64,000 nt of DNA from Neoroseomonas eburnea (GTDB lineage Bacteria > Pseudomonadota > Alphaproteobacteria > Acetobacterales > Acetobacteraceae): contig NZ_JAAEDL010000006.1 of assembly GCF_018129005.1 (NCBI RefSeq), positions 1 through 64,000 on the forward strand, read 5' to 3'. A program made the position numbers and the translations under genes. The notes beneath the pieces are model-generated. The model had not been told where the DNA came from and searched no databases. It saw only the letters and a list, made by a program, of their open reading frames with translations. The first letter of the stretch is position 1. Each line of letters starts with the position of its first letter. Below, piece after piece: positions 1-64,000 of this stretch.

Positions 1-761
1 AGGAAGGCGTTGGCGGAGGCGATGGTGGCCTCGAAGTCCTTGGCGAGACGTCGGTTGCGGCCGATCCAGGCGAAGAAGCGCTCGACCACCCGGCGGCGGG
101 CATGAACGGCGAAGCCGACTTGATCCTTCGGCTTGCGGACGATCTCGACGCGGATCGCGGTGGCGCTGGCGACGCGGTCTCCGGCGTAGCCGCTGTCCAT
201 GAAGGCCAGTTGCACGAAGGGCCAGCGGCAGCGCGACATCCGCATCGGCGGCGGTGCGCCGTCACGGTCCTGGATGCTGGCCGGATGGTTGTCCAGCGTC
301 AGGCCGCGCCCGTCGGTGTCCACCATGGCGTGGCGCTTGCGGCCTTTGATCTTCTTGCCGGCGTCGTAGCCGCGCGGGCCGCCGCTCTCAGTGGTCTTCA
401 CGCTCTGGCTGTCGATCACCGCCGCCGTCGGGCTGGCTTCGCGGCCAGAGCGCTCGCGGTCGAGCATCACCAGGTGATGGTTGATCGCCTCGAACACGCC
501 GCCATCGCGCAGCCGGACGAACCAGCGGTAGACCGTGCGCCAGGGCGGGAAGCTGTCGGGCAGCAGGCGCCAGGCGCAGCCCGCGCGCAGAACGTAGAAG
601 ATGGCGTTGGCGCTCTCGCGCAGCGGCCAGGCACGCCGTCGCCCGCGGCCGGGTTCGCCGGGCAGCAGCGGTTCCAGGATCCGCCATTCGTCGTCCGTCA
701 GGTCACTCGCATAGCGCAGCCCCGCGCGGCTATGCTGCCGCCGGGTGGCCGGGGTCCACAT
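1..761 (-). CDS. IS5-family transposase (C-terminus beyond window edge)
   Basis: The frame starts at ATG 761 and stays open for 253 codons to the window edge. The N-terminal helix-turn-helix region (residues about 20-80) carries LTDDEWRILEPLLP and the W/RTVYRWF pattern of IS5 transposases. The catalytic domain has all three acidic residues: D117 in AVIDSQSVK, D189 in FMDSGYAGD and E227 in RRVVERFFAW. No frameshift is seen, unlike members that split the transposase into two overlapping frames, so the enzyme could be active. It cuts and pastes its own element. Only the last few residues are missing. The family call is firm; the subgroup (IS427 or IS1031 type) is not resolved. Confidence 0.85.
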   Translation of the reverse strand, partial: MWTPATRRQHSRAGLRYASDLTDDEWRILEPLLPGEPGRGRRRAWPLRESANAIFYVLRAGCAWRLLPDSFPPWRTVYRWFVRLRDGGVFEAINHHLVMLDRERSGREASPTAAVIDSQSVKTTESGGPRGYDAGKKIKGRKRHAMVDTDGRGLTLDNHPASIQDRDGAPPPMRMSRCRWPFVQLAFMDSGYAGDRVASATAIRVEIVRKPKDQVGFAVHARRRVVERFFAWIGRNRRLAKDFEATIASANAF

Positions 762-844
762 CGCGTCGTTCGTCCAAGGTGTCGCAACCCGGTCGAATCA
801 CGATGCAGCCCGGCCATCCACCCCCCCCACAGGCTCATATCGAA

Positions 845-863
845 CGTGTTTCGAGACAGCCTC
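845..863 (-). repeat. Right terminal inverted repeat of the IS5-family element
   Basis: On the minus strand this reads GAGGCTGTCTCGAAACACG and lies 84-102 bases upstream of the transposase start, where a terminal repeat is expected. The boundary at 863/864 is set by the GAGG end and the adjacent TTAA. The partner repeat is outside the window, so the match could not be checked. Confidence 0.6.
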
Positions 864-1124
864 TTAACGTCCGCTTTCAAGATCGCCGTACCAAGAGCAG
901 ACCTACCGCTTCCGGCCAGATCCGGCCGCAACTCGGGCGACGAACTCGGTGAGAACGGCCATCGTCGGAGCACCTGAACTTTCCGCTCGACTTCGTCGTG
1001 GCGGGAAGCATTGGTGCTGACGCGGCGCGGGTGAGGGAGCCCGCAGCAGCAAACCCGGCAAATCCCGGGCTTCGGGTGGTGGGAGCGCCGCATGGAGCGG
1101 CGTCCCGCACAAGGAACCATCCAG

Positions 1125-1727
1125 ATGTCTGACACTAAGACCCTCACCGTCGCCCAGCTTCTGATCCTCTCCACCGCCGCGCAGCGACCCGACCACATGG
1201 TCCTCCCCCTGCCCCCGACGATCCGCGCCCGCGGCGGCGCCCAGCGCAATCTGCTCGGCGCCCTGCTCAAGATGGACCTCGTCGCGGAGGTGCCGCTCGA
1301 CGATGCGAGCATCGCCTGGCGCACCGACGAGGCCGGCCAGCACCACGGCCTGCGTATCACCGCGGCGGGCCTTGCCGCTGCGGGCGTCCATGAGGATGCG
1401 ACGGTGGAGACGACAGATGCTGACGCCGACACCAGCACCGGAGGGGTCGTGGGTTCCATGAGCGGCGATGCTGGCACGACCGAGGAGCCCGCCGCCGAGC
1501 AGGGCACGCAGGAAGCCCCACCCCGCCATCCGACCGGCAAGCTGGGTGAGGTGCTGCAGGCGATCTCGGCCGAAGCCGGTGCGACGCTGGCCGAGATCAC
1601 CACGCTGACCGGCTGGCTGCCGCACACCGCCCGCGCCGCCGTGACCGGCCTGCGCAAGCGGGGTTTCGATGTGGCACTCATCCAGCAGAACGGCCGCAAG
1701 GCCTACCGCCTGACGGCGGTGGACTGA
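1125..1727 (+). CDS. DUF3489 domain protein of a recombinase cassette
   Basis: The start ATG 1125 is chosen because AAGGA lies 9 bases upstream; the longer frame from 1092 lacks such a site. The 200-residue product has an N-terminal part (about 1-95) beginning TKTLTVAQLLILSTAAQRPD, and an acidic, Thr/Ala-rich linker (about 95-135). Its C-terminal helix-turn-helix-like DUF3489 domain (about 140-200) contains LAEITTLTGWLPHTARAAV and GLRKRGF. From family knowledge, such proteins sit upstream of DUF2924 and large serine recombinase genes in many alphaproteobacteria. The domain looks like a small winged-helix DNA binder, so a role as regulator or accessory factor of the recombinase is inferred; no function is established. 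Confidence 0.75.
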   Translation: MSDTKTLTVAQLLILSTAAQRPDHMVLPLPPTIRARGGAQRNLLGALLKMDLVAEVPLDDASIAWRTDEAGQHHGLRITAAGLAAAGVHEDATVETTDADADTSTGGVVGSMSGDAGTTEEPAAEQGTQEAPPRHPTGKLGEVLQAISAEAGATLAEITTLTGWLPHTARAAVTGLRKRGFDVALIQQNGRKAYRLTAVD

Positions 1728-1739
1728 GGAGGGGGCAGA

Positions 1740-2223
1740 ATGCCCCGGCCACGTAAGGTAGGCTCCGACCTGCCCGGCGATGAATCGCCTGCCGCCGCGC
1801 GGCGGCAGGAATGGGAACGCCTGCATGGCATGGTGGCGCCCGCCGCGCTCAGCCGCGACTTCCTGGAACGGGACATCGCCTATCGCCTGCAGGCGGACCA
1901 ACACGGCGGGCTCAGCGCCGATGCCCGCCGCCGCCTGGCCAACCTGGCCAGCGGCGATCCCGGGAGGGCAGGGGAGCCCCGAGTTCCGACGCCGCGGATC
2001 AAGGCGGGCTCGACCCTGCTGCGGGAATGGCACGGCAGGACTTACACCGTGCTGGCCCTGGATCAGGGTTTCGAGATGGCGGGGCAGCGCTTTGCCTCCC
2101 TCTCGGAGGTCGCCCGCCACATCACCGGCGCCCACTGGTCCGGGCCGAGGTTCTTCGGCCTCCGGCGGGGAGGCGGAACGATGGGTTCTGCCCGTTCTGG
2201 TCACCATGCCGAGGGGGCGCGCG

Positions 2224-2231
<8 letters not shown>
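1740..2231 (+). CDS. DUF2924 domain protein of a recombinase cassette
   Basis: This 163-residue protein starts 12 bases after the DUF3489 gene and overlaps the recombinase start by 8 bases, so the three genes form one operon. The DUF2924 core (about residues 75-140) is recognisable from STLLREWHGRTYTVLALDQGFEMAG, here split for clarity as STLLREWHGRTY and VLALDQGFEMAG, and from the end motif SLSEVARHITG..WSGPRFFGL. The N-terminus has the usual W/L-rich region ending LSRDFLERDIAYRLQ. No catalytic residues are evident. The family co-occurs with large serine recombinases; a recombination directionality or DNA-tethering role is plausible but unproven. Confidence 0.78.
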
Positions 2232-3966
<1,735 letters not shown>

Positions 3967-4281
3967 GCCGGAATGGCTGCGGGCTGCCGTTGCACCGACA
4001 GCGTCTCTTAGCCTCCCGAGCACGCCAATGCGCGTCCGGCATGCCAGAGCGGGAGCGAGTGCGCCGGGACCTACGCCACTCCGCGGACCTGGCAACTGAC
4101 CCCATCCGTACCTGCCGAAATGGCCTCGAGAGACAGAACCGGCATTCGGCCCGCTGAACCCGGCGGGCCAGCGTCTCTCAGGTACAAATCGCCGGAGCCC
4201 CTCGCGTGTCGGGCCGGAAAGCCGGGCCTTTCGCGGGCTAGGGTCGCGGACCCGGAAATCGTCCGCGACACCGCGACTGCG
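3967..4281. other. Non-coding stretch between recombinase and tRNA-Gln
   Basis: About 315 bases with no credible gene; the short open frames on both strands have no family features or ribosome sites. It holds two hairpins: a 7-bp one (GGCCCGC / GCGGGCC, 4148-4169) and a 9-bp one at 4243-4269, described separately. If the cassette is integrated here, one attachment half-site should lie in this stretch. I saw no direct repeat of the tRNA 3' end within the window. Confidence 0.5.
4243..4269 (-). terminator. Hairpin downstream of tRNA-Gln, probable terminator
   Basis: GTCGCGGAC and GTCCGCGAC form a perfect 9-bp stem with a 9-base loop, 12 bases beyond the encoded CCA end of the minus-strand tRNA. 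There is no clear T-run, which is common in high-GC genomes, so the terminator role rests on position and stem strength. Confidence 0.5.
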
Positions 4282-4356
4282 TGGTTGGGGCGCCAGGATT
4301 CGAACCTGGGAATGGCGGTACCAAAAACCGCTGCCTTACCGCTTGGCGACGCCCCA
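4282..4356 (-). tRNA. tRNA-Gln (anticodon UUG), CCA encoded
   Basis: Read on the minus strand from 4356, the gene begins TGGGGCG and ends CGCCCCA, A, CCA, giving a full 7-bp acceptor stem that includes the U1-A72 pair typical of glutamine tRNA. The anticodon loop within GGTTTTTGGTACC places TTG at the anticodon. The T arm contains GGTTCGAATCC. The total is 75 bases with the CCA in the DNA. It lies between the mobile cassette and ispE, with its 3' end facing the cassette. Confidence 0.93.
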
Positions 4357-4376
4357 TCCGTCCTGCCTCATAGCCC

Positions 4377-5258
4377 TCACCGGCCTGCCCCGTGAAGCCC
4401 CCCGCCCCAGCGCCACCAGGCGGCCGGCAGCCGTTCCGCCGCGTACTCGGCAGAACGAGGCTCGGCGAAGAGCCCGAAACAGGTTGCGCCGGAGCCGCTC
4501 ATGCGTGCCAAGAGGCAGCCAGGCAGGGCCCGCAGCGTTCCCACCACCTCTGCCACCACGGGGCAAAGCGCGGCCGCCGGCGGCTCGAGGTCGTTCCGTA
4601 GTGCCGCGAGATCGCGCGCCATCGCCGCCGCATCGGGCCATCCCGCGGGCAGCAGGGCTGGGGCCGAGAATCCACCCTCTCGCGCCTTGAACACCGCCGG
4701 TGTCGCCAGCGCGATGCGCGGATTGGCCAGCACCAGCCCGCAATCCGGCAGGCGCGGCGCGGGCGAAAGCGCCTCCCCGATTCCCCCCATGCGGCAGGCC
4801 CGGGATGCGATGCAGGCGGGAATATCGGCGCCGAGCGGCAAGGCAAGCGCCGCCAGCCGTGCCTGCTGCCAGTCTAGTCCCCACAGCGCGTTCAGCGCCC
4901 GCAGCGCTGCAGCCGCATCCGCGCTGCCGCCGCCGATGCCGGAGGCGACGGGCAAGCGCTTCTCCAGCGCCAGCGCGGCACGCGGCGGAATCCCCGCTGC
5001 GGCGGCTAGGGAACGCGCGGCGCGCAGCACCAGATTGTCGGGCTCGGCCATCAAGGCCGTCGCCTCCGGCCCCGAGAGCGACAACTTCAGGCCGTCCGCC
5101 GGCGCCGCCGTCACCGCGTCCGCCGCGTCGGCGAAGACCACCAGGCTGTCCAGCGTATGGTAGCCATCCGCCCGCTGGCCGGTCACGTGCAGGTACAGAT
5201 TGACCTTGGCGGGTGCGGCCTCGACGCGCGGCGCGGCGGTCGTCGGGGCACGGTTCAG
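4377..5258 (-). CDS. ispE: 4-diphosphocytidyl-2-C-methyl-D-erythritol kinase
   Basis: IspE phosphorylates the 2-hydroxyl of CDP-methylerythritol with ATP, the fourth step of the MEP isoprenoid pathway, in the cytosol. GHMP-kinase features are clear. The N-terminal [10 protein letters not shown] carries the conserved Lys, and the ATP loop [18 protein letters not shown] follows. The [11 protein letters not shown] segment holds the catalytic Asp, and [11 protein letters not shown] lies near the end. The conserved part starts right after the upstream gene's stop. In this frame the only ATG is at 5363, deep inside that gene; no GTG or TTG lies between. A CTG at 5258 overlaps the upstream TGA as CTGA and has GGAG 8 bases upstream, giving 293 residues, the usual family length. 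I therefore place the start at CTG; automated calls may use 5363. Confidence 0.85.
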
Positions 5259-6955
5259 CGGCGGTTCTCCGCCACCGGGTTTGCGGGCAGGCCATTGCGG
5301 ATCTTGGCCTCGATCCTGGGTCCCTCGTCCCCTTCCGGACCGAGGGCGAGCGCGCGCCGCCACTGGAACTGCGCTTCCCGCTGCCGGCCGGCCACCCAGT
5401 AAACATCACCAAGATGGTCGTTGATCACGCTGTTGCGCGGTTCGAGTTCAACGGCGCGCTCCAGCCACCGCAGCGCGCCAGCGGTATCACCAAGCTTGTA
5501 GAGTGCCCAGCCCAGGCTGTCGGCGATGTTGCCGTCCTGCGGGCGCAGCGCCACCGCCCGCTCGAGCATGCGGCGCGCCTCGGCCAGATGCTCGCCCCGC
5601 TCCACCCAGGTGTAGCCGAGGTAGTTCAGCACATAGGGCTGCTCCGGGCTGAGCTCCAGCGCGCGGCGGAAATCCGCCTCGGCATCCGACCAGCGGTTGT
5701 CGCGTTCCCGCGCGATGCCGCGCGCATAGAAGAGAGGCCACTGCGCCGCCGAGGGCGCCGGGACGCGCCGGATCGCCTCGTCATAGGCGGCGGTGGCCTC
5801 CGCCCAGCGCTGCCGCGCGCGCAGCATGTCGCCAAGCCGGGCATGGGGCTGCGACGCGCTGGGAAAGATCGTGGCGACGCGGCGGAATTCGGCCGCCGCT
5901 TCATCCGGCCGGTCCAGGCGATCGAGCAGCGCGGCGCGCCGCAGCCCCACCATGCCGGCCAATGGGTCGTCTGCGGCGATCTGGTCGAGCTGCGCCAGCG
6001 CGGCGGCATGCTGCCCCTCGTCGGACAGTGCATCGGATGCGAGCAGCAGGGCCGGCGCGAATCCGGGACGAAGCCGCAATGCCAGCCGTGTCAGTGCCAG
6101 CGAAAACTCCGCCGCCCCCTGGCCGCGCAGCGCCCCGGCAAGGGCAAGGTGCGCCTCGGCCATGCCCTCCACCGGGGAGGCAACGGCCCTGCCCACCATC
6201 ATCTGCCGCAGCCCGGCCTCGCCGAGCGCGAGGGCGATGTCGTCCTGCCCGCGGGAGAGGGCGTCCACCAGTCGCTCGGCTTCGCCTTCCTTGCCGTTGC
6301 GGGCGAGGATGCCGCCGGCGATCTGCACCAGGCGCAGCGTCAGCGGCTGGCCGTCGCCGATGGCGATGCGCACGAAGCGCTCCGCTTCCCGCGCGCGGCC
6401 GGAGAGGTCGCAGATCAGCGCCGCATGCAGCGCGTAGAGCGTGCGCAGCCGCCCGCTCTCCGACAGCGGGCGCAGCAGCGCCACCGCCGCGTCCGTCTGC
6501 CCCTTGCCGTGCAGCACCCAGGCGAGCAGCATCGGCTGCAGGAGCTGTGAGGCGCCCTGCCGCGGCAGGGCGCGGACCCGCGCCTCGGCACGATCCCAGC
6601 GGCCGGCCTGCGCCTCGCTGCCCGCGATCAGCATGGCGGCGAGCGGGTTGTCCGGCAGGCGCCGCGCCAGGCGCACGGCCTCCGGCCGGCCATCGAGCAG
6701 CGTCGCGACGAAGGCCCGCTGCACCACCTCCGGCTGGTCCGGATCCGCACGCAGCGCCGCCAGCAGGCTGTCGGCGGCGACCCTCGTGTCGGATTCCGAG
6801 GTGGCGAAGCGCCCCGCCAGGTAGGCGCCGAAGGCGTTGCTCGGGGAAGGCGCGAAGGTGGTTTCCCCCGCCCTCCCCCCCTCGGCGGCGCCACAGGCGG
6901 ACAGGAGGGCCACGGCCAGGAGCAGACAGCGGGGCGACGGGAAGGACAGGATCAT
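5255..6955 (-). CDS. TPR-repeat lipoprotein
   Basis: This is a 566-residue protein with a signal sequence and lipobox ending LLSAC at C21, so it should be lipid-anchored in the envelope. The rest is an array of tetratricopeptide repeats. The clearest lie in the C-terminal 200 residues, for example [25 protein letters not shown], written here as [17 protein letters not shown], and the later units [17 protein letters not shown] and [18 protein letters not shown]. The N-terminal half ([20 protein letters not shown]-like turns) is more degenerate. Proteins of this type upstream of ispE are common in alphaproteobacteria and are thought to act as envelope scaffolds; no specific partner is known. 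It overlaps the ispE start. Confidence 0.8.
5256..5273 (-). promoter_or_regulatory. Shine-Dalgarno and probable CTG start of ispE
   Basis: On the minus strand GGCGGAG is followed by eight bases and then CTG, which shares two bases with the TGA stop of the TPR gene. The same bases can fold as GGCGG-AGAA-CCGCC, placing the Shine-Dalgarno in a small hairpin that ribosomes finishing the upstream gene would open. This suggests translational coupling; it is inferred from sequence only. Confidence 0.5.
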
Positions 6956-6991
6956 GGCGCCATCCTAACCGCCGCTCCGGCGCCGCACCAA

Positions 6992-7019
6992 GGTGGATCG
7001 CGCCCGGGGGCGATCCACC
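6992..7019. promoter_or_regulatory. 10-bp palindrome in a divergent promoter region
   Basis: GGTGGATCGC and GCGATCCACC form a perfect inverted repeat around an 8-base GC core. It lies 37 bases upstream of the TPR lipoprotein start and about 170 bases upstream of the aldehyde dehydrogenase start, between divergent genes. An operator for a dimeric regulator or a transcript hairpin are both possible. A second, weaker inverted repeat (TCGCCC / GGGCGA) follows directly at 7021-7034. Confidence 0.35.
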
Positions 7020-7187
7020 CTCGCCCGAGGGCGACCACGACCCAGCGGCTCACCGCTTCGCGACCCGCCGCCCGCCGCCGGGGAGGGGCGGCCAGCCATG
7101 CAGCCAGGGCAAGCCGCGCCATCTGGCCCGGCGCGGGTTGCGGGTCTAGGCTGCGCGCCGAGACCGAAACTTCGGAGGAAGGCGCCG

Positions 7188-8624
7188 ATGTCGTATCCGA
7201 ACGTCCTGCTGCACGTGAACGGGGAGTGGCGTCCGGCCCGCTCCGGCAAGACCCTCAACGTGCTGAACCCGGCCACCGAGGAGGTGATCGGCACCGTCGC
7301 CCACGCCGAGAAGGCCGACCTCGACGAGGCGCTGGCCGCCGCCGACAAGGGCTTCGCGGTGTGGAAGAAGGTTCCGGCCTTCGAACGCTACAAGCTGATG
7401 CGCAAGGCGGCGGACATCTTCCGCTCCCGCGCCGACGAGACCGCCCGTCTGCTGACCCTCGAGCAGGGCAAGCCGCTGCCCGAGGCGAAGGTCGAAGTGC
7501 TGGCCGCCGCCGACATCATCGACTGGTTCGCCGAGGAAGGCCGCCGTGCCTATGGCCGCGTCATCCCGGCACGGGCCGAGGGCATCTATCAGCTCGTGGT
7601 GAAGGAGCCGGTCGGCCCCGTCGCCGCCTTCACGCCGTGGAACTTCCCGATCAACCAGGTGGTGCGCAAGCTCTGCGGCGCCGTCACCACCGGCTGCTCC
7701 ATCATCGTCAAGGCGCCGGAGGAAACCCCGGCCTCTCCGGCCGAGCTGATCCGTGCCTTCATCGATGCCGGCATCCCGGCGGGCGTCGTGAATCTGGTCT
7801 TCGGCGTGCCGGCCGAGATCAGCGAATACCTCATCGCGCATCCGGTCATCCGCAAGGTGACCTTCACCGGCTCGACCCCGGTGGGCAAGCTGCTGGCGGG
7901 CCTCGCCGGCCAGCACATGAAGCGGGTGACGATGGAACTCGGCGGCCATGCGCCGGCGATCGTGTTCGACGACGCGGATCTCGACCTGGCGGCGAAGACG
8001 CTGGCCGGGGCGAAGTTCCGCAATGCCGGCCAGGTCTGCGTCTCCCCCACGCGCTTCCTGGTGCAGGAGAAGCTGTACGACGGCTTCGTCGAGAAGTTCG
8101 TCGCCCACACCAAGACGCTGAAGGTCGGCGACGGCCTGGCCGAGGGCACCACCATGGGGCCGCTCGCGCATGAACGCCGCGTCCCCTGGGTGGAGACGCT
8201 GGTGCAGGACGCGCAGTCCAAGGGCGCCAAGGTGCAGACCGGCGGCAAGCGCATCGGCAACAAGGGCTACTTCTACGAGCCGACGGTGCTGACGGACGTG
8301 CCGCTGAGCGCACGCGCGATGAACGAGGAGCCCTTCGGCCCGATGGCCATGATCTCCCGCTTCAAGGACCTCGAGGAGGTGGTGACGGAGGCGAACCGGC
8401 TGCCCTACGGCCTCGCCGCCTATGCCTTCACGCGCTCGGCCAAGACCGCGAACGCCATCGCGGCGCAGGTGGAGAGCGGGATGATGACGATCAACCACCT
8501 CGGCCTCGCCCTGCCGGAAGTGCCGTTCGGCGGCGTGAAGGACTCCGGTTACGGCTCGGAAGGCGGGTCGGAGGCGATCGAGGCTTACCTCAACACGAAG
8601 TTCGTTTCCCAGGCGGGGCTGTAA
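7188..8624 (+). CDS. NAD(P)-dependent succinate-semialdehyde dehydrogenase family enzyme
   Basis: The start ATG 7188 has GGAGGAAG 6 bases upstream, giving 478 residues, a normal aldehyde dehydrogenase length. The catalytic pair is present: the general base E250 in [10 protein letters not shown] and the nucleophile C284 in NAGQVCVSP. The cofactor loop [10 protein letters not shown] and the oxyanion Asn region TPWNFPINQ are also intact. The protein resembles GabD-like enzymes that oxidise succinate semialdehyde or alpha-ketoglutarate semialdehyde to the acid with NAD(P)+. The exact aldehyde cannot be fixed from sequence. It stands alone, followed by a large inverted repeat that probably ends its transcript. 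Confidence 0.85.
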
Positions 8625-8626
8625 GA

Positions 8627-8755
8627 GGTCGGGGGGAAGAGAACTTCCCCCCGAACCCCCCAACCTTCTTTGGCATTTGGAGACTGACTCCGGCTGTCAG
8701 TTCCCAAACGACAGAGAAGGGAGGGGGTTCGGGGGAGGTTCACCCTCCCCCGACC
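8627..8755. repeat. Compound nested inverted repeat (about 129 bp)
   Basis: Several arm pairs nest in one element. The outer arms are GGTCGGGGG (8627-8635) and CCCCCGACC (8747-8755). The inner arms are CCCCCGAACCCCC within 8647-8661 and GGGGGTTCGGGGG at 8723-8735. A central hairpin has ACTGAC / GTCAGT stems flanked by TTTGG / CCAAA. Each outer arm can also fold alone: GGGGGGAAG-AGAA-CTTCCCCCC at 8631-8652 and CGGGGGAGG / CCTCCCCCG at 8730-8752. It fills the whole gap between two genes, begins 2 bases after the stop codon, and probably works as a terminator. It may also be a small mobile palindromic element. Confidence 0.65.
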
Positions 8756-8768
8756 TTTCTTTCGCGCA

Positions 8769-9968
8769 ATGCCGGAACCGGCCTGGCGCGCCCTCTTTCG
8801 CGACCGCGACTTCCGCAATCTCTGGACGGTCGGCCTTGCGGTCTTCGTCGTCCGCTGGCTGGAGACGCTGGCGGTCGGCGTCTTTGCCTATGCGGCGACG
8901 GGTTCGGCCTTCGTCGTCGCGATGCTCACCATGCTGCGCCTGCTGCCCATGGGCCTGTTCGGGGCTTTCCTGGGGGCGGCCGCGGAGCGCATGGACCGCC
9001 GCCGTGCGCTGCTGCTGATCGTCCTGTCGCAGATGGCGACCTCCGCGGTCATCGCCGTGCTGGCGCTGCTCGATGCCGTCGAGGTCTGGCACCTGGCGGT
9101 AGCGAGTTTCATGAACGGCATCGCCTGGGCCTCCGACAATCCGGTGCGGCGGGCGATGATCGGCCAGGTGGCCGGGCCGGCACGGATGGGGGTGGCGATG
9201 TCACTCGACGTCGCGACCAGCAACGGCAGCCGCGTGCTGGGGCCGATGCTGGGCGGGACGCTGCTCGCCGCGATCGGCCTCGATGGCGCCTTCGTGCTGA
9301 GTGTCGTGATCTACCTGCCGGCGCTGGTGGGGACGCTGCGCCTGCCCAAGGCGCCATCCGCACCGGCGGCGACGGCGGCGCCGGTGCTCGCGCGCATCGC
9401 CGAGGGCCTGGCCTGCGTCCGGCAGGAGCCACGGCTCGTCGGCACGCTGCTGGTGACGCTGCTGTTCAACCTGTTCGGCTGGCCTTCCACCAGCATGATC
9501 CCGGTGATCGGCAAGGACAGCCTGGACCTCGGGCCGCAGGGCGTCGGCGTGCTCGCCAGCCTGGACGGACTCGGGTCCTTCTGCGGGGCGGTGACCATCG
9601 CGGTGCTGGCGAAGGCGGGGCAGTACCGCGCGATCTACCTCGGCGGCATCTCGCTCTACTTCGGTATGCTGGCGGTCTTTGCGGTCGCGCCCGATCCGCT
9701 GACGGCGGGTGTGGCGCTGATGCTTGCGGGCATCGGCGGGGCGGGCTTCGCCATCATGCAGCCGACGCTGGTCTTCCTCGCGACGCCGGTCGAGATGCGC
9801 AGCCGGGTCCTGGGACTGCTCTCGGTCTGCATCGGGCTGGGGCCGATCGGCTTCCTGGCGCTGGGCGCGCTGGCGGAATGGTTCGGGGCGCCGGCGGCGA
9901 CGGCCGGCATGGGCATCGCCGGGCTCCTGGCCCTGGCGCTGACGCGGCGCTGGTGGCGGCACATCTGA
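8769..9968 (+). CDS. MFS transporter
   Basis: The 399-residue product has about twelve hydrophobic segments. It shows the MFS loop between helices 2 and 3 (GAFLGAAAERMDRRRALLL) and a second-half equivalent (AGQYRAIYLGGISLYFGM, weaker). The N-terminus WRALFRDRDFRNLWTVG is typical of the drug- and siderophore-exporter branch (MFS_3/EntS-like). It should export a small molecule using the proton gradient across the inner membrane; the substrate cannot be read. No clear Shine-Dalgarno precedes ATG 8769. The next gene begins about 30 bases downstream, so the two may be cotranscribed. Confidence 0.78.
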   Translation: MPEPAWRALFRDRDFRNLWTVGLAVFVVRWLETLAVGVFAYAATGSAFVVAMLTMLRLLPMGLFGAFLGAAAERMDRRRALLLIVLSQMATSAVIAVLALLDAVEVWHLAVASFMNGIAWASDNPVRRAMIGQVAGPARMGVAMSLDVATSNGSRVLGPMLGGTLLAAIGLDGAFVLSVVIYLPALVGTLRLPKAPSAPAATAAPVLARIAEGLACVRQEPRLVGTLLVTLLFNLFGWPSTSMIPVIGKDSLDLGPQGVGVLASLDGLGSFCGAVTIAVLAKAGQYRAIYLGGISLYFGMLAVFAVAPDPLTAGVALMLAGIGGAGFAIMQPTLVFLATPVEMRSRVLGLLSVCIGLGPIGFLALGALAEWFGAPAATAGMGIAGLLALALTRRWWRHI

Positions 9969-10001
9969 TCTGCTTCGCTCGGCGCGAGAATGGAGGACGT
10001 G

Positions 10002-10481
10002 ATGGAAGCATTGCTGCCCGCGGCGCGGGCCCTGGCGGATCGGCTGAAGGCCCGAAAGGAGACGGTCGCGGTGGTCGAGAGTTCGGCCGGTGGGCTGATC
10101 TCGGCGGCGCTGCTCGCCGTGCCGGGGGCCTCGGCGTATTTCCTCGGCGGCGGCGTGATCTACACGAAGGCGGCGCGGGGCGCGCTGCTCGGCATCACCG
10201 ACGCCGAGATGGCAGGGATACGGTCGTCCTCGGAGCCCTATGCCCTGCTGTTGGCGCGCACGGTGCGCGCGCGGCTTGGCGCCGATTGGGGCTTCGCCGA
10301 AACCGGGGCGGCCGGGCCCTCCGGCAATCGCTACGGGGATGCGGCGGGGCATACCTGCCTGGCGGTGTCCGGGCCGGTGGAGCGGGTGACCACCCTGGAA
10401 ACCGGCATGGCGGGGCGGGAGGCGAACATGCGTGCCTTCGCCGCCGCCCTGTTTCGCCTGGCGGCGGGGGCGCTCGGATGA
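10002..10481 (+). CDS. CinA-family nicotinamide-nucleotide amidohydrolase-like protein
   Basis: The start ATG 10002 is preferred over ATG 9990 because GGAGG lies 5 bases upstream, giving 159 residues, the length of a stand-alone CinA C-terminal domain (PncC). Family members deamidate NMN to nicotinate mononucleotide in NAD recycling. The signature that normally reads AESCTGG is here VESSAGG, so the Ser is kept while Cys and Thr are replaced. The following YFLGGGVIYTKAAR and ETGAAGPSGNRYGD segments match the fold. The altered motif may indicate a divergent subgroup with another substrate, so the activity is uncertain. Confidence 0.7.
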   Translation: MEALLPAARALADRLKARKETVAVVESSAGGLISAALLAVPGASAYFLGGGVIYTKAARGALLGITDAEMAGIRSSSEPYALLLARTVRARLGADWGFAETGAAGPSGNRYGDAAGHTCLAVSGPVERVTTLETGMAGREANMRAFAAALFRLAAGALG

Positions 10482-10544
10482 TCCGGGCTTGCGCGAAGCG
10501 CCAAGCGGCCCGACCCTGAAGGCCGAACAGGCAGGGGACGGACC

Positions 10545-11393
10545 GTGGCGCAGTTCAAGGGCACGGAGAACTATGTTGCTTCCCGCGAACTGGAGGTCGC
10601 GGTCAACGCCTCGGTCGCGCTGCAGCGCCCGCTGCTGGTGAAGGGCGAACCCGGCACCGGCAAGACCGTGCTGGCGCAGGAGATCGCCAAGGCGCTCGGC
10701 TATCCGCTGATCGAGTGGCACATCAAGTCCACGACGAAGGCGCAGCAGGGGCTGTACGAGTACGATGCCGTCTCCCGCCTGCGCGACGGCCAGCTCGGCG
10801 ACCCGCGCGTACACGACATCGCCAACTACATCGTGCGCGGCAAGCTATGGGATGCCTTCGAGAGCGAGCAGCCCGTCGTGCTGCTGATCGACGAGATCGA
10901 CAAGGCGGACATCGAGTTCCCGAACGACCTGCTGCTCGAGCTCGATCGCATGCAGTTCTTCGTCTACGAGACGCGCAAGACCATCGCGGCGAGGCACCGC
11001 CCGGTGGTGATCATCACCTCCAACAACGAGAAGGAGCTGCCGGACGCCTTCCTGCGCCGCTGCTTCTTCCACTACATCCGCTTCCCCGACCGCGAGACGA
11101 TGGAGATGATCGTCCGCGCGCACTACCCCGACATCCGGCGGGACCTGCTGCGCGAGGCGCTGAACGTCTTCTTCGACATCCGCGAGGTCAACGAGCTGAA
11201 GAAGAAGCCGGCGACGAGCGAACTGCTCGACTGGCTGAAGCTGCTGACCATCGAGGACATGCCGCCCGAGGCGCTGCGGTCCTCCGACACGAAGACGGCG
11301 ATCCCGCCGCTCTACGGCGCGCTTCTGAAGAATGAGCAGGACGTGCACCTGTTCGAGCGGCTGGCCTTCCTGGCGCGCCGCCGCGGCGGGTAG
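10545..11393 (+). CDS. MoxR-type AAA+ ATPase
   Basis: The gene begins with GTG and encodes 282 residues. Walker A GEPGTGKT spans residues 34-41; Walker B is VVLLIDEIDKAD near residue 110; sensor 1 is IITSNNEKELPDAF and the arginine finger region is FLRRCFFHYI. MoxR ATPases pair with von Willebrand A proteins and act as chaperones in metalloenzyme maturation, for example of CO dehydrogenase. The partner CoxE-type gene follows after 4 bases, supporting this role. No CO dehydrogenase or other client gene is in the window, so the client is unknown. Confidence 0.87.
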   Translation: MAQFKGTENYVASRELEVAVNASVALQRPLLVKGEPGTGKTVLAQEIAKALGYPLIEWHIKSTTKAQQGLYEYDAVSRLRDGQLGDPRVHDIANYIVRGKLWDAFESEQPVVLLIDEIDKADIEFPNDLLLELDRMQFFVYETRKTIAARHRPVVIITSNNEKELPDAFLRRCFFHYIRFPDRETMEMIVRAHYPDIRRDLLREALNVFFDIREVNELKKKPATSELLDWLKLLTIEDMPPEALRSSDTKTAIPPLYGALLKNEQDVHLFERLAFLARRRGG

Positions 11394-11397
11394 TGCG

Positions 11398-12576
11398 ATG
11401 TTCGCGCCCTTCATCCTCGCGCTGCGCGCCGCGGGCGTGCCGGCCTCCATCACGGAGTACCTGGCGCTGCTGCGCGCGATGAAGGAAGGCGTGGCCGGCT
11501 TCAGCGTGGATGATTTCTACCATCTGAGCCGCGCGGCGCTGGTGAAGGACGAACGCCACCTCGACCGCTTCGACCGCGTGTTCGGGGAGATCTTCAAGGG
11601 GCTGGAATCGCCGAGCGGGGAGGCCCCGCGCGAACTCCCGGCCGAATGGCTGCGCAAGATGGCGGAGAAGATCCTCACGCCGGAGGAAATGTCGCAGATC
11701 GAGGCCCTGGGCGGCTTCGACAAGCTGATGGAGACGCTGAAGCAGCGTCTGGCGGAACAGAAGGGCCGGCATCAGGGCGGATCGAAGTGGATCGGCACGG
11801 CGGGAACCTCGCCCTTCGGCGCCTATGGCTACAACCCCGAGGGCGTGCGCATCGGGCAGGAGGAATCCCGCCACCGCCGCGCGGTGAAGGTCTGGGACCA
11901 GCGCCAGTTCAGGGACCTCGACGAGGACGAGGCGCTGTCCTCCCGCAACATGAAGGTCGCGCTGCGCCGCCTGCGGCGCTTCGCCCGCACCGGCGCGGCG
12001 ACCGAGCTCGACCTGCCCGGCACCATCGGCGCGACCGCTCGCAATGGCGGCTCGCTCGACCTGCACATGGTCCCCGAGCGGCACAATGCCGTGAAGGTGC
12101 TGCTGCTGATGGATGTCGGCGGGTCGATGGACGACCACATCCGCATCTGCCAGGAGCTCTTCACCGCGGCGCGCTCCGAGTTCAAGCACCTGGAATTCTG
12201 GTACTTCCACAACTGCCCCTACGAGCGCGTCTGGCGCACCAACCGCCGGCGGCGCGAGACCGAGCGCCCGACGATGGAGATGCTGCGCACCTACGGCCCC
12301 GACTGGCGCCTGGTGATCGTCGGCGACGCGACGATGAGCCCCTACGAGATCATCCAGCCCGGCGGCAGCGTGGAACACTGGAACGAGGAAGCTGGTCAGG
12401 TGTGGATGGGCCGGCTGACGCGCCATTTCCGCAAGGCCGCCTGGCTGAACCCGGTGGACCAGTCCCATTGGCGCTACACGCAATCCATCACGATCCTGCA
12501 GCGCCTGATGGAGAACCGCATGTATCCGCTGACGCTGGCGGGGCTGGAGACGATGGCGCGCGAACTGGCGCGTTGA
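11398..12576 (+). CDS. CoxE-type VWA domain protein
   Basis: The start ATG 11398 lies just after the MoxR stop; 392 residues. A helical N-terminal part carries the basic segment VKVWDQRQFRDLDEDEAL. The C-terminal von Willebrand A domain holds the metal-ion-dependent adhesion site DVGGSMDDH with D239, followed by EFWYFHNCPYERVW and the T/D region VIVGDATMSPYE. Such proteins form a complex with the adjacent MoxR ATPase and help activate metalloenzymes. They are cytosolic, since there is no signal peptide. The target enzyme cannot be inferred here; the next gene, an aminotransferase, is probably only cotranscribed. Confidence 0.85.
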   Translation: MFAPFILALRAAGVPASITEYLALLRAMKEGVAGFSVDDFYHLSRAALVKDERHLDRFDRVFGEIFKGLESPSGEAPRELPAEWLRKMAEKILTPEEMSQIEALGGFDKLMETLKQRLAEQKGRHQGGSKWIGTAGTSPFGAYGYNPEGVRIGQEESRHRRAVKVWDQRQFRDLDEDEALSSRNMKVALRRLRRFARTGAATELDLPGTIGATARNGGSLDLHMVPERHNAVKVLLLMDVGGSMDDHIRICQELFTAARSEFKHLEFWYFHNCPYERVWRTNRRRRETERPTMEMLRTYGPDWRLVIVGDATMSPYEIIQPGGSVEHWNEEAGQVWMGRLTRHFRKAAWLNPVDQSHWRYTQSITILQRLMENRMYPLTLAGLETMARELAR

Positions 12577-12590
12577 CGGAGGAAGCACGA

Positions 12591-13793
12591 ATGTCCACGA
12601 CCACCGCCCGCGCCCCGCGCGGACGCCAGTTCTTTGCCAATCCCGGGCCGACCAACATCCCGGACTCGATCCTGCACGCCGTCGCGCATGTCAGCATCGA
12701 CTTCAACGACCCGGCCTTCCTCACCGTCTATGACGGCTGCGTCGCCGGGCTGAAGCGCGTGCTGCGGACGGAGCAGGAGGTGTTCCTCTACACCGGCTCC
12801 GGCCATGCCGCGTGGGAGGCGGCGCTGGTCAACCTCTTTTCCCCCGGCGACGCGCTGCTGGTGATCGAGACCGGCCACTTCTCCGAATCCTGGGGGAAGA
12901 TGGCGAAGGATCTGGGGCTCGAGGTCGGGACCGTCGCGGCCGACTGGCGGCGCGGGGTCGATTTCGCCGCGCTGCGCGCCGCCCTCGCCGCCGACACGGG
13001 CCACGCCATCAAGGCGGTCTGCGCCGTGCACAACGAGACGGCGACCGGCATGGAACTGCCGCTGACGGAGGTGCGCGCCGCGCTCGACGCCACCGGCCAT
13101 CCGGCGCTGCTGCTGGCCGACACCATTTCCTCCCTCGGCTCGCTCGATTTCCGCATGGACGAATGGGGCGTCGATGTCGCGGTCGGCGGCAGCCAGAAGG
13201 GGCTGATGCTGCCGACCGGCATGTCCTTCACTGGCGTCTCGGCCAGGGCCATGGCCGCTCACGCGGCATCCCGCCTGCCCAAATCCTACTTCAGTTGGAC
13301 GAACATGCTGGCGCGGCGCCATCGTTCCTTCATCGGGACGGTGCCGACCTCGCTGTTCTACGGGCTGCGCGAATCCCTCCGCCTGCTGGAGGAGGAAGGG
13401 CTCGACAACGTCTTCGCCCGCCATGCGCGGCTCGCCGAGGCGGTGCGTCGCTGCGTGCGCCACTGGTCGGGGAACGACGGGCCGCAGCTTTTCTGCCTCT
13501 CGCCGGACCGCTTCTCCAACTCCGTGACCGCGGTGCTGATGCCGGAGGGCCATGATGCGGAAGCGGTGCGGCGCATCGCGCTGCAGAGCTTCAACGTCTC
13601 GCTCGGTGGCGGCCTGGGGCGGCTCGGCGGCAAGGTCTTCCGCATCGGGCATCTGGGCGACCTGAACGAGCCGATGATTCTCGGGACCCTTGCCTCGGTG
13701 GAAATCGCGCTGCGGCTCGCCGGGGTGCCGCACAGCCCGGGCGGCGTCGATGCGGCCATCGCCTGGCTGGCGGAGGCGGCGCGGGCGGCATGA
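12591..13793 (+). CDS. Serine-glyoxylate aminotransferase (class V)
   Basis: The 400-residue protein starts at ATG 12591 behind GGAGGAAG. It is a class V PLP aminotransferase: substrate-entry motif NPGPTNIPDSIL, cofactor Asp region LLLADTISSLGSLDFR, and the Schiff-base lysine K203 in VGGSQKGLMLP. The C-terminal FRIGHLGDLNEPMILGTL is conserved in serine-glyoxylate aminotransferases of methylotrophs and relatives. These interconvert serine plus glyoxylate with hydroxypyruvate plus glycine in the serine cycle or photorespiratory-type metabolism. Class V also includes the 2-aminoethylphosphonate transaminase PhnW, but the sequence fits the serine-glyoxylate type clearly better. Confidence 0.83.
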   Translation: MSTTTARAPRGRQFFANPGPTNIPDSILHAVAHVSIDFNDPAFLTVYDGCVAGLKRVLRTEQEVFLYTGSGHAAWEAALVNLFSPGDALLVIETGHFSESWGKMAKDLGLEVGTVAADWRRGVDFAALRAALAADTGHAIKAVCAVHNETATGMELPLTEVRAALDATGHPALLLADTISSLGSLDFRMDEWGVDVAVGGSQKGLMLPTGMSFTGVSARAMAAHAASRLPKSYFSWTNMLARRHRSFIGTVPTSLFYGLRESLRLLEEEGLDNVFARHARLAEAVRRCVRHWSGNDGPQLFCLSPDRFSNSVTAVLMPEGHDAEAVRRIALQSFNVSLGGGLGRLGGKVFRIGHLGDLNEPMILGTLASVEIALRLAGVPHSPGGVDAAIAWLAEAARAA

Positions 13794-13819
13794 CGCCCTC
13801 ATGAAACCGTAGCCGGCTT

Positions 13820-13846
13820 GCGCCGCCGCAAGTGCGGGGGCGGCGC
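13820..13846 (+). terminator. GC-rich hairpin after the aminotransferase gene
   Basis: GCGCCGCC and GGCGGCGC form an 8-bp stem with an 11-base loop, 27 bases after the stop codon and 23 bases before the PHA synthase start. No T-run follows. It is probably an intrinsic terminator or part of the leader of the next gene. Confidence 0.4.
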
Positions 13847-13868
13847 GGCTGCGCTATAGGCCATTTCC

Positions 13869-15722
13869 ATGACATCCCGCCGTTCCGCCCGCGGCACGCC
13901 GCCCGGCGCGCTGGTGCCGGCCGCCGTGCCGGCCACGACCGTCCGCCCCGCCGCGCCGCACCCCGCCCCGCCTTCATCGCCCTCCACCGAACCCCTGGTC
14001 GGCCCGACCTTCCACACCTTCGACCGCATCCTCCGCGCGGCGCAGGCGCGGATGACGCAGGGCATTTCCCCGGTCGCCATCGGCACCGTCTGGACGGACT
14101 GGGCGGTGCACCTGACGCGCGCGCCCGGCAAGCAGATGGAACTTGCCGCCCGGGCCTGGATCCAGGGGCTGCGCTACCTGCTCTGGCTGCGTCGTGCGGC
14201 GACGGGCGAGCATCCGCCGCCCCTGATTGCCCCCAACAACGGCGACCAGCGCTTCACCGGAGAGTACTGGCAGGCCTTCCCGTACAACGCGCTCGCCCAG
14301 GCTCACCTGATGGCCGAGGCCTGGTGGCTGGAAGCGACCCGCGGCGTGCCGGGCCTGCCGCACCGCCATGCGGAGGGCGTCGCCTTCATGATGCGCCAAC
14401 TCGCCGACGTGCTGGCGCCGACCAACATCCCCTGGGTCAATCCGACGATCGTCGCCCGCACCCTGTCGGAGGGCGGCCTCAACCTGCTGCACGGGGCGGA
14501 GAACTGGCTCGACGACCTGGAGCGCGGCCTCGCCGGGGCGCCGCCCGCCGGCGCGGAGCATTTCCGCCCCGGCCATGAGGTGGCGGTGACGCCCGGCCGC
14601 GTCGTCTACCGCAACGACCTGATGGAACTGATCCAGTACGCGCCGACCACGCCGACGGTGCATGCCGAGCCGGTGCTGATCGTGCCGGCCTGGATCATGA
14701 AGTACTACATCCTCGACCTCAGCCCGGAGAACTCGCTGGTCCGCTGGCTGGTGGCGCAGGGTTTCACGGTCTTCATGGTCTCCTGGAAGAACCCGGACGT
14801 GCGCGACCGGGAGACCGGCCTCGACGACTACCGCCAGCGCGGCGTGATGGCGGCGCTCGACGCCGTTTCGGCCATTGTGCCCGACCGCCGGATCCATGCC
14901 TGCGGCTATTGCCTGGGCGGCACGGTACTTTCGATCGCCGCGGCGACCATGGCGCGCGACGGCGACAGGCGGCTCGCGAGCATGTCGCTGTTCGCCGCGC
15001 AGACCGACTTCGCCGAGGCCGGCGAGCTGATGATGTTCGTGGATGAAGGGCAACTCTCCTTCCTCGAGGACATGATGTGGGACCAGGGCTACCTGGACAC
15101 GCACCAGATGTCAGGCGCCTTCCAGTTGCTACGGTCCAACGACCTGCTGTGGTCGCGCATGATCCGCGACTACGTTCTCGGCGAGCGCAACGGCATGAAC
15201 GACCTTGCCGCCTGGAACACCGACCAGACGCGCATGCCCGCGCGCATGCACGGGGAATACCTGCGCGGCCTATTCCTCGAGAACCGGTTGACGGCGGGGC
15301 GCTTCGCGGTGGAAGGGCGCGTCATCGCGCTGCGCGACATCAAGGCGCCGATCTTCGCGGTGGGCACGACCAAGGACCACATCGCGCCCTGGCGGTCGGT
15401 CTACAAGATCTCGCTGTTCAGTGACACGGATGTGACCTTCGCCCTGACCAAGGGAGGCCACAATGCCGGCATCGTCAGCGAGCCCGGCCATGCGGGGCGA
15501 CACTTCCAGGTCATGACGCGCCGGCATGGGGAGCGGTACATCGACCCCGACACCTGGGCAACGATCGCTCCGCACCGCGATGGTTCCTGGTGGCCGGCCT
15601 GGGCGGAATGGCTTGCGCAGGCCGGCAGCGCCGAGCAGATCGCGCCGCCCGCCATGGGCGCACCCGAGCGCGGGCTGCCGCCGCTCGAGGACGCGCCCGG
15701 CACCTATGTGCTCATGAAGTGA
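13869..15722 (+). CDS. phaC: Class I polyhydroxyalkanoate synthase
   Basis: PhaC polymerises (R)-3-hydroxyacyl-CoA into storage polyester on cytosolic granules. The 617-residue protein has the family's N-terminal region (about 60-260, with the segment FTGEYWQAFPYNALAQA). Its alpha/beta-hydrolase core carries the catalytic triad C348 in GYCLGG, D503 in TKDHIAPW and H531 in GGHNAGIVS. The WIMKYYILDLSPENSLV and SWKNPD motifs are hallmarks of class I/II synthases. A disordered Ala/Pro-rich N-terminal tail of about 45 residues accounts for the slightly long size. No phaA, phaB or phasin gene is adjacent; the CYTH gene follows after 7 bases. Confidence 0.92.
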   Translation: MTSRRSARGTPPGALVPAAVPATTVRPAAPHPAPPSSPSTEPLVGPTFHTFDRILRAAQARMTQGISPVAIGTVWTDWAVHLTRAPGKQMELAARAWIQGLRYLLWLRRAATGEHPPPLIAPNNGDQRFTGEYWQAFPYNALAQAHLMAEAWWLEATRGVPGLPHRHAEGVAFMMRQLADVLAPTNIPWVNPTIVARTLSEGGLNLLHGAENWLDDLERGLAGAPPAGAEHFRPGHEVAVTPGRVVYRNDLMELIQYAPTTPTVHAEPVLIVPAWIMKYYILDLSPENSLVRWLVAQGFTVFMVSWKNPDVRDRETGLDDYRQRGVMAALDAVSAIVPDRRIHACGYCLGGTVLSIAAATMARDGDRRLASMSLFAAQTDFAEAGELMMFVDEGQLSFLEDMMWDQGYLDTHQMSGAFQLLRSNDLLWSRMIRDYVLGERNGMNDLAAWNTDQTRMPARMHGEYLRGLFLENRLTAGRFAVEGRVIALRDIKAPIFAVGTTKDHIAPWRSVYKISLFSDTDVTFALTKGGHNAGIVSEPGHAGRHFQVMTRRHGERYIDPDTWATIAPHRDGSWWPAWAEWLAQAGSAEQIAPPAMGAPERGLPPLEDAPGTYVLMK

Positions 15723-15729
15723 CCGGCAT

Positions 15730-16197
15730 ATGGGCATCGAGATCGAGCGCCGCTTCCTTGTCCTTGGCGATGGCTGGCGGGCCGCTGTCACGCGCAGCCG
15801 CCGCTTGCATCAGGGCTACCTGGCGCGTGAGGAGGGGGTGGCGGTGCGGCTGCGCGTCACGGATGGCGGGGCCGTGCTGACGATCAAGGGGCCGGGGCAC
15901 TTGGCGCGGCCGGAATACGAGTACGCGGTGCCGCTGGCGGAGGCGGAGGAGATGCTCGGCACCCTCTGCACAGGCCGCCGCATCTTCAAGACGCGCCATG
16001 ATGTCTTGCATGGCGGGCTGGTCTGGGAAGTGGACGTGTTCGAGGGACCGCTGGCCGGCCTGGTGATCGCCGAGGTCGAACTCGACGACGTGGCGCGCGT
16101 TCCGGACCTGCCGCCCTGGGCCGGACGGGAGGTCACGGCCGACCCGCGCTACTCCAATGCCGCGCTTGCTTCCGCGGCTGCTCCGCCGCGGGGGTGA
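15730..16197 (+). CDS. CYTH domain protein (triphosphate tunnel metalloenzyme)
   Basis: A 155-residue single CYTH domain. The defining ExExK motif near the N-terminus appears as EIERR, with Arg in place of the usual Lys. The tunnel strands carry AVRLRVTDGGAVLTIKGPG, shortened here to AVRLRVTD and LTIKGPG, then FKTRHDV, WEVDVFEGPLAGLVIAEVEL and the terminal TADPRYSNAAL. Bacterial relatives hydrolyse tripolyphosphate or other triphosphates, using divalent metal in an acidic/basic tunnel. The physiological substrate is unknown. Its 7-base distance from phaC suggests cotranscription. Confidence 0.85.
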   Translation: MGIEIERRFLVLGDGWRAAVTRSRRLHQGYLAREEGVAVRLRVTDGGAVLTIKGPGHLARPEYEYAVPLAEAEEMLGTLCTGRRIFKTRHDVLHGGLVWEVDVFEGPLAGLVIAEVELDDVARVPDLPPWAGREVTADPRYSNAALASAAAPPRG

Positions 16198-16274
16198 CGG
16201 ATCGCCGGACGCATCCTAGGCTTCCTTCTGCCGGCCGGAAATGAGCCGGGCTGCAGCCGAGGGGAAGCGCAAGC

Positions 16275-18410
16275 ATGAGTTTGTCGAGCCGCGCCGTCTA
16301 TCGTCATGGCGACATGCGCAGGTTGTTCGATCCCGCTTCCATCGCGGTGATCGGCGCGAGCCCCAGGGCGGGTTCCTTCGCGGACCGTACCATCCAGGCG
16401 CTCAAGGACTTCACGGGCCGGCTCTACCTGGTGAATTCGCGCTACGAGAAAATCGGGGAGCGCGCCTGCTTCCCCTCCGTCGCCGCGCTGCCGGAGGCGC
16501 CGGATTGCTGCATCGTCGTCGCCGCCAAGGATGCGGTGGAGGAGATCGCGACCGACTGCGCCAGGGCCGGTGTCGGCGGCATCATGGTCTATGCCTCCGG
16601 CTTCCGGGAAACGGGGCGGGAGGACGACATCGCCGCGCAGGACCGCCTCGCGGAGATCGGACGCGCGGCGGGGATGCGCATCGTCGGGCCGAACTGCATC
16701 GGCATGCTGAACTTCCGTACCAGGGCGGGTGTGACCTTCATGATCCCGCCGCCGATGGAGCAGCCGCTCCCGCACGCGGTAGGGCTCGTCAGCCAATCGG
16801 GCGCGCTGGGCTTTTCGCTCGCACAGGCGGTGATGCGCGGCGTCTCGGTCAGCCACCTGCTGACCACGGGCAATTCCTCCGACGTCGACGTGGCGGACTG
16901 CATCTCCTTCCTCGCGGATGATCCGGACTGCGCGGCGATCGGCTGCGTGTTCGAAGGCATGCCCGACCCGATGCGCTTCATCCATGCGGCGGAGATCGCC
17001 GATGCGGCGAACAAGCCGCTGGTCGTCTTCAAGCTCGGCACCGGGGAGGCCGGCGCGGCGGCGGCGATGTCGCACACCGGGTCGCTGGCGGGCGAGAACG
17101 CCGCCTACCTCGCCGCCTTCGAGCGCGCCGGCGCGATCGTGGTGCCGGATTTCGAGGCGCTGGTGGAAACCGCCTCCTTCCTCGCCAAGGCCCCGCCGCC
17201 CAAGGCGCGCGGCGTGGCGGTCGTGGCGGTTTCCGGCGGCGCCGCCATCATGTCCGCCGACAAGGCCGAGGCGCGCGGCGTGCCGTTGCCGCAACCGACG
17301 CCCCCCGTGCAGAAGATTCTCGAATCCCGCATTCCGGATTTCGGCTCGGCACGGAATCCCTGCGACGTGACCGCGCAGGTGGCGAACGACCCCGAGAGCC
17401 TCACCGCCTGCGCCTCCGCCATGTTGGGGGAGGAACACTACGGCGCGCTGATCTACGCGCAGATCTACTCGACGGAGCTCTCGGCCAAGCGGCCGGGGGA
17501 ACTCGCCGCGATCGCCGAGCAGCACGACAAGCCGATCTGCGTGGTGTGGACAACGGAATGGCTGGAGGGCTTCGGCTCCAAGGAGGCGGAGCAGAACCGG
17601 CGCATCGGTCTGTTCCGGTCGATGGACCGCTGCTTCGCCACGCTCGCGCATTGGCACGCGCGGGAAGCGCGCCGCGCCGCCGGGCCGCGCATCACCGCGC
17701 GCCTGTCGCGCCCGGAGGCGAAGGCCGAGGCAGCGGCGCTGATCGCTGCCTCCCAGGACCGCACGCTGACCGAGCGCGAAGCGAAGGCGGTGCTCGCCGC
17801 CTACGGCGTGCCGGTGGTGCCGGAGAAGCTGACACAGAGCGAGGATGCGGCGGTGGCGGCCGCGGAGGCGCTCGGCTTCCCCGTGGCGATGAAGGTCGAA
17901 AGCCCCGACCTGCCGCACAAGACGGAAGCGGGCGTCATCCGACTGCGGCTCAAGGACGCGGCGGAGGTGCGGGATGCCTACCGCGCCGTCATGGCGAATG
18001 CGAAGCATCACGCGCCGAATGCGCGCATCAACGGCGTGCTGGTGCAGCCCATGGCGAAGCCGGGCGTGGAGGTCATGGTCGGCGCCCGCGTCGATCCGCT
18101 GATGGGACCGCTGATCGTGGCGGGCCTCGGCGGCGTGCTGGTGGAGCTGATGCGCGATTCCGCGCTGGCGCTCGCCCCGGTCACGACGGCCGAGGCGCGC
18201 GGGATGTTCGCTCGGTTGCGCGGCCGCGCCGCGCTGGAGGGCTTCCGCGGCGCGCCGGCGGCGGATCTCGACCGCCTGGCGGACATCGTGACGCGCCTGT
18301 CGGAGTTCGTCGCGGATCAGCGCGACCGCGTGGCGGAACTCGACGTGAACCCGATCATCATCGCGGGGGCCGACGCTGTCGCGGTGGATGCGCTGATCGT
18401 CAAGGCATGA
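16275..18410 (+). CDS. NDP-forming acyl-CoA synthetase (acetate-CoA ligase family)
   Basis: The 711-residue protein fuses both subunits of the ADP-forming acyl-CoA synthetase. A CoA-binding Rossmann domain (about 15-150; FDPASIAVIGASPR, IVGPNCIGMLN) comes first. A succinyl-CoA-ligase-like domain follows with H267 in MSHTGSLAGENAA, the expected phosphohistidine. The C-terminal ATP-grasp domain (about 490-711) has VPVVPEKL, AMKVESPDLPHKTEAGVI and ELDVNPIIIAG. It interconverts an acyl-CoA, ADP and Pi with the free acid, CoA and ATP in the cytosol. The acid cannot be predicted. It converges on the serine dehydratase gene. Confidence 0.85.
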   Translation: MSLSSRAVYRHGDMRRLFDPASIAVIGASPRAGSFADRTIQALKDFTGRLYLVNSRYEKIGERACFPSVAALPEAPDCCIVVAAKDAVEEIATDCARAGVGGIMVYASGFRETGREDDIAAQDRLAEIGRAAGMRIVGPNCIGMLNFRTRAGVTFMIPPPMEQPLPHAVGLVSQSGALGFSLAQAVMRGVSVSHLLTTGNSSDVDVADCISFLADDPDCAAIGCVFEGMPDPMRFIHAAEIADAANKPLVVFKLGTGEAGAAAAMSHTGSLAGENAAYLAAFERAGAIVVPDFEALVETASFLAKAPPPKARGVAVVAVSGGAAIMSADKAEARGVPLPQPTPPVQKILESRIPDFGSARNPCDVTAQVANDPESLTACASAMLGEEHYGALIYAQIYSTELSAKRPGELAAIAEQHDKPICVVWTTEWLEGFGSKEAEQNRRIGLFRSMDRCFATLAHWHAREARRAAGPRITARLSRPEAKAEAAALIAASQDRTLTEREAKAVLAAYGVPVVPEKLTQSEDAAVAAAEALGFPVAMKVESPDLPHKTEAGVIRLRLKDAAEVRDAYRAVMANAKHHAPNARINGVLVQPMAKPGVEVMVGARVDPLMGPLIVAGLGGVLVELMRDSALALAPVTTAEARGMFARLRGRAALEGFRGAPAADLDRLADIVTRLSEFVADQRDRVAELDVNPIIIAGADAVAVDALIVKA

Positions 18411-18417
18411 GAAGGTG

Positions 18418-18438
18418 CCGGGCGCCAGGCGCGCCCGG
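18418..18438. terminator. Bidirectional terminator hairpin between convergent genes
   Basis: CCGGGCGC and GCGCCCGG form a perfect 8-bp stem with loop CAGGC. It lies 8 bases after the acyl-CoA synthetase stop and 24 bases beyond the serine dehydratase stop on the other strand. Position and symmetry suit a shared terminator. Confidence 0.55.
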
Positions 18439-18461
18439 ATCCTCACCGGCGGGGCGGCGGA

Positions 18462-19847
18462 TCAGCACTGCACGACGTTGACCGCCAGCCCGCCGAGCGA
18501 CGTCTCCTTGTACTTGTGGGACATGTCGAGGCCGGTCTGCCGCATGGTGGCGATGACCTGGTCCAGGCTGACCAGGTGTCGCCCGTCGCCATGCAGCGCG
18601 AGCCGGGCCGCGTTGATCGCCTTCACCGCGCCGATGGCGTTGCGTTCGATGCACGGCACCTGGACCAGGCCGGCGACCGGGTCGCAGGTGAGGCCGAGAT
18701 TGTGCTCCAGCCCGATCTCGGCGGCGTTCTCGACCTGGGCGTTCGTCCCGCCCAGCGCCGCCGCCAGCCCCGCCGCTGCCATCGCGCAGGCCGAACCGAC
18801 TTCGCCCTGGCACCCCACCTCGGCGCCGGAGATCGAGGCGTTGCGCTTGATGATCGCGCCGATCGCCGCGGCGGTCAGCAGCAGGGTCTCGACACCCGCC
18901 ATGTCGGCGCCGGGCACGAAGCGTTCATAGTAGCTCAGCACGGCGGGGATGATCCCGGCGGCACCGTTGGTCGGCGCGGTCACCACCCGACCGCCGGCCG
19001 CGTTCTCCTCGTTCACCGCCAGCGCCCATAGATTCACCCAGTCCATCGCATCGAGCGGGTCCGCCTCGTTGCGGAGCGAGCGGGCCTCGAGCCTGCGGAG
19101 CAGGTCGGGAGCGCGCCGACGTACGCGCAGCCCGCCAGGGAGTTCGCCTTCGGCGCGCAGGCCGCGGGCGATGCAGGCGCGCATGGCGTCGCGGATCCGG
19201 GCGATGCCGGCCACGACATCGGCCGGACTGCGCAGGCTTGCCTCGTTGGCGCGCATGAGGGCAGCGATCGACAAGCGGGCCGCGTCGGCGCGATCCAGCA
19301 GTTCCGTGGTGTGATGGAACGGGTAGGGGACCTCGCCGGTCGCGGCGGCGGTGCCGGTCAGCTGTTCTCCGTGCTCATCGACGACGAAGCCGCCGCCGAC
19401 CGAATAGTAGATGCGCGTGACATCGCCGCGCCCGGCCGAATGCGCGGTCAGGCGGAGACCATTCGTGTGCAGGGGCAGCGTCTCGCGCGGCCGGAAGATG
19501 ATGTCTTCCCGCGGGTCGAAGGCGAGGCGCCGCCCGCCCGGCAGGGTCAGCCGCTGCTGGCTGCGGACCTGCCGGACCATGGAAGCTGCGTCATCCGGGT
19601 CGATCGTGTCGGGGCGCGCGCCCGTCAACCCCAGGATCACCGCGGCATCCGTGGCGTGTCCCTTGCCGGTGAGAGCGAGGGAGCCGAAAAGTTCCACGGT
19701 CAGCCGTTCGAGCGGCGCCGTCGGATCGAGGTCGGCGACGAAGCTCCCCGATGCGACCATGGGGCCGACGGTGTGGGAACTCGACGGCCCGACACCGATC
19801 CGGAACAGATCGAACAAGCCGATCCAGTGGGGGCTGGGCTGCGTCAT
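18462..19847 (-). CDS. sdaA: L-serine ammonia-lyase (iron-sulfur type)
   Basis: The start ATG 19847 gives 461 residues, the usual length of the single-chain L-serine dehydratase; the open frame extends further upstream without homology. It converts L-serine to pyruvate and ammonia using a [4Fe-4S] cluster. Features include the N-terminal [19 protein letters not shown], substrate-loop residues [20 protein letters not shown] (given as [17 protein letters not shown]), and cluster cysteines in that segment and in [19 protein letters not shown]. The C-terminal region ends near VNVVQC, like other family members whose terminal Cys acts as a tail ligand. It is transcribed away from the next importer operon. 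Confidence 0.92.
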
Positions 19848-20249
19848 GGCTGGTGGAGCGTATCCTCGGCCTGGCGGCACAATACGTGCCGCGATCGGGC
19901 TGAACAATGACAGCGATCCACCGATCCGAACGGCGTGGTGGGGCGGCGGCGAAGCCTTCGCATCCGTGCCGATGTCCGCTGCCGCGGCCTCGGCACCCCT
20001 GTCGCGCAGAGCCGTGCTGCGCGGGGCCCGCAACCCGCACGCGCCGTGCCGAAGCTGCCGTGGAAGACGTCATTGCGGCTGCTCCGTGGGCAGCGGGGCG
20101 CTGCCTGCCGGACGCGCGACGAGGCACAGGATGGGCGGGATGCAAGGGCGGCTGGCATCCGACCTGCCGCGTGGTACGGTGCTTGCACGCTGGCGGCTCC
20201 ACGCCGCGGGACCTTCTCCGTGTCGGCATGCGCCTCGGGAATCAAGACC
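19848..20249. other. Divergent intergenic region between sdaA and an ABC importer
   Basis: About 400 bases with no supported gene. A perfect 7-bp inverted repeat, GCGGCAC-AATAC-GTGCCGC (19874-19892), lies 27 bases upstream of sdaA and could be an operator or a leader hairpin. The right half should hold the importer promoter; I did not find a convincing -35/-10 pair. The overlapping open frames in this stretch are GC shadows. Confidence 0.45.
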
Positions 20250-21353
20250 ATGTTCGCTGCCCAGACCCCCCATGTGAGTCGCCGCGCCCTGCTTGCCGCC
20301 GGCCTGTTCGCGGCCGGCGCCACGCCGCGCCTTTCCGCGCCAGCCTTGGCGCAGGGGCTGAAGCCTGTGAAGCTGACGCTCCCGTGGCTTGCCAATGGAT
20401 CGACGCTTTTCACCTATGTGGCGAAGAACCAGGGCTTCTTCCGCCGCCGTGGCATCGATGTCTCGATCTCGCGTGGCTTCGGCTCGGTCGCGGCCGCCCA
20501 GGCGGTGGGTTCAGGGGAGTTCGACTACGGCTTCGTCTTCGCCGGCGGCACCATCCTGGGCGCCGCGCGAGGGTTGCCGCTCGTGGCCATGTCCACTCTC
20601 GGCTACGACGCGACCATGGGCATCCTGGTCCGCGCCGACAGCCCGGTCAGGGAAGCGAAGGATCTCGAGGGCAGGAAGATCGGCATCGTGCCGACCTCGG
20701 CCGAAGCCCCTTACTGGCCGGCCTTCGCACGGAAGACAGGCATCGACGCTGCCGGCATCACCATGGTGCAGATGGACAACCGGGTGCTGGAGCAGGGCCT
20801 CATCAACCGCCAGGTGGATGCCATCACCGCCATCGGCACCTCCAGCGTGCCGGTGATGCTGGCGCTGCGCCAGCAATGCCGCTTCCTGCCGTGGAGCAAG
20901 GCCGGTGTCTCGCTCTATGCCGGCCAGGTGGTGACGCGGCGCGAGACGCTGGAGAAGGACCGCGAGCTGTCGCGCGCCGTGACCGACGCGCTCGGCGAGG
21001 GCCTGGCCTTCGCGCTGAAGGATCCCGAGGCCGGCATCGACATCTTCCTGCGCGAGGTGCCGGAAATCGGCGTCACCTCCGGCGGGCGGGAGAACGCGCG
21101 CATCTCCCAGGCGCTGATGCACTACACGGTACTCTCGCCCGAGGCGCAGACGCACTCGCTCGGCTACACCGACATGGCCAAGGCGGCCGAGATGGTGGAG
21201 ATGGTGATGGAATTCGGCGCGCCGCGCGATGCGCGCAAGCCGGATGTCGCAACCCTGTTCAGCAACGACTTCGCGGGCACGGTGAAGCTGACCGCGGCCG
21301 AATGGGCGCAGGTGCGGCAGAACGTGGCGTCCTACGCCGCCATTCTCGGCTGA
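20250..21353 (+). CDS. ABC importer solute-binding protein, NMT1/THI5-like
   Basis: The start ATG 20250 places a twin-arginine-like signal (SRRALLAAGLFAAGA) at residues 10-25, so the 367-residue protein should be exported. The mature domain has the two-lobe NMT1-type fold: KPVKLTLPWLANGSTLFTYV, KNQGFFRRRGIDVSI, GSGEFDYGF and GRKIGIVPTSAEAPYW. Relatives bind sulfonates, thiamine precursors, riboflavin or pyrimidine-related compounds. It heads an operon with an SsuB-like ATPase, an SsuC-like permease and a RutB-like amidohydrolase. The substrate is therefore probably a pyrimidine- or ureido-type compound, an inference from context. Confidence 0.82.
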   Translation: MFAAQTPHVSRRALLAAGLFAAGATPRLSAPALAQGLKPVKLTLPWLANGSTLFTYVAKNQGFFRRRGIDVSISRGFGSVAAAQAVGSGEFDYGFVFAGGTILGAARGLPLVAMSTLGYDATMGILVRADSPVREAKDLEGRKIGIVPTSAEAPYWPAFARKTGIDAAGITMVQMDNRVLEQGLINRQVDAITAIGTSSVPVMLALRQQCRFLPWSKAGVSLYAGQVVTRRETLEKDRELSRAVTDALGEGLAFALKDPEAGIDIFLREVPEIGVTSGGRENARISQALMHYTVLSPEAQTHSLGYTDMAKAAEMVEMVMEFGAPRDARKPDVATLFSNDFAGTVKLTAAEWAQVRQNVASYAAILG

Positions 21354-21357
21354 TGAC

Positions 21358-22149
21358 ATGAGCGCACGCGGCGCGGCCGCCGAAGCCATCACCGCAGCGC
21401 GCGTCCGAAAGGTCTACGAAACGCCCTCCGGCCCGGTGGAAGCCGTGGCCGAGGCGAGCTTCCGCATCGCGCGGGGCGATTTCGTCTCGATCCTGGGGCC
21501 GTCCGGCTGTGGCAAGAGCACGCTGATGCTGATGGTCGCGGGCCTCGAACCCGCGACCGCGGGCAGCCTGCGGATCGACGGCGTGGAGGTTTCCGGGCCG
21601 CAGGTCGACGCCGGCATGATGTTCCAGGACCCGACGCTGCTGCCGTGGCGCAGCGTGCTGGACAACGTGCTGTTCCCGATCGGCATGCGCCGCCGGGTCA
21701 GCGCCGCCGACCGCGAGCGGGCGGAAGGCCTGTTGCGCATGGTCGATCTCTGGGGCTTCCGGGACAAGCGGCCACGGGAGCTGTCGGGCGGCATGCGTCA
21801 GCGCGTCGCCCTCGCCCGGGCCTTGATCGGGGACCCGCGGATCCTGCTGATGGACGAGCCCTTCTCCGCGCTCGACGCCATCACGCGCGACGAGATGGGG
21901 CTCGCCCTCGCGCGCATCTGGGACACGACGCACAAGACCTCGATCTTCATCACCCACTCGATCCGGGAGGCGATCTTCCTGTCCGACCGTATCCTGGTGA
22001 TGGGGCGGCGGCCTTCCACCATCGTCGAGGATATCCGCGTGCCCTTCGAGCGCCCGCGCCAGCCTTCCGTCGAGGCGGACGCCCGCTTCAACGAGCTCTA
22101 CCTGCACCTGAAGGCCTCCATCCACCGCACCACGGCGGGGGCGGCATGA
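21358..22149 (+). CDS. ABC importer ATP-binding protein (SsuB/TauB-like)
   Basis: A 263-residue ATPase with Walker A GPSGCGKST, a Q-loop in MMFQDPTLLPWRS, signature LSGGMRQR, Walker B ILLMDEPFSALD and the H-loop FITHSIREAI. The TLLPWRSVLDNVLFP segment is typical of ATPases serving nitrate/sulfonate/taurine-type importers. It starts 4 bases after the binding-protein gene and overlaps the permease start by 4 bases, so the three proteins clearly form one inner-membrane importer. Confidence 0.88.
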   Translation: MSARGAAAEAITAARVRKVYETPSGPVEAVAEASFRIARGDFVSILGPSGCGKSTLMLMVAGLEPATAGSLRIDGVEVSGPQVDAGMMFQDPTLLPWRSVLDNVLFPIGMRRRVSAADRERAEGLLRMVDLWGFRDKRPRELSGGMRQRVALARALIGDPRILLMDEPFSALDAITRDEMGLALARIWDTTHKTSIFITHSIREAIFLSDRILVMGRRPSTIVEDIRVPFERPRQPSVEADARFNELYLHLKASIHRTTAGAA

Positions 22150-22916
22150 CCCGCGCTCAGCTCACGCGGGCGCATGCCCGCCAGGTTCTCCTGCCGCTGC
22201 TCACCGCCGGGCTGATCCTCGGCGCATGGGAAGCGGCGGTGCGCATCGGGGAGATACCGGACATCCTGCTGCCGGCGCCCTCCGCCGTCGCGATCCGGCT
22301 GTACGAGACCCTGCCCTTCCTGCTGAAGCAGGCGGTGCCGACCACGCTCGAGACCATCGCGGGCTTCGCCATCTCGACCGTGCTCGGCATCGCGCTGGCG
22401 GTGCTGGTCAGTGCCTCCCGCCTGGCGCGGGAGGCGCTCTATCCGAACATCGTCTTCTTCCAGCTCATCCCCAAGATCGCGCTCGCGCCGCTGTTCATCG
22501 TCTGGCTCGGCATCGGCAGCCCGTCGCGCGTCACCTTCTCGGTCTTCATCTCCTTCTTCCCGGTGGTGGTGGCGACGCTGACCGGGCTGACCTCGGTGGA
22601 CCGCGACCTGCTGCGCCTGTGCCGCGCGGTCGGCGGGAGCGGCTGGAAGACCTACGCCCAGGTGCGCTTCCCCGCGGCGGTGCCGCACATCTTCTCCGGC
22701 CTGAAGATCGCCATCACCTTCGCCATGATCGGGGTGATCGTGGGCGAGTTCATCACCGCCCAGGCCGGGCTCGGCTATATGATCCTGTTCGCCGCCTCGC
22801 AGGCGGAGATGGCGCTGATCCTCGCTTCCATCGCATTGCTCTGCGTCATCGGCCTGCTGCTCTACGGCGCGGTCGTGGCCATGGAGCGCGTCGCCCTCAA
22901 GCGCTACGGAGCCTGA
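22146..22916 (+). CDS. ABC importer permease (SsuC-like)
   Basis: A 256-residue membrane protein with about six transmembrane helices. The cytoplasmic coupling-loop motif appears as RAVGGSGWKTYAQVRFPAAVPHIFSGL (shown as AVGGSGWKTYAQVRFPAA), the EAA loop that contacts the ATPase. The start ATG overlaps the ATPase stop as ATGA, with GGGGGCGGC just upstream. It forms the channel of the NMT1-type importer encoded here and lies 2 bases before the amidohydrolase gene. Confidence 0.88.
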   Translation: MTRAQLTRAHARQVLLPLLTAGLILGAWEAAVRIGEIPDILLPAPSAVAIRLYETLPFLLKQAVPTTLETIAGFAISTVLGIALAVLVSASRLAREALYPNIVFFQLIPKIALAPLFIVWLGIGSPSRVTFSVFISFFPVVVATLTGLTSVDRDLLRLCRAVGGSGWKTYAQVRFPAAVPHIFSGLKIAITFAMIGVIVGEFITAQAGLGYMILFAASQAEMALILASIALLCVIGLLLYGAVVAMERVALKRYGA

Positions 22917-22918
22917 CC

Positions 22919-23599
22919 ATGGCAGCCATCACCATCGCGGCCGAACCGGAGGCGCTGCCCATCGCCACGGCCACCACGGCGCTCGTCGTGGTCGACATGC
23001 AGAACGCCTACCTGTCGAAGGGCGGCTATCTCGACCGCGTCGGCTTCGACGTCTCGGCCAGCCCGCCGGTCATCGAGAAGGCGGCGATGGTGCTTGGCGC
23101 GGCGCGCAAGGCGGGGCTCTTCGTCGCGCATCTGCAGAACGGCTTCGACGCGCTGCAGACCGAGGCCGGCGGCCCGACCGCGCCGGTCTGGCACAAGTCC
23201 AACGCGCTGAAGTACATGCGCGCCAACCCGTCCGAGCGCGGCAAGCTGATCACCCACGGCACCTGGGACCATGAATTCGTGGAGCCGATGCGCCCTGCCG
23301 CCGGGGAGGCGATCATTCCCAAGGCACGCTACAGCGGCTTTGCGGGCACCAATCTCGAGCAGCTCCTGCGCGCGCGCGGCATCACCACGCTGCTGCTGGT
23401 CGGCGTGAATTCGAATGTCTGCGTCGAATCGACCCTGCGCGATGCCTATCACCGCGAGTTCTTCGCGCTGATGGTGCCCGATGCGACGTTGCAGGCGGGG
23501 CCCGACTTCATTCATGCGGCCACCATCTTCAACGTCCAGCGCTTCTTCGGCTGGACGGCGCCGGCGGCCATGGTGGTCGAGGCTCTCGCCGGCGGTTGA
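22919..23599 (+). CDS. rutB: RutB-like ureidoacrylate amidohydrolase (isochorismatase family)
   Basis: This 226-residue protein matches RutB closely along its length: VVVDMQNAYLSKGGYLDRVG, then EAGGPTAPVWHKSNALKYMR, KARYSGFAGTNLEQLLRARG and NVCVESTLRDAYHREFF. The cysteine-hydrolase triad is D26, K135 and C168. RutB hydrolyses ureidoacrylate, or its peracid, to aminoacrylate with release of carbamate in the Rut pyrimidine pathway. Here no rutA, C, D, E or F gene is adjacent; it closes an ABC importer operon instead. It may act on an imported ureido compound or work with rut genes elsewhere. Confidence 0.82.
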   Translation: MAAITIAAEPEALPIATATTALVVVDMQNAYLSKGGYLDRVGFDVSASPPVIEKAAMVLGAARKAGLFVAHLQNGFDALQTEAGGPTAPVWHKSNALKYMRANPSERGKLITHGTWDHEFVEPMRPAAGEAIIPKARYSGFAGTNLEQLLRARGITTLLLVGVNSNVCVESTLRDAYHREFFALMVPDATLQAGPDFIHAATIFNVQRFFGWTAPAAMVVEALAGG

Positions 23600-23814
23600 G
23601 CCTGCGCCGCACGGCGGTGCTGCGCGACGCGGCAGCGACGAGCCGCGTGGTCGCGGGGTCTTGCCCGAGGCAGATTGCCCCCGCCGCGGGACGAATTGCC
23701 CTGCCGGCAAGCAAATGCGTCGGAGGGTCCCTGTTTTCCCCCGCCCTGGGGCCTTGCCGGGTGCCTCGGCGCCATGTTCGCCTCGCTCCATCAAGCAACA
23801 TCGGGGGTATTGGC

Positions 23815-25383
23815 ATGCCGACTCGAACGGCAGCGCGGCTGCTCGTGCTTCTTGCGATGCTCGGGACGGTCACGCCGATGACGCCACCGCGGGCGCAGAC
23901 GCTGACGGCGGTGCTGGAGGCGGAGATCGTCACGCTCGATCCGCACTTCACGCCGGCCTACATCACCCGCACCTTCGGCTACATGGTGTTCGACACGCTC
24001 TTCGCCATGAACGGCGCGGGCGAGGTGCGGCCGCAGATGGTGCAGGACTGGACGCGCTCGCCGGACGGTCTCACCTGGACCTTCACCCTGCGCGACGGGC
24101 TGAAATGGCATGACGGCACGCCGGTGACGGCGGCGGATTGCGTCGCCTCCCTGCGCCGCTGGTTCACCCGCAGCGCGCTCGGGCGGCGGCTCGGCGAGGC
24201 GACGGCCACCCTCGAGGCGCGCGATGCGAAGACCTTCGTGCTCACGCTGCGCGCGCCCTTCGGCCTGGTGCTGGAGACGCTGGGCACCACGTCCTCCCCC
24301 GGGCCCTTCATGATACCGGAGCGCCTGGCGCGCACGCCGGGCACGGAACGCATCCCCGAGATCATCGGTTCCGGCCCCTTCGTCTTCCGCCGGGAGGACC
24401 ACCGGCCGGGCGACCGCATGCTGCTGCGCCGCAACACCGCCTACGTGCCGCGCCCCGAGCCGGCCGATCACCTGGCAGGCGGCAAGGTCGTGCGCATCGA
24501 CGCCCTCGACATCCGCGTGGTGCCGGACGGCGCGACCGTCGTCGCGGCGATGCGGTCCGGCGAGATCGACTACATGCAGTACGCGCCCTTCGACATGCTG
24601 TCAGTGCTGGAACGCGACCGGCGCATCCGGCTGGTGAATTTCAGCGGGCTCGAGCAGTTCACCGGCCACTATCGGACCAATGCCGCCTCGGGTCCCTTTT
24701 CCGATCCCGCCATCCGCCGCGTGCTGCTCTCCCTCGTGGACCAGTCGGAAGTGATGGCCGGGATGGGCCTGTCCGACCGCTATTCCCGCACCTGCAACGC
24801 CTTCTTCATATGCGGCTCGCCCTATGAAAGCGATGTCGGCACGGAGCCGATGCAGCGCCCGTCCATCGAGGCGGCGCGGGAGGCGCTGCGCCAGACGCGC
24901 TATGCCGGCGAGCCGGTCATCGTGCTCGTCGCCAACGATCTGGAGGCGCCGAAGATCTCCAGCGAGATCCTGGCGGACCGGCTGCGCCGCGCCGGTTTCA
25001 ACGTGGACATGCAGGTGATGGACTGGGCCTCGGTGCTGGCCCGCCGCACCCGGCGGGATGGCTGGAGCGTCTTCGGTGTGCATGCCCTCGGCGTCGATCT
25101 GCACAATCCGCTGACCAACTCGGTCATCGGCTTCAACTGCACCGGGGCGACCACCGGCGGGTTCCATTGCGAGGCGAGGCTGACGCCCCTGTTCGACGCC
25201 TTCGCGGCAGCCCCGACTCTGCAGGAGCGCCAGCGCATCGCCGCGGAGATCCAGGGGATCCTCTACGAGCAGGGGATCGCGGTGCCGTGGGGGCAGTTCG
25301 CCCAGCCCGCCGCGCATCGTGCCCAGTTGCATAACCTGATCACTTCGGCGATCCCGCTCTTCTGGAACGTGGAGAAGCGCTAG
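23815..25383 (+). CDS. ABC solute-binding protein, family 5, orphan
   Basis: The start ATG 23815 gives 522 residues with a cleavable signal peptide ending near PPRAQT. Family-5 (dipeptide/nickel type) features are present: LEAEIVTLDPHFTPAY, DSL-type WTFTLRDGLKWHDGTPVTAADCVASLRRW (short form RDGLKWHDGTPVTAADC), IIGSGPFVF and the late GFNCTGATTGG. These periplasmic proteins deliver peptides, glutathione, sugars or metal chelates to Dpp-type permeases. No permease or ATPase gene is adjacent, so it must use a transporter encoded elsewhere. The GMC oxidoreductase 5 bases downstream suggests a shared substrate. Confidence 0.82.
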   Translation: MPTRTAARLLVLLAMLGTVTPMTPPRAQTLTAVLEAEIVTLDPHFTPAYITRTFGYMVFDTLFAMNGAGEVRPQMVQDWTRSPDGLTWTFTLRDGLKWHDGTPVTAADCVASLRRWFTRSALGRRLGEATATLEARDAKTFVLTLRAPFGLVLETLGTTSSPGPFMIPERLARTPGTERIPEIIGSGPFVFRREDHRPGDRMLLRRNTAYVPRPEPADHLAGGKVVRIDALDIRVVPDGATVVAAMRSGEIDYMQYAPFDMLSVLERDRRIRLVNFSGLEQFTGHYRTNAASGPFSDPAIRRVLLSLVDQSEVMAGMGLSDRYSRTCNAFFICGSPYESDVGTEPMQRPSIEAAREALRQTRYAGEPVIVLVANDLEAPKISSEILADRLRRAGFNVDMQVMDWASVLARRTRRDGWSVFGVHALGVDLHNPLTNSVIGFNCTGATTGGFHCEARLTPLFDAFAAAPTLQERQRIAAEIQGILYEQGIAVPWGQFAQPAAHRAQLHNLITSAIPLFWNVEKR

Positions 25384-25388
25384 CCGTC

Positions 25389-26957
25389 ATGTTCGATGTG
25401 ATCGTCGTCGGCGCGGGTTCGGCCGGTGCGCCGCTCGCCGCCCGCCTGTCGGAGGACGGGCATCGCAAGGTGCTCCTGCTGGAGGCCGGGCGCGACTGGC
25501 GGGCCGCCGAGGCGCCCGCCGCCCTGCGCAGCGCCAACATCATTCCCTTCATGCACGACCCCGGCCACCAGGCGGAGTGGCAGTGGCCGGGCCTGACGAC
25601 GCGCCGTACTGCTCTGCAGGAGCCGAAATTCTACTGGCGCGGCAAGACCATGGGCGGCTGTTCCACGGTCAATGCGCAGATCGCCATCCGCGGCGTGCCG
25701 GCTGCCTTCGACGCCTGGGCCGAGGCGGGCTGCGAGGGCTGGTCGGCCAGCGACGTGCTGCCGATCTTCGACGCCATCGAGGATGATTCGGAAACCGGCG
25801 CCGCCCCGGGTATCCGGCGCGGCGGCCCGCTGCCGGTCTTCCGCATGCCGGCGGATCAATGGGGCTCGGTTGACCGCGCCCTTCGCGATGCCGCCCTTGC
25901 CGCAGGGCACCCCTGGAAGGCGGACCTCAATGCGCCGGAAGGGGAGGGGGTCTCCTGTTACCCGATCAACCTTCGCGACGGGCAGCGCATCACCACCAAT
26001 GACGGCTATCTGGAGCCGGCGCGCGGTCGCCCCAACCTGACCATCCGCGGTGAGGCGCTGGTCGATCGCGTCCTGTTCGACGGCCGGCAGGCGCGCGGGG
26101 TGCGCGTGCGCTTCGGTGCCGGCCTCTGGGAAGAGATCGCGGCGCGGGAAGTGGTGCTCTGCGCCGGCGCCATCCACAGCCCGACCATCCTGCTGCGCTC
26201 CGGCATCGGTCCCGCCGAGGAACTCGCCACCCTTGGCATTCCGGTGTTGCACGACCTGCCGGAGGTCGGGCGGAACCTGATGGACCACCCGATCCTGCGC
26301 GCCACCCTGGCGCTGAAGCCGGAGCATCAGGCGCGCGGCCGCGACGCCCGCCACACCAATTGCTGCGTGACCTACAGCAGCGGCCTCGCCGGCGGCGGCG
26401 AGCGCGACATGATCATGATCGCCTTCAACCATCGCGGCCTGACCGCCGATGGCGAGCCGGCGCCGACGGGTTCGGTCGGCCTGTCGCTCTACGATGCCTT
26501 CTCGCGCGGCAGCGTGCGGCTCGTCTCGGCCGATGCGGATGCCCAGCCCATCGTCGATGAGAACATGCTGGCCGACCCGAGCGACCGCATGCGGCTGCGC
26601 GACGGGGTGCGGCGGCTCGCGCGCCTCGCCGCCCTTGCGCCGATCACGGGCATCGCGGAGCGCGTCACCTTCTGCGAGGCGGACATGTCCATCGCCGAGG
26701 CGGCCGCTCTGCCGGACGATGAGCTGGACACGCTGATGCTGCGCGAGGCGGGCGACATCCAGCATGCCGCCGGGACCTGCCGCATGACGGCGCATGAGGA
26801 CCCCCGTGGCGTGGTGGACCCGGATCTGCGGGTGCGTGGCGTCACCGGCCTGCGGGTGGCGGATGCCGCGATCATGCCGACGGATTGCCGCGCCAATCTT
26901 CACTTCACCTGCGTGATGATCGGCGAGGCACTGGCGCGGCGGATGCGGCAGGCATGA
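25389..26957 (+). CDS. GMC-family FAD oxidoreductase
   Basis: The 522-residue enzyme has the FAD-binding N-terminus VIVVGAGSAGAPLAARLSED, the GMC signature region FYWRGKTMGGCSTVNAQIAIRG (short: KTMGGCSTVNAQIAIRG), and the second signature GAIHSPTILLRSGIGP. The C-terminal GTCRM and NLHFTCVMIGEAL carry the active-site His. GMC enzymes oxidise alcohols, choline or sugars with oxygen or a quinone. The substrate is unknown. It lies in a probable operon with a binding protein upstream and a DadA-like oxidoreductase downstream. Confidence 0.85.
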   Translation: MFDVIVVGAGSAGAPLAARLSEDGHRKVLLLEAGRDWRAAEAPAALRSANIIPFMHDPGHQAEWQWPGLTTRRTALQEPKFYWRGKTMGGCSTVNAQIAIRGVPAAFDAWAEAGCEGWSASDVLPIFDAIEDDSETGAAPGIRRGGPLPVFRMPADQWGSVDRALRDAALAAGHPWKADLNAPEGEGVSCYPINLRDGQRITTNDGYLEPARGRPNLTIRGEALVDRVLFDGRQARGVRVRFGAGLWEEIAAREVVLCAGAIHSPTILLRSGIGPAEELATLGIPVLHDLPEVGRNLMDHPILRATLALKPEHQARGRDARHTNCCVTYSSGLAGGGERDMIMIAFNHRGLTADGEPAPTGSVGLSLYDAFSRGSVRLVSADADAQPIVDENMLADPSDRMRLRDGVRRLARLAALAPITGIAERVTFCEADMSIAEAAALPDDELDTLMLREAGDIQHAAGTCRMTAHEDPRGVVDPDLRVRGVTGLRVADAAIMPTDCRANLHFTCVMIGEALARRMRQA

Positions 26958-27002
26958 GTATGCCGTGCCGCGAATCGGACGTGATCGAAGGGTGATGTGA
27001 GA

Positions 27003-28244
27003 ATGCCGCAATCGGCGATCGTGCTCGGCGCGGGCATGGTGGGGGTCTCGGTGGCGCTGCATCTGCGCCGCCGCGGCTACGACGTGGTGCTGGTGGACCG
27101 GCAGGGGCCGGGCGAAGGGGCCTCCTTCGGCAATGGCGGCCTGATCCAGCGCGAGGCCGTGCACCCCCATCCGTTTCCCCGCGACGTCTCCGAACTGCTC
27201 CGCATCGCGCGCAACGGGTCGATCGACGCCCACTACCACCCCTTCGCGCTGCCGGGGCTTGCCTCGCCGCTGCTGCGCTACTGGTGGCACTCGGAACCGG
27301 CGCGCTACGCGCAGACCGTGCAGGCCTATGCGCGCCTGATCGAAACCTGCCTCGACGAGCATCTAGCGATCGCGCGGGGCACCGATGCGATGGCGCTGCT
27401 GCGGCCGATCGGCTGGATGCGCCTGTTCGGCGACCCGCAGCGCTTCGAGACGGCGCTGGCCCAGGCGGAACTGGCGCGCAAGGAATATGGGGTCAACTTC
27501 GTCGCGCTCGACCGGGCCGGCGTGGCGGCGGCGGAACCGCATCTGCTCGCGGAACGCACCGGCGCCATCCATTGGACGGATCCGCTTTCGGTCAGCGACC
27601 CGCATGCGCTGACGCTTGCCTATGCGCGGTTCTTCGAGGCGGAAGGCGGTCGCTTCGTCCTGGGCGACGCGGCCACGCTGCGCCGCGTTGCCGCGGGTTG
27701 GCGCGTGCAGGCCGAGGACGGCCCGGTCGAGGCGGCCGAGGTGGTGATCGCGCTCGGCGCGGCGGCCACCGAGGTGACGCGGCGGTTCGGCTATGCGCCG
27801 CCGCTCTTCGGCAAGCGCGGCTATCACATGCATTACCGCCTGCAGGGGAATGCGGTGCTCAACCGGCCCGTGCTCGATACCGATAGCGGCTTCCTGCTGG
27901 CCCCGATGCGGGCGGGAATCCGCCTGACCACGGGGGCCGAGTTCGCGCGGCCCGACGCCGCCCCTTCGCCGGTCCAACTGGAGAGGGCGGAGCCGGTGGC
28001 GCGGCGCCTGCTGCCGCTGGCCGATCGGGTGGAGGCCACCCCGTGGATGGGCGTGCGCCCCTGCATGCCCGACATGCTGCCGGTCATCGGGCGTCTGCCG
28101 GGCCATCAGGGCGCCTGGTGCGCCTTCGGGCATGGGCACCAGGGGCTCACCCTAGGGCCGACCACCGGGCGCCTGCTCGCCGAGATGATGACGGGCGGGG
28201 AGACCTTCGTCAGCCCCGAGCCGTACCGGCCGGACCGCTACTAG
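27003..28244 (+). CDS. DadA-like FAD-dependent oxidoreductase
   Basis: The start ATG 27003 lies 10 bases after GAAGG; a GTG at 26997 is possible. The 413-residue protein begins with the FAD Rossmann motif VLGAGMVGVSVALHLRRRGYDVVLVD (short: GAGMVGVSVALHL). It keeps the conserved SFGNGGLIQ segment of the D-amino-acid dehydrogenase group, and the C-terminal VRPCMPDMLPVIG and GHGHQGLTLGPTTGRL. It should oxidise an amino acid or other secondary amine and pass electrons to the respiratory chain or oxygen. The specific substrate cannot be assigned. Confidence 0.8.
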   Translation: MPQSAIVLGAGMVGVSVALHLRRRGYDVVLVDRQGPGEGASFGNGGLIQREAVHPHPFPRDVSELLRIARNGSIDAHYHPFALPGLASPLLRYWWHSEPARYAQTVQAYARLIETCLDEHLAIARGTDAMALLRPIGWMRLFGDPQRFETALAQAELARKEYGVNFVALDRAGVAAAEPHLLAERTGAIHWTDPLSVSDPHALTLAYARFFEAEGGRFVLGDAATLRRVAAGWRVQAEDGPVEAAEVVIALGAAATEVTRRFGYAPPLFGKRGYHMHYRLQGNAVLNRPVLDTDSGFLLAPMRAGIRLTTGAEFARPDAAPSPVQLERAEPVARRLLPLADRVEATPWMGVRPCMPDMLPVIGRLPGHQGAWCAFGHGHQGLTLGPTTGRLLAEMMTGGETFVSPEPYRPDRY

Positions 28245-28298
28245 CACGCTGGCGAGACGCGCGGATTGAGGGGCCTCACCCCCTCAAACTCTCGTGTC

Positions 28299-28397
28299 GG
28301 GGGGCACGGCCCCTTCGATCTGCGGTGACGTAAGGTAGCGGTTTCCAAAGGCCTTTCGGCCTTTGGCGGGGAGAGCCCGAGAGGGGCGGCGCCCCCC
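28299..28397. repeat. Nested inverted repeat with central perfect hairpin
   Basis: The 15-base arms GGGGGGCACGGCCCC (28299-28313) and GGGGCGGCGCCCCCC (28383-28397) are complementary at 13 positions. They enclose a perfect 9-bp hairpin, CCAAAGGCC-TTTC-GGCCTTTGG, at 28345-28366. The element lies in a 450-base gene-free stretch (28245-28697), whose remainder shows no gene. It resembles the element at 8627-8755 in architecture (G-run outer arms, hairpin core), although the cores differ. It probably ends transcription of the oxidoreductase operon. Confidence 0.55.
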
Positions 28398-28636
28398 TAG
28401 GAACAACCAACGAGGCCTTCTGCAGAGCGGATTGCACGCGGCCGGAATCAACCGCATGCATGAAGATGCCCGCCAGGTGACGGCCGGAGCGATGGGAAGC
28501 CGCACCCACGGCTCGCGCCGGCGAGAACTGGGCTGACCTCGCCGGTCGCAGCATGCGCGTAACGCACCGCGTCTCTCTCCGAGACATGCCCTTCCACACC
28601 ACGCCGCACGCCGCGCATCACACAACCGAAACACGT

Positions 28637-28654
28637 CCGTCATCGGCGCGTCGC
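28637..28654 (+). promoter_or_regulatory. Weak Pho-box-like direct repeat upstream of the phosphonate operon
   Basis: CCGTCAT and GCGTCGC are spaced with an 11-base period, as in PhoB boxes (consensus CTGTCAT repeats), and end 43 bases upstream of the hydrolase start. Only the first half-site is good, so this is a weak call supported mainly by position. Confidence 0.25.
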
Positions 28655-28697
28655 GCTGATGCTCTACCCCGCCCCCCGCTTCAGGAGATCGGGCGGC

Positions 28698-30245
28698 ATG
28701 GCGGGACGGCGGAACGTACTTCTCATCGTGGTGGACCAATGGCGCGCGGATTTCGTGCCCTGCCTGGGTGCGTCCTTCCTGCACACGCCGAATCTCGACC
28801 GACTTTGCCGCGAGGGTGTGACCTTCCGCAACCATGTCACCACCGCCGTGCCCTGCGGGCCGGCGCGCGCGTCGCTGCTGACCGGCCTCTATCTGATGAA
28901 CCATCGCGCGGTGCAGAACACGGTGCCGCTCGACGCGCGCCACATGAATCTTGGCAAGGCGCTCCGGCTCATCGGCTACGATCCGGCGCTCATCGGCTAC
29001 ACCACTTCGACCCCGGACCCGCGCACGACCGGCCCGCGCGACCCGCGCTTCACCACGCTGGGCGACCTGATGGACGGGTTCCGCAGCGTCGGCGCCTTCG
29101 AACCCTCCATGGACGGCTATTTCGGCTGGCTGGCCCAGAAGGGCTACAGGCTGCCGGAGCGCCGCACCGACATCTGGCTGCCCGAGGGAGAGGACGCCGC
29201 GCCCGGTGCGACCGACCGGCCCTGCCGCATCCCGTCGGAGCTCTCCGACAGCGCCTACTTCACCGAGCGTGCGCTGACCTATCTGAAGGGCAAGGGCAGC
29301 AAGCCGTGGTTCCTCCACCTCGGCTACTGGCGGCCGCATCCGCCCTTCGTTGCCTCGGCGCCTTACCATGCCATGTACCGGCCGGAGGACATGCCGGCGC
29401 CGATCCGCGCCGCGACGGCGGAGGAGGAGGCGGCGCAGCACCCGCTGCTCGGCCACTATCTCGAAGCGATCCGCCAGGCCTCCTTCTTCGAGCGCGCGGA
29501 CGGGCGCGGCGCCGAGCTCGACGGGCGCGAGATCGCACAGATGCGTGCCACCTATGCGGGCCTGATCAGCGAGGTCGACGACTGCCTCGGCCGCGTCTTC
29601 GCCTATCTCGACGAGACCGGCCAATGGGAGGACACGCTGGTGATCTTCACCAGCGACCATGGCGAGCAGCTCGGCGACCATCACCTGCTCGGCAAGATCG
29701 GCTACTTCGACGAGAGCTTCCGCGTTCCGCTGGTGGTGAAGGATCCCGACGCGCCGGAAGTCGGCGGCCGCATCGAGAATGCCTTCACCGAGAGCGTCGA
29801 CGTCATGCCGACCATCCTCGACTGGCTGGGCGGCGACATCCCGCGTGCCTGCGACGGGCGTTCAATCCTGCCCGTGCTGCACGGCAGCCGGCCGGCGGAC
29901 TGGCGGCGCTTCCTCTCCTACGAGTTCGATTTCCGCGACGTCTTCTATGACCAGCCGGAAGGGCGCCTCGGTCTCGGGATGGAGGAGGCGTCGCTGATGG
30001 TGGTGCAGGACGAGCGGCGGAAGTACGTGCACTTCGCCGCGCTGCCGCCGCTGTTCTTCGATCTCGAGAAGGACCCGCACCAGTTCCGCAACCTGGCGCT
30101 GGATCCGGCCCATGCGGTCGAGCTGCGCGACTACGCGCAACTCGCGCTGTCCCACCGCATGACGCATGCCGAGCGCACGCTCACGCATTTCCGCGCCACC
30201 CCGCACGGGCTGGAGAACCGGCTCGTTCCGACCACCACCGCCTGA
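28698..30245 (+). CDS. Phosphonate monoester hydrolase (sulfatase fold)
   Basis: The start ATG 28698 has AGGAG 10 bases upstream, giving 515 residues. The protein follows the known rhizobial and Burkholderia phosphonate monoester hydrolases closely: NVLLIVVDQWRADF, then VPCGPARASLLTGLYLMNHR with C53 as the residue converted to formylglycine (C-x-P-x-R), then AVQNTVPLD, PALIGYTTSTPDPRTT and TSDHGEQLGDHHLLGKIGY. These enzymes cleave phosphonate monoesters and also phosphodiesters, using metal ions and the formylglycine hydrate. No signal peptide is seen, so it acts in the cytosol on imported substrate. It heads a tight operon with three binding proteins. A formylglycine-generating enzyme must be encoded elsewhere. 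Confidence 0.88.
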   Translation: MAGRRNVLLIVVDQWRADFVPCLGASFLHTPNLDRLCREGVTFRNHVTTAVPCGPARASLLTGLYLMNHRAVQNTVPLDARHMNLGKALRLIGYDPALIGYTTSTPDPRTTGPRDPRFTTLGDLMDGFRSVGAFEPSMDGYFGWLAQKGYRLPERRTDIWLPEGEDAAPGATDRPCRIPSELSDSAYFTERALTYLKGKGSKPWFLHLGYWRPHPPFVASAPYHAMYRPEDMPAPIRAATAEEEAAQHPLLGHYLEAIRQASFFERADGRGAELDGREIAQMRATYAGLISEVDDCLGRVFAYLDETGQWEDTLVIFTSDHGEQLGDHHLLGKIGYFDESFRVPLVVKDPDAPEVGGRIENAFTESVDVMPTILDWLGGDIPRACDGRSILPVLHGSRPADWRRFLSYEFDFRDVFYDQPEGRLGLGMEEASLMVVQDERRKYVHFAALPPLFFDLEKDPHQFRNLALDPAHAVELRDYAQLALSHRMTHAERTLTHFRATPHGLENRLVPTTTA

Positions 30246-30264
30246 CGGACGGAGGAGAACACCC

Positions 30265-31887
30265 ATGCGTCTCGATCGTCGTTCCCTGCTTGCCGGCGGC
30301 GCCGGCCTTCTCGCGATGCCTCGCATCGCCATCGCACAGGCGGACCAGCGCCCATCCATCACGATTGCCGTGCAGAAGGTGAGCAACAGCAACACGCTGG
30401 AGCCTCTGCGTGAACAGTCCAATGTCGGCGAGCGCGTCTTCCTCACCTCCATGTGGGAAGGCCTGCTCGGCCGCGACTATGCGAGCCGCCTGGAGACCAT
30501 CCCGGTGCTTGCGGTCGAGAACCGCCGAATCAGCGACAGCGTCGTAGAGTTCAAGCTGCGTCCGGGCGTGAAGTTCCACAATGGCGATGAACTGACCGCC
30601 GAGGACGTCGCCTTCTCCTTCGGCAATGATCGCATGTTCGGCCCCGCCGGCCCGAACAGCGGCAGCACCATCCGCGTCGGTGAAGCCATGCCGACCAACA
30701 GCGGCAAGCAACTGCCGGTGGAAGTGCCGGCGGTCGCCAACCGCTCCTTCCCCGGCTTCGAGAAGATCGAGATCGTCGATCGCCACACGCTGCGCTGGAT
30801 CAACCGCACGCCGGACGTGACCCTCGAAGGGCGCCTGGCGCGCATCGGCAGCGAGATCGGAAGCCGTCGTGCCTTCGCCGAGGCGGCGACCTGGCTTGAA
30901 TGGGCGCGCAGGCCCGTCACCACCGGCCCGTACAAGGTCGCCGATTTCCGTCCCGACCATTCGCTGACGCTGGCCGCGCACGACGAATACTGGGGCGGCC
31001 GCCCGCCGATCCGCCAGATCCGCTTCGTCGAGGTGCCTGAAGTCTCCTCCCGCGTGAACGGCCTGCTGTCCGGCGAATACCAGTTCGCCTGCGACATCCC
31101 GCCCGACCAGATCGCCGGTATCGAGCGCAACGCGGCCTTCGAGGTGGTGGGCGGCACCATCCCGAACCACCGCCTCACGGTGTTCGACAAGAACCATGCC
31201 TCGCTGCGCAACCCGCTGGTGCGCCGCGCCTTCACGCACGCGATCGACCGGCAGGCGATCGTGGAGAGCCTGTGGGCAGGCCGCACCGAGATCCCCAAGG
31301 GCCTGCAATGGTCCTTCTACGGCGACATGTTCATCGCCGACTGGTCGGTGCCCCGCTACGATCAGACCGAAGCGCGCCGCCTGCTGCGCGAGGCCAACTA
31401 CCGCGGGGAGCCGATCCCCTACCGCCTGCTGAACAACTACTACACCAACCAGGTCGGCACCGCGCAGATCCTGGTCGAGATGTGGCGCCAGGTCGGCCTG
31501 AACGTACAGATCGAGATGAAGGAGAACTGGTCGCAGATCCTCGAACGCTCGCCCACCCGCGCCGTGCGCGACTGGTCGAACTCCGGCCTGTTCAGCGACC
31601 CGGTCTCCTCGCTGGTGAACCAGCACGGGCCGAACGGCCAGCAGCAGCAGGTCGGCGAATACGCGAACGAGGAGTTCAACCGCCTCTCGGTCGAACTCGA
31701 GACCAGCACCGACCGCGCCCGTCGCCGCGCCGCCTTTCAGCGCATGCTGGTGATCGCGGAGCGCGAGGATCCCGCCTATACGGTGCTGCACCAGAACGCG
31801 ACCTTCACCGCGAAGCGCAAGGACATCCGCTGGAAGGCCGCGCCGGCCTTTGCCATGGACTTCCGCGCGCAGAACTGGGGCGCCTGA
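30265..31887 (+). CDS. ABC solute-binding protein, family 5 (first of three tandem paralogues)
   Basis: The 540-residue protein starts at ATG 30265 behind GGAGGAG and has a twin-arginine-like signal (LDRRSLLAGGAGLLAMP). The mature part begins ADQRPSITIAVQKVSNSNTL and keeps the family-5 core LRPGVKFHNGDELTAEDVAFSF. It shares long stretches with the next two genes, such as YRLLNNYYTNQ and EMWRQVGLNVQIEMKENW. It is the most divergent of the three in residues about 50-90, where SMWEGLLGRDYASRLE replaces the Y-EMLIDTDW-type segment of the others, and in the 120-150 loop. It presumably binds a phosphonate ester or related compound in the periplasm. Confidence 0.85.
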   Translation: MRLDRRSLLAGGAGLLAMPRIAIAQADQRPSITIAVQKVSNSNTLEPLREQSNVGERVFLTSMWEGLLGRDYASRLETIPVLAVENRRISDSVVEFKLRPGVKFHNGDELTAEDVAFSFGNDRMFGPAGPNSGSTIRVGEAMPTNSGKQLPVEVPAVANRSFPGFEKIEIVDRHTLRWINRTPDVTLEGRLARIGSEIGSRRAFAEAATWLEWARRPVTTGPYKVADFRPDHSLTLAAHDEYWGGRPPIRQIRFVEVPEVSSRVNGLLSGEYQFACDIPPDQIAGIERNAAFEVVGGTIPNHRLTVFDKNHASLRNPLVRRAFTHAIDRQAIVESLWAGRTEIPKGLQWSFYGDMFIADWSVPRYDQTEARRLLREANYRGEPIPYRLLNNYYTNQVGTAQILVEMWRQVGLNVQIEMKENWSQILERSPTRAVRDWSNSGLFSDPVSSLVNQHGPNGQQQQVGEYANEEFNRLSVELETSTDRARRRAAFQRMLVIAEREDPAYTVLHQNATFTAKRKDIRWKAAPAFAMDFRAQNWGA

Positions 31888-31891
31888 GGCC

Positions 31892-33508
31892 ATGATGCCG
31901 CTGAGCCGCCGCGCGGCGCTGCTGTGTGCCGCTGCCGTCACCCTGCCGCGCCCGGGAATGGCTCAGGCAGATCAGCGGCCTTCCATCACCATTGCGGTCC
32001 AGAAGGTCGTCAACAGCAATACGCTGGAGATGGCGCGCGAGCAGTCCAACGTCGGCACGCGCGTCTTCAATTCCTACTCGGAGATGCTGATCGACACGGA
32101 CTGGATCGGCGATCTCTCGCTGCGGCCCGGCCTCGCCACTGCCTGGCGACGCATCGACGATCGCACGGTGGAACTCGACCTGCGTGAAGGCGTGCGCTTC
32201 CACAACGGCGATCTCATGACCGCGGAGGATGTCGCCTTCTCCTTCGGGCCTGACCGGCTCTGGGGTGCGGGAGGGCGGCAGGCGGGCGGCGCGCTTTTCG
32301 CCGGCGGTGCCGCCGGCGCCGCCGGCAAGGCACCGCCGCCGGAGGTCTCGGCTATCGCCCGTCGTACCTATCCGGGGTTCGAGCGCATCGAGATCCTCGG
32401 GCCGCACAAGGTCCGCTTCGTCAACCGTACGCCCGACATCACGCTGGAGGGCCGCATCGCGCGCAATGTCGGCCTGATCCTGTCGGAGCGCAGCTTCTCA
32501 GAGGCGGAATCCTGGCTCGCCTGGGCACGCCGCCCGGTGGGCACGGGGCCGTATCGCGTCGCGGAGTTCCGCCCCGATCGCGACCTGATGCTGGAAGCCT
32601 TCGACGAATACTGGGGGGGCCGGCCGCCGGTGCGCCGGATCCGCTTCGTCGAGGTGCCCGAGCCGGCGTCACGCGTGAACGGGCTGCTCTCCGGCGAGTT
32701 CGACTTCGCCTGCGACGTGAATCCCGATCAGATCGCGGATGTCGAGCGGAACCCGCGCTTCGAGGTGGTGGGCAGCACCATCACAAACCATCGCCTGACG
32801 GTGTTCGACCGCAACCATCCGCAGCTCCGCGATGCCCGCGTGCGTCGTGCCTTCACCCACGCCATCGACCGCCAGATGATCGTCGATGCGCTGTGGGCCG
32901 GCCGCACGCGCATCCCGAAGGGCCTGCAGTGGGACTACTATGGCGAGATGCTGCAGGCGGACTGGGCCGTGCCGGCCTTTGATCCGGCCGAGGCCCGCCG
33001 CCTTCTGCGCGAGGCCGGCTACCGCGGCGAGCCGATCCCCTATCGCCTGCTCAACAACTACTACACCAACCAGGTCGCGACCGCGCAGATCCTGGTCGAG
33101 ATGTGGCGCCAGGTCGGTCTGAACGTGCAGATCGAGATGAAGGAGAACTGGGCGCAGATCTTCGATCGCAATGCGCCACGTGCCGTGCGCGACTGGTCCA
33201 ACAGCGCGGTGTTCAATGACCCGGTCTCCTCGCTCACCGCGGCCTTCGGGCCGGAGGGGCAGAACCAGCAGGTCGGCGAGTGGCGCAACGAGGAATTCAA
33301 CCGCCTCTCCGTCGAGCTCGAAACCGGCACGGATCGCGCGCGTCGGCGGCTGGTGTTCCGCCGGATGCTCGAGATCGCGGAGCGCGAGGACCCCGTCTAC
33401 ACGGTCCTGCACCAGACGGCGACCTTCACCGCCAAGCGCAAGGACATCCGCTGGCGCGCGGCACAGTCCTTCCTGATGGATTTCCGCAGCAGCAACTGGG
33501 GGGCCTGA
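31892..33508 (+). CDS. ABC solute-binding protein, family 5 (second of three tandem paralogues)
   Basis: The 538-residue protein starts at ATG 31892 (or the next ATG at 31895), 4 bases after its paralogue. It has a signal ending PGMAQADQ, then RPSITIAVQKVVNSNTL and REGVRFHNGDLMTAEDVAFS. A low-complexity Gly/Ala insert (GGALFAGGAAGAAGKAPPP, near residues 132-150) sits where the first copy has a Ser/Thr-rich loop. The C-terminal half, including YRLLNNYYTNQVATAQILV, is nearly the same as in copies one and three. This points to tandem duplication followed by change in the ligand-contact lobe. Confidence 0.85.
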   Translation: MMPLSRRAALLCAAAVTLPRPGMAQADQRPSITIAVQKVVNSNTLEMAREQSNVGTRVFNSYSEMLIDTDWIGDLSLRPGLATAWRRIDDRTVELDLREGVRFHNGDLMTAEDVAFSFGPDRLWGAGGRQAGGALFAGGAAGAAGKAPPPEVSAIARRTYPGFERIEILGPHKVRFVNRTPDITLEGRIARNVGLILSERSFSEAESWLAWARRPVGTGPYRVAEFRPDRDLMLEAFDEYWGGRPPVRRIRFVEVPEPASRVNGLLSGEFDFACDVNPDQIADVERNPRFEVVGSTITNHRLTVFDRNHPQLRDARVRRAFTHAIDRQMIVDALWAGRTRIPKGLQWDYYGEMLQADWAVPAFDPAEARRLLREAGYRGEPIPYRLLNNYYTNQVATAQILVEMWRQVGLNVQIEMKENWAQIFDRNAPRAVRDWSNSAVFNDPVSSLTAAFGPEGQNQQVGEWRNEEFNRLSVELETGTDRARRRLVFRRMLEIAEREDPVYTVLHQTATFTAKRKDIRWRAAQSFLMDFRSSNWGA

Positions 33509-33511
33509 GCC

Positions 33512-35122
33512 GTGACCTCACTTCCTCGCCGCGCAGCACTCGCGGGCAGCGCCGCGCTCGTGCTGCCGCGCTTCGCCATCGCCCAGGCCGACCAGCGGCC
33601 GGTGCTGACCATCGCCGTGCAGAAGATCAGCAACTCGAACACCTTCGAACCGCCCCGCGAGCAGTCGAATGTCGGCTTCCGAATCTCCTATTCCTATGCG
33701 GAGACGCTGATCGATTCCGACTGGTTGGGCGATCTCGGCCAGGTGCCGGGTCTCGCCACCGCCTGGCGGCGCATCGACGACCGTACGGTCGAGTTCGACC
33801 TGCGCGAGGGCGTGCGCTTCCACAACGGCGACATCATGACCGCCGAGGACGTCGCCTTCAGCTTCGGTCCCGATCGCCTGTTCGGCACGGGGGCGGCCCC
33901 GGCCTCGGGCGGCATCACCGCCGGCGCGGCCTCGAAGGAGCCGCCGCGCGAGGTGACCGCGGTCGCCCGCCGCAGCTTCCCGGGCCTGGAGCGTGTCGAG
34001 GTCGTCCGCCCCGGCGTGGTGCGCTTCGTCAATCGCGTGCCCGATGTCACGCTGGAAGGTCGGATCGCGCAGAATGTCGGCGCCGTCTTCTCCCGCCGCG
34101 GCTTCGGCGAGGCGGCGTCCTGGCTCGCCTGGGCGCGCGCGCCGGTCGGTACGGGACCCTACCGCATCGCGGAGTTCCGGCCCGATGCGCAACTCGTGCT
34201 GGAGGCGCATGACGAGTACTGGGGCGGCCGCCCACCGGCCCGCCGCATCCGCCTGATCGAGGTGCCGGAGGTGTCGTCCCGGATCAACGGGCTGCTCTCC
34301 GGCGAATGCGACTTCGCCTGCGACATCCCGCCGGATCAGATCGCCGGCATCGAGCGGAATGCCCGCTTCGAGGTGCTGGGCAGCCCGATCAACAACCACC
34401 GCATCATCTGCTTCGATCGCGGCCATCCGCAGCTGCGCGATCCGCGGGTGCGCCGTGCCTTCACCCATGCGATCGATCGCCAGGCGATCGTGGACAGCCT
34501 CTGGGCTGGCCGGACCGTCGTGCCCAAGGGTCTGCAGCTCGAAAGCTTCGGGCAGATGTTCATCGGCGACTGGTCGGTGCCGAAGCATGATCCGGCCGAG
34601 GCGCGCCGTCTGCTGCGGGAAGCGGGCTACCGCGGCGAGCCGATCCCGTACCGGCTGCTCAACAACTACTACACGAACCAGACGCCCACCGCGCAGGTGC
34701 TGGTCGAGATGTGGCGCCAGGTCGGCCTCAACGTCCAGATCGAGATGAAGGAGAACTGGACGCAGATCACCGACCGCAACGGCCAGCGCGGCGTGCGCGA
34801 CTGGTCGAACACCGCGCTGTTCGGTGACCCGGTGGCCGCCATCCTGCGCGGCTTCGGTCCGAACGGCGAGATGCAGCTCAACGGGGAATGGACGAACGAG
34901 GAGTTCAATCGCCTGAGCGCCGTGGTCGAGACCTCGACCGACCGCGCCGCGCGCCGGGCCGCCTTCCGCCGCATGCTCGAGATCGCCGAGCGGGAGGACC
35001 CCGCCTATACGCTGCTCCACCAGGCGGCGACATTCACGGCCAAGCGCAAGGACATCGAATGGCGCGCGGCCAAGGCCTGGGCGATGGACTTCCGCGCCCG
35101 CAACCTGCGCTTCCCGGGATGA
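33512..35122 (+). CDS. ABC solute-binding protein, family 5 (third of three tandem paralogues)
   Basis: GTG start 33512, 536 residues, 3 bases after the second copy. The signal region SLPRRAALAGSAALVLPRF is twin-arginine-like, followed by QADQRPVLTIAVQKISNSNT. It is closest to the second copy through residues 50-150 (AETLIDSDWLGDL, PGLATAWRRIDDRTVEFDL). It differs near the end of lobe two (ITDRNGQRGVRDWSNTALFG) and at the C-terminus (ARNLRFPG instead of NWGA). Its stop overlaps the ATPase start as ATGA, tying the three binding proteins to the Dpp-type transporter. Confidence 0.85.
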   Translation: MTSLPRRAALAGSAALVLPRFAIAQADQRPVLTIAVQKISNSNTFEPPREQSNVGFRISYSYAETLIDSDWLGDLGQVPGLATAWRRIDDRTVEFDLREGVRFHNGDIMTAEDVAFSFGPDRLFGTGAAPASGGITAGAASKEPPREVTAVARRSFPGLERVEVVRPGVVRFVNRVPDVTLEGRIAQNVGAVFSRRGFGEAASWLAWARAPVGTGPYRIAEFRPDAQLVLEAHDEYWGGRPPARRIRLIEVPEVSSRINGLLSGECDFACDIPPDQIAGIERNARFEVLGSPINNHRIICFDRGHPQLRDPRVRRAFTHAIDRQAIVDSLWAGRTVVPKGLQLESFGQMFIGDWSVPKHDPAEARRLLREAGYRGEPIPYRLLNNYYTNQTPTAQVLVEMWRQVGLNVQIEMKENWTQITDRNGQRGVRDWSNTALFGDPVAAILRGFGPNGEMQLNGEWTNEEFNRLSAVVETSTDRAARRAAFRRMLEIAEREDPAYTLLHQAATFTAKRKDIEWRAAKAWAMDFRARNLRFPG

Positions 35123-36084
35123 CCCTCGTCGCCATCCGCGGCCTTTCGGTCGCCTTCGACGGCATTCCGGCACTGCGCGAGGTGGACCTCGACGTGCCGC
35201 GAGGCGGTGCCGTCGGCATGGTAGGGGAATCCGGCTGCGGCAAGTCGGTGACCTGGCTCGCCGCGCTCGGGCTGCTGCCGGGGCGCGCCACGGTGACCGG
35301 AAGCGTGGCGCTGGACGGGCAGGAACTGCTGGGCGCGCAGGGAGCCACGCTCGACCGCGTGCGCGGCGGTCGTGTCGCCATGATCTTCCAGGATCCGGCG
35401 AGCAGCCTCAACCCCGTGCATCGCCTTGGCACGCAGGTGGCGGAGGCGCTGCGGCTGCATCGCGGCATGGTCGGCACGGCGGCGCGCGCGGAGGCGAAGC
35501 GCCTGTTCGACCAGGTCGGCATCCCCGACGCGGCGCGCCGGCTCGACGCCTATCCGCATGAACTGTCCGGCGGCCAGAACCAGCGCGTCATGATTGCCAT
35601 GGCGCTCGCCGGGCAGCCCGAACTGCTGGTGGCGGATGAGCCGACGACGGCGCTCGACGTCACCATCCAGGCGCAGATCCTCGACCTGCTGAATCGCCTG
35701 CGACGGGAGACGGGAATGGCCCTGGTGCTGATCTCCCATGATCTCGGCGTGGTGTCCGAGACCTGCGAGGAGGTCGCGGTCATGTATGCCGGCCGCATCG
35801 TCGAACAGGCGCCGGCGGAGGCGCTCTTCGCCAATCCGTCGCATCCCTACACGCGCGGGCTGCTGGCGGCGCTGCCGCCGCTCGACGGGCCGCGACAGAA
35901 GCTCGCTGCCATTCCGGGTGGCGTGCCGGAACCATGGGCCATGCCGCGCGGCTGCGCCTTCGCGCCGCGCTGCGCGCGTCGCACGCCGGCCTGCGAGGTG
36001 GCGGTCCCCTCCCACGCCCGCATCGCCGAACGCCACAGCGTCGCCTGCGTGCTGGCCGAGGCGCGGGAGCTCGTCGCGGCATGA
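35119..36084 (+). CDS. Dpp-type ABC importer ATP-binding protein (DppD-like)
   Basis: A 321-residue ATPase with Walker [10 protein letters not shown]-loop [13 protein letters not shown], signature LSGGQNQR, Walker [13 protein letters not shown] and H-loop LISHDLGV. The C-terminal oligopeptide-transporter extension carries the cysteine motif [14 protein letters not shown] that holds an iron-sulfur cluster in some relatives. It starts inside the stop of the third binding-protein gene and overlaps the second ATPase start by 4 bases. It powers uptake of the ligand bound by the three paralogous binding proteins. Confidence 0.9.
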
Positions 36085-37067
36085 GGGCGGCCACACTTCT
36101 TGAAGCGCGCGATCTCGTGCGGCGCTACGTCATGCGACGCGGCCTGCTCGGCCGCAGCGTGCCGGTCACCGCGGTGGCCGGATTGTCACTGACGCTGCAT
36201 CGTGGGCGGACGCTCGGCCTGGTCGGCGAATCCGGCTGCGGCAAGTCGACCACCGGCCGCATGGTTCTGGGCCTCGAAATGCCGGATGCCGGCAGCGTCG
36301 CCTTCGAAGGCCGGCCGATGCCGCCGCCCGGCACGGCCGCCTGGCGGGCGCTGCGCGCGCGGATGCAGATGGTGTTCCAGGATCCGCTCGGGGCGCTCGA
36401 CCGGCGCATGACGGTGGCGGCGCAGGTCGCCGAGCCGCTCGACATCCACGGTGTCGGCGGCGCCGCGGAGCGTGCGGACCGGGTCGAAGCACTGCTCCGC
36501 AACGTTGGCCTGCGGCCCGACCAGGGGGCGCGCTACCCGCATGAGCTTTCGGGCGGCCAGCGCCAGCGCGTGGTGCTGGCGCGGGCGCTCGCCACTTCGC
36601 CGGCCATGCTGGTCTGCGACGAGCCGATCAGCGCGCTCGACGTCTCCATCCAGGCGCAGGTGATGAATCTGCTGGTGGAACTGCAGGCTGAGCACGGCAT
36701 GGCGCTGCTCTTCATCAGCCACGACCTGCGCGCGGTGCGCCAGGTGAGCGAGCGGGTCGCGGTCATGTATCTCGGCACCATCGTCGAGGAAGGCGAGCCC
36801 GACGCGCTGCTGCGCGACGCCCGCCATCCCTACACGCAGGCATTGGTTTCGGCGATTCCGCATCCGGGGCGCAGCGATGGCCGCATCGTCCTGCAGGGCG
36901 ATCCGCCGAATCCCGCGGCGCGCCCCTCGGGCTGCCCGTTCCATCCGCGTTGCCCGGTCGCGGTGGCGCGTTGCGCGCAGGAGGCGCCCGTGCTGCGCGA
37001 CCATCCCGGCGGGCGGCGCGTCGCCTGCCACCTGGCCGATCCGGCCGCCTTCGCGGAGGCCGCGTGA
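36081..37067 (+). CDS. Dpp-type ABC importer ATP-binding protein (DppF-like)
   Basis: A 328-residue ATPase with Walker [11 protein letters not shown]-loop MVFQDPLGALDRR, signature LSGGQRQR, Walker B MLVCDEPISALD, H-loop FISHDLRAV and the C-terminal CPFHPRCPVAVARC extension. It starts with ATG 36081 overlapping the previous stop. Its own stop, TGA at 37065-37067, shares one base with the permease start. With its partner it forms the heterodimeric motor of the importer. Confidence 0.9.
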   Translation: MRAATLLEARDLVRRYVMRRGLLGRSVPVTAVAGLSLTLHRGRTLGLVGESGCGKSTTGRMVLGLEMPDAGSVAFEGRPMPPPGTAAWRALRARMQMVFQDPLGALDRRMTVAAQVAEPLDIHGVGGAAERADRVEALLRNVGLRPDQGARYPHELSGGQRQRVVLARALATSPAMLVCDEPISALDVSIQAQVMNLLVELQAEHGMALLFISHDLRAVRQVSERVAVMYLGTIVEEGEPDALLRDARHPYTQALVSAIPHPGRSDGRIVLQGDPPNPAARPSGCPFHPRCPVAVARCAQEAPVLRDHPGGRRVACHLADPAAFAEAA

Positions 37068-38002
37068 TGCTGCGCTTTCTCGCCTCGCGCCTCGCCCGCG
37101 CGTTGCTGACGATCGCGATGGTCGTGACCTTCGCCTTCGTCGTGCTGCGCCTGTCCGGCGACCCGGCACTGCTGATCATGAGCGTCGATGCGCCGCCGGA
37201 AGCCATCGCCGCCTTCCGCGCCGCCTGGGGGCTCGATGAGCCGCTCTGGATGCAGTACGTGAAGTACTTCGGCGCCATCGTGCAGGGCGATCTGGGGCGC
37301 TCCATGCGCGATGGCCGCGACGCCATCGTGCTGGTCACCGAACGCATCCCGGCGACGCTCGCGCTGACGCTGCCGGCACTCGCGATCAAGATCGGCATCG
37401 GCATCCCGGCCGGCATCTACGCCGCGCTGCACCGGAACTCCCTGACCGACCGGCTGGTGATGACGCTGGCGGTGATGGGATTCACCGTGCCGTCCTTCGT
37501 GCTCGGCCTGCTGCTGGTGCTGGTGTTTGCTGTGCAACTCGGCTGGCTGCCTTCGGGCGGCGACGGGACCTGGCGGCACGCCATCCTGCCGGTCGTCACG
37601 CTCGGCATCGGCGGCGCGGCCGTGCTGGCGCGCTTCACCCGCAGCGCGATGCTGGAGGTGCTCGGCCAGCCGTACATCCGGACCGCGAGCGCCAAGGGCG
37701 TGCCCTGGCGCGCCGTGGTGCGGGGCCATGCGCTGCCCAACGCGGCCATCCCGACCGTGACCATCATCGGCTTCATGGTCGGCAGCCTGATCGCCGGTGC
37801 GGTGGTCGTGGAGAGCGTCTTCTCCTGGCCGGGCGTCGGACGGCTGCTGGTCGTCGCGGTGTCGAACCGCGACCTCGCGGTGGTGCAATGCATCCTGCTT
37901 CTGGTGGCGGCGACGATGGTGGCATCGAACCTGATCGTGGACCTGCTCTACGGCGCGCTCGATCCACGGCTGCGCCAGGCGCGCGCGGGGGGGGCGGGCT
38001 GA
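37067..38002 (+). CDS. Dpp-type ABC importer permease (DppB-like)
   Basis: A 311-residue membrane protein beginning MLRFLASRLARALLTIAMVV, the usual start of DppB-type permeases, with about six helices. The N-terminal periplasmic region contains LRLSGDPALLIM and WGLDEPLWMQYVKYF. The coupling loop TASAKGVPWRAVVRGHALPNA is the EAA motif; FSWPGVGRLLVVAVSNRD follows. One base of its start overlaps the preceding stop, and its stop overlaps the next start, so expression is tightly coupled. Confidence 0.9.
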   Translation: MLRFLASRLARALLTIAMVVTFAFVVLRLSGDPALLIMSVDAPPEAIAAFRAAWGLDEPLWMQYVKYFGAIVQGDLGRSMRDGRDAIVLVTERIPATLALTLPALAIKIGIGIPAGIYAALHRNSLTDRLVMTLAVMGFTVPSFVLGLLLVLVFAVQLGWLPSGGDGTWRHAILPVVTLGIGGAAVLARFTRSAMLEVLGQPYIRTASAKGVPWRAVVRGHALPNAAIPTVTIIGFMVGSLIAGAVVVESVFSWPGVGRLLVVAVSNRDLAVVQCILLLVAATMVASNLIVDLLYGALDPRLRQARAGGAG

Positions 38003-38874
38003 TGTCGGACGCCGTGCTGCCTGCCGTGACCGCGGCGCCGCCGAGGCGGCGGACGCGCGTGCCGGTCGCCGTCGCGATCGGCCTCGGGTGGATCGCACTC
38101 ATGCTGGCCGTCGCGCTGCTGGCCGACGTGATCAGCCCCTATGCCTACACCGCGCTCGACCTGCGCAACCGCCTCTCGGCGCCGGTCGGCATCGGCGGAA
38201 GCTGGGCCCATGGGCTGGGCACCGACGAACTTGGCCGCGACGTGCTCTCGCGCCTGTTCCACTCGATCCGCATGAGCCTGCTGATCGCCTTCGGCGCCAC
38301 CATCATAGGCGCGGCCTTCGGCACCGGCATGGGCTTCCTCGCGGCGCATTTCCGCGGCTGGGTCGAACAGGCCGTGCTGGCGCTGGTGGATTTCTCCGCC
38401 AGCCTGCCCTTCCTCATCCTTGCTCTCGCGGTGCTCGCCTTCTTCGGCAATTCGCTGACGCTGTTCGTCGTGCTGCTCGGATTCCATGCCTGGGAACGCT
38501 ATGCGCGCATCGCGCGGGGGCTGGCGATCAGCGCCGGGGCGCAGGGCTATGCGGCGGCGGTCCGCCAGCTCGGCGCGCGGCCGCTGCGGGTCTATTGGCG
38601 GCATATCCTGCCGAACATCGCCTCGACGCTGATCATCTCGATGACTCTCGCCTTCCCGGAGATCATCCTTCTGGAGAGCGGCCTGTCCTTCCTCGGCCTC
38701 GGTGTGCAGCCGCCGGCGACCTCTCTCGGCAACATGGTGGGCTATGGGCGGGAATACCTGACGCGCGCCCCCTGGATCCTGCTGGCGCCGGCCTTCACCA
38801 TCATCCTGACGACGCTGGCCATCTCCATCGTCGGCGATTGGCTCCGGGACCGGCTCGACCCTACCCTGCGATAG
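38002..38874 (+). CDS. Dpp-type ABC importer permease (DppC-like)
   Basis: A 290-residue permease with a Pro/Arg-rich cytosolic N-terminus and an early helix (WIALMLAVALLADVIS). The family motif HGLGTDELGRDVLSRLFHSI, the EAA loop VRQLGARPLRVYWRHILPN and ESGLSFLGLGVQPPATSLGN near the end are all present. It completes a transporter with two permeases, two ATPases and three candidate binding proteins. It ends 60 bases before the FAD oxidoreductase gene, in the same direction. Confidence 0.9.
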   Translation: MSDAVLPAVTAAPPRRRTRVPVAVAIGLGWIALMLAVALLADVISPYAYTALDLRNRLSAPVGIGGSWAHGLGTDELGRDVLSRLFHSIRMSLLIAFGATIIGAAFGTGMGFLAAHFRGWVEQAVLALVDFSASLPFLILALAVLAFFGNSLTLFVVLLGFHAWERYARIARGLAISAGAQGYAAAVRQLGARPLRVYWRHILPNIASTLIISMTLAFPEIILLESGLSFLGLGVQPPATSLGNMVGYGREYLTRAPWILLAPAFTIILTTLAISIVGDWLRDRLDPTLR

Positions 38875-38934
38875 GCGGCTGCTGCTGTCCGCGAGCACGA
38901 CCGGCGCGCGGTCATGGAGCTTCGAAAGGCTGTG

Positions 38935-40059
38935 ATGGATAGGGAATACGATCTGGTCGTCGTCGGCGCCGGCATCCTCGGACTGGCGCACGCGCTGCAC
39001 GCCGCGCGGCGCGGCCTGAAGGTCGCGGTGCTGGACCGTGATGCGCAGGCCAATGGCGCGAGCATCCGCAATTTCGGCTTCGTCACCGTCACCGGCCAGG
39101 GGGCGCGCGACACCTGGCGCCGCGCCCGCCGCAGCCGCGACATCTGGGCGGAAGTTGCCGCGCTCGCCGGCATCGCGGTTCATCACCGCGGCCTGTTGAT
39201 GACCGTGCGCCGGCCGGAGGCGGCCGCGGTCATCGAGGAATTCGCAGCCGGCCCGATGGGCGAGGGATGCCGCGTCCTGCACGGGACGGAACTCGCGGCC
39301 CATGCGCCGCCGCTGCGGGCGGACCATCTGCTTGCCGCGCTGCACAGCCCGCACGAACTGCGCGTCGAGAGCCGCGACGCCATCCCGCGCCTCGCCGGCT
39401 GGATGGAGGCTGCACTGGGCGTGCGCTTCCACCGACGCGTCGCGGTCCACGCGGTGGAGGCCGGCCGCGTCGAAACCGCCGCCGGCACCTTCCGCGCCTC
39501 GCGCATCGTGGTCTGTCCCGGCCCCGACATCGCGACGCTGTTCCCGGATGCCTTTGCGCGGAGAGGCGTGACGCTGTGCAAGCTGCACATGCTGCGCCTG
39601 GCCGATCCCGGCTGGCGCCTGCCTGCGGCGGTGATGAGCGACCTTGGCCTGCATCGCTACCGCGGCTATGCGGAATGCCCATCTCTGCCGGCGCTGCGCG
39701 CGCGCCTCGCCACCGAGCAGCCGGAGGAACTGGCGCACGGCGTCCATCTCATCGTCGTGCAATCCGCCGACGGTTCGCTGGTGGTGGGGGACAGCCACCA
39801 CTACGGCGACACGCCCGACCCCTTCCAGCCGGAGGAGGTGGATGCGCTGATCCTGAACGAAGCGCGGGCGGTGCTCGACCTGCCGGCGCCGCGCGTCGTC
39901 GAGCGCTGGACGGGACTCTATCCCTCGGCGTCCGAGGATGCCTTCTTCGAGGCGCCGGCGCGCGGCGTGCGCCTCGTCTCCGTCACCTCCGGCACCGGCG
40001 CCAGCACCGCCTTCGGGCTCGCCGAGGAAGTGCTGGCCGATCTCGAGGCAAACCCATGA
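38935..40059 (+). CDS. FAD-dependent oxidoreductase of the phosphonate-associated family (TIGR03364-like)
   Basis: The start ATG 38935 has AAAGG 5 bases upstream (an upstream ATG at 38914 is less likely); 374 residues. The FAD motif VVVGAGILGLAHALHAARRG is followed by ANGASIRNFGFVTVTGQG and, at the C-terminus, YPSASEDAFFEAP and TSGTGASTAFGLAEEV, all typical of this DAO-fold family. The family is known from genome context to accompany PhnX-like phosphonatases. Here it overlaps phnX as ATGA. The likely job is to oxidise 2-aminoethylphosphonate or its N-methyl form to phosphonoacetaldehyde, replacing the absent transaminase PhnW. To my memory related enzymes have been shown to act on N-methylated aminoethylphosphonate. 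Confidence 0.82.
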   Translation: MDREYDLVVVGAGILGLAHALHAARRGLKVAVLDRDAQANGASIRNFGFVTVTGQGARDTWRRARRSRDIWAEVAALAGIAVHHRGLLMTVRRPEAAAVIEEFAAGPMGEGCRVLHGTELAAHAPPLRADHLLAALHSPHELRVESRDAIPRLAGWMEAALGVRFHRRVAVHAVEAGRVETAAGTFRASRIVVCPGPDIATLFPDAFARRGVTLCKLHMLRLADPGWRLPAAVMSDLGLHRYRGYAECPSLPALRARLATEQPEELAHGVHLIVVQSADGSLVVGDSHHYGDTPDPFQPEEVDALILNEARAVLDLPAPRVVERWTGLYPSASEDAFFEAPARGVRLVSVTSGTGASTAFGLAEEVLADLEANP

Positions 40060-40877
40060 CCAGCATCAAGGCCGTCATCCTCGATTGGGCCGGCACCGTG
40101 CTGGACCACGGCAGCCGCGCGCCCATGGGCGCCTTCGTCGAGGCCTTCGCGCGCTTCGGCGTGACCATCTCCATCGCCGATGCGCGAGGACCGATGGGCA
40201 TGGCCAAGCGCGACCACATCCGCATGGTCGGCACGTCGCCTGCCGTCCTCGCGGCCTGGCGGGCGCGGCACGGGCGGGACTTCGGAGAGGCCGACATCGA
40301 CGCCATCTTCGAGGTGTTCGAGCCCTTGAACGTCGCCGCGGTGGAGGCTCACAGCGCGCTGATCCCCGGTGCCGCCGAGGCCCTCGCCTGGTGCGCCGCG
40401 CGCGGCATCCGCATCGGGTCCACCACCGGCTACACACGCCCCATCATGGATCGGCTGGCGCCGCTCGCCGCCTCCCAGGGCTTCGTGCCGGAGGTGACGG
40501 TCTGCGCCGGGGATCTCGCGGCAGGCCGCCCCGCCCCGCTGCAGATGTGGCTCGCCCTTGCGCGGATGGGCATCTGGCCGGCGAGCAGCGTGGTGAAGCT
40601 GGACGACACGCCGCCCGGCATCGGCGAGGCGCGGGCGGCCGGCTGCTGGGCCGTGGGGGTCGCGCTGTCCGGCAACGTCGCCGGACTCTCGACAGAGGAG
40701 CTGGCCGCCCTGGCGCCGGCGGAACGCGACGCGCTGCGGCGGGAGGCAGCCGAGCTGCTCATGCGGGCCGGCGCGCATCTGGTGGTGGATTCCATCGCCG
40801 ACCTGCCCGCCGCGGTCGGGCATATCGAGGCGCGGCTCGGCGGCGGCGAACGCCCGGGGGGGTGGGAGACATGCTGA
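40056..40877 (+). CDS. phnX: Phosphonoacetaldehyde hydrolase (phosphonatase)
   Basis: PhnX cleaves the C-P bond of phosphonoacetaldehyde to acetaldehyde and phosphate. The 273-residue HAD enzyme has the nucleophile D10 in ILDWAGTVLDHG, with the Ala at the +2 position that marks phosphonatases. The Schiff-base lysine K51 lies in MGMAKRDHIR, followed by STTGYTR and the metal-site segment VVKLDDTPPGIGEARAAGCW. It starts inside the stop of the FAD oxidoreductase, so product hand-off between the two is likely. The gene ends 85 bases before the importer genes that should supply the substrate. Confidence 0.93.
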   Translation: MTSIKAVILDWAGTVLDHGSRAPMGAFVEAFARFGVTISIADARGPMGMAKRDHIRMVGTSPAVLAAWRARHGRDFGEADIDAIFEVFEPLNVAAVEAHSALIPGAAEALAWCAARGIRIGSTTGYTRPIMDRLAPLAASQGFVPEVTVCAGDLAAGRPAPLQMWLALARMGIWPASSVVKLDDTPPGIGEARAAGCWAVGVALSGNVAGLSTEELAALAPAERDALRREAAELLMRAGAHLVVDSIADLPAAVGHIEARLGGGERPGGWETC

Positions 40878-40962
40878 CGCGGAATGGAAACATTTACGTC
40901 ACGCGCATGACTTCGGCTGTGGGCTACGCAGCCGCCGCACCTACGGATCGGGAGTTCCGAAC

Positions 40963-41982
40963 ATGCGCCGCGTCATTCTCCTCGCCCTTGCTCTCGCCGG
41001 CCTGGCGCCGGCCGCGGAGGCCCAGCAGCGCACGCGCCTGACGGTCTACACCGCGCTCGAGAACGAGCAGCTCGCCCCCTTCAAGCAGGCGGCCGAGGCG
41101 GCGCTGCGCGATGTCGAGATCGCCTGGGTGCGCGATTCCACCGGCGTCATCACCGCCCGCCTGATCGCCGAGCGCGCCAACCCGCGCGCCGACATGGTGT
41201 GGGGCCTGTCGGTCTTCTCCCTGCTGCAGATGGAGGGGATGGACATGCTCGAACCCTACACGCCGCAGGGGGCGGAGGCGCTGCGCGCGAACATGCGCAG
41301 CGACCGCAGCCCGATGACCTGGACGGGCATGGATGCCTTCGTCTCGGCGATCTGCTTCAACACGGTGGTGGCGCAGCAGCGCAACCTGCCGCGCCCGACG
41401 ACATGGAACGACCTGCTCGCGCCGGCCTTCCGCGGCCAGGTGGTGATGCCCAACCCGAATTCCTCCGGCACCGGCTTCCTGACCATGGCGGGCTGGATCG
41501 GTGCGCGCGGCGAACAGGGTGCCTGGGACTACATGACCCGCCTGCACGACAACATCCAGGTCTACACCCACTCCGGCTCGGCGCCCTGCAACAACGCGGC
41601 GCGCGGCGAATACGGCGTCGGCATCTCCTTCGACATGCGCTCGGTGACGCTGCGCAATCAGGGCGCGCCGATCGAGATCATCGTGCCGACCGACGGCGTG
41701 GGCTTCGACCTCGAGGCGACGGCGATCCTGCGCGGCACGCGCAACCAGGCGGCGGCGCGGCGCCTCGCGGACTTCGCGGTGTCGCGGCCGGCGATGGAGC
41801 TCTATGGCCGCTACTACGCGCTGCTCGCCCTGCCGGGCGTGGAGCCCTCCGTGCGCAACTACCCCGCGGATTTCGGCGAGCGCCTGGTGAACGCCGATTT
41901 CCGCGCCGTCGCCGCACGGCGCGATGAGCTGCTGCGCGAATGGGCGCGCCGCTTCGACGGCAAGTCGGCGCCGCGGAACTGA
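40963..41982 (+). CDS. phnS: 2-aminoethylphosphonate ABC importer, solute-binding protein
   Basis: The 339-residue periplasmic protein has a signal peptide (RRVILLALALAGLAPAAEA). Its fold is the ferric-iron/spermidine binding type: RLTVYTALENEQLAPFKQAA, DSTGVITARLIAERANPRAD, WNDLLAPAFRGQVVMPNPNSSGTG and GVGISFDMRS. These match the phosphonate-associated group of this fold rather than iron binders, since the two adjacent Tyr iron ligands are not evident. Its position after phnX and before the matching ATPase and double permease supports aminoethylphosphonate uptake. Confidence 0.85.
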   Translation: MRRVILLALALAGLAPAAEAQQRTRLTVYTALENEQLAPFKQAAEAALRDVEIAWVRDSTGVITARLIAERANPRADMVWGLSVFSLLQMEGMDMLEPYTPQGAEALRANMRSDRSPMTWTGMDAFVSAICFNTVVAQQRNLPRPTTWNDLLAPAFRGQVVMPNPNSSGTGFLTMAGWIGARGEQGAWDYMTRLHDNIQVYTHSGSAPCNNAARGEYGVGISFDMRSVTLRNQGAPIEIIVPTDGVGFDLEATAILRGTRNQAAARRLADFAVSRPAMELYGRYYALLALPGVEPSVRNYPADFGERLVNADFRAVAARRDELLREWARRFDGKSAPRN

Positions 41983-42004
41983 ACATCACGGCCGGAGTGC
42001 TGCA

Positions 42005-43142
<1,138 letters not shown>

Positions 43143-43150
<8 letters not shown>

Positions 43151-44837
43151 GGCGCTGCGCGGCGTCGCCGTCTCGCGCCCCGTGCTCTCGGCGGATCAGC
43201 GCCTGATGCGCGCGGGCCTGGTCCTGGCGCTGGTCTTCCTGGGCCTCTTCCTCGCGCTGCCGCTCGGCACGCTGCTGGTCCGTGCCTTCGAGACGCGGGA
43301 GGGCGAGTTTGCCGGCCTCACGAACTTCGTCACCTATGCGGCGACGCCTGCACTGCTTCGCGCAGCGTGGAACAGCATCTGGACGGCGGCGCTCACCGCG
43401 GTGCTGGTGGTGCCGATCGCCTTCGCCTATGCCTATGCCCTGACGCGCGCCTGCGTGCCCTTCAAGCCCTTGTTCCGCGCGGTGATGATGCTGCCGCTGC
43501 TGGCCCCTTCGCTGCTGCCGGCGCTGGCGCTGATCACCCTGTTCGGCAACCAGGGCATGCTGAAATGGGCGCTGGCCGGCGGCAGCATCTACGGCCCGGC
43601 CGGCATCGTGGCGGCGCAGGTCTTCTACTGCTTCCCGGCGGCGGCGCTGATCCTCTGCGTCGCGCTCTCGACGGCGGATGCCCGTCTCTATGAAGCCGCT
43701 GAGGCGCTCAAGGCGACGCGGCTGCGCATCTTCCTCACGGTCACGCTGCCCGGCGCGCGCTACGGGCTGGTCTCCGCCGGGGTGGTCGTCTTCACCCTGG
43801 TGGTGACGGATTTCGGCATCCCGAAGGTGATCGGCGGGCAGTTCCCGGTGCTCGCCACCGATGTCTACAAGCAGGTGGTCGGGCTGCAGGACTTCAACAT
43901 GGGCGCGGTCGTCGGCCTGGTGCTGCTGGTGCCGGCGGTGATCGCCTTCGTGCTCGACCGCTGGGCGACGCGGCAGCGCGCCGGGACGCTGAGCGGGCGC
44001 GCCGTGCCGCTGCGGCCCAGGCCGCGTCGCCGCCGCGACGTGCCGCTGTTCGCCTTCTGCATGCTGGTGGCAGCCATACTGTTCGGGATCGTCGGCGTCG
44101 CGGCGTGGGGTTCGCTGATCCGCTTCTGGCCCTATGACCTGTCGCTGACGCTCGACAACTACGACTTCTCGCGCTTCGACACCGCGGGCTGGGGTGCCGT
44201 GTGGTTCTCGGTCCGCATGGCCGCGCTGGTCGCCGTGCTTGGCACGGTGATCGTCTTCGTCGTCGCCTACGTCCTGGAACGCGGACCAGCCGGCGGCAGC
44301 GTGCCGGCGCTGACGCGCTTCGCGGCGACGACGCCGCTGGCGGTGCCGGGACTGGTGCTTGGCCTCGCCTACATCCTGTTCTTCAACCACCCGGCCAATC
44401 CGCTCGGTCTGCTTTACGGCACGATGGCGATCCTGGTGCTGAACTCGATCGTGCACTTCTACACGGTCGGCCATCTGACGGCGGTCACCGCGATCCGCCA
44501 GCTCGATCCGGAATTCGAGGCGGTCGGCGCGTCGCTGCGCGTGCCGGTCTGGGTCACCTTCGCCCGCGTCACGGTGCCGATCTGCCTGCCCGCGATCCTG
44601 GAGATTGCCGTCTACCTCTTCGTCAACGCCATGACGACGGTCAGCGCGGTGATCTTCCTCTACGGCCCGGACACCAAGCCCGCCTCCGTCGCCGTCGTCC
44701 ACATGGATGAGGCCGGGCAGGCCAGCGCGGCCGCCGCGATGGCGGTGGTGATCCTTGGCGTCACCACCGCGGCGAAGCTTGGGCAGCTTGGGCTGGGCGC
44801 GGCGCTTGGGCGCCTCACCCAGGCCTGGCGCCGCTGA
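43143..44837 (+). CDS. phnU: 2-aminoethylphosphonate ABC importer, fused double permease
   Basis: A 564-residue membrane protein with two tandem permease domains, about twelve helices in total. Each has an EAA loop: AAEALKATRLRIFLTVTLPG near residue 195 and EAVGASLRVPVWVTFARVTV near residue 460. The fused layout is usual for this importer class. The N-terminus follows directly from the phnT stop (ATGTCTGA overlap). The gene ends one base before the stop of the convergent phosphatase gene, so no room exists for a separate terminator. Confidence 0.87.
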
Positions 44838-44838
44838 G

Positions 44839-46260
44839 TCAGGACCGACGCAGCGCCGTCGGGTAGAAGCGGCCCGAGGGCGCGCGCATCGCTTCCAGCA
44901 CGAAACCGCCCGGCAGGTCGAGCACCTCGCGGTTCGGCGGCGCGTCCGCCGCAGCATCGAGCGCGGCGCGCAGCGGGCGGCCCTCCATCCCTTCGACCGG
45001 CAGCCCGAGCGCATGCAGCACGGTCGGCACGATGTCGGTCAGGTCCGCCGGTTCCTCGGCCACCGCACCGCGGCGGAACGGACCGCCCTCCATCACGAGC
45101 ACGGTGGCGAGTTCGGCGCGGTGCAAGCCGCCATGCATGCCGCCGCCCTCCGGCACGTCCGGCGCGTCGAAGGGCGCGAAGCCGGGCAGGCCCCATTCGT
45201 CCGGCGCTTCCTCGCCCGCGAAGGTCGCGACCAGGTCGGCGCTGCGTGCATGGGCGCTGCCGAGCAGGGCGAGCGGAACGGTGCGCCCCTCCGGCAGGAT
45301 GGACGGGTCGCGTGCCAGCAGCGGCCCCGCCCAATCCTGCGCTGCGAGGAAATCGGCGATCAGCGGCGCCAGCGCGGCATCGCGCAGCCAGATCCCGGGA
45401 GCGGCCGCCGGGGCCACCACCACATCGACCTCCGGCGCCATGCCGGTGCCGGCGCGGAAGCCTGCGCGTTGCAGTTCGGTGCGCAGGCAGCGCTTGCCGC
45501 GGCCGGTGACGTGGCCGTGGTCGGACAGCACGATGATGGCGATCTCCGCCGCATCGGGCTGTGCTTCGCGCCAGGCGCGGATGCGGCCGAGCACGGCATC
45601 CGCCGCGGCCAGCGCGTCGCGCGTCGCCGCCGCGCCGAGCCCACCCCAATGGAAGGAGATGTCGGGCTCCGACAGCCAGAGCAACGCCACGTCCGGGCGA
45701 TGCCGAGGCAGCACGTGCTCGAGCAGCACGCGTCCGGCGAATTCGACGCGCGGCGTATTCGGCATGCCATGGGCGGGCGTGGCGCCGAGCGCGGCGCGCA
45801 CCTCCTCTGCCGCCATGCCGGCGCTGTCCTCGACGTTCCAGCGGAAGCTGCCGAGGCGCTCCGCCGCCGGGTGCAGCAGCCGTGCCGCGCCCGCGGTCCC
45901 GGCGCTGACCAGCGCGAAGCGCCGGCCGGCAGGGGCCAGGCGCTCGGCCAGGCTCGGCCGCTGCAAGGGCGATTCCGCGCCCGCCGCCATGGCGAGAACG
46001 TCCTCCACCAGTTTGGTGCGCAACAGGCGGTCCGGCGCGACGGTGGCGTCGAACAGCGTGTTCGCCACCATGCCGTGGCCGCCCGGACGGCAGCCGGTGA
46101 TCAGCGAGGGCGTCGCCACCCGCGTCTCGGAGGGGAAGACGCTGCGCGCATTGGCGAAGCGCGTGCCCGCAGCGGCGAGCGCGAAGAGGTTCGGCGTCGC
46201 GGTGGCGTCCACCATGTCCGGACGCAGGCCGTCGAGGGCCACCATGATGACGCGGGTCAT
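44839..46260 (-). CDS. Alkaline-phosphatase-superfamily phosphodiesterase/hydrolase
   Basis: The 473-residue enzyme belongs to the nucleotide pyrophosphatase/phosphodiesterase branch. Metal ligand D10 lies in MVALDGLRPD. The nucleophile position T46 lies in VFPSETRVATPSLITGCRPG, and the metal residues in LLWLSEPDISFHWGG, VLSDHGHVTG and GGMHGGLHRAE. No signal peptide is seen, so it works in the cytosol. Phosphonoacetate hydrolase is a member of the same superfamily. In this context a phosphonate or phosphodiester substrate is plausible, but its identity is open. It lies 11 bases after the PHP hydrolase gene in the same operon. Confidence 0.8.
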   Translation of the reverse strand: MTRVIMVALDGLRPDMVDATATPNLFALAAAGTRFANARSVFPSETRVATPSLITGCRPGGHGMVANTLFDATVAPDRLLRTKLVEDVLAMAAGAESPLQRPSLAERLAPAGRRFALVSAGTAGAARLLHPAAERLGSFRWNVEDSAGMAAEEVRAALGATPAHGMPNTPRVEFAGRVLLEHVLPRHRPDVALLWLSEPDISFHWGGLGAAATRDALAAADAVLGRIRAWREAQPDAAEIAIIVLSDHGHVTGRGKRCLRTELQRAGFRAGTGMAPEVDVVVAPAAAPGIWLRDAALAPLIADFLAAQDWAGPLLARDPSILPEGRTVPLALLGSAHARSADLVATFAGEEAPDEWGLPGFAPFDAPDVPEGGGMHGGLHRAELATVLVMEGGPFRRGAVAEEPADLTDIVPTVLHALGLPVEGMEGRPLRAALDAAADAPPNREVLDLPGGFVLEAMRAPSGRFYPTALRRS

Positions 46261-46271
46261 TGCTTTCTCCC

Positions 46272-47177
46272 TCAGCGTGCGATGAGCACGGGATTGGCCC
46301 AGGCGCGCCGCCCCTGCGCATCCGCGACGACGATGCGCGCGAAGCCGCCAGGCAGCAGCTTTCCGATCGGAAGCCGCACGCGCGTCTGGTTCGCCTGCAC
46401 CGACTGCACGGCGAGCGAGCCGCGGCCCAGCGCCATCACGCTCGCCGCCGGGGAGCAGGTGACCTCCACCTCATCCGTGCCCCAGGCGATGTCGTGGATC
46501 AGCGGCCCCTGGGTCGAGTAGAAGCGGCCGGACTTGATCGCTTCCAGCAGGGGCTCCGGCTCATTCGCCTCGGCCTTCACCATGAGCCAGCCGCCGAAGG
46601 CGTCGGGGCAGGCGAAATGGGCGTCGTCCACGGCGATCAGGTTGATGTGGCGTCCCTCCGCCAGGAGCAGGTCGGCCATGTAGACGCCGTCGCCGCGCTC
46701 GGTGCGGAGCTGGGAGGTGTGATTGTAGACCTCGACGGCATGGGCGCCCGGGATGCTGCGCGCATCCTCGATCGTCAGCGCGTACCAGGCGGGATGCGGG
46801 ATGGCGACGAAGGCGCCGGCGGCCAGCGCGCGCGCGGCAAGGGCCGGTCCGCTCTCCTCCGCGGCGGTCGGCGCGAAATCGGCAGGCAGGCCGACGGCGA
46901 GGATGTGCCACTGTTCCCCGAGCGCCGTCGCCGGGGCATGCAGTTCGGCGCCCAGGATCGTGGTGAAGCGGCTGGTGCGGTAGGGGCGCGTGTCCACGAT
47001 CGGGAAGCCGTATTTCGGCAGGAAGTGGTCGGTCAGGGCCAGGAAGTCGTAACCGGCGTCCCGATAGGTCGCGCAGACCGCCTCCGGCGCCAGCATGCCG
47101 TCGGACAGGGTGGAATGCGTGTGGATGTTGCCCTTCCAGAAGCGGCCGGGGCTGGTGAAGGCAGGATCGTGGACCAT
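46272..47177 (-). CDS. PHP-domain metal-dependent hydrolase
   Basis: The start ATG 47177 is chosen because AAGG lies 5 bases upstream; the frame is open to 47291, but that stretch is a palindromic repeat. The 301-residue protein has the PHP signature GNIHTHSTLSDG (H19, H21), then YDFLALTDHF, LGAELHA, FVAIPHPAW and VDDAHFACPD, so the metal site looks complete. A C-terminal beta-rich part (about 205-301) follows, as in CehA/McbA-type metallohydrolases. PHP enzymes hydrolyse phosphoesters; one type acts on the cyclic ribose phosphate of C-P lyase, but no C-P lyase genes are here. Role inferred: phosphoester hydrolysis of a PhnDEE-imported compound. Confidence 0.75.
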   Translation of the reverse strand: MVHDPAFTSPGRFWKGNIHTHSTLSDGMLAPEAVCATYRDAGYDFLALTDHFLPKYGFPIVDTRPYRTSRFTTILGAELHAPATALGEQWHILAVGLPADFAPTAAEESGPALAARALAAGAFVAIPHPAWYALTIEDARSIPGAHAVEVYNHTSQLRTERGDGVYMADLLLAEGRHINLIAVDDAHFACPDAFGGWLMVKAEANEPEPLLEAIKSGRFYSTQGPLIHDIAWGTDEVEVTCSPAASVMALGRGSLAVQSVQANQTRVRLPIGKLLPGGFARIVVADAQGRRAWANPVLIAR

Positions 47178-47204
47178 GGTCGCCTTGCGGTTGTCGAACG
47201 GATG

Positions 47205-47300
47205 CTGGAGCGGTTCCCGTTCGCCTTGGCTCACGGCAACCGCTCCAGCCATTGATTTCGCGAGCATCTTTACCCGATCAGGTGATTCCACCTGATCGGG
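47205..47300. repeat. Two adjacent palindromes between phnE and the PHP hydrolase gene
   Basis: The first is CTGGAGCGGTT (47205-47215) with AACCGCTCCAG (47238-47248), an 11-bp perfect stem. The second is CCCGATCAGGTG-ATTC-CACCTGATCGGG (47273-47300), a 12-bp perfect stem with a 4-base loop, 7 bases downstream of the phnE stop on the minus strand. The second may act as a terminator or mRNA-stabilising hairpin within the operon. Together they look like an inserted intergenic repeat unit. Confidence 0.65.
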
Positions 47301-47307
47301 ATCTGCT

Positions 47308-48075
47308 CTAGGGGCGGATGAGGCGCAGGCGGATCATCCGGCTTGCCAGGTCGATCGCCGCGACCATGGCAAGGATCATCAGCATGATAAAGGCGGCCTC
47401 GTCCCAGTTGTTGATGCGGATGCGGTCGGACAGCGCGAGGCCGATGCCCCCGGCGCCCACCACGCCGAGGATGGTGGCAGAGCGCGTATTCGATTCCAGC
47501 GTGTAGAGCACCTGGGAGAGCATCACCGGCGCCACCTGCGGCAGCAGCCCGAGCCGGATGGCGAGTCCACGCCCCGCCCCGGCGGCGCGGACCGCCTCGA
47601 CCTGGCGGCGGTCGGCCCCTTCCAGTGCCTCGGAGAACAACTTCGCCAGCGTGCCGGTGTCCGAGACGGCCAGCGCCAGGATGCCGGCGAAGGGCCCCAT
47701 GCCGACGGCGGAGACGAAGATCAGTGCCCAGATCAGCGCATCGATGCCGCGCAGCCCGTCGAAGATGCGCCTGGCCGAGAAGCGCAGCAGCGCCGAGCCC
47801 ACCACGTTCCCCGCGCCGAGCAGCGCCAGCGGCAGCGCCGCCACCGCCGCGAGCAGCGAACCGAGGAACGCCATCGCCAGGCTCTCGGCGAGCCCCTTCA
47901 GCAGGTCCGCGAAGGCCCCGCCGGGGGAAGGCGGCCACATCAGCGCGACCAGCCAGCCGAGCCGGCCCAGCCCGGTCCAGATGCGCTCCGGCGAGGCATC
48001 GATGCGCCACAGCCCGACCAGCAGCATCAGGAAGCCCGCACCGAAGATCAGCGGCGTGGCGGAAAGGCGGTTCAT
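47308..48075 (-). CDS. phnE: Phosphonate-type ABC importer permease (second PhnE)
   Basis: The start ATG 48075 overlaps the stop of the first permease gene as ATGA; 255 residues. It has about six helices. The EAA-type loop ADRRQVEAVRAAGAGRGLAI precedes LLPQVAPVMLSQVLYTLESN and the highly conserved TILGVVGAGGIGLAL of PhnE permeases. It should pair with the neighbouring PhnE to form the channel for the PhnD ligand. No ATPase gene (phnC) is nearby, which is unusual. Confidence 0.88.
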   Translation of the reverse strand: MNRLSATPLIFGAGFLMLLVGLWRIDASPERIWTGLGRLGWLVALMWPPSPGGAFADLLKGLAESLAMAFLGSLLAAVAALPLALLGAGNVVGSALLRFSARRIFDGLRGIDALIWALIFVSAVGMGPFAGILALAVSDTGTLAKLFSEALEGADRRQVEAVRAAGAGRGLAIRLGLLPQVAPVMLSQVLYTLESNTRSATILGVVGAGGIGLALSDRIRINNWDEAAFIMLMILAMVAAIDLASRMIRLRLIRP

Positions 48076-48929
48076 GCCGTGCGCGCCCCGAGCGCGCGCC
48101 GGCGCAGCGCGCCGCACAGCAGATCGATCGCCGAGACAGTCGCCAGGATCAGCACCAGGATGGCGGAGATGTCCTGGTATTCGAACTGGCGCACGGCGAG
48201 ATAGAGCTCCTCCCCGATGCCGCCGGCGCCGACGATGCCGAGCACGCTCGCTTCCCGCACGTTGATCTCGAAGCGCAGCAGGCCGAGAGAGAGCATGCCG
48301 GGCAGGGATTGCGGCAACACGCCGAAGCGCATCTGCGCCGCCCAGGCGCCGCCGGTGGCGCGCACCGCCTCCACCGGGCCGAGGGCGGCGTTCTCGTGTT
48401 CCTCGGCGAACAGCTTGCCGAGGGCGCCGGCGGTGTGGAGCGCGATCGCCAGCATGCCGGCGAAGGCGCCGAGGCCGAAGGCGTAGACGAAGACGAGCGC
48501 GAGGACGAGCGTCGGCACGGTGCGCGCGAACTCCAGGAACCGCCGCGCGGCTGCCACCGCCCAGGGCGGCGCCAGCGTCGCCGCCGCCGGGAAGGACAGC
48601 AGCAGCCCCGCCGCCGCTCCCAGCACGGTGCCGGCATAGGCGATCAGCAGCGTGTCGCCGAGTAGCGCCAGCCAGTCCGGGAAGCCCCACATCCAGTCGG
48701 CGAGATCGGCGCCCAGTGTTTGCGCGTGCAGCGGCGGCAGGGTGCGGCTGACATAGTCCCAGGCGAGCGGCAGGCCGCGGCCCAGCCGCGTGAGGCTGAC
48801 CTCACCCACCCAGCCGGCGGCGAGCACCGCGGCGAGGAAGGTGAGGCCGCCGAGCAGGAGACCGCGACGCCGCCGCGCGCGTGCCGCACGCCAATGGTCT
48901 TCCGCGGCAAGGACGGCGGCGCTGGCCAT
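48072..48929 (-). CDS. phnE: Phosphonate-type ABC importer permease (first PhnE)
   Basis: A 285-residue permease starting directly after the phnD stop. An Arg-rich cytosolic N-terminus precedes the first helix. The characteristic region is LGPVEAVRATGGAWAAQMRFGVLPQSLPG, shortened here as LGPVEAVRATGGAW, then LRFEINVREASVLGIVGAGGIGEEL in part (REASVLGIVGAGGIG). It is about 30 residues longer than the second PhnE because of a periplasmic segment after helix one (LPPLHAQTLGADLADWMWGF). Two permease subunits without an ATPase is the striking point. Confidence 0.88.
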   Translation of the reverse strand: MASAAVLAAEDHWRAARARRRRGLLLGGLTFLAAVLAAGWVGEVSLTRLGRGLPLAWDYVSRTLPPLHAQTLGADLADWMWGFPDWLALLGDTLLIAYAGTVLGAAAGLLLSFPAAATLAPPWAVAAARRFLEFARTVPTLVLALVFVYAFGLGAFAGMLAIALHTAGALGKLFAEEHENAALGPVEAVRATGGAWAAQMRFGVLPQSLPGMLSLGLLRFEINVREASVLGIVGAGGIGEELYLAVRQFEYQDISAILVLILATVSAIDLLCGALRRRALGARTA

Positions 48930-49841
48930 TCAGGACCGCCGCTCGCGCCGGCGCGCGGCGTTCTCCTCGAGGATCGCCATGATGTCCGCGTAGTCCTCGT
49001 GCCGGGCGGGCACAAGGCCGCGCGCGCCGGAGGACATCTCGCGGAACGCCTGGGCATCGCCTTGGGGCATCGCTGCCAGTGCAGCCGTCAACTCGGTGCG
49101 AAAGCTCTCGGGCAGGTCCATCCGCAGCACGATCGGGCTGTTGGGAATGAGCGGCGAACGCCAGATCACGCGGACCTGGCCATCCTGGATCATCCCCTTC
49201 TCCACCATGCGCTGGAAGGTGTTCCGGTTCTCGTTTGAATAGGCGACGACGGCCGCGTCGTAGGTGCCGTTGATCACCGCCATCACGCCCTGCTCGTGGC
49301 TGCCCGTGAAGCCGGTGCGGGAGAAGAAGGTGGCGGGGTCCATGCCCTGCCGGCGGAGGAACCAGCCCGGCACCTGGAACCCCGAGGTGCTGTTCGGATC
49401 GCTGAAGCCGAGCGAGCGGCCGCGCATGTCCTCGACGCGCTGGAAGGGGCTGTCCGTGCGTACGATCATGACGCTGTGGTAGCCTTCCATTCCCGCGTTA
49501 TCGAGGTAGCGGAAGACCGGGGCGACGCGCTCGCCCATGATGCGGCGGGCGAGGCCGTAGGAGGCCGGGCCGAGATAGGCGAGCTCGGCATGGCCGGAGC
49601 GCAGTGCCTCCACCACCGCCGCATAGTCGGTGCCGCGGAAGACGCGGCAGGGCACGCCGAGACTGCGCTGCATGTAGGCCTGGAATCCCTGGAGGCGGGC
49701 GACGGCATCGCGCTCGTTCTCCACCGAGATCATGCCGAAGCGCAGTTCCGGCACCTGCGCGCGCCAGTCCGACTGCGCGGCGGCGGCGGGCGGCAGCAGG
49801 GCAAGGGTCGGCAGGGCGAGTGCGGTGCGGCGGGTGATCAT
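48930..49841 (-). CDS. phnD: Phosphonate/phosphate-ester ABC importer binding protein (PhnD-like)
   Basis: The start ATG 49841 has AAGGAG 6 bases upstream; 303 residues with signal MITRRTALALPTLALLPPAAA. The mature protein shows PhnD features: LRFGMISVENERDAVARLQG, YLGPASYGLARR, SLGFSDPNSTSGFQVP and YSNENRNTFQRM. PhnD proteins bind phosphonates, phosphite or phosphate esters in the periplasm. Its operon continues with two phnE genes, a PHP hydrolase and a phosphatase-superfamily enzyme. This suggests the ligand is an esterified phosphorus compound that these hydrolases then open; the exact ligand is unknown. Confidence 0.85.
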   Translation of the reverse strand: MITRRTALALPTLALLPPAAAAQSDWRAQVPELRFGMISVENERDAVARLQGFQAYMQRSLGVPCRVFRGTDYAAVVEALRSGHAELAYLGPASYGLARRIMGERVAPVFRYLDNAGMEGYHSVMIVRTDSPFQRVEDMRGRSLGFSDPNSTSGFQVPGWFLRRQGMDPATFFSRTGFTGSHEQGVMAVINGTYDAAVVAYSNENRNTFQRMVEKGMIQDGQVRVIWRSPLIPNSPIVLRMDLPESFRTELTAALAAMPQGDAQAFREMSSGARGLVPARHEDYADIMAILEENAARRRERRS

Positions 49842-49895
49842 GGGCGGCTCCTTGGTCGGGACGGCGCCGGGTGCCACGCGGCCCGGGACCTCCCG

Positions 49896-49924
49896 ATGAC
49901 GGATCGGTGAAGAAGCCGTGACGT
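49896..49924 (-). promoter_or_regulatory. Candidate Pho box upstream of phnD
   Basis: On the minus strand three 7-base units, ACGTCAC, TCTTCAC and CCGTCAT, are each separated by 4 bases, giving the 11-base period of PhoB-binding direct repeats (consensus CTGTCAT). The site ends 55 bases upstream of the phnD start, a suitable place for activation under phosphate starvation. Matches to consensus are partial, so this needs a matrix score. Confidence 0.5.
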
Positions 49925-50054
49925 CGGGAAGGGCCGATCGGCAACGTCGAGCGGGGGCGCGAACGCCCCCTTCGGCTGCGGCCCTCCTGCAGACCTCGAT
50001 CGGGTGGGATCGCCCGATCGGCTGCAGCCGTCCGAACCAGCAAGGGCTTCGAGC

Positions 50055-50096
50055 GGTCTGGCGCGCGGGGCTGGTGGGGCGGCCGCGCGCCAGACC
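50055..50096 (-). terminator. Long hairpin downstream of phoX
   Basis: GGTCTGGCGCGCGG (50055-50068) and CCGCGCGCCAGACC (50083-50096) form a perfect 14-bp stem with a 14-base loop, 40 bases beyond the phoX stop. It lies between phoX and the phnD promoter and probably insulates the two transcripts. Confidence 0.5.
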
Positions 50097-50112
50097 AAGA
50101 CTCTGATAGCGA

Positions 50113-50130
50113 GCCAGCCGATAGGCTGGC
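50113..50130 (-). terminator. Short hairpin directly after phoX
   Basis: GCCAGCC and GGCTGGC form a 7-bp stem with a 4-base GATA loop, starting 5 bases after the phoX stop on the minus strand. It is the first of two hairpins and a likely intrinsic terminator; no strong T-run follows. Confidence 0.5.
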
Positions 50131-50135
50131 CGGTA

Positions 50136-52121
50136 TCAATCGCCGATCGGACCGCCGTCCTTCTTCACGATGGCGATCACCGACGGTCGCGGCGGCACGC
50201 CCTCGGCGAAGTCCGGCCAGCGTGTGGACGGGCGCTCGAAGGTGGAACCGCTGTCCTCGCCCGGGTGCTGGATGGCGAGGAAGATCGTGCGGTCATCCGG
50301 CGTGAAGAGCGGCCCGCAGACCTCCGCACCGGTCGGGGCCTGATAGAACAGCCGCGTCAGGGCACGGCCGCGGCCCGTGGTGTCGGCTGCGTAGAGGCCA
50401 TCCGCTACCCCCGCCGCCGACGGCGCGCCGTCGGTGGCGATCCAGATCCGGCCCTTGCTGTCGAAGGCGCAGTTGTCGGGGCAGGACAGCCAGCCGTTCG
50501 GGCTGGTGGCGCGGTGATACTGCGCGCCGGCGTCGATGCCCGGTGCACCGGCGACGAGGAAAAGGCCCCAGCGCATCTCCTTCGCGGCGTGGTCCACCTC
50601 CGCCGTGCCGGCACCCGGCGGGATGATCTCCACCACATGGCCCTGGGTGTTGCGCGCGCGGGGATTCGCGGCATTGACCTGCTGCGCCGTGCGGCGGTCG
50701 TTGTTGGTCAGGATGACATAGACGCGGCCCGTCGTCTTGTTCGGCTCGACATCCTCCGGCCGGTCCATCGGCGTCGCGCCGAGCAGGCTCGCCGCCTGAC
50801 GGGCATTGATCACGACGTCGCCCTGGTTGCGGAAGCCGTTGGCTTCGGTGAGCGGCCCCTGGCCATGCACCAGATCCAGCCACTCGACCTTGCCGTCATC
50901 CGACAGCTTCGCGACAGACAGCGTGCCTTCGTCCAGCAGGTCGCGGTTGGCGGCGCGGTTCTGCCGGTCGAAGGGCCGGGCGGTGACGAAGCGGTAGACG
51001 AACTCGAAGCGCTCGTCGTCGCCCATGTAGATCACCACGCGGCCATCCTTGCTGACGGCGTGGTGGCAGCCCTCATGCTTGAAGCGACCGAGGGCGGTGC
51101 GCTTCACCGGCTCGCTGGTCGGGTCATAGGGGTCGAACTCAACGACCCAGCCGAAACGGTTCGGCTCGTTCGGCTCCTTGCCGAGGTCGAAGCGTTCCAT
51201 GTGCTGCGGCCAGGAATACCAGGCATTCTGCGTGATGCCGTAGCGGCGCCAGGCGGCATGCTGCGGGTTCTGCTGGTTGGCCGCCTCGGCGCCGCCGAAA
51301 TAGCCGTTGAAGTTCTCCTCGGCGGTCAGCACCGTGCCCCAGGGCGTATTGCCGCCGGCGCAGTTGTTGAGCGTGCCGAGCACGCGCAGCCCGGTCGGGT
51401 CGGCGTTGGTCTTCAGCTTCTCATGCCCCGCCGCGGGGCCGGAGACGCGGATCGGCGTCTCGCCGGTGATGCGGCGGTTGAAGCGGCTCTCCTTCACGTA
51501 GGACCAGCGGCCGTTCTGCTTGCGGATCTCGACGATGGACATGCCATGGGCAAGCAGCTCGGTCTTCGCCTGTTCGGCACTCGCGCGCACCGAGCCGGTG
51601 CGGCCCGAGGGCAGGCCCGGCCACATCAGCGCGGTGTTGGTGTATTCGTGGTTCACCGCCAGCAGGCCGTGGTCGGAGCCGCTGTTTCCCTGCGGCAGGG
51701 GGAAGAAGTCCAGGTAGTCGTTGTTGTAGCCGAACTGCTTCGCCTGGGCGTCCGGCGTGCTGCGGCCCGGCACGAAGTCCGGCGCATCGGCGAGGATCGG
51801 GTCGCCCCAGCGGATCACCGTCTGGACCTCGTAGCCCTCGGCAACCGCTTCGGTCTGGGCGAGCTGGTGGCGGATCTCGGGGAAGCTCAGGGTGGAGGGG
51901 CCGCCCGCGCGGGGGACGCCCTGCGCCTCGGCCTCGCCCGGCAGGGCGCCGGCGGCGAGTGCCGCGGCCGCCGCCCCGGCGCCGAACAGGGCGCGGCGGC
52001 CGTAGCGCGCCTCGATGATCTCGCCGATCGGCCGGCGGGGATCGGGGTTGGAGGTGCCGAGTTCTTCCGAAGCGTCGATCTTGGCGTCCTCGGGGATCGG
52101 GGCTGTGTGCATATCGGGCAT
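50136..52121 (-). CDS. phoX: PhoX-family alkaline phosphatase
   Basis: The 661-residue protein has a long N-terminus with a twin-arginine signal around R42-R43 (YGRRALFGAGAAAAAL), so it is exported folded to the periplasm. The PhoX (DUF839) beta-propeller features are AVNHEYTNTALMWP, GRWSYVKESRFNRRITGETP (short: ESRFNRRITGETP), NNCAGGNTPWGTVLTAEENF and GRFKHEGCHHAVSKDGRVV. Conserved segments QYHRATSPNGWLSCPDNCAF and AIQHPGEDSG lie near the end. PhoX enzymes use calcium and iron to strip phosphate from organic esters under phosphate limitation. It sits between the phn and sox operons, divergent from soxB. Confidence 0.9.
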   Translation of the reverse strand: MPDMHTAPIPEDAKIDASEELGTSNPDPRRPIGEIIEARYGRRALFGAGAAAAALAAGALPGEAEAQGVPRAGGPSTLSFPEIRHQLAQTEAVAEGYEVQTVIRWGDPILADAPDFVPGRSTPDAQAKQFGYNNDYLDFFPLPQGNSGSDHGLLAVNHEYTNTALMWPGLPSGRTGSVRASAEQAKTELLAHGMSIVEIRKQNGRWSYVKESRFNRRITGETPIRVSGPAAGHEKLKTNADPTGLRVLGTLNNCAGGNTPWGTVLTAEENFNGYFGGAEAANQQNPQHAAWRRYGITQNAWYSWPQHMERFDLGKEPNEPNRFGWVVEFDPYDPTSEPVKRTALGRFKHEGCHHAVSKDGRVVIYMGDDERFEFVYRFVTARPFDRQNRAANRDLLDEGTLSVAKLSDDGKVEWLDLVHGQGPLTEANGFRNQGDVVINARQAASLLGATPMDRPEDVEPNKTTGRVYVILTNNDRRTAQQVNAANPRARNTQGHVVEIIPPGAGTAEVDHAAKEMRWGLFLVAGAPGIDAGAQYHRATSPNGWLSCPDNCAFDSKGRIWIATDGAPSAAGVADGLYAADTTGRGRALTRLFYQAPTGAEVCGPLFTPDDRTIFLAIQHPGEDSGSTFERPSTRWPDFAEGVPPRPSVIAIVKKDGGPIGD

Positions 52122-52213
52122 GGCGTCCGTCGCTGTGAGGATCGCCGCCGGCCGGATGGCCGGCGGTGAGTGCGATGTGGCGGGAACAGCCGCATGGGGA
52201 AACTACGCATTCG

Positions 52214-52231
52214 GTGAAGAATCTGCGACGG
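52214..52231 (-). promoter_or_regulatory. Weak Pho-box-like repeat upstream of phoX
   Basis: On the minus strand CCGTCGC and TCTTCAC are spaced 11 bases apart, about 93-110 bases upstream of the phoX start. TCTTCAC is identical to the middle unit of the phnD box. Only two partial half-sites are present, so the call is weak. The rest of the divergent phoX/soxB gap (52122-52385) shows no gene. Confidence 0.3.
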
Positions 52232-52385
52232 TGGCGCTGGAGGCGGGCTGCCGCGGTGTGGCGGCGCCCCGCACTGCCCATCCATCAGGCCGATCGCGGC
52301 TTAGCTGAGGACAGGGCCGCAGCCAGCGGGTTGCCAGCGGCGAAAGGCGGCCCCTAAAGTTCAGAAAGACAGTTCAAGGACGGCG

Positions 52386-53639
52386 ATGCCACGCTATTCG
52401 GGCTTCCGCATCCTCGCAGAAGGCCTCCGCGGCAACAGCGGCTGGCAGCCGGCGTGGCGCAAGCCGGCGCCGAAATCCTCCTATGATGTCGTCGTGGTGG
52501 GTGGCGGCGGGCACGGCCTCGCCACCGCCTTCTACCTCGCCGAGGTCCATGGCATCCGCAATGTCGCCGTGCTCGAAAAGGGGCCGATCGGCCATGGCAA
52601 TACCGGGCGCAACACGACGATCGTCCGCTCCAACTACCTGCTGCCCGAGAACAACAACTTCTACGAGCATTCGCTGAAGCTGTGGGAAGGGCTGGAGCAG
52701 TCGCTCGGCTACAACGTGATGATGAGCCAGCGCGGCGTCATCAACCTCTTCCACAACGACGCGCAGCGCAATGCCGCGCTGCGCCGCGGCAATTCCATGC
52801 GGCTCAACGGCATCGACGCCGAGATCCTCGACCGCGACGGCGTCAAGGCCATGTGCCCGCTCGTCGATCTCGACAATGGCCGCTACCCGGTGATGGGCGG
52901 GCTGCTGCAACGGCGCGGCGGCACGGCGCGGCACGACGCCGTCGCCTGGGGCTTCGCCCATGCGGCCGATGCGCGCGGCGTCGACATCATCGAGCATTGC
53001 GAAGTGACCGGCATGATCGTGGAAGGCGGCGCCATCCAGGGCGTGCGCACCACGCGCGGCGAGATCCGCGCGCCGAAGGTGGGCCTGGCCGTCGCCGGCC
53101 ACACCAGCACGCTGACGGACATGGCCGGGTTCCGCGTGCCGATCGAGACCCACCTGTTGCAGGCCTTCGTCAGCGAGGGGCTGAAGCCGCTGATCGACTG
53201 CGTCGTGACCTTCGGCGCCGGGCATTTCTACATCAGCCAGTCGGACAAGGGCGGGCTGGTCTTCGGCGGCGGGCTCGACGGCTACCCGAGCTACGGCCAG
53301 CGCGGCACTCTGCCGGAAGCGGAGCATGTCTATGCCGCCGGCATCAGCATGATCCCGGCGCTGGGCCGGCTGCGCGGCCTGCGCTCCTGGGCCGGGGTGA
53401 TGGACATGACGCCGGACGGTTCGCCCTACATCTGCAAGACGCCGGTGCGCGGCCTCTACATGACGGCGGGCTGGTGCTACGGCGGCTTCAAGGCGACGCC
53501 GGGCTCGGGCTGGTGCCATGCCTGGACCATCGCGAAGGACGAGCCGCACCGGCTGAACGCCGCGCACACCCTCGACCGTTTCCGGGAAGGCCGCATGCTC
53601 GACGAACGGGGCAACGGCCCCTTCTTCTGGGCGCAGTAG
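52386..53639 (+). CDS. soxB: Sarcosine oxidase beta subunit
   Basis: SoxB is the catalytic subunit of heterotetrameric sarcosine oxidase, which converts sarcosine, tetrahydrofolate and oxygen to glycine, methylene-tetrahydrofolate and peroxide. The 417-residue protein has FAD motif VVVVGGGGHGLATAFYLAEV, the GNTGRNTTIVRSNYLLPEN segment and H183 in ARHDAVAWGF, the expected covalent FMN ligand. The C-terminal DMTPDGSPYICKTPVRGLYM and GWCYGGFKATPGSGW are typical. The gene leads soxBDAG, with soxD starting 2 bases after it. Confidence 0.93.
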   Translation: MPRYSGFRILAEGLRGNSGWQPAWRKPAPKSSYDVVVVGGGGHGLATAFYLAEVHGIRNVAVLEKGPIGHGNTGRNTTIVRSNYLLPENNNFYEHSLKLWEGLEQSLGYNVMMSQRGVINLFHNDAQRNAALRRGNSMRLNGIDAEILDRDGVKAMCPLVDLDNGRYPVMGGLLQRRGGTARHDAVAWGFAHAADARGVDIIEHCEVTGMIVEGGAIQGVRTTRGEIRAPKVGLAVAGHTSTLTDMAGFRVPIETHLLQAFVSEGLKPLIDCVVTFGAGHFYISQSDKGGLVFGGGLDGYPSYGQRGTLPEAEHVYAAGISMIPALGRLRGLRSWAGVMDMTPDGSPYICKTPVRGLYMTAGWCYGGFKATPGSGWCHAWTIAKDEPHRLNAAHTLDRFREGRMLDERGNGPFFWAQ

Positions 53640-53640
53640 C

Positions 53641-53916
53641 ATGCTGCGCATCCCCTGCCCGCATTGCGGCCCGCGCGACGAGGCCGAATTCTCCTACCGT
53701 GGCGACGCGACCGTCACGCGCCCCGGTCCGGAGGATGGGATCGAGGCCTTCCACGGCTACCTCTACGAGCGACGCAACCCGCGTGGCTGGCAGGTGGAAT
53801 GGTGGCAGCACGGTGCGGGCTGCCGTGCCTTCCTCAAGGTGCTGCGCCACACCGTGACGCACGAGATCCGCGCTGTCGCGACGGCGACCGAGGCGCTGGA
53901 GGTGCCGGAGGCATGA
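53641..53916 (+). CDS. soxD: Sarcosine oxidase delta subunit
   Basis: The 91-residue protein begins MLRIPCPHCGPRDEAEFSY with a CxxC (C6, C9) that binds zinc together with later residues in HGAGCRAFLKVLRHTVTHEI. The YLYERRNPRGWQVEWWQH core is conserved. It is the small structural subunit of the SoxBDAG complex. It overlaps soxA by 4 bases. Confidence 0.93.
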   Translation: MLRIPCPHCGPRDEAEFSYRGDATVTRPGPEDGIEAFHGYLYERRNPRGWQVEWWQHGAGCRAFLKVLRHTVTHEIRAVATATEALEVPEA

Positions 53917-56858
53917 GCCAGCCACATCGCCTTGCCGCCGGCGGCCATGTGGACCGGACGCGGCGCGTCTCCTTCACCTTCGATGGCCGGCGCTACGAGG
54001 GCCATCCGGGCGACACCCTCGCCTCCGCCCTGCTCGCCAACGGCGTGCGGCTGGTGGGGCGGTCCTTCAAGTACCACAGGCCGCGCGGCATCTTCTCCGC
54101 CGGCGTCGAGGAACCCAACGCGCTGGTGGAACTGCGCGACGGCGCAAGGCGGGAACCCAATACGCGGGCGACCGTCGTGGAACTCTTCGATGGGCTTGCC
54201 GCCACCAGCCAGAACCGGCGCGGCTCGCTCGCCTTCGACTGGATGGCGGTGAACGGGCTGCTCGCGCCCTGGCTCGGTGCCGGCTTCTACTACAAGACCT
54301 TCATGTGGCCCGCGGCCTATTGGGAAAGGGTCTATGAGCCGCTGATCCGCAAGGCGGCGGGCCTCGGCCGAGCCTCGGGCCTGCCTGACCCCGACCGCTA
54401 CGAGGCGGCGCACGCGCATTGCGATGTGCTGGTGGTCGGCGCCGGCGCCGCCGGGCTGGCCGCGGCGCGCGCGGCGGGCGCGACCGGCGCGCGGGTGATC
54501 CTGGCGGAGCAGGATGCCCTGCCCGGCGGCGACCTGCTGAACGAGCCGGGGCTGGAACCCTGGCGCACCGAGGCGCTCGCCGCCCTTGCGGCGATGCCCG
54601 AGGTCACAATCATGCCGCGCACGACCGTCTTCGGCTTCTACGACCAGGGCGTGCTCGGCGCGGTGGAACGCGTCGCCGACCACCTGCCGGAACCGCCGCC
54701 GCACACGCCGCGGCAGAGGAGCTGGACCATTCGCGCGCGGGAAGTGGTGCTGGCGACCGGCGCCCATGAGCGCCTGATCGCCTTCCCCGGCAATGACCGC
54801 CCCGGCGTGATGCTGGCGGGCGCCGCGCGCAGCTATGCGCGTCGCTTTGGCGTGCGGGCGGGGGAGAACGTGGCGCTCTTCGCCACGCATGACGGCGCCT
54901 ACGACGCTGCCTTCGCCCTCGCCGAGGCCGGCGCCCGCATCGCCGCCATCATCGACCCGCGACCGGACAGCCCGGCGATGCAGCGCGCGCGGGAAGCCGG
55001 CTTCGCCGTCAGGGCCGGCAGCGTGGTGTCCGCGACGGTCGGCGGCACGGCGCTGCGCGGCATCGAATTGCGCGCGGCCGGCGGGTCCGGGCGCGGCGAT
55101 GCCGTCGCGGCGGACCTGTTGATGATCTCGGGCGGTTGGAACCCGGCGGTGCACCTGGCCAGCATGTCCGGCGCAGCACTCGCCTGGGACGAGGGGCTGC
55201 AGGCCTTCGTGCCGGGCCCGCCGGCGCAGCGCGAGCGCAGCGCCGGCGCCTGCCGCGGCGTCCACGGCATCGGCGCCGCCGCGGCGGATGGCGCCGCCGC
55301 CGGGCGCGCCGCCGCGATCGCCGCCGGCTTCGCCGCTGCACCGGATATTGCGCTGCCCGACGCGCCGGCGCCCGACCATCGGCCGCATCCGCTGTGGGAG
55401 GTGAGGGGCCGCGGCAAGGCTTTCGTGGACATCCAGGACGACGTCACCGCCGACGACATCCGCCTCGCGCATCGCGAGGGCTTCAGTCATATCGAGCACG
55501 CCAAGCGCTACACCACCCACGCCATGGGCACGGACCAGGGCAAGACCGGCGGCATCGTGGGCGCTGCCGTGCTCGCGGAGGCGCGCGGGGAGCCGCTGGC
55601 CAAGGTCGGCCTGCCGCGCTTTCGGCCCTACACCTCACCCATCGCCTGGGGCGCCATGGCGGGGGAGGGGGTCGGCGCCCACTTCCAGCCAACGCGCCGC
55701 ACCTCCCTGCATGCGGTGCATGAGGCCGCCGGCGCGGTGTGGATGGATGCGGGCATCTGGAAGCGCCCGGCCTACTACCCGAAGCGCGAGGATGCCGACG
55801 CCTGGGCCAGCGTGCTGCGGGAAGCGCGCGCGGTGCGCGAGCGCGTCGGCATCTGCGATGTCTCGACGCTTGGCAAGATCGCGGTGGAAGGGCCGGATGC
55901 GGCGATCTTCCTCGACCGCGTCTATGCCAACACCTTCTCCACCCTGCCGGTCGGGCGCGCGCGCTACGGGCTGATGCTGCGGGAGGACGGCATCGTCTTC
56001 GACGACGGCACCACCAGCCGCATCGGACCGGACCGCTTCTTCGTCACCACCACCACGGCGCAGGCCGGGCCGGTGATGCAGCACCTCGAATTCCACCTCG
56101 CGAGCGTGTGGCCGGAGCTGGATGTCAGCCTTGCCAGCATCACCGACCAATGGGCGGGCATCGCCATCGCGGGACCGAAGGCGCGCGAGGTCATCGCCGG
56201 CGTGGTCAGCGGGCTCGACCTGTCGAACGAGGCCTTCCCCTTCATGGCGGTGGCCGACTGCATGGCCGCCGGCGTGCCGGCGCGGCTGTTCCGCATCTCC
56301 TTCTCGGGCGAGCTCGCCTACGAGATCGCCATGCCGGCCGGCTACGCGGCGCATGTCTGGCAGGCCGCGATGGCGGCCGGCGCACCGCACGGCATCGAGC
56401 CCTATGGCATGGAGGCACTCGGCCTGCTGCGCATCGAGAAGGGCCATGTCGCAGGTTCTGAGCTGAACGGGCAGACCACGGCGCAGGATCTCGGCCTCGG
56501 CCGGATGCTCAAGAAGAAGGGCGACTTCATCGGGCGTGTCCTGGCGCAGCGGCCCGGCCTGACGGACCCGTCGCGGCCGCGGCTGGTCGGGCTGCGCAGC
56601 CTCGATCCGCGCAGGCAGATCCGTGCCGGGTGTCATCTGCTGCTGCCGGGCGGCGACGGAAGCAGCCAGGGCTGGATCACCAGCGCGACGCAATCCGTCG
56701 TCGATCCTGGCTGGATCGGCCTCGGCCTGCTGCGCGACGGCGAAGCGCGGATCGGCAGCGAGATGTTGGCTGCGAACCCGCTGATGGGGGAGGAAGTGCC
56801 GGTGAAGGTCATCAGCCCCCACATGCACGATCCGGAGAATCTCCGTGTCCGCGCCTGA
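53913..56858 (+). CDS. soxA: Sarcosine oxidase alpha subunit
   Basis: The start ATG 53913 overlaps the soxD stop; 981 residues, the standard size. Domains in order: a small beta-grasp-like domain (about 10-110, FDGRRYEGHPGDTLASALLA), then a pyridine-nucleotide-disulfide-like FAD/NAD domain (about 165-560, DVLVVGAGAAGLAAARAAG). A C-terminal aminomethyltransferase-like folate domain follows (about 590-980, GICDVSTLGKIAVEGPDA, DQWAGIAIAGPKAREV, LRIEKGHV). The folate domain traps the formaldehyde equivalent from sarcosine as methylene-tetrahydrofolate. Confidence 0.93.
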   Translation: MSQPHRLAAGGHVDRTRRVSFTFDGRRYEGHPGDTLASALLANGVRLVGRSFKYHRPRGIFSAGVEEPNALVELRDGARREPNTRATVVELFDGLAATSQNRRGSLAFDWMAVNGLLAPWLGAGFYYKTFMWPAAYWERVYEPLIRKAAGLGRASGLPDPDRYEAAHAHCDVLVVGAGAAGLAAARAAGATGARVILAEQDALPGGDLLNEPGLEPWRTEALAALAAMPEVTIMPRTTVFGFYDQGVLGAVERVADHLPEPPPHTPRQRSWTIRAREVVLATGAHERLIAFPGNDRPGVMLAGAARSYARRFGVRAGENVALFATHDGAYDAAFALAEAGARIAAIIDPRPDSPAMQRAREAGFAVRAGSVVSATVGGTALRGIELRAAGGSGRGDAVAADLLMISGGWNPAVHLASMSGAALAWDEGLQAFVPGPPAQRERSAGACRGVHGIGAAAADGAAAGRAAAIAAGFAAAPDIALPDAPAPDHRPHPLWEVRGRGKAFVDIQDDVTADDIRLAHREGFSHIEHAKRYTTHAMGTDQGKTGGIVGAAVLAEARGEPLAKVGLPRFRPYTSPIAWGAMAGEGVGAHFQPTRRTSLHAVHEAAGAVWMDAGIWKRPAYYPKREDADAWASVLREARAVRERVGICDVSTLGKIAVEGPDAAIFLDRVYANTFSTLPVGRARYGLMLREDGIVFDDGTTSRIGPDRFFVTTTTAQAGPVMQHLEFHLASVWPELDVSLASITDQWAGIAIAGPKAREVIAGVVSGLDLSNEAFPFMAVADCMAAGVPARLFRISFSGELAYEIAMPAGYAAHVWQAAMAAGAPHGIEPYGMEALGLLRIEKGHVAGSELNGQTTAQDLGLGRMLKKKGDFIGRVLAQRPGLTDPSRPRLVGLRSLDPRRQIRAGCHLLLPGGDGSSQGWITSATQSVVDPGWIGLGLLRDGEARIGSEMLAANPLMGEEVPVKVISPHMHDPENLRVRA

Positions 56859-57438
56859 ACCGACCCACCCGCTGGCTGCCGTCGCGACACCGGGCCGGCA
56901 CGGCGCGGCCGGCGACGCGCCGCTGCGCGTCACGCTGCCGCGCCGCGACCTGGTGCAGGTGATGGCCCGGCGAGGCCGCGAAGAAGCGCTGGCCCGGGCG
57001 ATGCAGGACACCTTCGGCATGGCACCGCCGGCGGCTGGCCGTTCCGCCACCGGCCGCGACGCCAGCGCCGTCTGGATCCAACCCGGGGCCTGGATGCTGA
57101 CGGCACCGCGTGGCGCGGAAGGGGCGCTCGCCGCGCGTGCGGCAGCGGCCTTCGCGGGCCTCGCGGCGGTGGAGGACCAGAGCCACGGCCGCACCACCAT
57201 CATCGTCTCCGGCCCCGCGGCGCGCGCCGTGCTGGCACGCGGCTGCCGGATCGACCTGCATCCGCGCGCCTTCGGTCCGGGTCGCGCGGCCGGGACGCAG
57301 ATCGCGCATGTCTCCTGCCTGGTGCATCAGGTGGATGACGCGCCGAGCTTCGAACTGACGGTCTTCTCGACCCTCGCCGAGCCCTTCTTCCACTGGCTGC
57401 TTGAGGCCGGCGCCTCCCATGGCGTGGTGATCGCATGA
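56845..57438 (+). CDS. soxG: Sarcosine oxidase gamma subunit
   Basis: GTG start 56845, overlapping the soxA end by 14 bases; 197 residues. SoxG is a GcvT-like subunit that completes the heterotetramer. Recognisable segments are AVWIQPGAWML, VEDQSHGRTTIIVSGPAARAVLARGC (short: VEDQSHGRTTIIVSG), IDLHPRAFGPGRAAGT and the C-terminal FSTLAEPFFHWLLEAG. An Ala-rich N-terminus is less conserved, as usual in the family. Confidence 0.9.
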   Translation: MSAPEPTHPLAAVATPGRHGAAGDAPLRVTLPRRDLVQVMARRGREEALARAMQDTFGMAPPAAGRSATGRDASAVWIQPGAWMLTAPRGAEGALAARAAAAFAGLAAVEDQSHGRTTIIVSGPAARAVLARGCRIDLHPRAFGPGRAAGTQIAHVSCLVHQVDDAPSFELTVFSTLAEPFFHWLLEAGASHGVVIA

Positions 57439-57475
57439 CGCGCCCCGCGCCGCCGCCGGTACAAGGCTCCGCAGC

Positions 57476-58498
57476 GTGACAGCGGCGGCGACCCTCCCGC
57501 GCGATGCGAGAGCGGCCGCCGCCGAAGGCCCCCTGCTGGCCGTTCGCGACCTGACGGTCCACATCCCGGTACCGCCGCACGTGCTGCGCGCGGTGGACGG
57601 CGTCTCCTTCGAACTGAACCGCGGCGAGACGCTCGGCCTGGTGGGCGAAAGCGGCAGCGGCAAGACCCTGACAGCCCTGACGCTGATGCGGCTGCTCGAA
57701 CCGCCCTTGGCGGAGATGCCGCGCGGGGAGGTGGTGCTCGAAGGCACGGACCTGATGCGGCTCTCGGAAATCGAGATGTCGGCGCTCCGTGGACGTACCG
57801 TCTCCATGGTGTTCCAGGAACCGATGACCTCGCTGAACCCGGTGATGACGGTGGGGCGGCAGATCGCGGAACCGATGGTGCGGCATCTCGGCCTGTCGAC
57901 GCGCATGGCGACGATGCGGGCGGAGGAGATGCTGCGCCTGGTCGGCATCCCGGATCCGGCGCGCGTGGCGCGGGCCTATCCGCATTTGCTCTCGGGCGGG
58001 ATGCGGCAGCGCGCGATGATCGCCATCGCACTCGCCTGCCGGCCTGCCCTGCTGGTGGCGGATGAGCCGACCACCGCGCTCGACGTCACGGTGCAGGCGC
58101 AGATCCTCGACCTGCTGGCCGCGATGCAGCGGGAGATCGGCAGCGCCATCCTGCTCATCACCCACGACCTCGCGGTGATCGCCGAGACCGCGCACCGCGT
58201 CGCGGTGATGTATGCCGGGCGGATCGTGGAGGAGGCGCCGGTCGCTTCGCTCTTCGCCGCGCCGCGGCATCCCTACACGCGTGGCCTGCTGGCGAGCATC
58301 CCGCGCATCGAGCGCAGGCCGGAACCGACGCTGCCCGAGATCCCGGGCATGGTGCCGGGGCCGGCGGAACGGCCCGCGGGCTGCGCCTTCGCGCCGCGCT
58401 GCGGCCGCGCCCAGCCGCGCTGCGCGGCGAAGGCGCCTGCGCTCCTGCCGCTCGCGCCCGGCCACCGCGCGGCCTGCTGGAACCCCGAAGATGGCTGA
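57476..58498 (+). CDS. Second Dpp-type ABC importer, ATP-binding protein (DppD-like)
   Basis: GTG start 57476, 37 bases after soxG; 340 residues. It shows Walker [10 protein letters not shown]-loop [14 protein letters not shown], signature LSGGMRQR, Walker [14 protein letters not shown]-loop LITHDLAV and the C-terminal extension [14 protein letters not shown]. Its position behind sox suggests that the importer may supply a sarcosine-yielding compound, but the gap allows an independent promoter. It overlaps the next ATPase by 8 bases. Confidence 0.88.
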
Positions 58499-59462
58499 AC
58501 CGCTGCTCGAGGTCGCGGGATTGCAGGTCCACTTCCCGATCCGCTCGGCGCTGCTGCGGCGGCGCATCGGCACGGTGCGCGCGGTCGATGGCGTGAACCT
58601 CTCGGTCGCGCGCGGCGAGACCCTTGCGCTGGTGGGCGAGAGCGGCTGCGGCAAGACCACCACCGGCAAGGCGATCCTGCGCCTGATCGAGCCCTCCGGC
58701 GGCAGCATCCGCTTCGGCGGCGAGGACATCGCGCGCCATAGCCAGGCGCAGCTCGCGCCGTTCCGCCGGCGCATGCAGATCGTCTTCCAGGACCCCTATG
58801 CGAGCCTCAATCCGCGCATGACGGTGGGCGGCATCCTCGCCGCGCCCTTCGAGATCCATCGCATCGGCGATGCCAGGGACCGCGCCGATCGCGTCGCCGC
58901 GCTGCTGCGCACCGTCGGCCTGCCGCCCGAGGCAGCGCGGCGCTACCCGCATGAATTCAGCGGCGGGCAGCGGCAACGCATCGGCATCGCGCGCGCGCTG
59001 GCGCTGGAACCGGAACTCGTGATCGGCGACGAGCCGGTCAGCGCGCTCGACGTCTCCATCCAGGCGCAGATCATCAACCTGATGAAACGGCTGCAGGCGG
59101 AGCTCGGTCTCGCCTATGTCATGATCTCGCATAACCTCGCGGTGGTCAGCCATGTCGCCGACCGGGTGGCGGTGATGTATCTCGGCCGGGTGGTGGAGAC
59201 CGCACCGCGCGAGACGCTGTTCTTCGACGCGCGTCACCCCTACACCCAGGCATTGCTCTCGGCCGTGCCGGAACCCGTGCCCGGCCGCCGCCGTGCCCGC
59301 CAGGTGCCGCAGGGCGATGTGCCGAGCCCGGCGAGCCCGCCTTCCGGCTGCCATTTCCACCCGCGCTGCCCGCACGCCATGCCGCGCTGCGCGCAGGAAG
59401 CGCCGGCGTCGCGCATCGTCGCTTCCGGCCATGCGGTCGCCTGCCATCTGGAGGCGCCATGA
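58491..59462 (+). CDS. Second Dpp-type ABC importer, ATP-binding protein (DppF-like)
   Basis: ATG 58491, 323 residues. Walker [11 protein letters not shown]-loop [16 protein letters not shown], signature FSGGQRQR, Walker [14 protein letters not shown]-loop MISHNLAVV and the terminal [14 protein letters not shown] extension are present. The Ser-to-Phe-preceded signature FSGGQ is a normal variant. It overlaps the permease start by 4 bases and forms the motor with the previous gene product. Confidence 0.88.
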
Positions 59463-60412
59463 TCGGCTTCGTCGCGCGCCGGCTGCTGCAGGCCATTCCG
59501 CTGCTGATCGGCGTCTCGCTGATCGGCTTCGGGCTGATGCACCTGGCCCCGGGCGGGCCGCTCGCGGTCTACACGCTGAACCCGACGATCCAGGCGCAGG
59601 ACATCGAGCGCATCAGGATCATCTTCGGCCTCGACCAGCCGATCCATGTGCAATACGTGAAATGGGCGACCGGCATCTTCTCGGGCAATTGGGGCTACAC
59701 CTTCTTCGGCGGGCGGCCGGTGCTGGACGTCATCCTGGAACGGCTGCCGGCGACCCTGCTGCTGATGGGCAGCGCGCTGTCCGTCGCCATCCTGCTCGGC
59801 CTGTCGATCGGCGTGCTCGGCGCGGTGAAGCGCTATTCGGTCTTCGACGTGCTGGCGACCACGGGGGCGCTCTTCGCGCTGTCCTTCCCGACCTTCTGGT
59901 TCGGGCTGATGGCGATCTTCGTCTTCGCCATCGAGCTGCGCTGGCTGCCCTCCGGCGGCATGTGGGAGCTGGGGGAGGAGGGCAACATTCTCTCCCTGCT
60001 GCAGCACCTGGTCCTGCCGACGCTGGTGCTGGCGCTGGTCATCACCGCGACCTGGAGCCGCTATTCGCGCTCCGCCTTCCTCGAGGTGATGCACCAGGAC
60101 TACATGCGCACCGCGCGCGCCAAGGGCGTGCCGCCGCGGGCGCGCCTGCTGCGCCACGCCTTCCCCAATGCCGCCAAGCCGCTGATCGCGCTGCTCGGCG
60201 TCGAGGTGCCCTTCCTCTTCTCCGGCGCCCTGGTGACCGAGACGATCTTCGGCTGGCCGGGCATGGGGCGGCTCTTCGTCGATGCTCTGGGCATGAAGGA
60301 ATACCCCGTGCTGATGGGCATGATGATGTTCACCGCGATCTTCGTCATCCTCGGCAACCTGCTGGCCGACATCGCCATCGCGGCGATCGACCCGCGCGTG
60401 AGGCTGCGGTGA
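59459..60412 (+). CDS. Second Dpp-type ABC importer, permease (DppB-like)
   Basis: A 317-residue permease starting [20 protein letters not shown], with about six helices. Family motifs are [39 protein letters not shown], the EAA loop [20 protein letters not shown] and [17 protein letters not shown]. It overlaps both neighbouring genes by 4 bases. This one also shows a longer periplasmic loop before the last helices, as in oligopeptide permeases. Confidence 0.88.
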
Positions 60413-61284
60413 GCGCCACTGCCGCCGCGCCGGAGAGCCAGGCCGGGCGTGTCTGGGCGCGCTTCCGCCGGCACCGGCTGGCGCTGGCCGGCGGGATGGT
60501 GGTGGCATTGCTGCTGGCCTCGGCACTGTTCGCGCCCGTGCTGGCGCCGCAGGACCCGACGCTGCTCGACACCGCGCTGCGCTTTCGGGCGCCCTTCGCG
60601 GACTGGCACTTCCCGCTCGGGACGGACGAGCTTGGGCGCGACACGCTCTCCCGCCTGCTGCATGGCGGGCGCGTGTCGTTGACGGTCGGACTGGTGGCGA
60701 TGGTCACCACGGTGATGACCGGGGCGCTGATCGGCATCGCTGCGGGCTATCTCGGCGGCATTGCCGACACGGTGCTGATGCGCTTCGTCGACACCATGCT
60801 CTGCTTCCCGCAGGTGTTCCTTCTGCTGGTCGTCGCGGCCTTCGTGCCGCCGACGCTGGTGTCCATCTCTCTCGTCATCGGGCTGACGTCCTGGATGGAG
60901 GTCAGCCGGATCGTGCGGGCCGAGATCCTGCATCTGAAGGAACAGGATTTCGTCGCCGCCGCACGGGCCCTCGGCGCTTCCCGCGCGCGCATCATGTTCC
61001 GGGAGCTGCTGCCCAACGCGGCCGCGCCGATCCTGGTGGCGGCGACGCTGAAGGTGGCCTCGGCGGTGCTGATGGAGAGCTACATCTCCTATCTCGGCTA
61101 CGGCGTGCAGCCGCCGCTCGCCTCCTGGGGCAACATGCTCACCAACGCCCAGGGATATTTCGATACGGTGCCCTGGCTCGCCATCCTTCCCGGAGCGGCG
61201 ATCACGCTGACGGTGATGGGTTTCAACTTCCTGGGCGACGGGCTGCGCGACGCGCTCGACCCGCGCCTGCGCATGGATCCGTGA
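60409..61284 (+). CDS. Second Dpp-type ABC importer, permease (DppC-like)
   Basis: GTG start 60409 overlapping the previous TGA as GTGA; 291 residues. It shows FPLGTDELGRDTLSRLLHGG, the EAA loop AAARALGASRARIMFRELLP and ESYISYLGYGVQPPLASWGN, the standard DppC pattern. It is followed after 26 bases by the binding-protein gene, which carries a strong AAGGAGG ribosome site, as expected for a protein needed in excess. Confidence 0.88.
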   Translation: MSATAAAPESQAGRVWARFRRHRLALAGGMVVALLLASALFAPVLAPQDPTLLDTALRFRAPFADWHFPLGTDELGRDTLSRLLHGGRVSLTVGLVAMVTTVMTGALIGIAAGYLGGIADTVLMRFVDTMLCFPQVFLLLVVAAFVPPTLVSISLVIGLTSWMEVSRIVRAEILHLKEQDFVAAARALGASRARIMFRELLPNAAAPILVAATLKVASAVLMESYISYLGYGVQPPLASWGNMLTNAQGYFDTVPWLAILPGAAITLTVMGFNFLGDGLRDALDPRLRMDP

Positions 61285-61310
61285 CAACCAACAAGAAGGA
61301 GGCTCGCGAC

Positions 61311-62936
61311 ATGACCATCAGGATCTCCCGCCGCGGCGTGCTGGCAGGTTCGGCCGGCACAGCCATGCTGCTCGCCGCCCCGACCGTCCGGGGCCAGTCC
61401 ATCAACCGCGACCGCATCATCCTGGCGATGACGCAGGAGCCGGTGCAGTTCAACCCGCTGCTCTACGTCAACGCCGGGACGGAGAACGTGCCGGAAGCCT
61501 GCCTGTTCGATGCCTTGTGGGACGTGGACGACAAGGGCAATTTCATCCCGAACCTCGCCGCGCAGGTGCCGTCGCGCCAGAACGGCGGCATCTCTGCCGA
61601 CGGCCTGACCTGGACCGTGAACCTGAAGCGCGGCGTGAAGTGGAGCGACGGCCAGCCCTTCACCGCGAAGGACGTCGAGTTCACCTACCAGACCATCATG
61701 AGCCCGAACGTGGCGGTGCGCAGCCGTTCGGGCTTCGACCTGATCAAGGCCTTCCGCGTGAAGGACGACCACACGGTCGAGATGGAACTCTCGCGCCCCT
61801 TCGTGCCCTTCCTCTGGGCGTGGCAGAACATGCACATCGTGCCGCACCATATCCTCTCGCGGGAGCAGAACATCCAGACCGCGGCCTTCAACAGCCAGCC
61901 GATCGGCACCGGACCGTTCCTGCTGCGCAGCCGCACCGCCGGCAGCCACATGGTCTATGAGCGCAACCCGAACTACCACCGCGGCCCGGCCAAGGTGCGA
62001 CAGTTCATCCACAAGTTCGTGCCCGACCAGATGGCCGCCTACGGCCAGGCGCGGACGGGGGAGGTGGACTACCTCGCGCTCGGCGGCGTGCCGAATGACC
62101 GGTGGGCGGAGGCGCGGGCCTTCCCTGACCGTGACTTCCTGCTCTATCCGACGCCGAATGTGCAGTTCATCTACTACAATTGCGGCAAGCCCCAATTCGC
62201 CGATCCGCGCGTCCGCCGCGCGCTGACCATGGCGACGCAGATGCAGAAGTCGATCGACGACATCTATTTCGGCACCTGGCCGCGCACGCTGTCCTACCTC
62301 CAGCCGACGCACTGGGCCTACAACGGCGACCTGCGCGACTATACCAACGATGCCGCCGGCGCGGAGCGCCTGCTCGACGAGGCCGGCTGGCGCAGGGGGG
62401 CGGACGGCATCCGCGCCAAGGACGGCGTGCAGCTGAAATTCACCATGTCCACCACTGCCGGCAATGTTGCGCGACAGGGCTGCCAGGCGCTGTTCCAGCA
62501 GAATTGGAAGGCGATCGGCGTTGAGATGGAAATCCGCAACATGCCGGCCTCGGTTGTGTGGGGCGAGTACACGACACAGTCCCGCTTCGACACGCTGCTG
62601 GTCGCCTGGGATCCCACTGTGGGCCTTGATCCCGACTACACGGCGCGCTGCCATTCGAGGATGATCCCGGTGAAGCACCGGCAGGGCAGCAACTACGTGC
62701 AGTACGAGAACGCGGAGGTGGATCGCCTGCTCGAACTCGGCGTGACCCAGACCGAGCAGGCGGACCGCATCCGGACCTACCGACAGATCCAGGCCATCCT
62801 GCATGAGGAGGTACCCTTCGCCGCGCAGGGCGGTTCGGTGCAGGGGCATCTCAAGCGCAAGCAACTCCAGGGGCCGACGCCGAACCAGTACGTCACGGAC
62901 ATCACCTGGAACGTCTACGACTGGGCCTGGGCGTAG
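61311..62936 (+). CDS. Second Dpp-type ABC importer, family-5 binding protein
   Basis: The start ATG 61311 is chosen because AAGGAGG lies 8 bases upstream; the frame is open from 61281. The 541-residue protein has a twin-arginine-like signal (RISRRGVLAGSAGTAM). The core has LKRGVKWSDGQPFTAKDVEF, QPIGTGPFLL, FADPRVRRALTMATQM and VAWDPTVGLDPDYT. It differs clearly from the three tandem paralogues near 30-35 kb and pairs with the transporter just upstream. The ligand is unknown. Confidence 0.87.
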   Translation: MTIRISRRGVLAGSAGTAMLLAAPTVRGQSINRDRIILAMTQEPVQFNPLLYVNAGTENVPEACLFDALWDVDDKGNFIPNLAAQVPSRQNGGISADGLTWTVNLKRGVKWSDGQPFTAKDVEFTYQTIMSPNVAVRSRSGFDLIKAFRVKDDHTVEMELSRPFVPFLWAWQNMHIVPHHILSREQNIQTAAFNSQPIGTGPFLLRSRTAGSHMVYERNPNYHRGPAKVRQFIHKFVPDQMAAYGQARTGEVDYLALGGVPNDRWAEARAFPDRDFLLYPTPNVQFIYYNCGKPQFADPRVRRALTMATQMQKSIDDIYFGTWPRTLSYLQPTHWAYNGDLRDYTNDAAGAERLLDEAGWRRGADGIRAKDGVQLKFTMSTTAGNVARQGCQALFQQNWKAIGVEMEIRNMPASVVWGEYTTQSRFDTLLVAWDPTVGLDPDYTARCHSRMIPVKHRQGSNYVQYENAEVDRLLELGVTQTEQADRIRTYRQIQAILHEEVPFAAQGGSVQGHLKRKQLQGPTPNQYVTDITWNVYDWAWA

Positions 62937-63004
62937 TCGGCCATCGAAAGGCGGCGCGTCCGGCATTGGCGCATCGAGCGCCGGCGCCGGAGGACGCCGG
63001 AGGT

Positions 63005-64000
63005 TCACACCGGCAGGGCGTCCCAGCCCTGCCGGCTGCGCCAGTCGAGCGGCAGATTGCCGAAGCGCGAGAGCTTCAGTTGCGACAGATCGGCGAAGTC
63101 GCAGCGCCCCTGCAGCACGAGTTGCGCCAGCGCCCGCCCCGTCGCCGGCGACAGGCCGAAGCCGACCGAGGACATACTCGCCACCACGACATTGCCCGGA
63201 TCCTCGAGCCGATCGAGGATCGGCCGCCCGTCCGGCGTGTTCTCCACGATCCCACCCCAGGAGCGGATCACGCGCACATGGCCGAGGCGCGGGAACAACT
63301 CGTTCAGTCGCCGCGCCAGGCTCGCCACCACGGGGGAGTTCACCGGCCGCGGCGTCGCCTCGCCATCGAGGTCGATCCATTCATGCGGCCCGCCGCCATA
63401 GGCGAGGTTGCCGCGCAGCGTCTGCCGCCCATACAGCCCGTTGCCGTCCACGCCGCCGATGGCGACCGGCGGCAGCGGCTCGGTGACGATCATCTCCACC
63501 CGCGCCGGCGCCATCGGCACGCGATGCCCGAGCGGCGCCGCCAGCGCGGCGGTGTGCGGCCCGGCGGCGATCACCAACGCATCGCAGCCGATCTGACCGG
63601 CGCTCGTCTCCACCGCTACGGCGCGGCCGCCCTGCACGCGGATGCCGCGCGCCGCGGTGTGCTGCAGGATGCGCCCGCCGTGGCGTTCCACCGCCCAGGC
63701 ATAGGCCTGACTGGTGCGCTGCGGATTGGCATGGCCGCCATATTTCCAATGGATGCCACCGACCGCATTGTCGCCGACCCAGGGCACCAGTTCGCGCAAC
63801 TCGGCCCGGTCGAGCGTCGCGGCCTCGAAGCCCTGATCCGTCGCCAGCCTCGTCGACTTCCACAGACGATCGAGCTGCCCCTCGTCCAGCGCCACCTTCA
63901 GCCGGTGCGGCCGCCATTCCGTCGGATGGCCGAGCAAATCGTCCATCATCGGCCAGAGGCGCTGCTCCTCCCGGAACAGGGGCGAATAGGGATGGGTGCA
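63005..64000 (-). CDS. FAD-dependent amine oxidoreductase (DAO family), N-terminus beyond window edge
   Basis: The frame is open to the right edge and lacks its FAD-binding N-terminus in this window; 331 residues are visible. The substrate domain has GGIHWKYGGHANPQRTSQAY (typical of SoxB/DadA-like enzymes) and DALVIAAGPHTAALAAPLGH. The C-terminal RSWGGIVENTPDGRPILDRL and ASMSSVGFGLSPATGRALAQLVLQG (short: SVGFGLSPATGRALAQ) close the FAD site. It probably oxidises an N-substituted amino acid. It converges on the importer operon; a GC-rich spacer of 68 bases with a GGCGC / GCGCC hairpin separates them. Confidence 0.8.
   Translation of the reverse strand, partial: CTHPYSPLFREEQRLWPMMDDLLGHPTEWRPHRLKVALDEGQLDRLWKSTRLATDQGFEAATLDRAELRELVPWVGDNAVGGIHWKYGGHANPQRTSQAYAWAVERHGGRILQHTAARGIRVQGGRAVAVETSAGQIGCDALVIAAGPHTAALAAPLGHRVPMAPARVEMIVTEPLPPVAIGGVDGNGLYGRQTLRGNLAYGGGPHEWIDLDGEATPRPVNSPVVASLARRLNELFPRLGHVRVIRSWGGIVENTPDGRPILDRLEDPGNVVVASMSSVGFGLSPATGRALAQLVLQGRCDFADLSQLKLSRFGNLPLDWRSRQGWDALPV

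Follow-up and report, generated by a model that had tools for sequence, protein, structure and literature searches.

An apparently mosaic gene cluster with three importers in a Neoroseomonas-group bacterium resembles a phosphate-starvation kit

Three importers and several phosphorus-releasing enzymes are encoded side by side in a bacterium of the Neoroseomonas group, and together they look like a phosphate-starvation kit. Based on the gene families, the conservation of operons and of binding residues, and the Pho-box-like sites computed for the 64,000-nucleotide stretch of DNA analysed here (the window) and for its relatives, the best explanation, which we consider reasonably probable, is a phosphate-starvation scavenging cluster assembled from separate modules, combining three importers with intracellular ester cleavage.

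Results

Gene calls and profile searches of the window placed all the genes named in a preliminary description of this DNA between 28.7 and 52.1 kb, in the order given there (Table 1). The description had also reported no PhnW and no C-P lyase genes, which holds for the locus but not for the genome: elsewhere it encodes phnJ (C-P lyase) as well as a PhnW-like gene, which scored 338 bits with PRK13479 (cut-off 296) and stayed under the cut-offs of TIGR02326 and TIGR03301.

Table 1. Features of the 23-kb cluster, in window coordinates
Feature	Position	Strand	Basis
Pho-box-like triple direct repeat (11-bp period), 5' of PehA	28626..28654	+	Trained-model ranks
PehA, predicted phosphonate monoester / phosphodiester hydrolase, formylglycine-type	28698..30245	+	NF045661, 963 bits (cut-off 900); 2w8s; motif; N-terminus
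AccA-like substrate-binding protein 1 (SBP1), RR-type export signal by eye	30265..31887	+	AccA 4ra1, 259 bits; DppA, 73 bits
AccA-like substrate-binding protein 2 (SBP2)	31892..33508	+	8ch1, 278 bits
AccA-like substrate-binding protein 3 (SBP3)	33512..35122	+	4ra1, 268 bits
Importer ATPase, OppD type	35119..36084	+	Profile search
Importer ATPase, OppF type	36081..37067	+	Profile search
Importer permease B	37067..38002	+	Profile search
Importer permease C	38002..38874	+	Profile search
Putative FAD-dependent (N-methyl)aminoethylphosphonate oxidoreductase, PbfD-type	38914..40059	+	TIGR03364, 438 bits (cut-off 285); family function from PMC10590968
phnX, phosphonoacetaldehyde hydrolase	40056..40877	+	TIGR01422, 323 bits (cut-off 220); sequence
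Pho-box-like repeat 5' of PhnS2	40885..40902	+	Trained-model ranks
PhnS2, aminoethylphosphonate-type binding protein	40963..41982	+	TIGR03261, 404 bits (cut-off 393)
PhnT2 ATPase, start approximate	42005..43150	+	TIGR03265, 457.0 bits (a hair under cut-off 457.7)
PhnU2, double-length permease	43143..44837	+	TIGR03262, 739 bits (cut-off 593)
NPP-like alkaline-phosphatase-superfamily (AP) hydrolase	44839..46260	-	PF01663, 98 bits; NPP structures, 52 bits
PHP (CehA/McbA-like) metallohydrolase	46272..47177	-	NF038032, 73 bits (just under cut-off 80); conserved residues
PhnE permease, start approximate	47308..48075	-	TIGR01097, 256 bits (cut-off 217)
PhnE permease	48072..48929	-	TIGR01097, 255 bits (cut-off 217)
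PhnD binding protein	48930..49877	-	TIGR03431, 269 bits (cut-off 261); PhnD structures, 103 bits
Pho-box-like triple direct repeat 5' of PhnD	49885..49913	-	Trained-model ranks
PhoX alkaline phosphatase, RR-type export signal by eye	50136..52121	-	PF05787, 542 bits

PehA exceeded the curated cut-off for its family (phosphoric/sulfuric ester hydrolase) and carries the formylglycine motif CxPxR, as CGPAR at residue 53; two PF03781 (FGE-type) genes of the kind that this formylglycine needs were over cut-off in the genome. The best solved structure match was 2w8s (E 7e-266), its solved relatives bear the name phosphonate monoester hydrolase, and a signal peptide was not seen by eye. We predict that PehA hydrolyses phosphonate monoesters or phosphodiesters, and enzymes of this kind are said to act on both (PMC5649143). 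They serve as models of catalytic promiscuity (PMC5488252). Aside from a marine suggestion that polysaccharide esters may be where a PehA-related enzyme releases phosphonates from (PMC5649143), no established physiological role for them was met in the literature consulted.

The census of PehA comprised 80 loci kept from 296 confirmed matches. An AccA-like binding protein and a full ABC set directly followed PehA in 65 of the 68 loci whose downstream sequence reached 8 kb or more; the 12 loci with less than 8 kb lie outside this count, and in 10 of them the binding protein still adjoins PehA. PehA-importer loci came mainly from Acetobacteraceae and Rhizobiales.

In the window, the importer after PehA comprises three SBP_bac_5-type binding proteins, two Opp-type ATPases and two Opp-type permeases. 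The preliminary description had labelled it Dpp-type, missing the relationship to AccA, which is the better fit: SBP1-3 matched AccA with 259–278 bits, against 73 bits for SBP1 and DppA. AccA was by far the nearest solved relative of SBP1 and, at E <= 1e-60, the only protein listed for all three (for SBP2 and SBP3 the structure searches covered matches at E <= 1e-60 only, and the DppA figure is for SBP1 only). For the control, the window's other family-5 binding protein, AppA/DppA-type proteins came first.

AccA is the agrocinopine binding protein, with sugar phosphodiesters as ligands; N54, Y375, Y376 and S419 contact the phosphate and N284 contacts OH1 (PMC4526662). These five residues (AccA numbering) are unchanged in SBP1-3 and in 119 of 119 binding proteins of PehA loci, themselves chosen by similarity to SBP1-3, and N54 and N284 match Asn in the control as well. 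The numbering uses an offset of 28 counted in alignments, by which nine residues of PMC4526662 fit and Glu504 lands on Trp. Such conserved contacts do not prove ligand identity, and the pyranose contacts of AccA are not kept: E510 is replaced by F in 103 and W in 16 of the 119 proteins, and SBP1, SBP2 and SBP3 have F, F and W there and I, N and N at W178. Because of these changes we call the importer AccA-like and do not claim an agrocinopine importer.

The acc system of Agrobacterium consists of the AccA-AccBCDE importer, the phosphodiesterase AccF and the phosphatase AccG. PehA-type operons share with it an ABC importer served by a binding protein of the AccA family, the conserved phosphate contacts and, as the proposed next step, cytosolic splitting of the imported phosphodiester. 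Unlike acc, they encode one to four binding proteins, have PehA or an NPP-like hydrolase at the place of AccF, replace the sugar-contacting Glu510 by Phe or Trp, and carry Pho boxes that point to how they are controlled.

The FAD enzyme and PhnX both exceeded their model cut-offs. The two genes adjoin in the window, as they do in all 18 related loci, and the window phnX ATG overlaps the FAD gene stop. TIGR03364 members of the PbfD type oxidise 2-aminoethylphosphonate (AEP) or N-methyl-AEP to phosphonoacetaldehyde, and pbfD clusters without phnW are already published (PMC10590968), so a lack of PhnW, which the preliminary description had counted towards an unusual combination, is not out of the ordinary for an FAD enzyme of this kind. 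The predicted pair is the known PhnW-independent PbfD-PhnX route: as in the published account of that route, a TIGR03364 flavoenzyme gene overlaps phnX and phnW is not beside them. The difference here lies in the neighbours, with two importers and a PehA operon flanking the route. The PhnS2T2U2 importer resembles the AepXVW / PhnS2T2U2 importer of PMC8316502 in gene content, with one binding protein, one ATPase and one permease, and adjoins phnX. Expression of P. putida AepX is PhoBR-dependent (PMC8316502).

PhnD and the two PhnE permeases scored over their model cut-offs, as in a PhnCDE phosphonate importer, and PhnD structures were the nearest solved relatives of the window PhnD. Unlike in PhnCDE, PhnC, PhnD and PhnE are not encoded together. 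An ATPase search found no phnC or other ATPase gene beside PhnDEE in 13 of 13 loci (the window and 12 related), and two phnC genes over cut-off lie elsewhere in the genome; the conserved set, if working, must borrow an ATPase from another locus. PhoX gave no NCBIfam match beyond its Pfam assignment.

Neither the NPP-like AP hydrolase nor the PHP hydrolase showed a signal peptide by eye, and their AlphaFold 2 models (mean pLDDT 58 and 52, respectively) were of too low quality to be used in fold comparison; a sequence search gave no solved relative of PHP. Of the 11 genomes with both PehA and an orthologue of AP (at least 50% identity), 9 had the two no more than 20 kb apart. The PHP residues HxH, TDH, HP and DDAH were invariant in 13 aligned close relatives. 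Relatives of 42–57% identity occur on plasmids, several annotated as CehA/McbA family and two others as phosphotransferase. PHP neighbours were counted in 18 loci from 21 PHP genomes, the window and two short pieces (G089, G090) being left out. In 8 of the 18 loci a gene resembling an HD oxygenase lay within 10 kb (TIGR03276 membership was checked on one protein). PHP also lay near phnX or phnA-phnY-psrA on two rhizobial plasmids, near phnF and aepX on a third, and near C-P lyase genes on a Haematobacter plasmid. We rejected the idea that PHP belongs with PhnDEE, as no PhnDEE orthologue was beside PHP in the 18 family loci and HD-oxygenase-like genes and importers were commoner neighbours. Many relatives, but not all, showed the hydrolases in linkage with importers or phosphonate genes: the stretches inspected around S. 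meliloti AP and Streptomyces PHP held no Opp-type importer or phosphonate neighbours.

The Pho-box half-site consensus is CTGTCAT. A scan of the window by consensus alone was rejected as decisive: its best site was 5' of PhoX/soxB, no importer site stood out, and the PhoX/soxB-side site gained no support from a model trained on relatives. Among 127,922 window positions, the trained model ranked the sites 5' of PhnD, PehA and PhnS2 at 1, 2 and 5, and therefore control by phosphate starvation is probably common to the three importers. The PhnD site kept rank 1 with a PehA-only and rank 2 with a PhnS2-only model. The PehA site ranked 4 with the PhnS2-only model and was missed (rank 392) by a model from 8 PhnD sites. 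The PhnS2 site was weaker, with ranks 7, 11 and 16 in models without PhnS2 sites, two of which shifted it by one 11-bp period. Models of the 18-bp core only gave lower ranks (e.g., 28 and 56 for PhnS2, 22 and 27 for PehA). In training, identical 40-mers were counted once and sites scoring < 9.6 dropped; loci with PehA at least 85% identical were left out for the cross-model ranks and kept for the model giving ranks 1, 2 and 5.

Sites scoring at least 10.2 were present in 24/79 upstream regions of PehA, 9/19 of PhnS2 and 8/10 of PhnD, against 0–0.8% of shuffles and 0–1% on the reverse strand; the FAD upstream regions had such a site in 0/19. The PhnS2, PhnD and FAD sets each include the window as one row, the loci behind the PehA, PhnS2 and PhnD counts are relatives of one another and not independent, and six loci (L199, L200, L223, L232, L253 and L257) are also genus genomes, thus falling in two sets. 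Upstream of PhoX no convincing Pho box was found, the best site having rank 33 with the trained model. Joint phosphate control of the importers, whose absence the preliminary description named as a ground against a unified system, is thus borne out by sites before all three operons, in the window (PhnS2 more weakly) and in relatives, as far as sequence can tell.

Conservation of the cluster fared less evenly: relatives combine these modules in several different arrangements, but none of those examined had the whole 23-kb set. In N. soli the FAD-phnX-PhnS2T2U2 cassette is missing and the modules on either side of it adjoin directly; we read the cluster as a mosaic, with the cassette lying between these modules. 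PehA and FAD lay within 30 kb in 3 of the 20 family genomes with both (the PehA matches include six genomes at only 46–51% identity). They were linked in 7 of 14 genus genomes, G205 being clearly unlinked and the other six having them on separate, mostly short contigs. Among the 80 PehA loci, some cut by contig ends, FAD/phnX was within ~10 kb in three. The PehA operon and PbfD-PhnX were contiguous in three genomes (the window, G206 and G230).

Discussion

Substrates, the direction of flow between modules, the cell compartment, PhoB binding and the ATPase partner of PhnDEE are those we infer. At low phosphate, PhoB would act at the boxes before PehA, PhnS2 and PhnD, and the three importers would be made. 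The AccA-like ABC importer, with its three binding proteins, would take up intact phosphodiesters and/or phosphonate monoesters, whose ester bond cytosolic PehA, NPP-like and PHP hydrolases would split to yield a phosphonate or phosphomonoester. PhnS2T2U2 would import aminoethylphosphonates; the PbfD-type flavoenzyme would convert AEP and N-methyl-AEP to phosphonoacetaldehyde, and PhnX would cut the C-P bond, with no need for PhnW. PhnDEE, with an ATPase encoded elsewhere, may take up phosphonates or phosphate-like anions, and PhoX would act outside the cell on phosphomonoesters. That the cell imports esters, frees the phosphonate and cleaves the C-P bond, as first described, is supported in part by the Pho sites, recurring modules and hydrolase links; the substrates are inferred, and no relative examined had the 23 kb as one unit.

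We tentatively propose that PehA and the AccA-like importer form a widespread, Pho-controlled system of Acetobacteraceae and Rhizobiales that imports intact phosphonate monoesters for de-esterification in the cytosol, and that phosphonate monoester hydrolases have this as their physiological role. Candidate esters, plausible but short of probable, are AEP or 2-hydroxyethylphosphonate bound to sugar or glycerol, with polysaccharides or lipids as their source. In the window this system would be joined to C-P cleavage of AEP/N-methyl-AEP and to the NPP-like and PHP hydrolases, and in other genomes these two may often belong to operons built alike, each pairing an importer with a hydrolase. If true, phosphonate monoester hydrolases would have a natural job, and bacteria a way to use esterified phosphonates without extracellular cleavage. 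The near-invariant PehA-importer operon, the Pho boxes and the AccA-like phosphate pocket raise a pointed question, namely which ester the binding protein holds.

It is rather unlikely, though by no means negligible, that the system instead scavenges plain phosphodiesters, metabolically separate from the aminophosphonate route and near PbfD-PhnX through shared Pho control only. The substrates of the AccA-like importer and PehA/AP would then be glycerophosphodiesters, sugar phosphodiesters and nucleotide fragments, which we likewise think unlikely. The ligands of AccA (PMC4526662), the scarcity of PbfD-PhnX beside PehA operons and the separable cassette in N. soli fit such scavenging. However, the solved relatives of PehA go by the name of phosphonate monoester hydrolases, a kind said to act on both esters (PMC5649143), phosphonate genes neighbour PHP in several relatives, and three genomes have PbfD-PhnX directly next to the PehA operon. 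A common importer of di/oligopeptides or nickel, standing beside PehA by chance, is far less credible. Its ATPases and permeases are of the Opp/Dpp/Nik type, but SBP1-3 reached only 112–136 bits against the Opp5A/NikA model NF045468 (cut-off 600), far below their AccA scores, and the strict linkage to PehA and the Pho boxes also argue against it; we rejected a peptide importer identity, AccA being far closer than Dpp.

PhoCDET is a type of phosphate importer. That PhnDEE is of this type, or a degenerate set without function, and not a phosphonate importer, we regard as doubtful. No ATPase gene lies beside it, and its neighbours are lipid-remodelling-like in nine related loci (with two genes between in G219) and PhoX in the window, which speaks for this reading. 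Against this, PhnD exceeded the PhnD model cut-off and is nearest to PhnD among solved structures. In addition, D, E1 and E2 are ~70–80% identical within the genus and strong Pho boxes precede them in 8/10 loci, from which we conclude that the set is not decaying.

A separate observation in relatives was a D-2-hydroxyacid dehydrogenase gene adjoining a Phn-type ABC set, which could be PtxD-like or PbfF-like.

Gene Content of the Cluster

Codon-usage gene calling and family searches confirmed all of the genes that the preliminary description had placed at 28.7–52.1 kb. The plus strand encodes PehA (a phosphonate monoester/phosphodiester hydrolase), three family-5 binding proteins (SBP1, SBP2 and SBP3), two ATPases, two permeases, a PbfD-type (TIGR03364) FAD oxidoreductase, phnX and PhnS2T2U2, and the minus strand encodes PhoX, PhnD, two PhnE permeases, a CehA/McbA-like PHP hydrolase and a hydrolase of the alkaline phosphatase superfamily (AP; PF01663) that is similar to NPP enzymes. 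The FAD and phnX genes share an ATGA overlap. Because, when read by eye, no export signal was visible at the N-termini of PehA, AP and PHP and RR-type signals were present on the family-5 binding proteins, PhnD and PhoX, the first three enzymes are probably cytosolic and PhoX is probably exported.

The surrounding genome comprises 5.86 Mb in 89 contigs. Its PehA has close named relatives in Neoroseomonas soli (90% identity) and N. alba (87%), which probably places the genome in this group of Acetobacteraceae. The statement that PhnW and C-P lyase genes are missing held for the locus and failed for the genome, as a PhnJ (C-P lyase) gene and a PhnW-like gene are found elsewhere, along with two phnC genes over the cut-off and two PF03781 genes. 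PbfD-type enzymes are described as converting AEP and N-methyl-AEP to phosphonoacetaldehyde, and some of the known clusters lack phnW (PMC10590968). Features outside the cluster are listed in the table; soxB was also observed near AP and PHP in another genome (G104).

Coordinates of the cluster and of additional features in the same genome
Feature	Location	Strand	Observation
Cluster under study	window 28698–52121		
Sarcosine-oxidase-like genes	window 52386–57438	+	Adjoin PhoX; soxB TIGR01373 668 bits, cut-off 529
Second Opp-type importer	window 57476–62936	+	
Family-5 binding protein of second importer	window 61281–62936		Matches AppA/DppA-type, not AccA; served as control
Second PhoX-family match	G000:C11:65804–67048		Weaker, 119 bits

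The PehA-Associated Importer

The importer encoded 3' of PehA had been called Dpp-type but is better described as AccA-like. SBP1, SBP2 and SBP3 matched AccA, the agrocinopine/agrocin-84 binding protein, at 259–278 bits, far above the 73 bits of SBP1 with DppA, and scored 112–136 bits with the Opp5A/NikA model NF045468 against a cut-off of 600. The ligand of AccA is pyranose-2-phosphate, whose phosphate is contacted by N54, S419, Y375 and Y376 and whose sugar OH1 is held by N54, E510, N284 and S419, as reported in PMC4526662. We located these residues in the alignments by shifting the numbering by 28, a shift that nine residues fit and the paper's Glu504 does not.

N54, N284, Y375, Y376 and S419 were unchanged in SBP1–3 and in all 119 binding proteins of PehA loci, which had been chosen by their similarity to SBP1–3. 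The E510 position was Phe (103) or Trp (16) in those 119 proteins and likewise Phe or Trp in SBP1–3, and the M372 position was Leu in all of them. The control family-5 protein did not keep Y375, Y376 or S419, and its N54 and N284 positions align with Asn. Two binding proteins associated with PHP retained N54 only and none of the five contacts, respectively; of two associated with AP, one from Bradyrhizobium retained four of the five and one from Roseibium Y376 only. A Roseibium binding protein adjoining a PehA-like gene kept all five. In PehA operons, the phosphate pocket thus appears to be preserved and the sugar pocket altered, a combination that suggests an AccA-like importer whose ligand would be another phosphodiester or a phosphonate ester.

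The pairing of PehA with this importer was highly conserved. Among 80 named PehA loci, the best 80 of 296 matches, 68 had at least 8 kb downstream, and 65 of these had a binding protein adjoining PehA and a whole ABC set (the exceptions were L241, L246 and L252). Full operons carried one to four binding proteins and ranged over Acetobacteraceae, Rhizobiales and a few other Rhodospirillales; the same neighbours surround PehA on pRL9 of Rhizobium johnstonii 3841. No report tying PehA to an AccA-like importer was found in the titles and abstract openings of the open-access papers listed by the searches, and the link may be new. We consider the conserved PehA plus AccA-like importer to be the newest part of the cluster. 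A PMH-like enzyme has been suggested, in PMC5649143, to release phosphonates from marine polysaccharide esters. Directly 5' of PehA, a D-2-hydroxyacid dehydrogenase gene (PtxD-like or PbfF-like) was seen after PhnC, PhnD and PhnE-type genes in G225 C293 (L085/L086), G219 C46 (L095) and L257.

The AP and PHP Hydrolases

An AP-type hydrolase gene was present in 20 of the 80 PehA loci, often directly 3' of the last permease. Of 200 Acetobacteraceae genomes, 48 had PehA (six at only 46–51% identity), 41 had AP (20 at 50% identity or more), 21 had PHP and 49 had FAD. AP at 50% identity or more lay less than 20 kb from PehA in 9 of the 11 genomes with both, the other two having them on different contigs. 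More distant AP relatives (35–37% identity) adjoin Opp-type importers on Roseibium and Bradyrhizobium plasmids; the S. meliloti relative lies among aminotransferase genes, with no Opp-type importer in the stretch seen.

On Agrobacterium and Ensifer plasmids, PHP lies behind Opp-type importers near phnX or phnA-phnY-psrA. In R. leguminosarum it follows a phnF-headed importer and has aepX nearby, and in Haematobacter it follows another ABC set, with phnK, phnL, phnN and a phnM-type gene in the vicinity. AccA-like importer genes or a binding protein were near PHP in two family loci (L041 and L046), and an HD oxygenase-like gene was within 10 kb of PHP in 8 of 18. A Streptomyces plasmid copy had no importer or phosphonate neighbours of these kinds within the stretch examined. 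Because of these neighbourhoods and the Streptomyces exception, the linkage of PHP to phosphonate genes is repeated, not universal.

The one HD oxygenase-like protein searched, from G206, scored 226 bits with TIGR03276 (cut-off 215). Such genes adjoin AP or PHP in G104, G205 and G206 (L032, L079/L080 and L075/L076, respectively), whereas the window has no such gene separating AP from PHP. On NZ_CP016290.1 (L288) and NZ_CP128602.1 (L105), phnF-bearing importer-plus-hydrolase operons had genes for a CDP-alcohol transferase and a nucleotidyltransferase nearby, and L288 also had aepX. This arrangement would fit genes for the synthesis of phosphonolipids or phosphonoglycans lying next to scavenging genes.

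Arrangement of Modules in Relatives

FAD was found in 18 and PehA in 20 of 35 genus genomes, with both in 14. Seven of these had the two genes within 30 kb, one (G205) had them clearly apart, and six had them on separate, mostly short contigs; G203, with a cut PehA at a contig end about 4 kb beyond PhnD, was left out of this count. In the 200-genome family set, only 3 of 20 genomes with both had them within 30 kb (the window, G097 and G197).

The genes phnX and PhnS2T2U2 followed FAD in all 18 related loci, one of which ends within PhnU2 at a contig end. What lies convergent to PhnU2 varied: PhnEE(D) in 11, AP in three (G208, G230 and G206), an HD oxygenase-like gene with PHP in one (G205), none of these in two (G211 and G204) and a contig end in one (G202). 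In the window, AP-PHP-EED-PhoX occupies this position. The PehA operon, the FAD-phnX-PhnS2T2U2 cassette and AP directly adjoin one another in three genomes: the window's own, G206 and G230. In N. soli, the PehA operon abuts AP-PHP-PhnE across a gap of about 300 bp, without the cassette, and in two further loci (L207 and L235) PhnDEE is directly 5' of the PehA operon, PhoX being directly 3' of the one in L207. These varied arrangements mark the cluster as a mosaic whose modules have been joined repeatedly. The gene 5' of FAD in 11 loci, all from a single clade, encodes a protein of about 465 residues identified by eye as secreted and phytase-like (esterase-like).

Predicted Pho Regulation

As Pho-box consensus we assumed pairs of the half-site CTGTCAT 11 bp apart. 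Coding-strand scores were enriched over dinucleotide shuffles upstream of PehA (79 sequences, mean 9.48 versus 7.75), PhnS2 (19, 10.06 versus 7.71) and PhnD (10, 10.72 versus 8.11), these upstream sequences being related rather than independent and their equally related reverse strand having high sites in 0–1%. No enrichment was found upstream of FAD (19, 7.48 versus 7.73), and PhoX had no convincing Pho box. The 24 PehA sites scoring at least 10.2 lay 64–110 bp 5' of the start.

With a 40-bp model trained on relatives, the window's PhnD, PehA and PhnS2 sites ranked 1, 2 and 5 of 127,922. In cross-gene models, from which the closest PehA loci were left out, a PehA-only model ranked the PhnD site 1 and the PhnS2 site 11, and a PhnS2-only model ranked the PhnD site 2 and the PehA site 4. 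The PhnD-only model (8 sites) ranked PhnS2 7 and missed the PehA site (392). Models of the 18-bp core were weaker across genes (PhnD 1–3, PehA 22–27, PhnS2 28–56), and worse with the 8-site model. From these predicted sites, the PehA, PhnS2 and PhnD operons are probably under Pho control. Because 40 bp separate the last permease from FAD, we infer that FAD-phnX is probably transcribed from the PehA promoter. Aminoethylphosphonate importers, described in PMC8316502 as one binding protein, one ATPase and one permease, are PhoBR-dependent in P. putida. As a whole, the locus is a modular organophosphorus cluster, probably under Pho control.

PhnDEE without PhnC

No PhnC-type ATPase gene adjoined the PhnD orthologue (at least 59% identity) in any of 13 loci, the window included, one of which ends at a contig edge on one side. 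A full phnCDEE set is on contig C2 of the same genome, and because its PhnE proteins are 52% and 60% identical to those of the window, its PhnC is a candidate ATPase partner of PhnDEE. In nine related loci (L083–L096), genes read from sequence as a glycosyltransferase and a PlcP-like phosphoesterase lie 5' of PhnD, with a diacylglycerol-kinase-like gene beyond; the PlcP-like protein matched no family over the cut-off in the family search. These genes may possibly serve phosphate-starvation lipid remodelling. In G219, two other genes lie between PhnD and the glycosyltransferase/PlcP-like pair.
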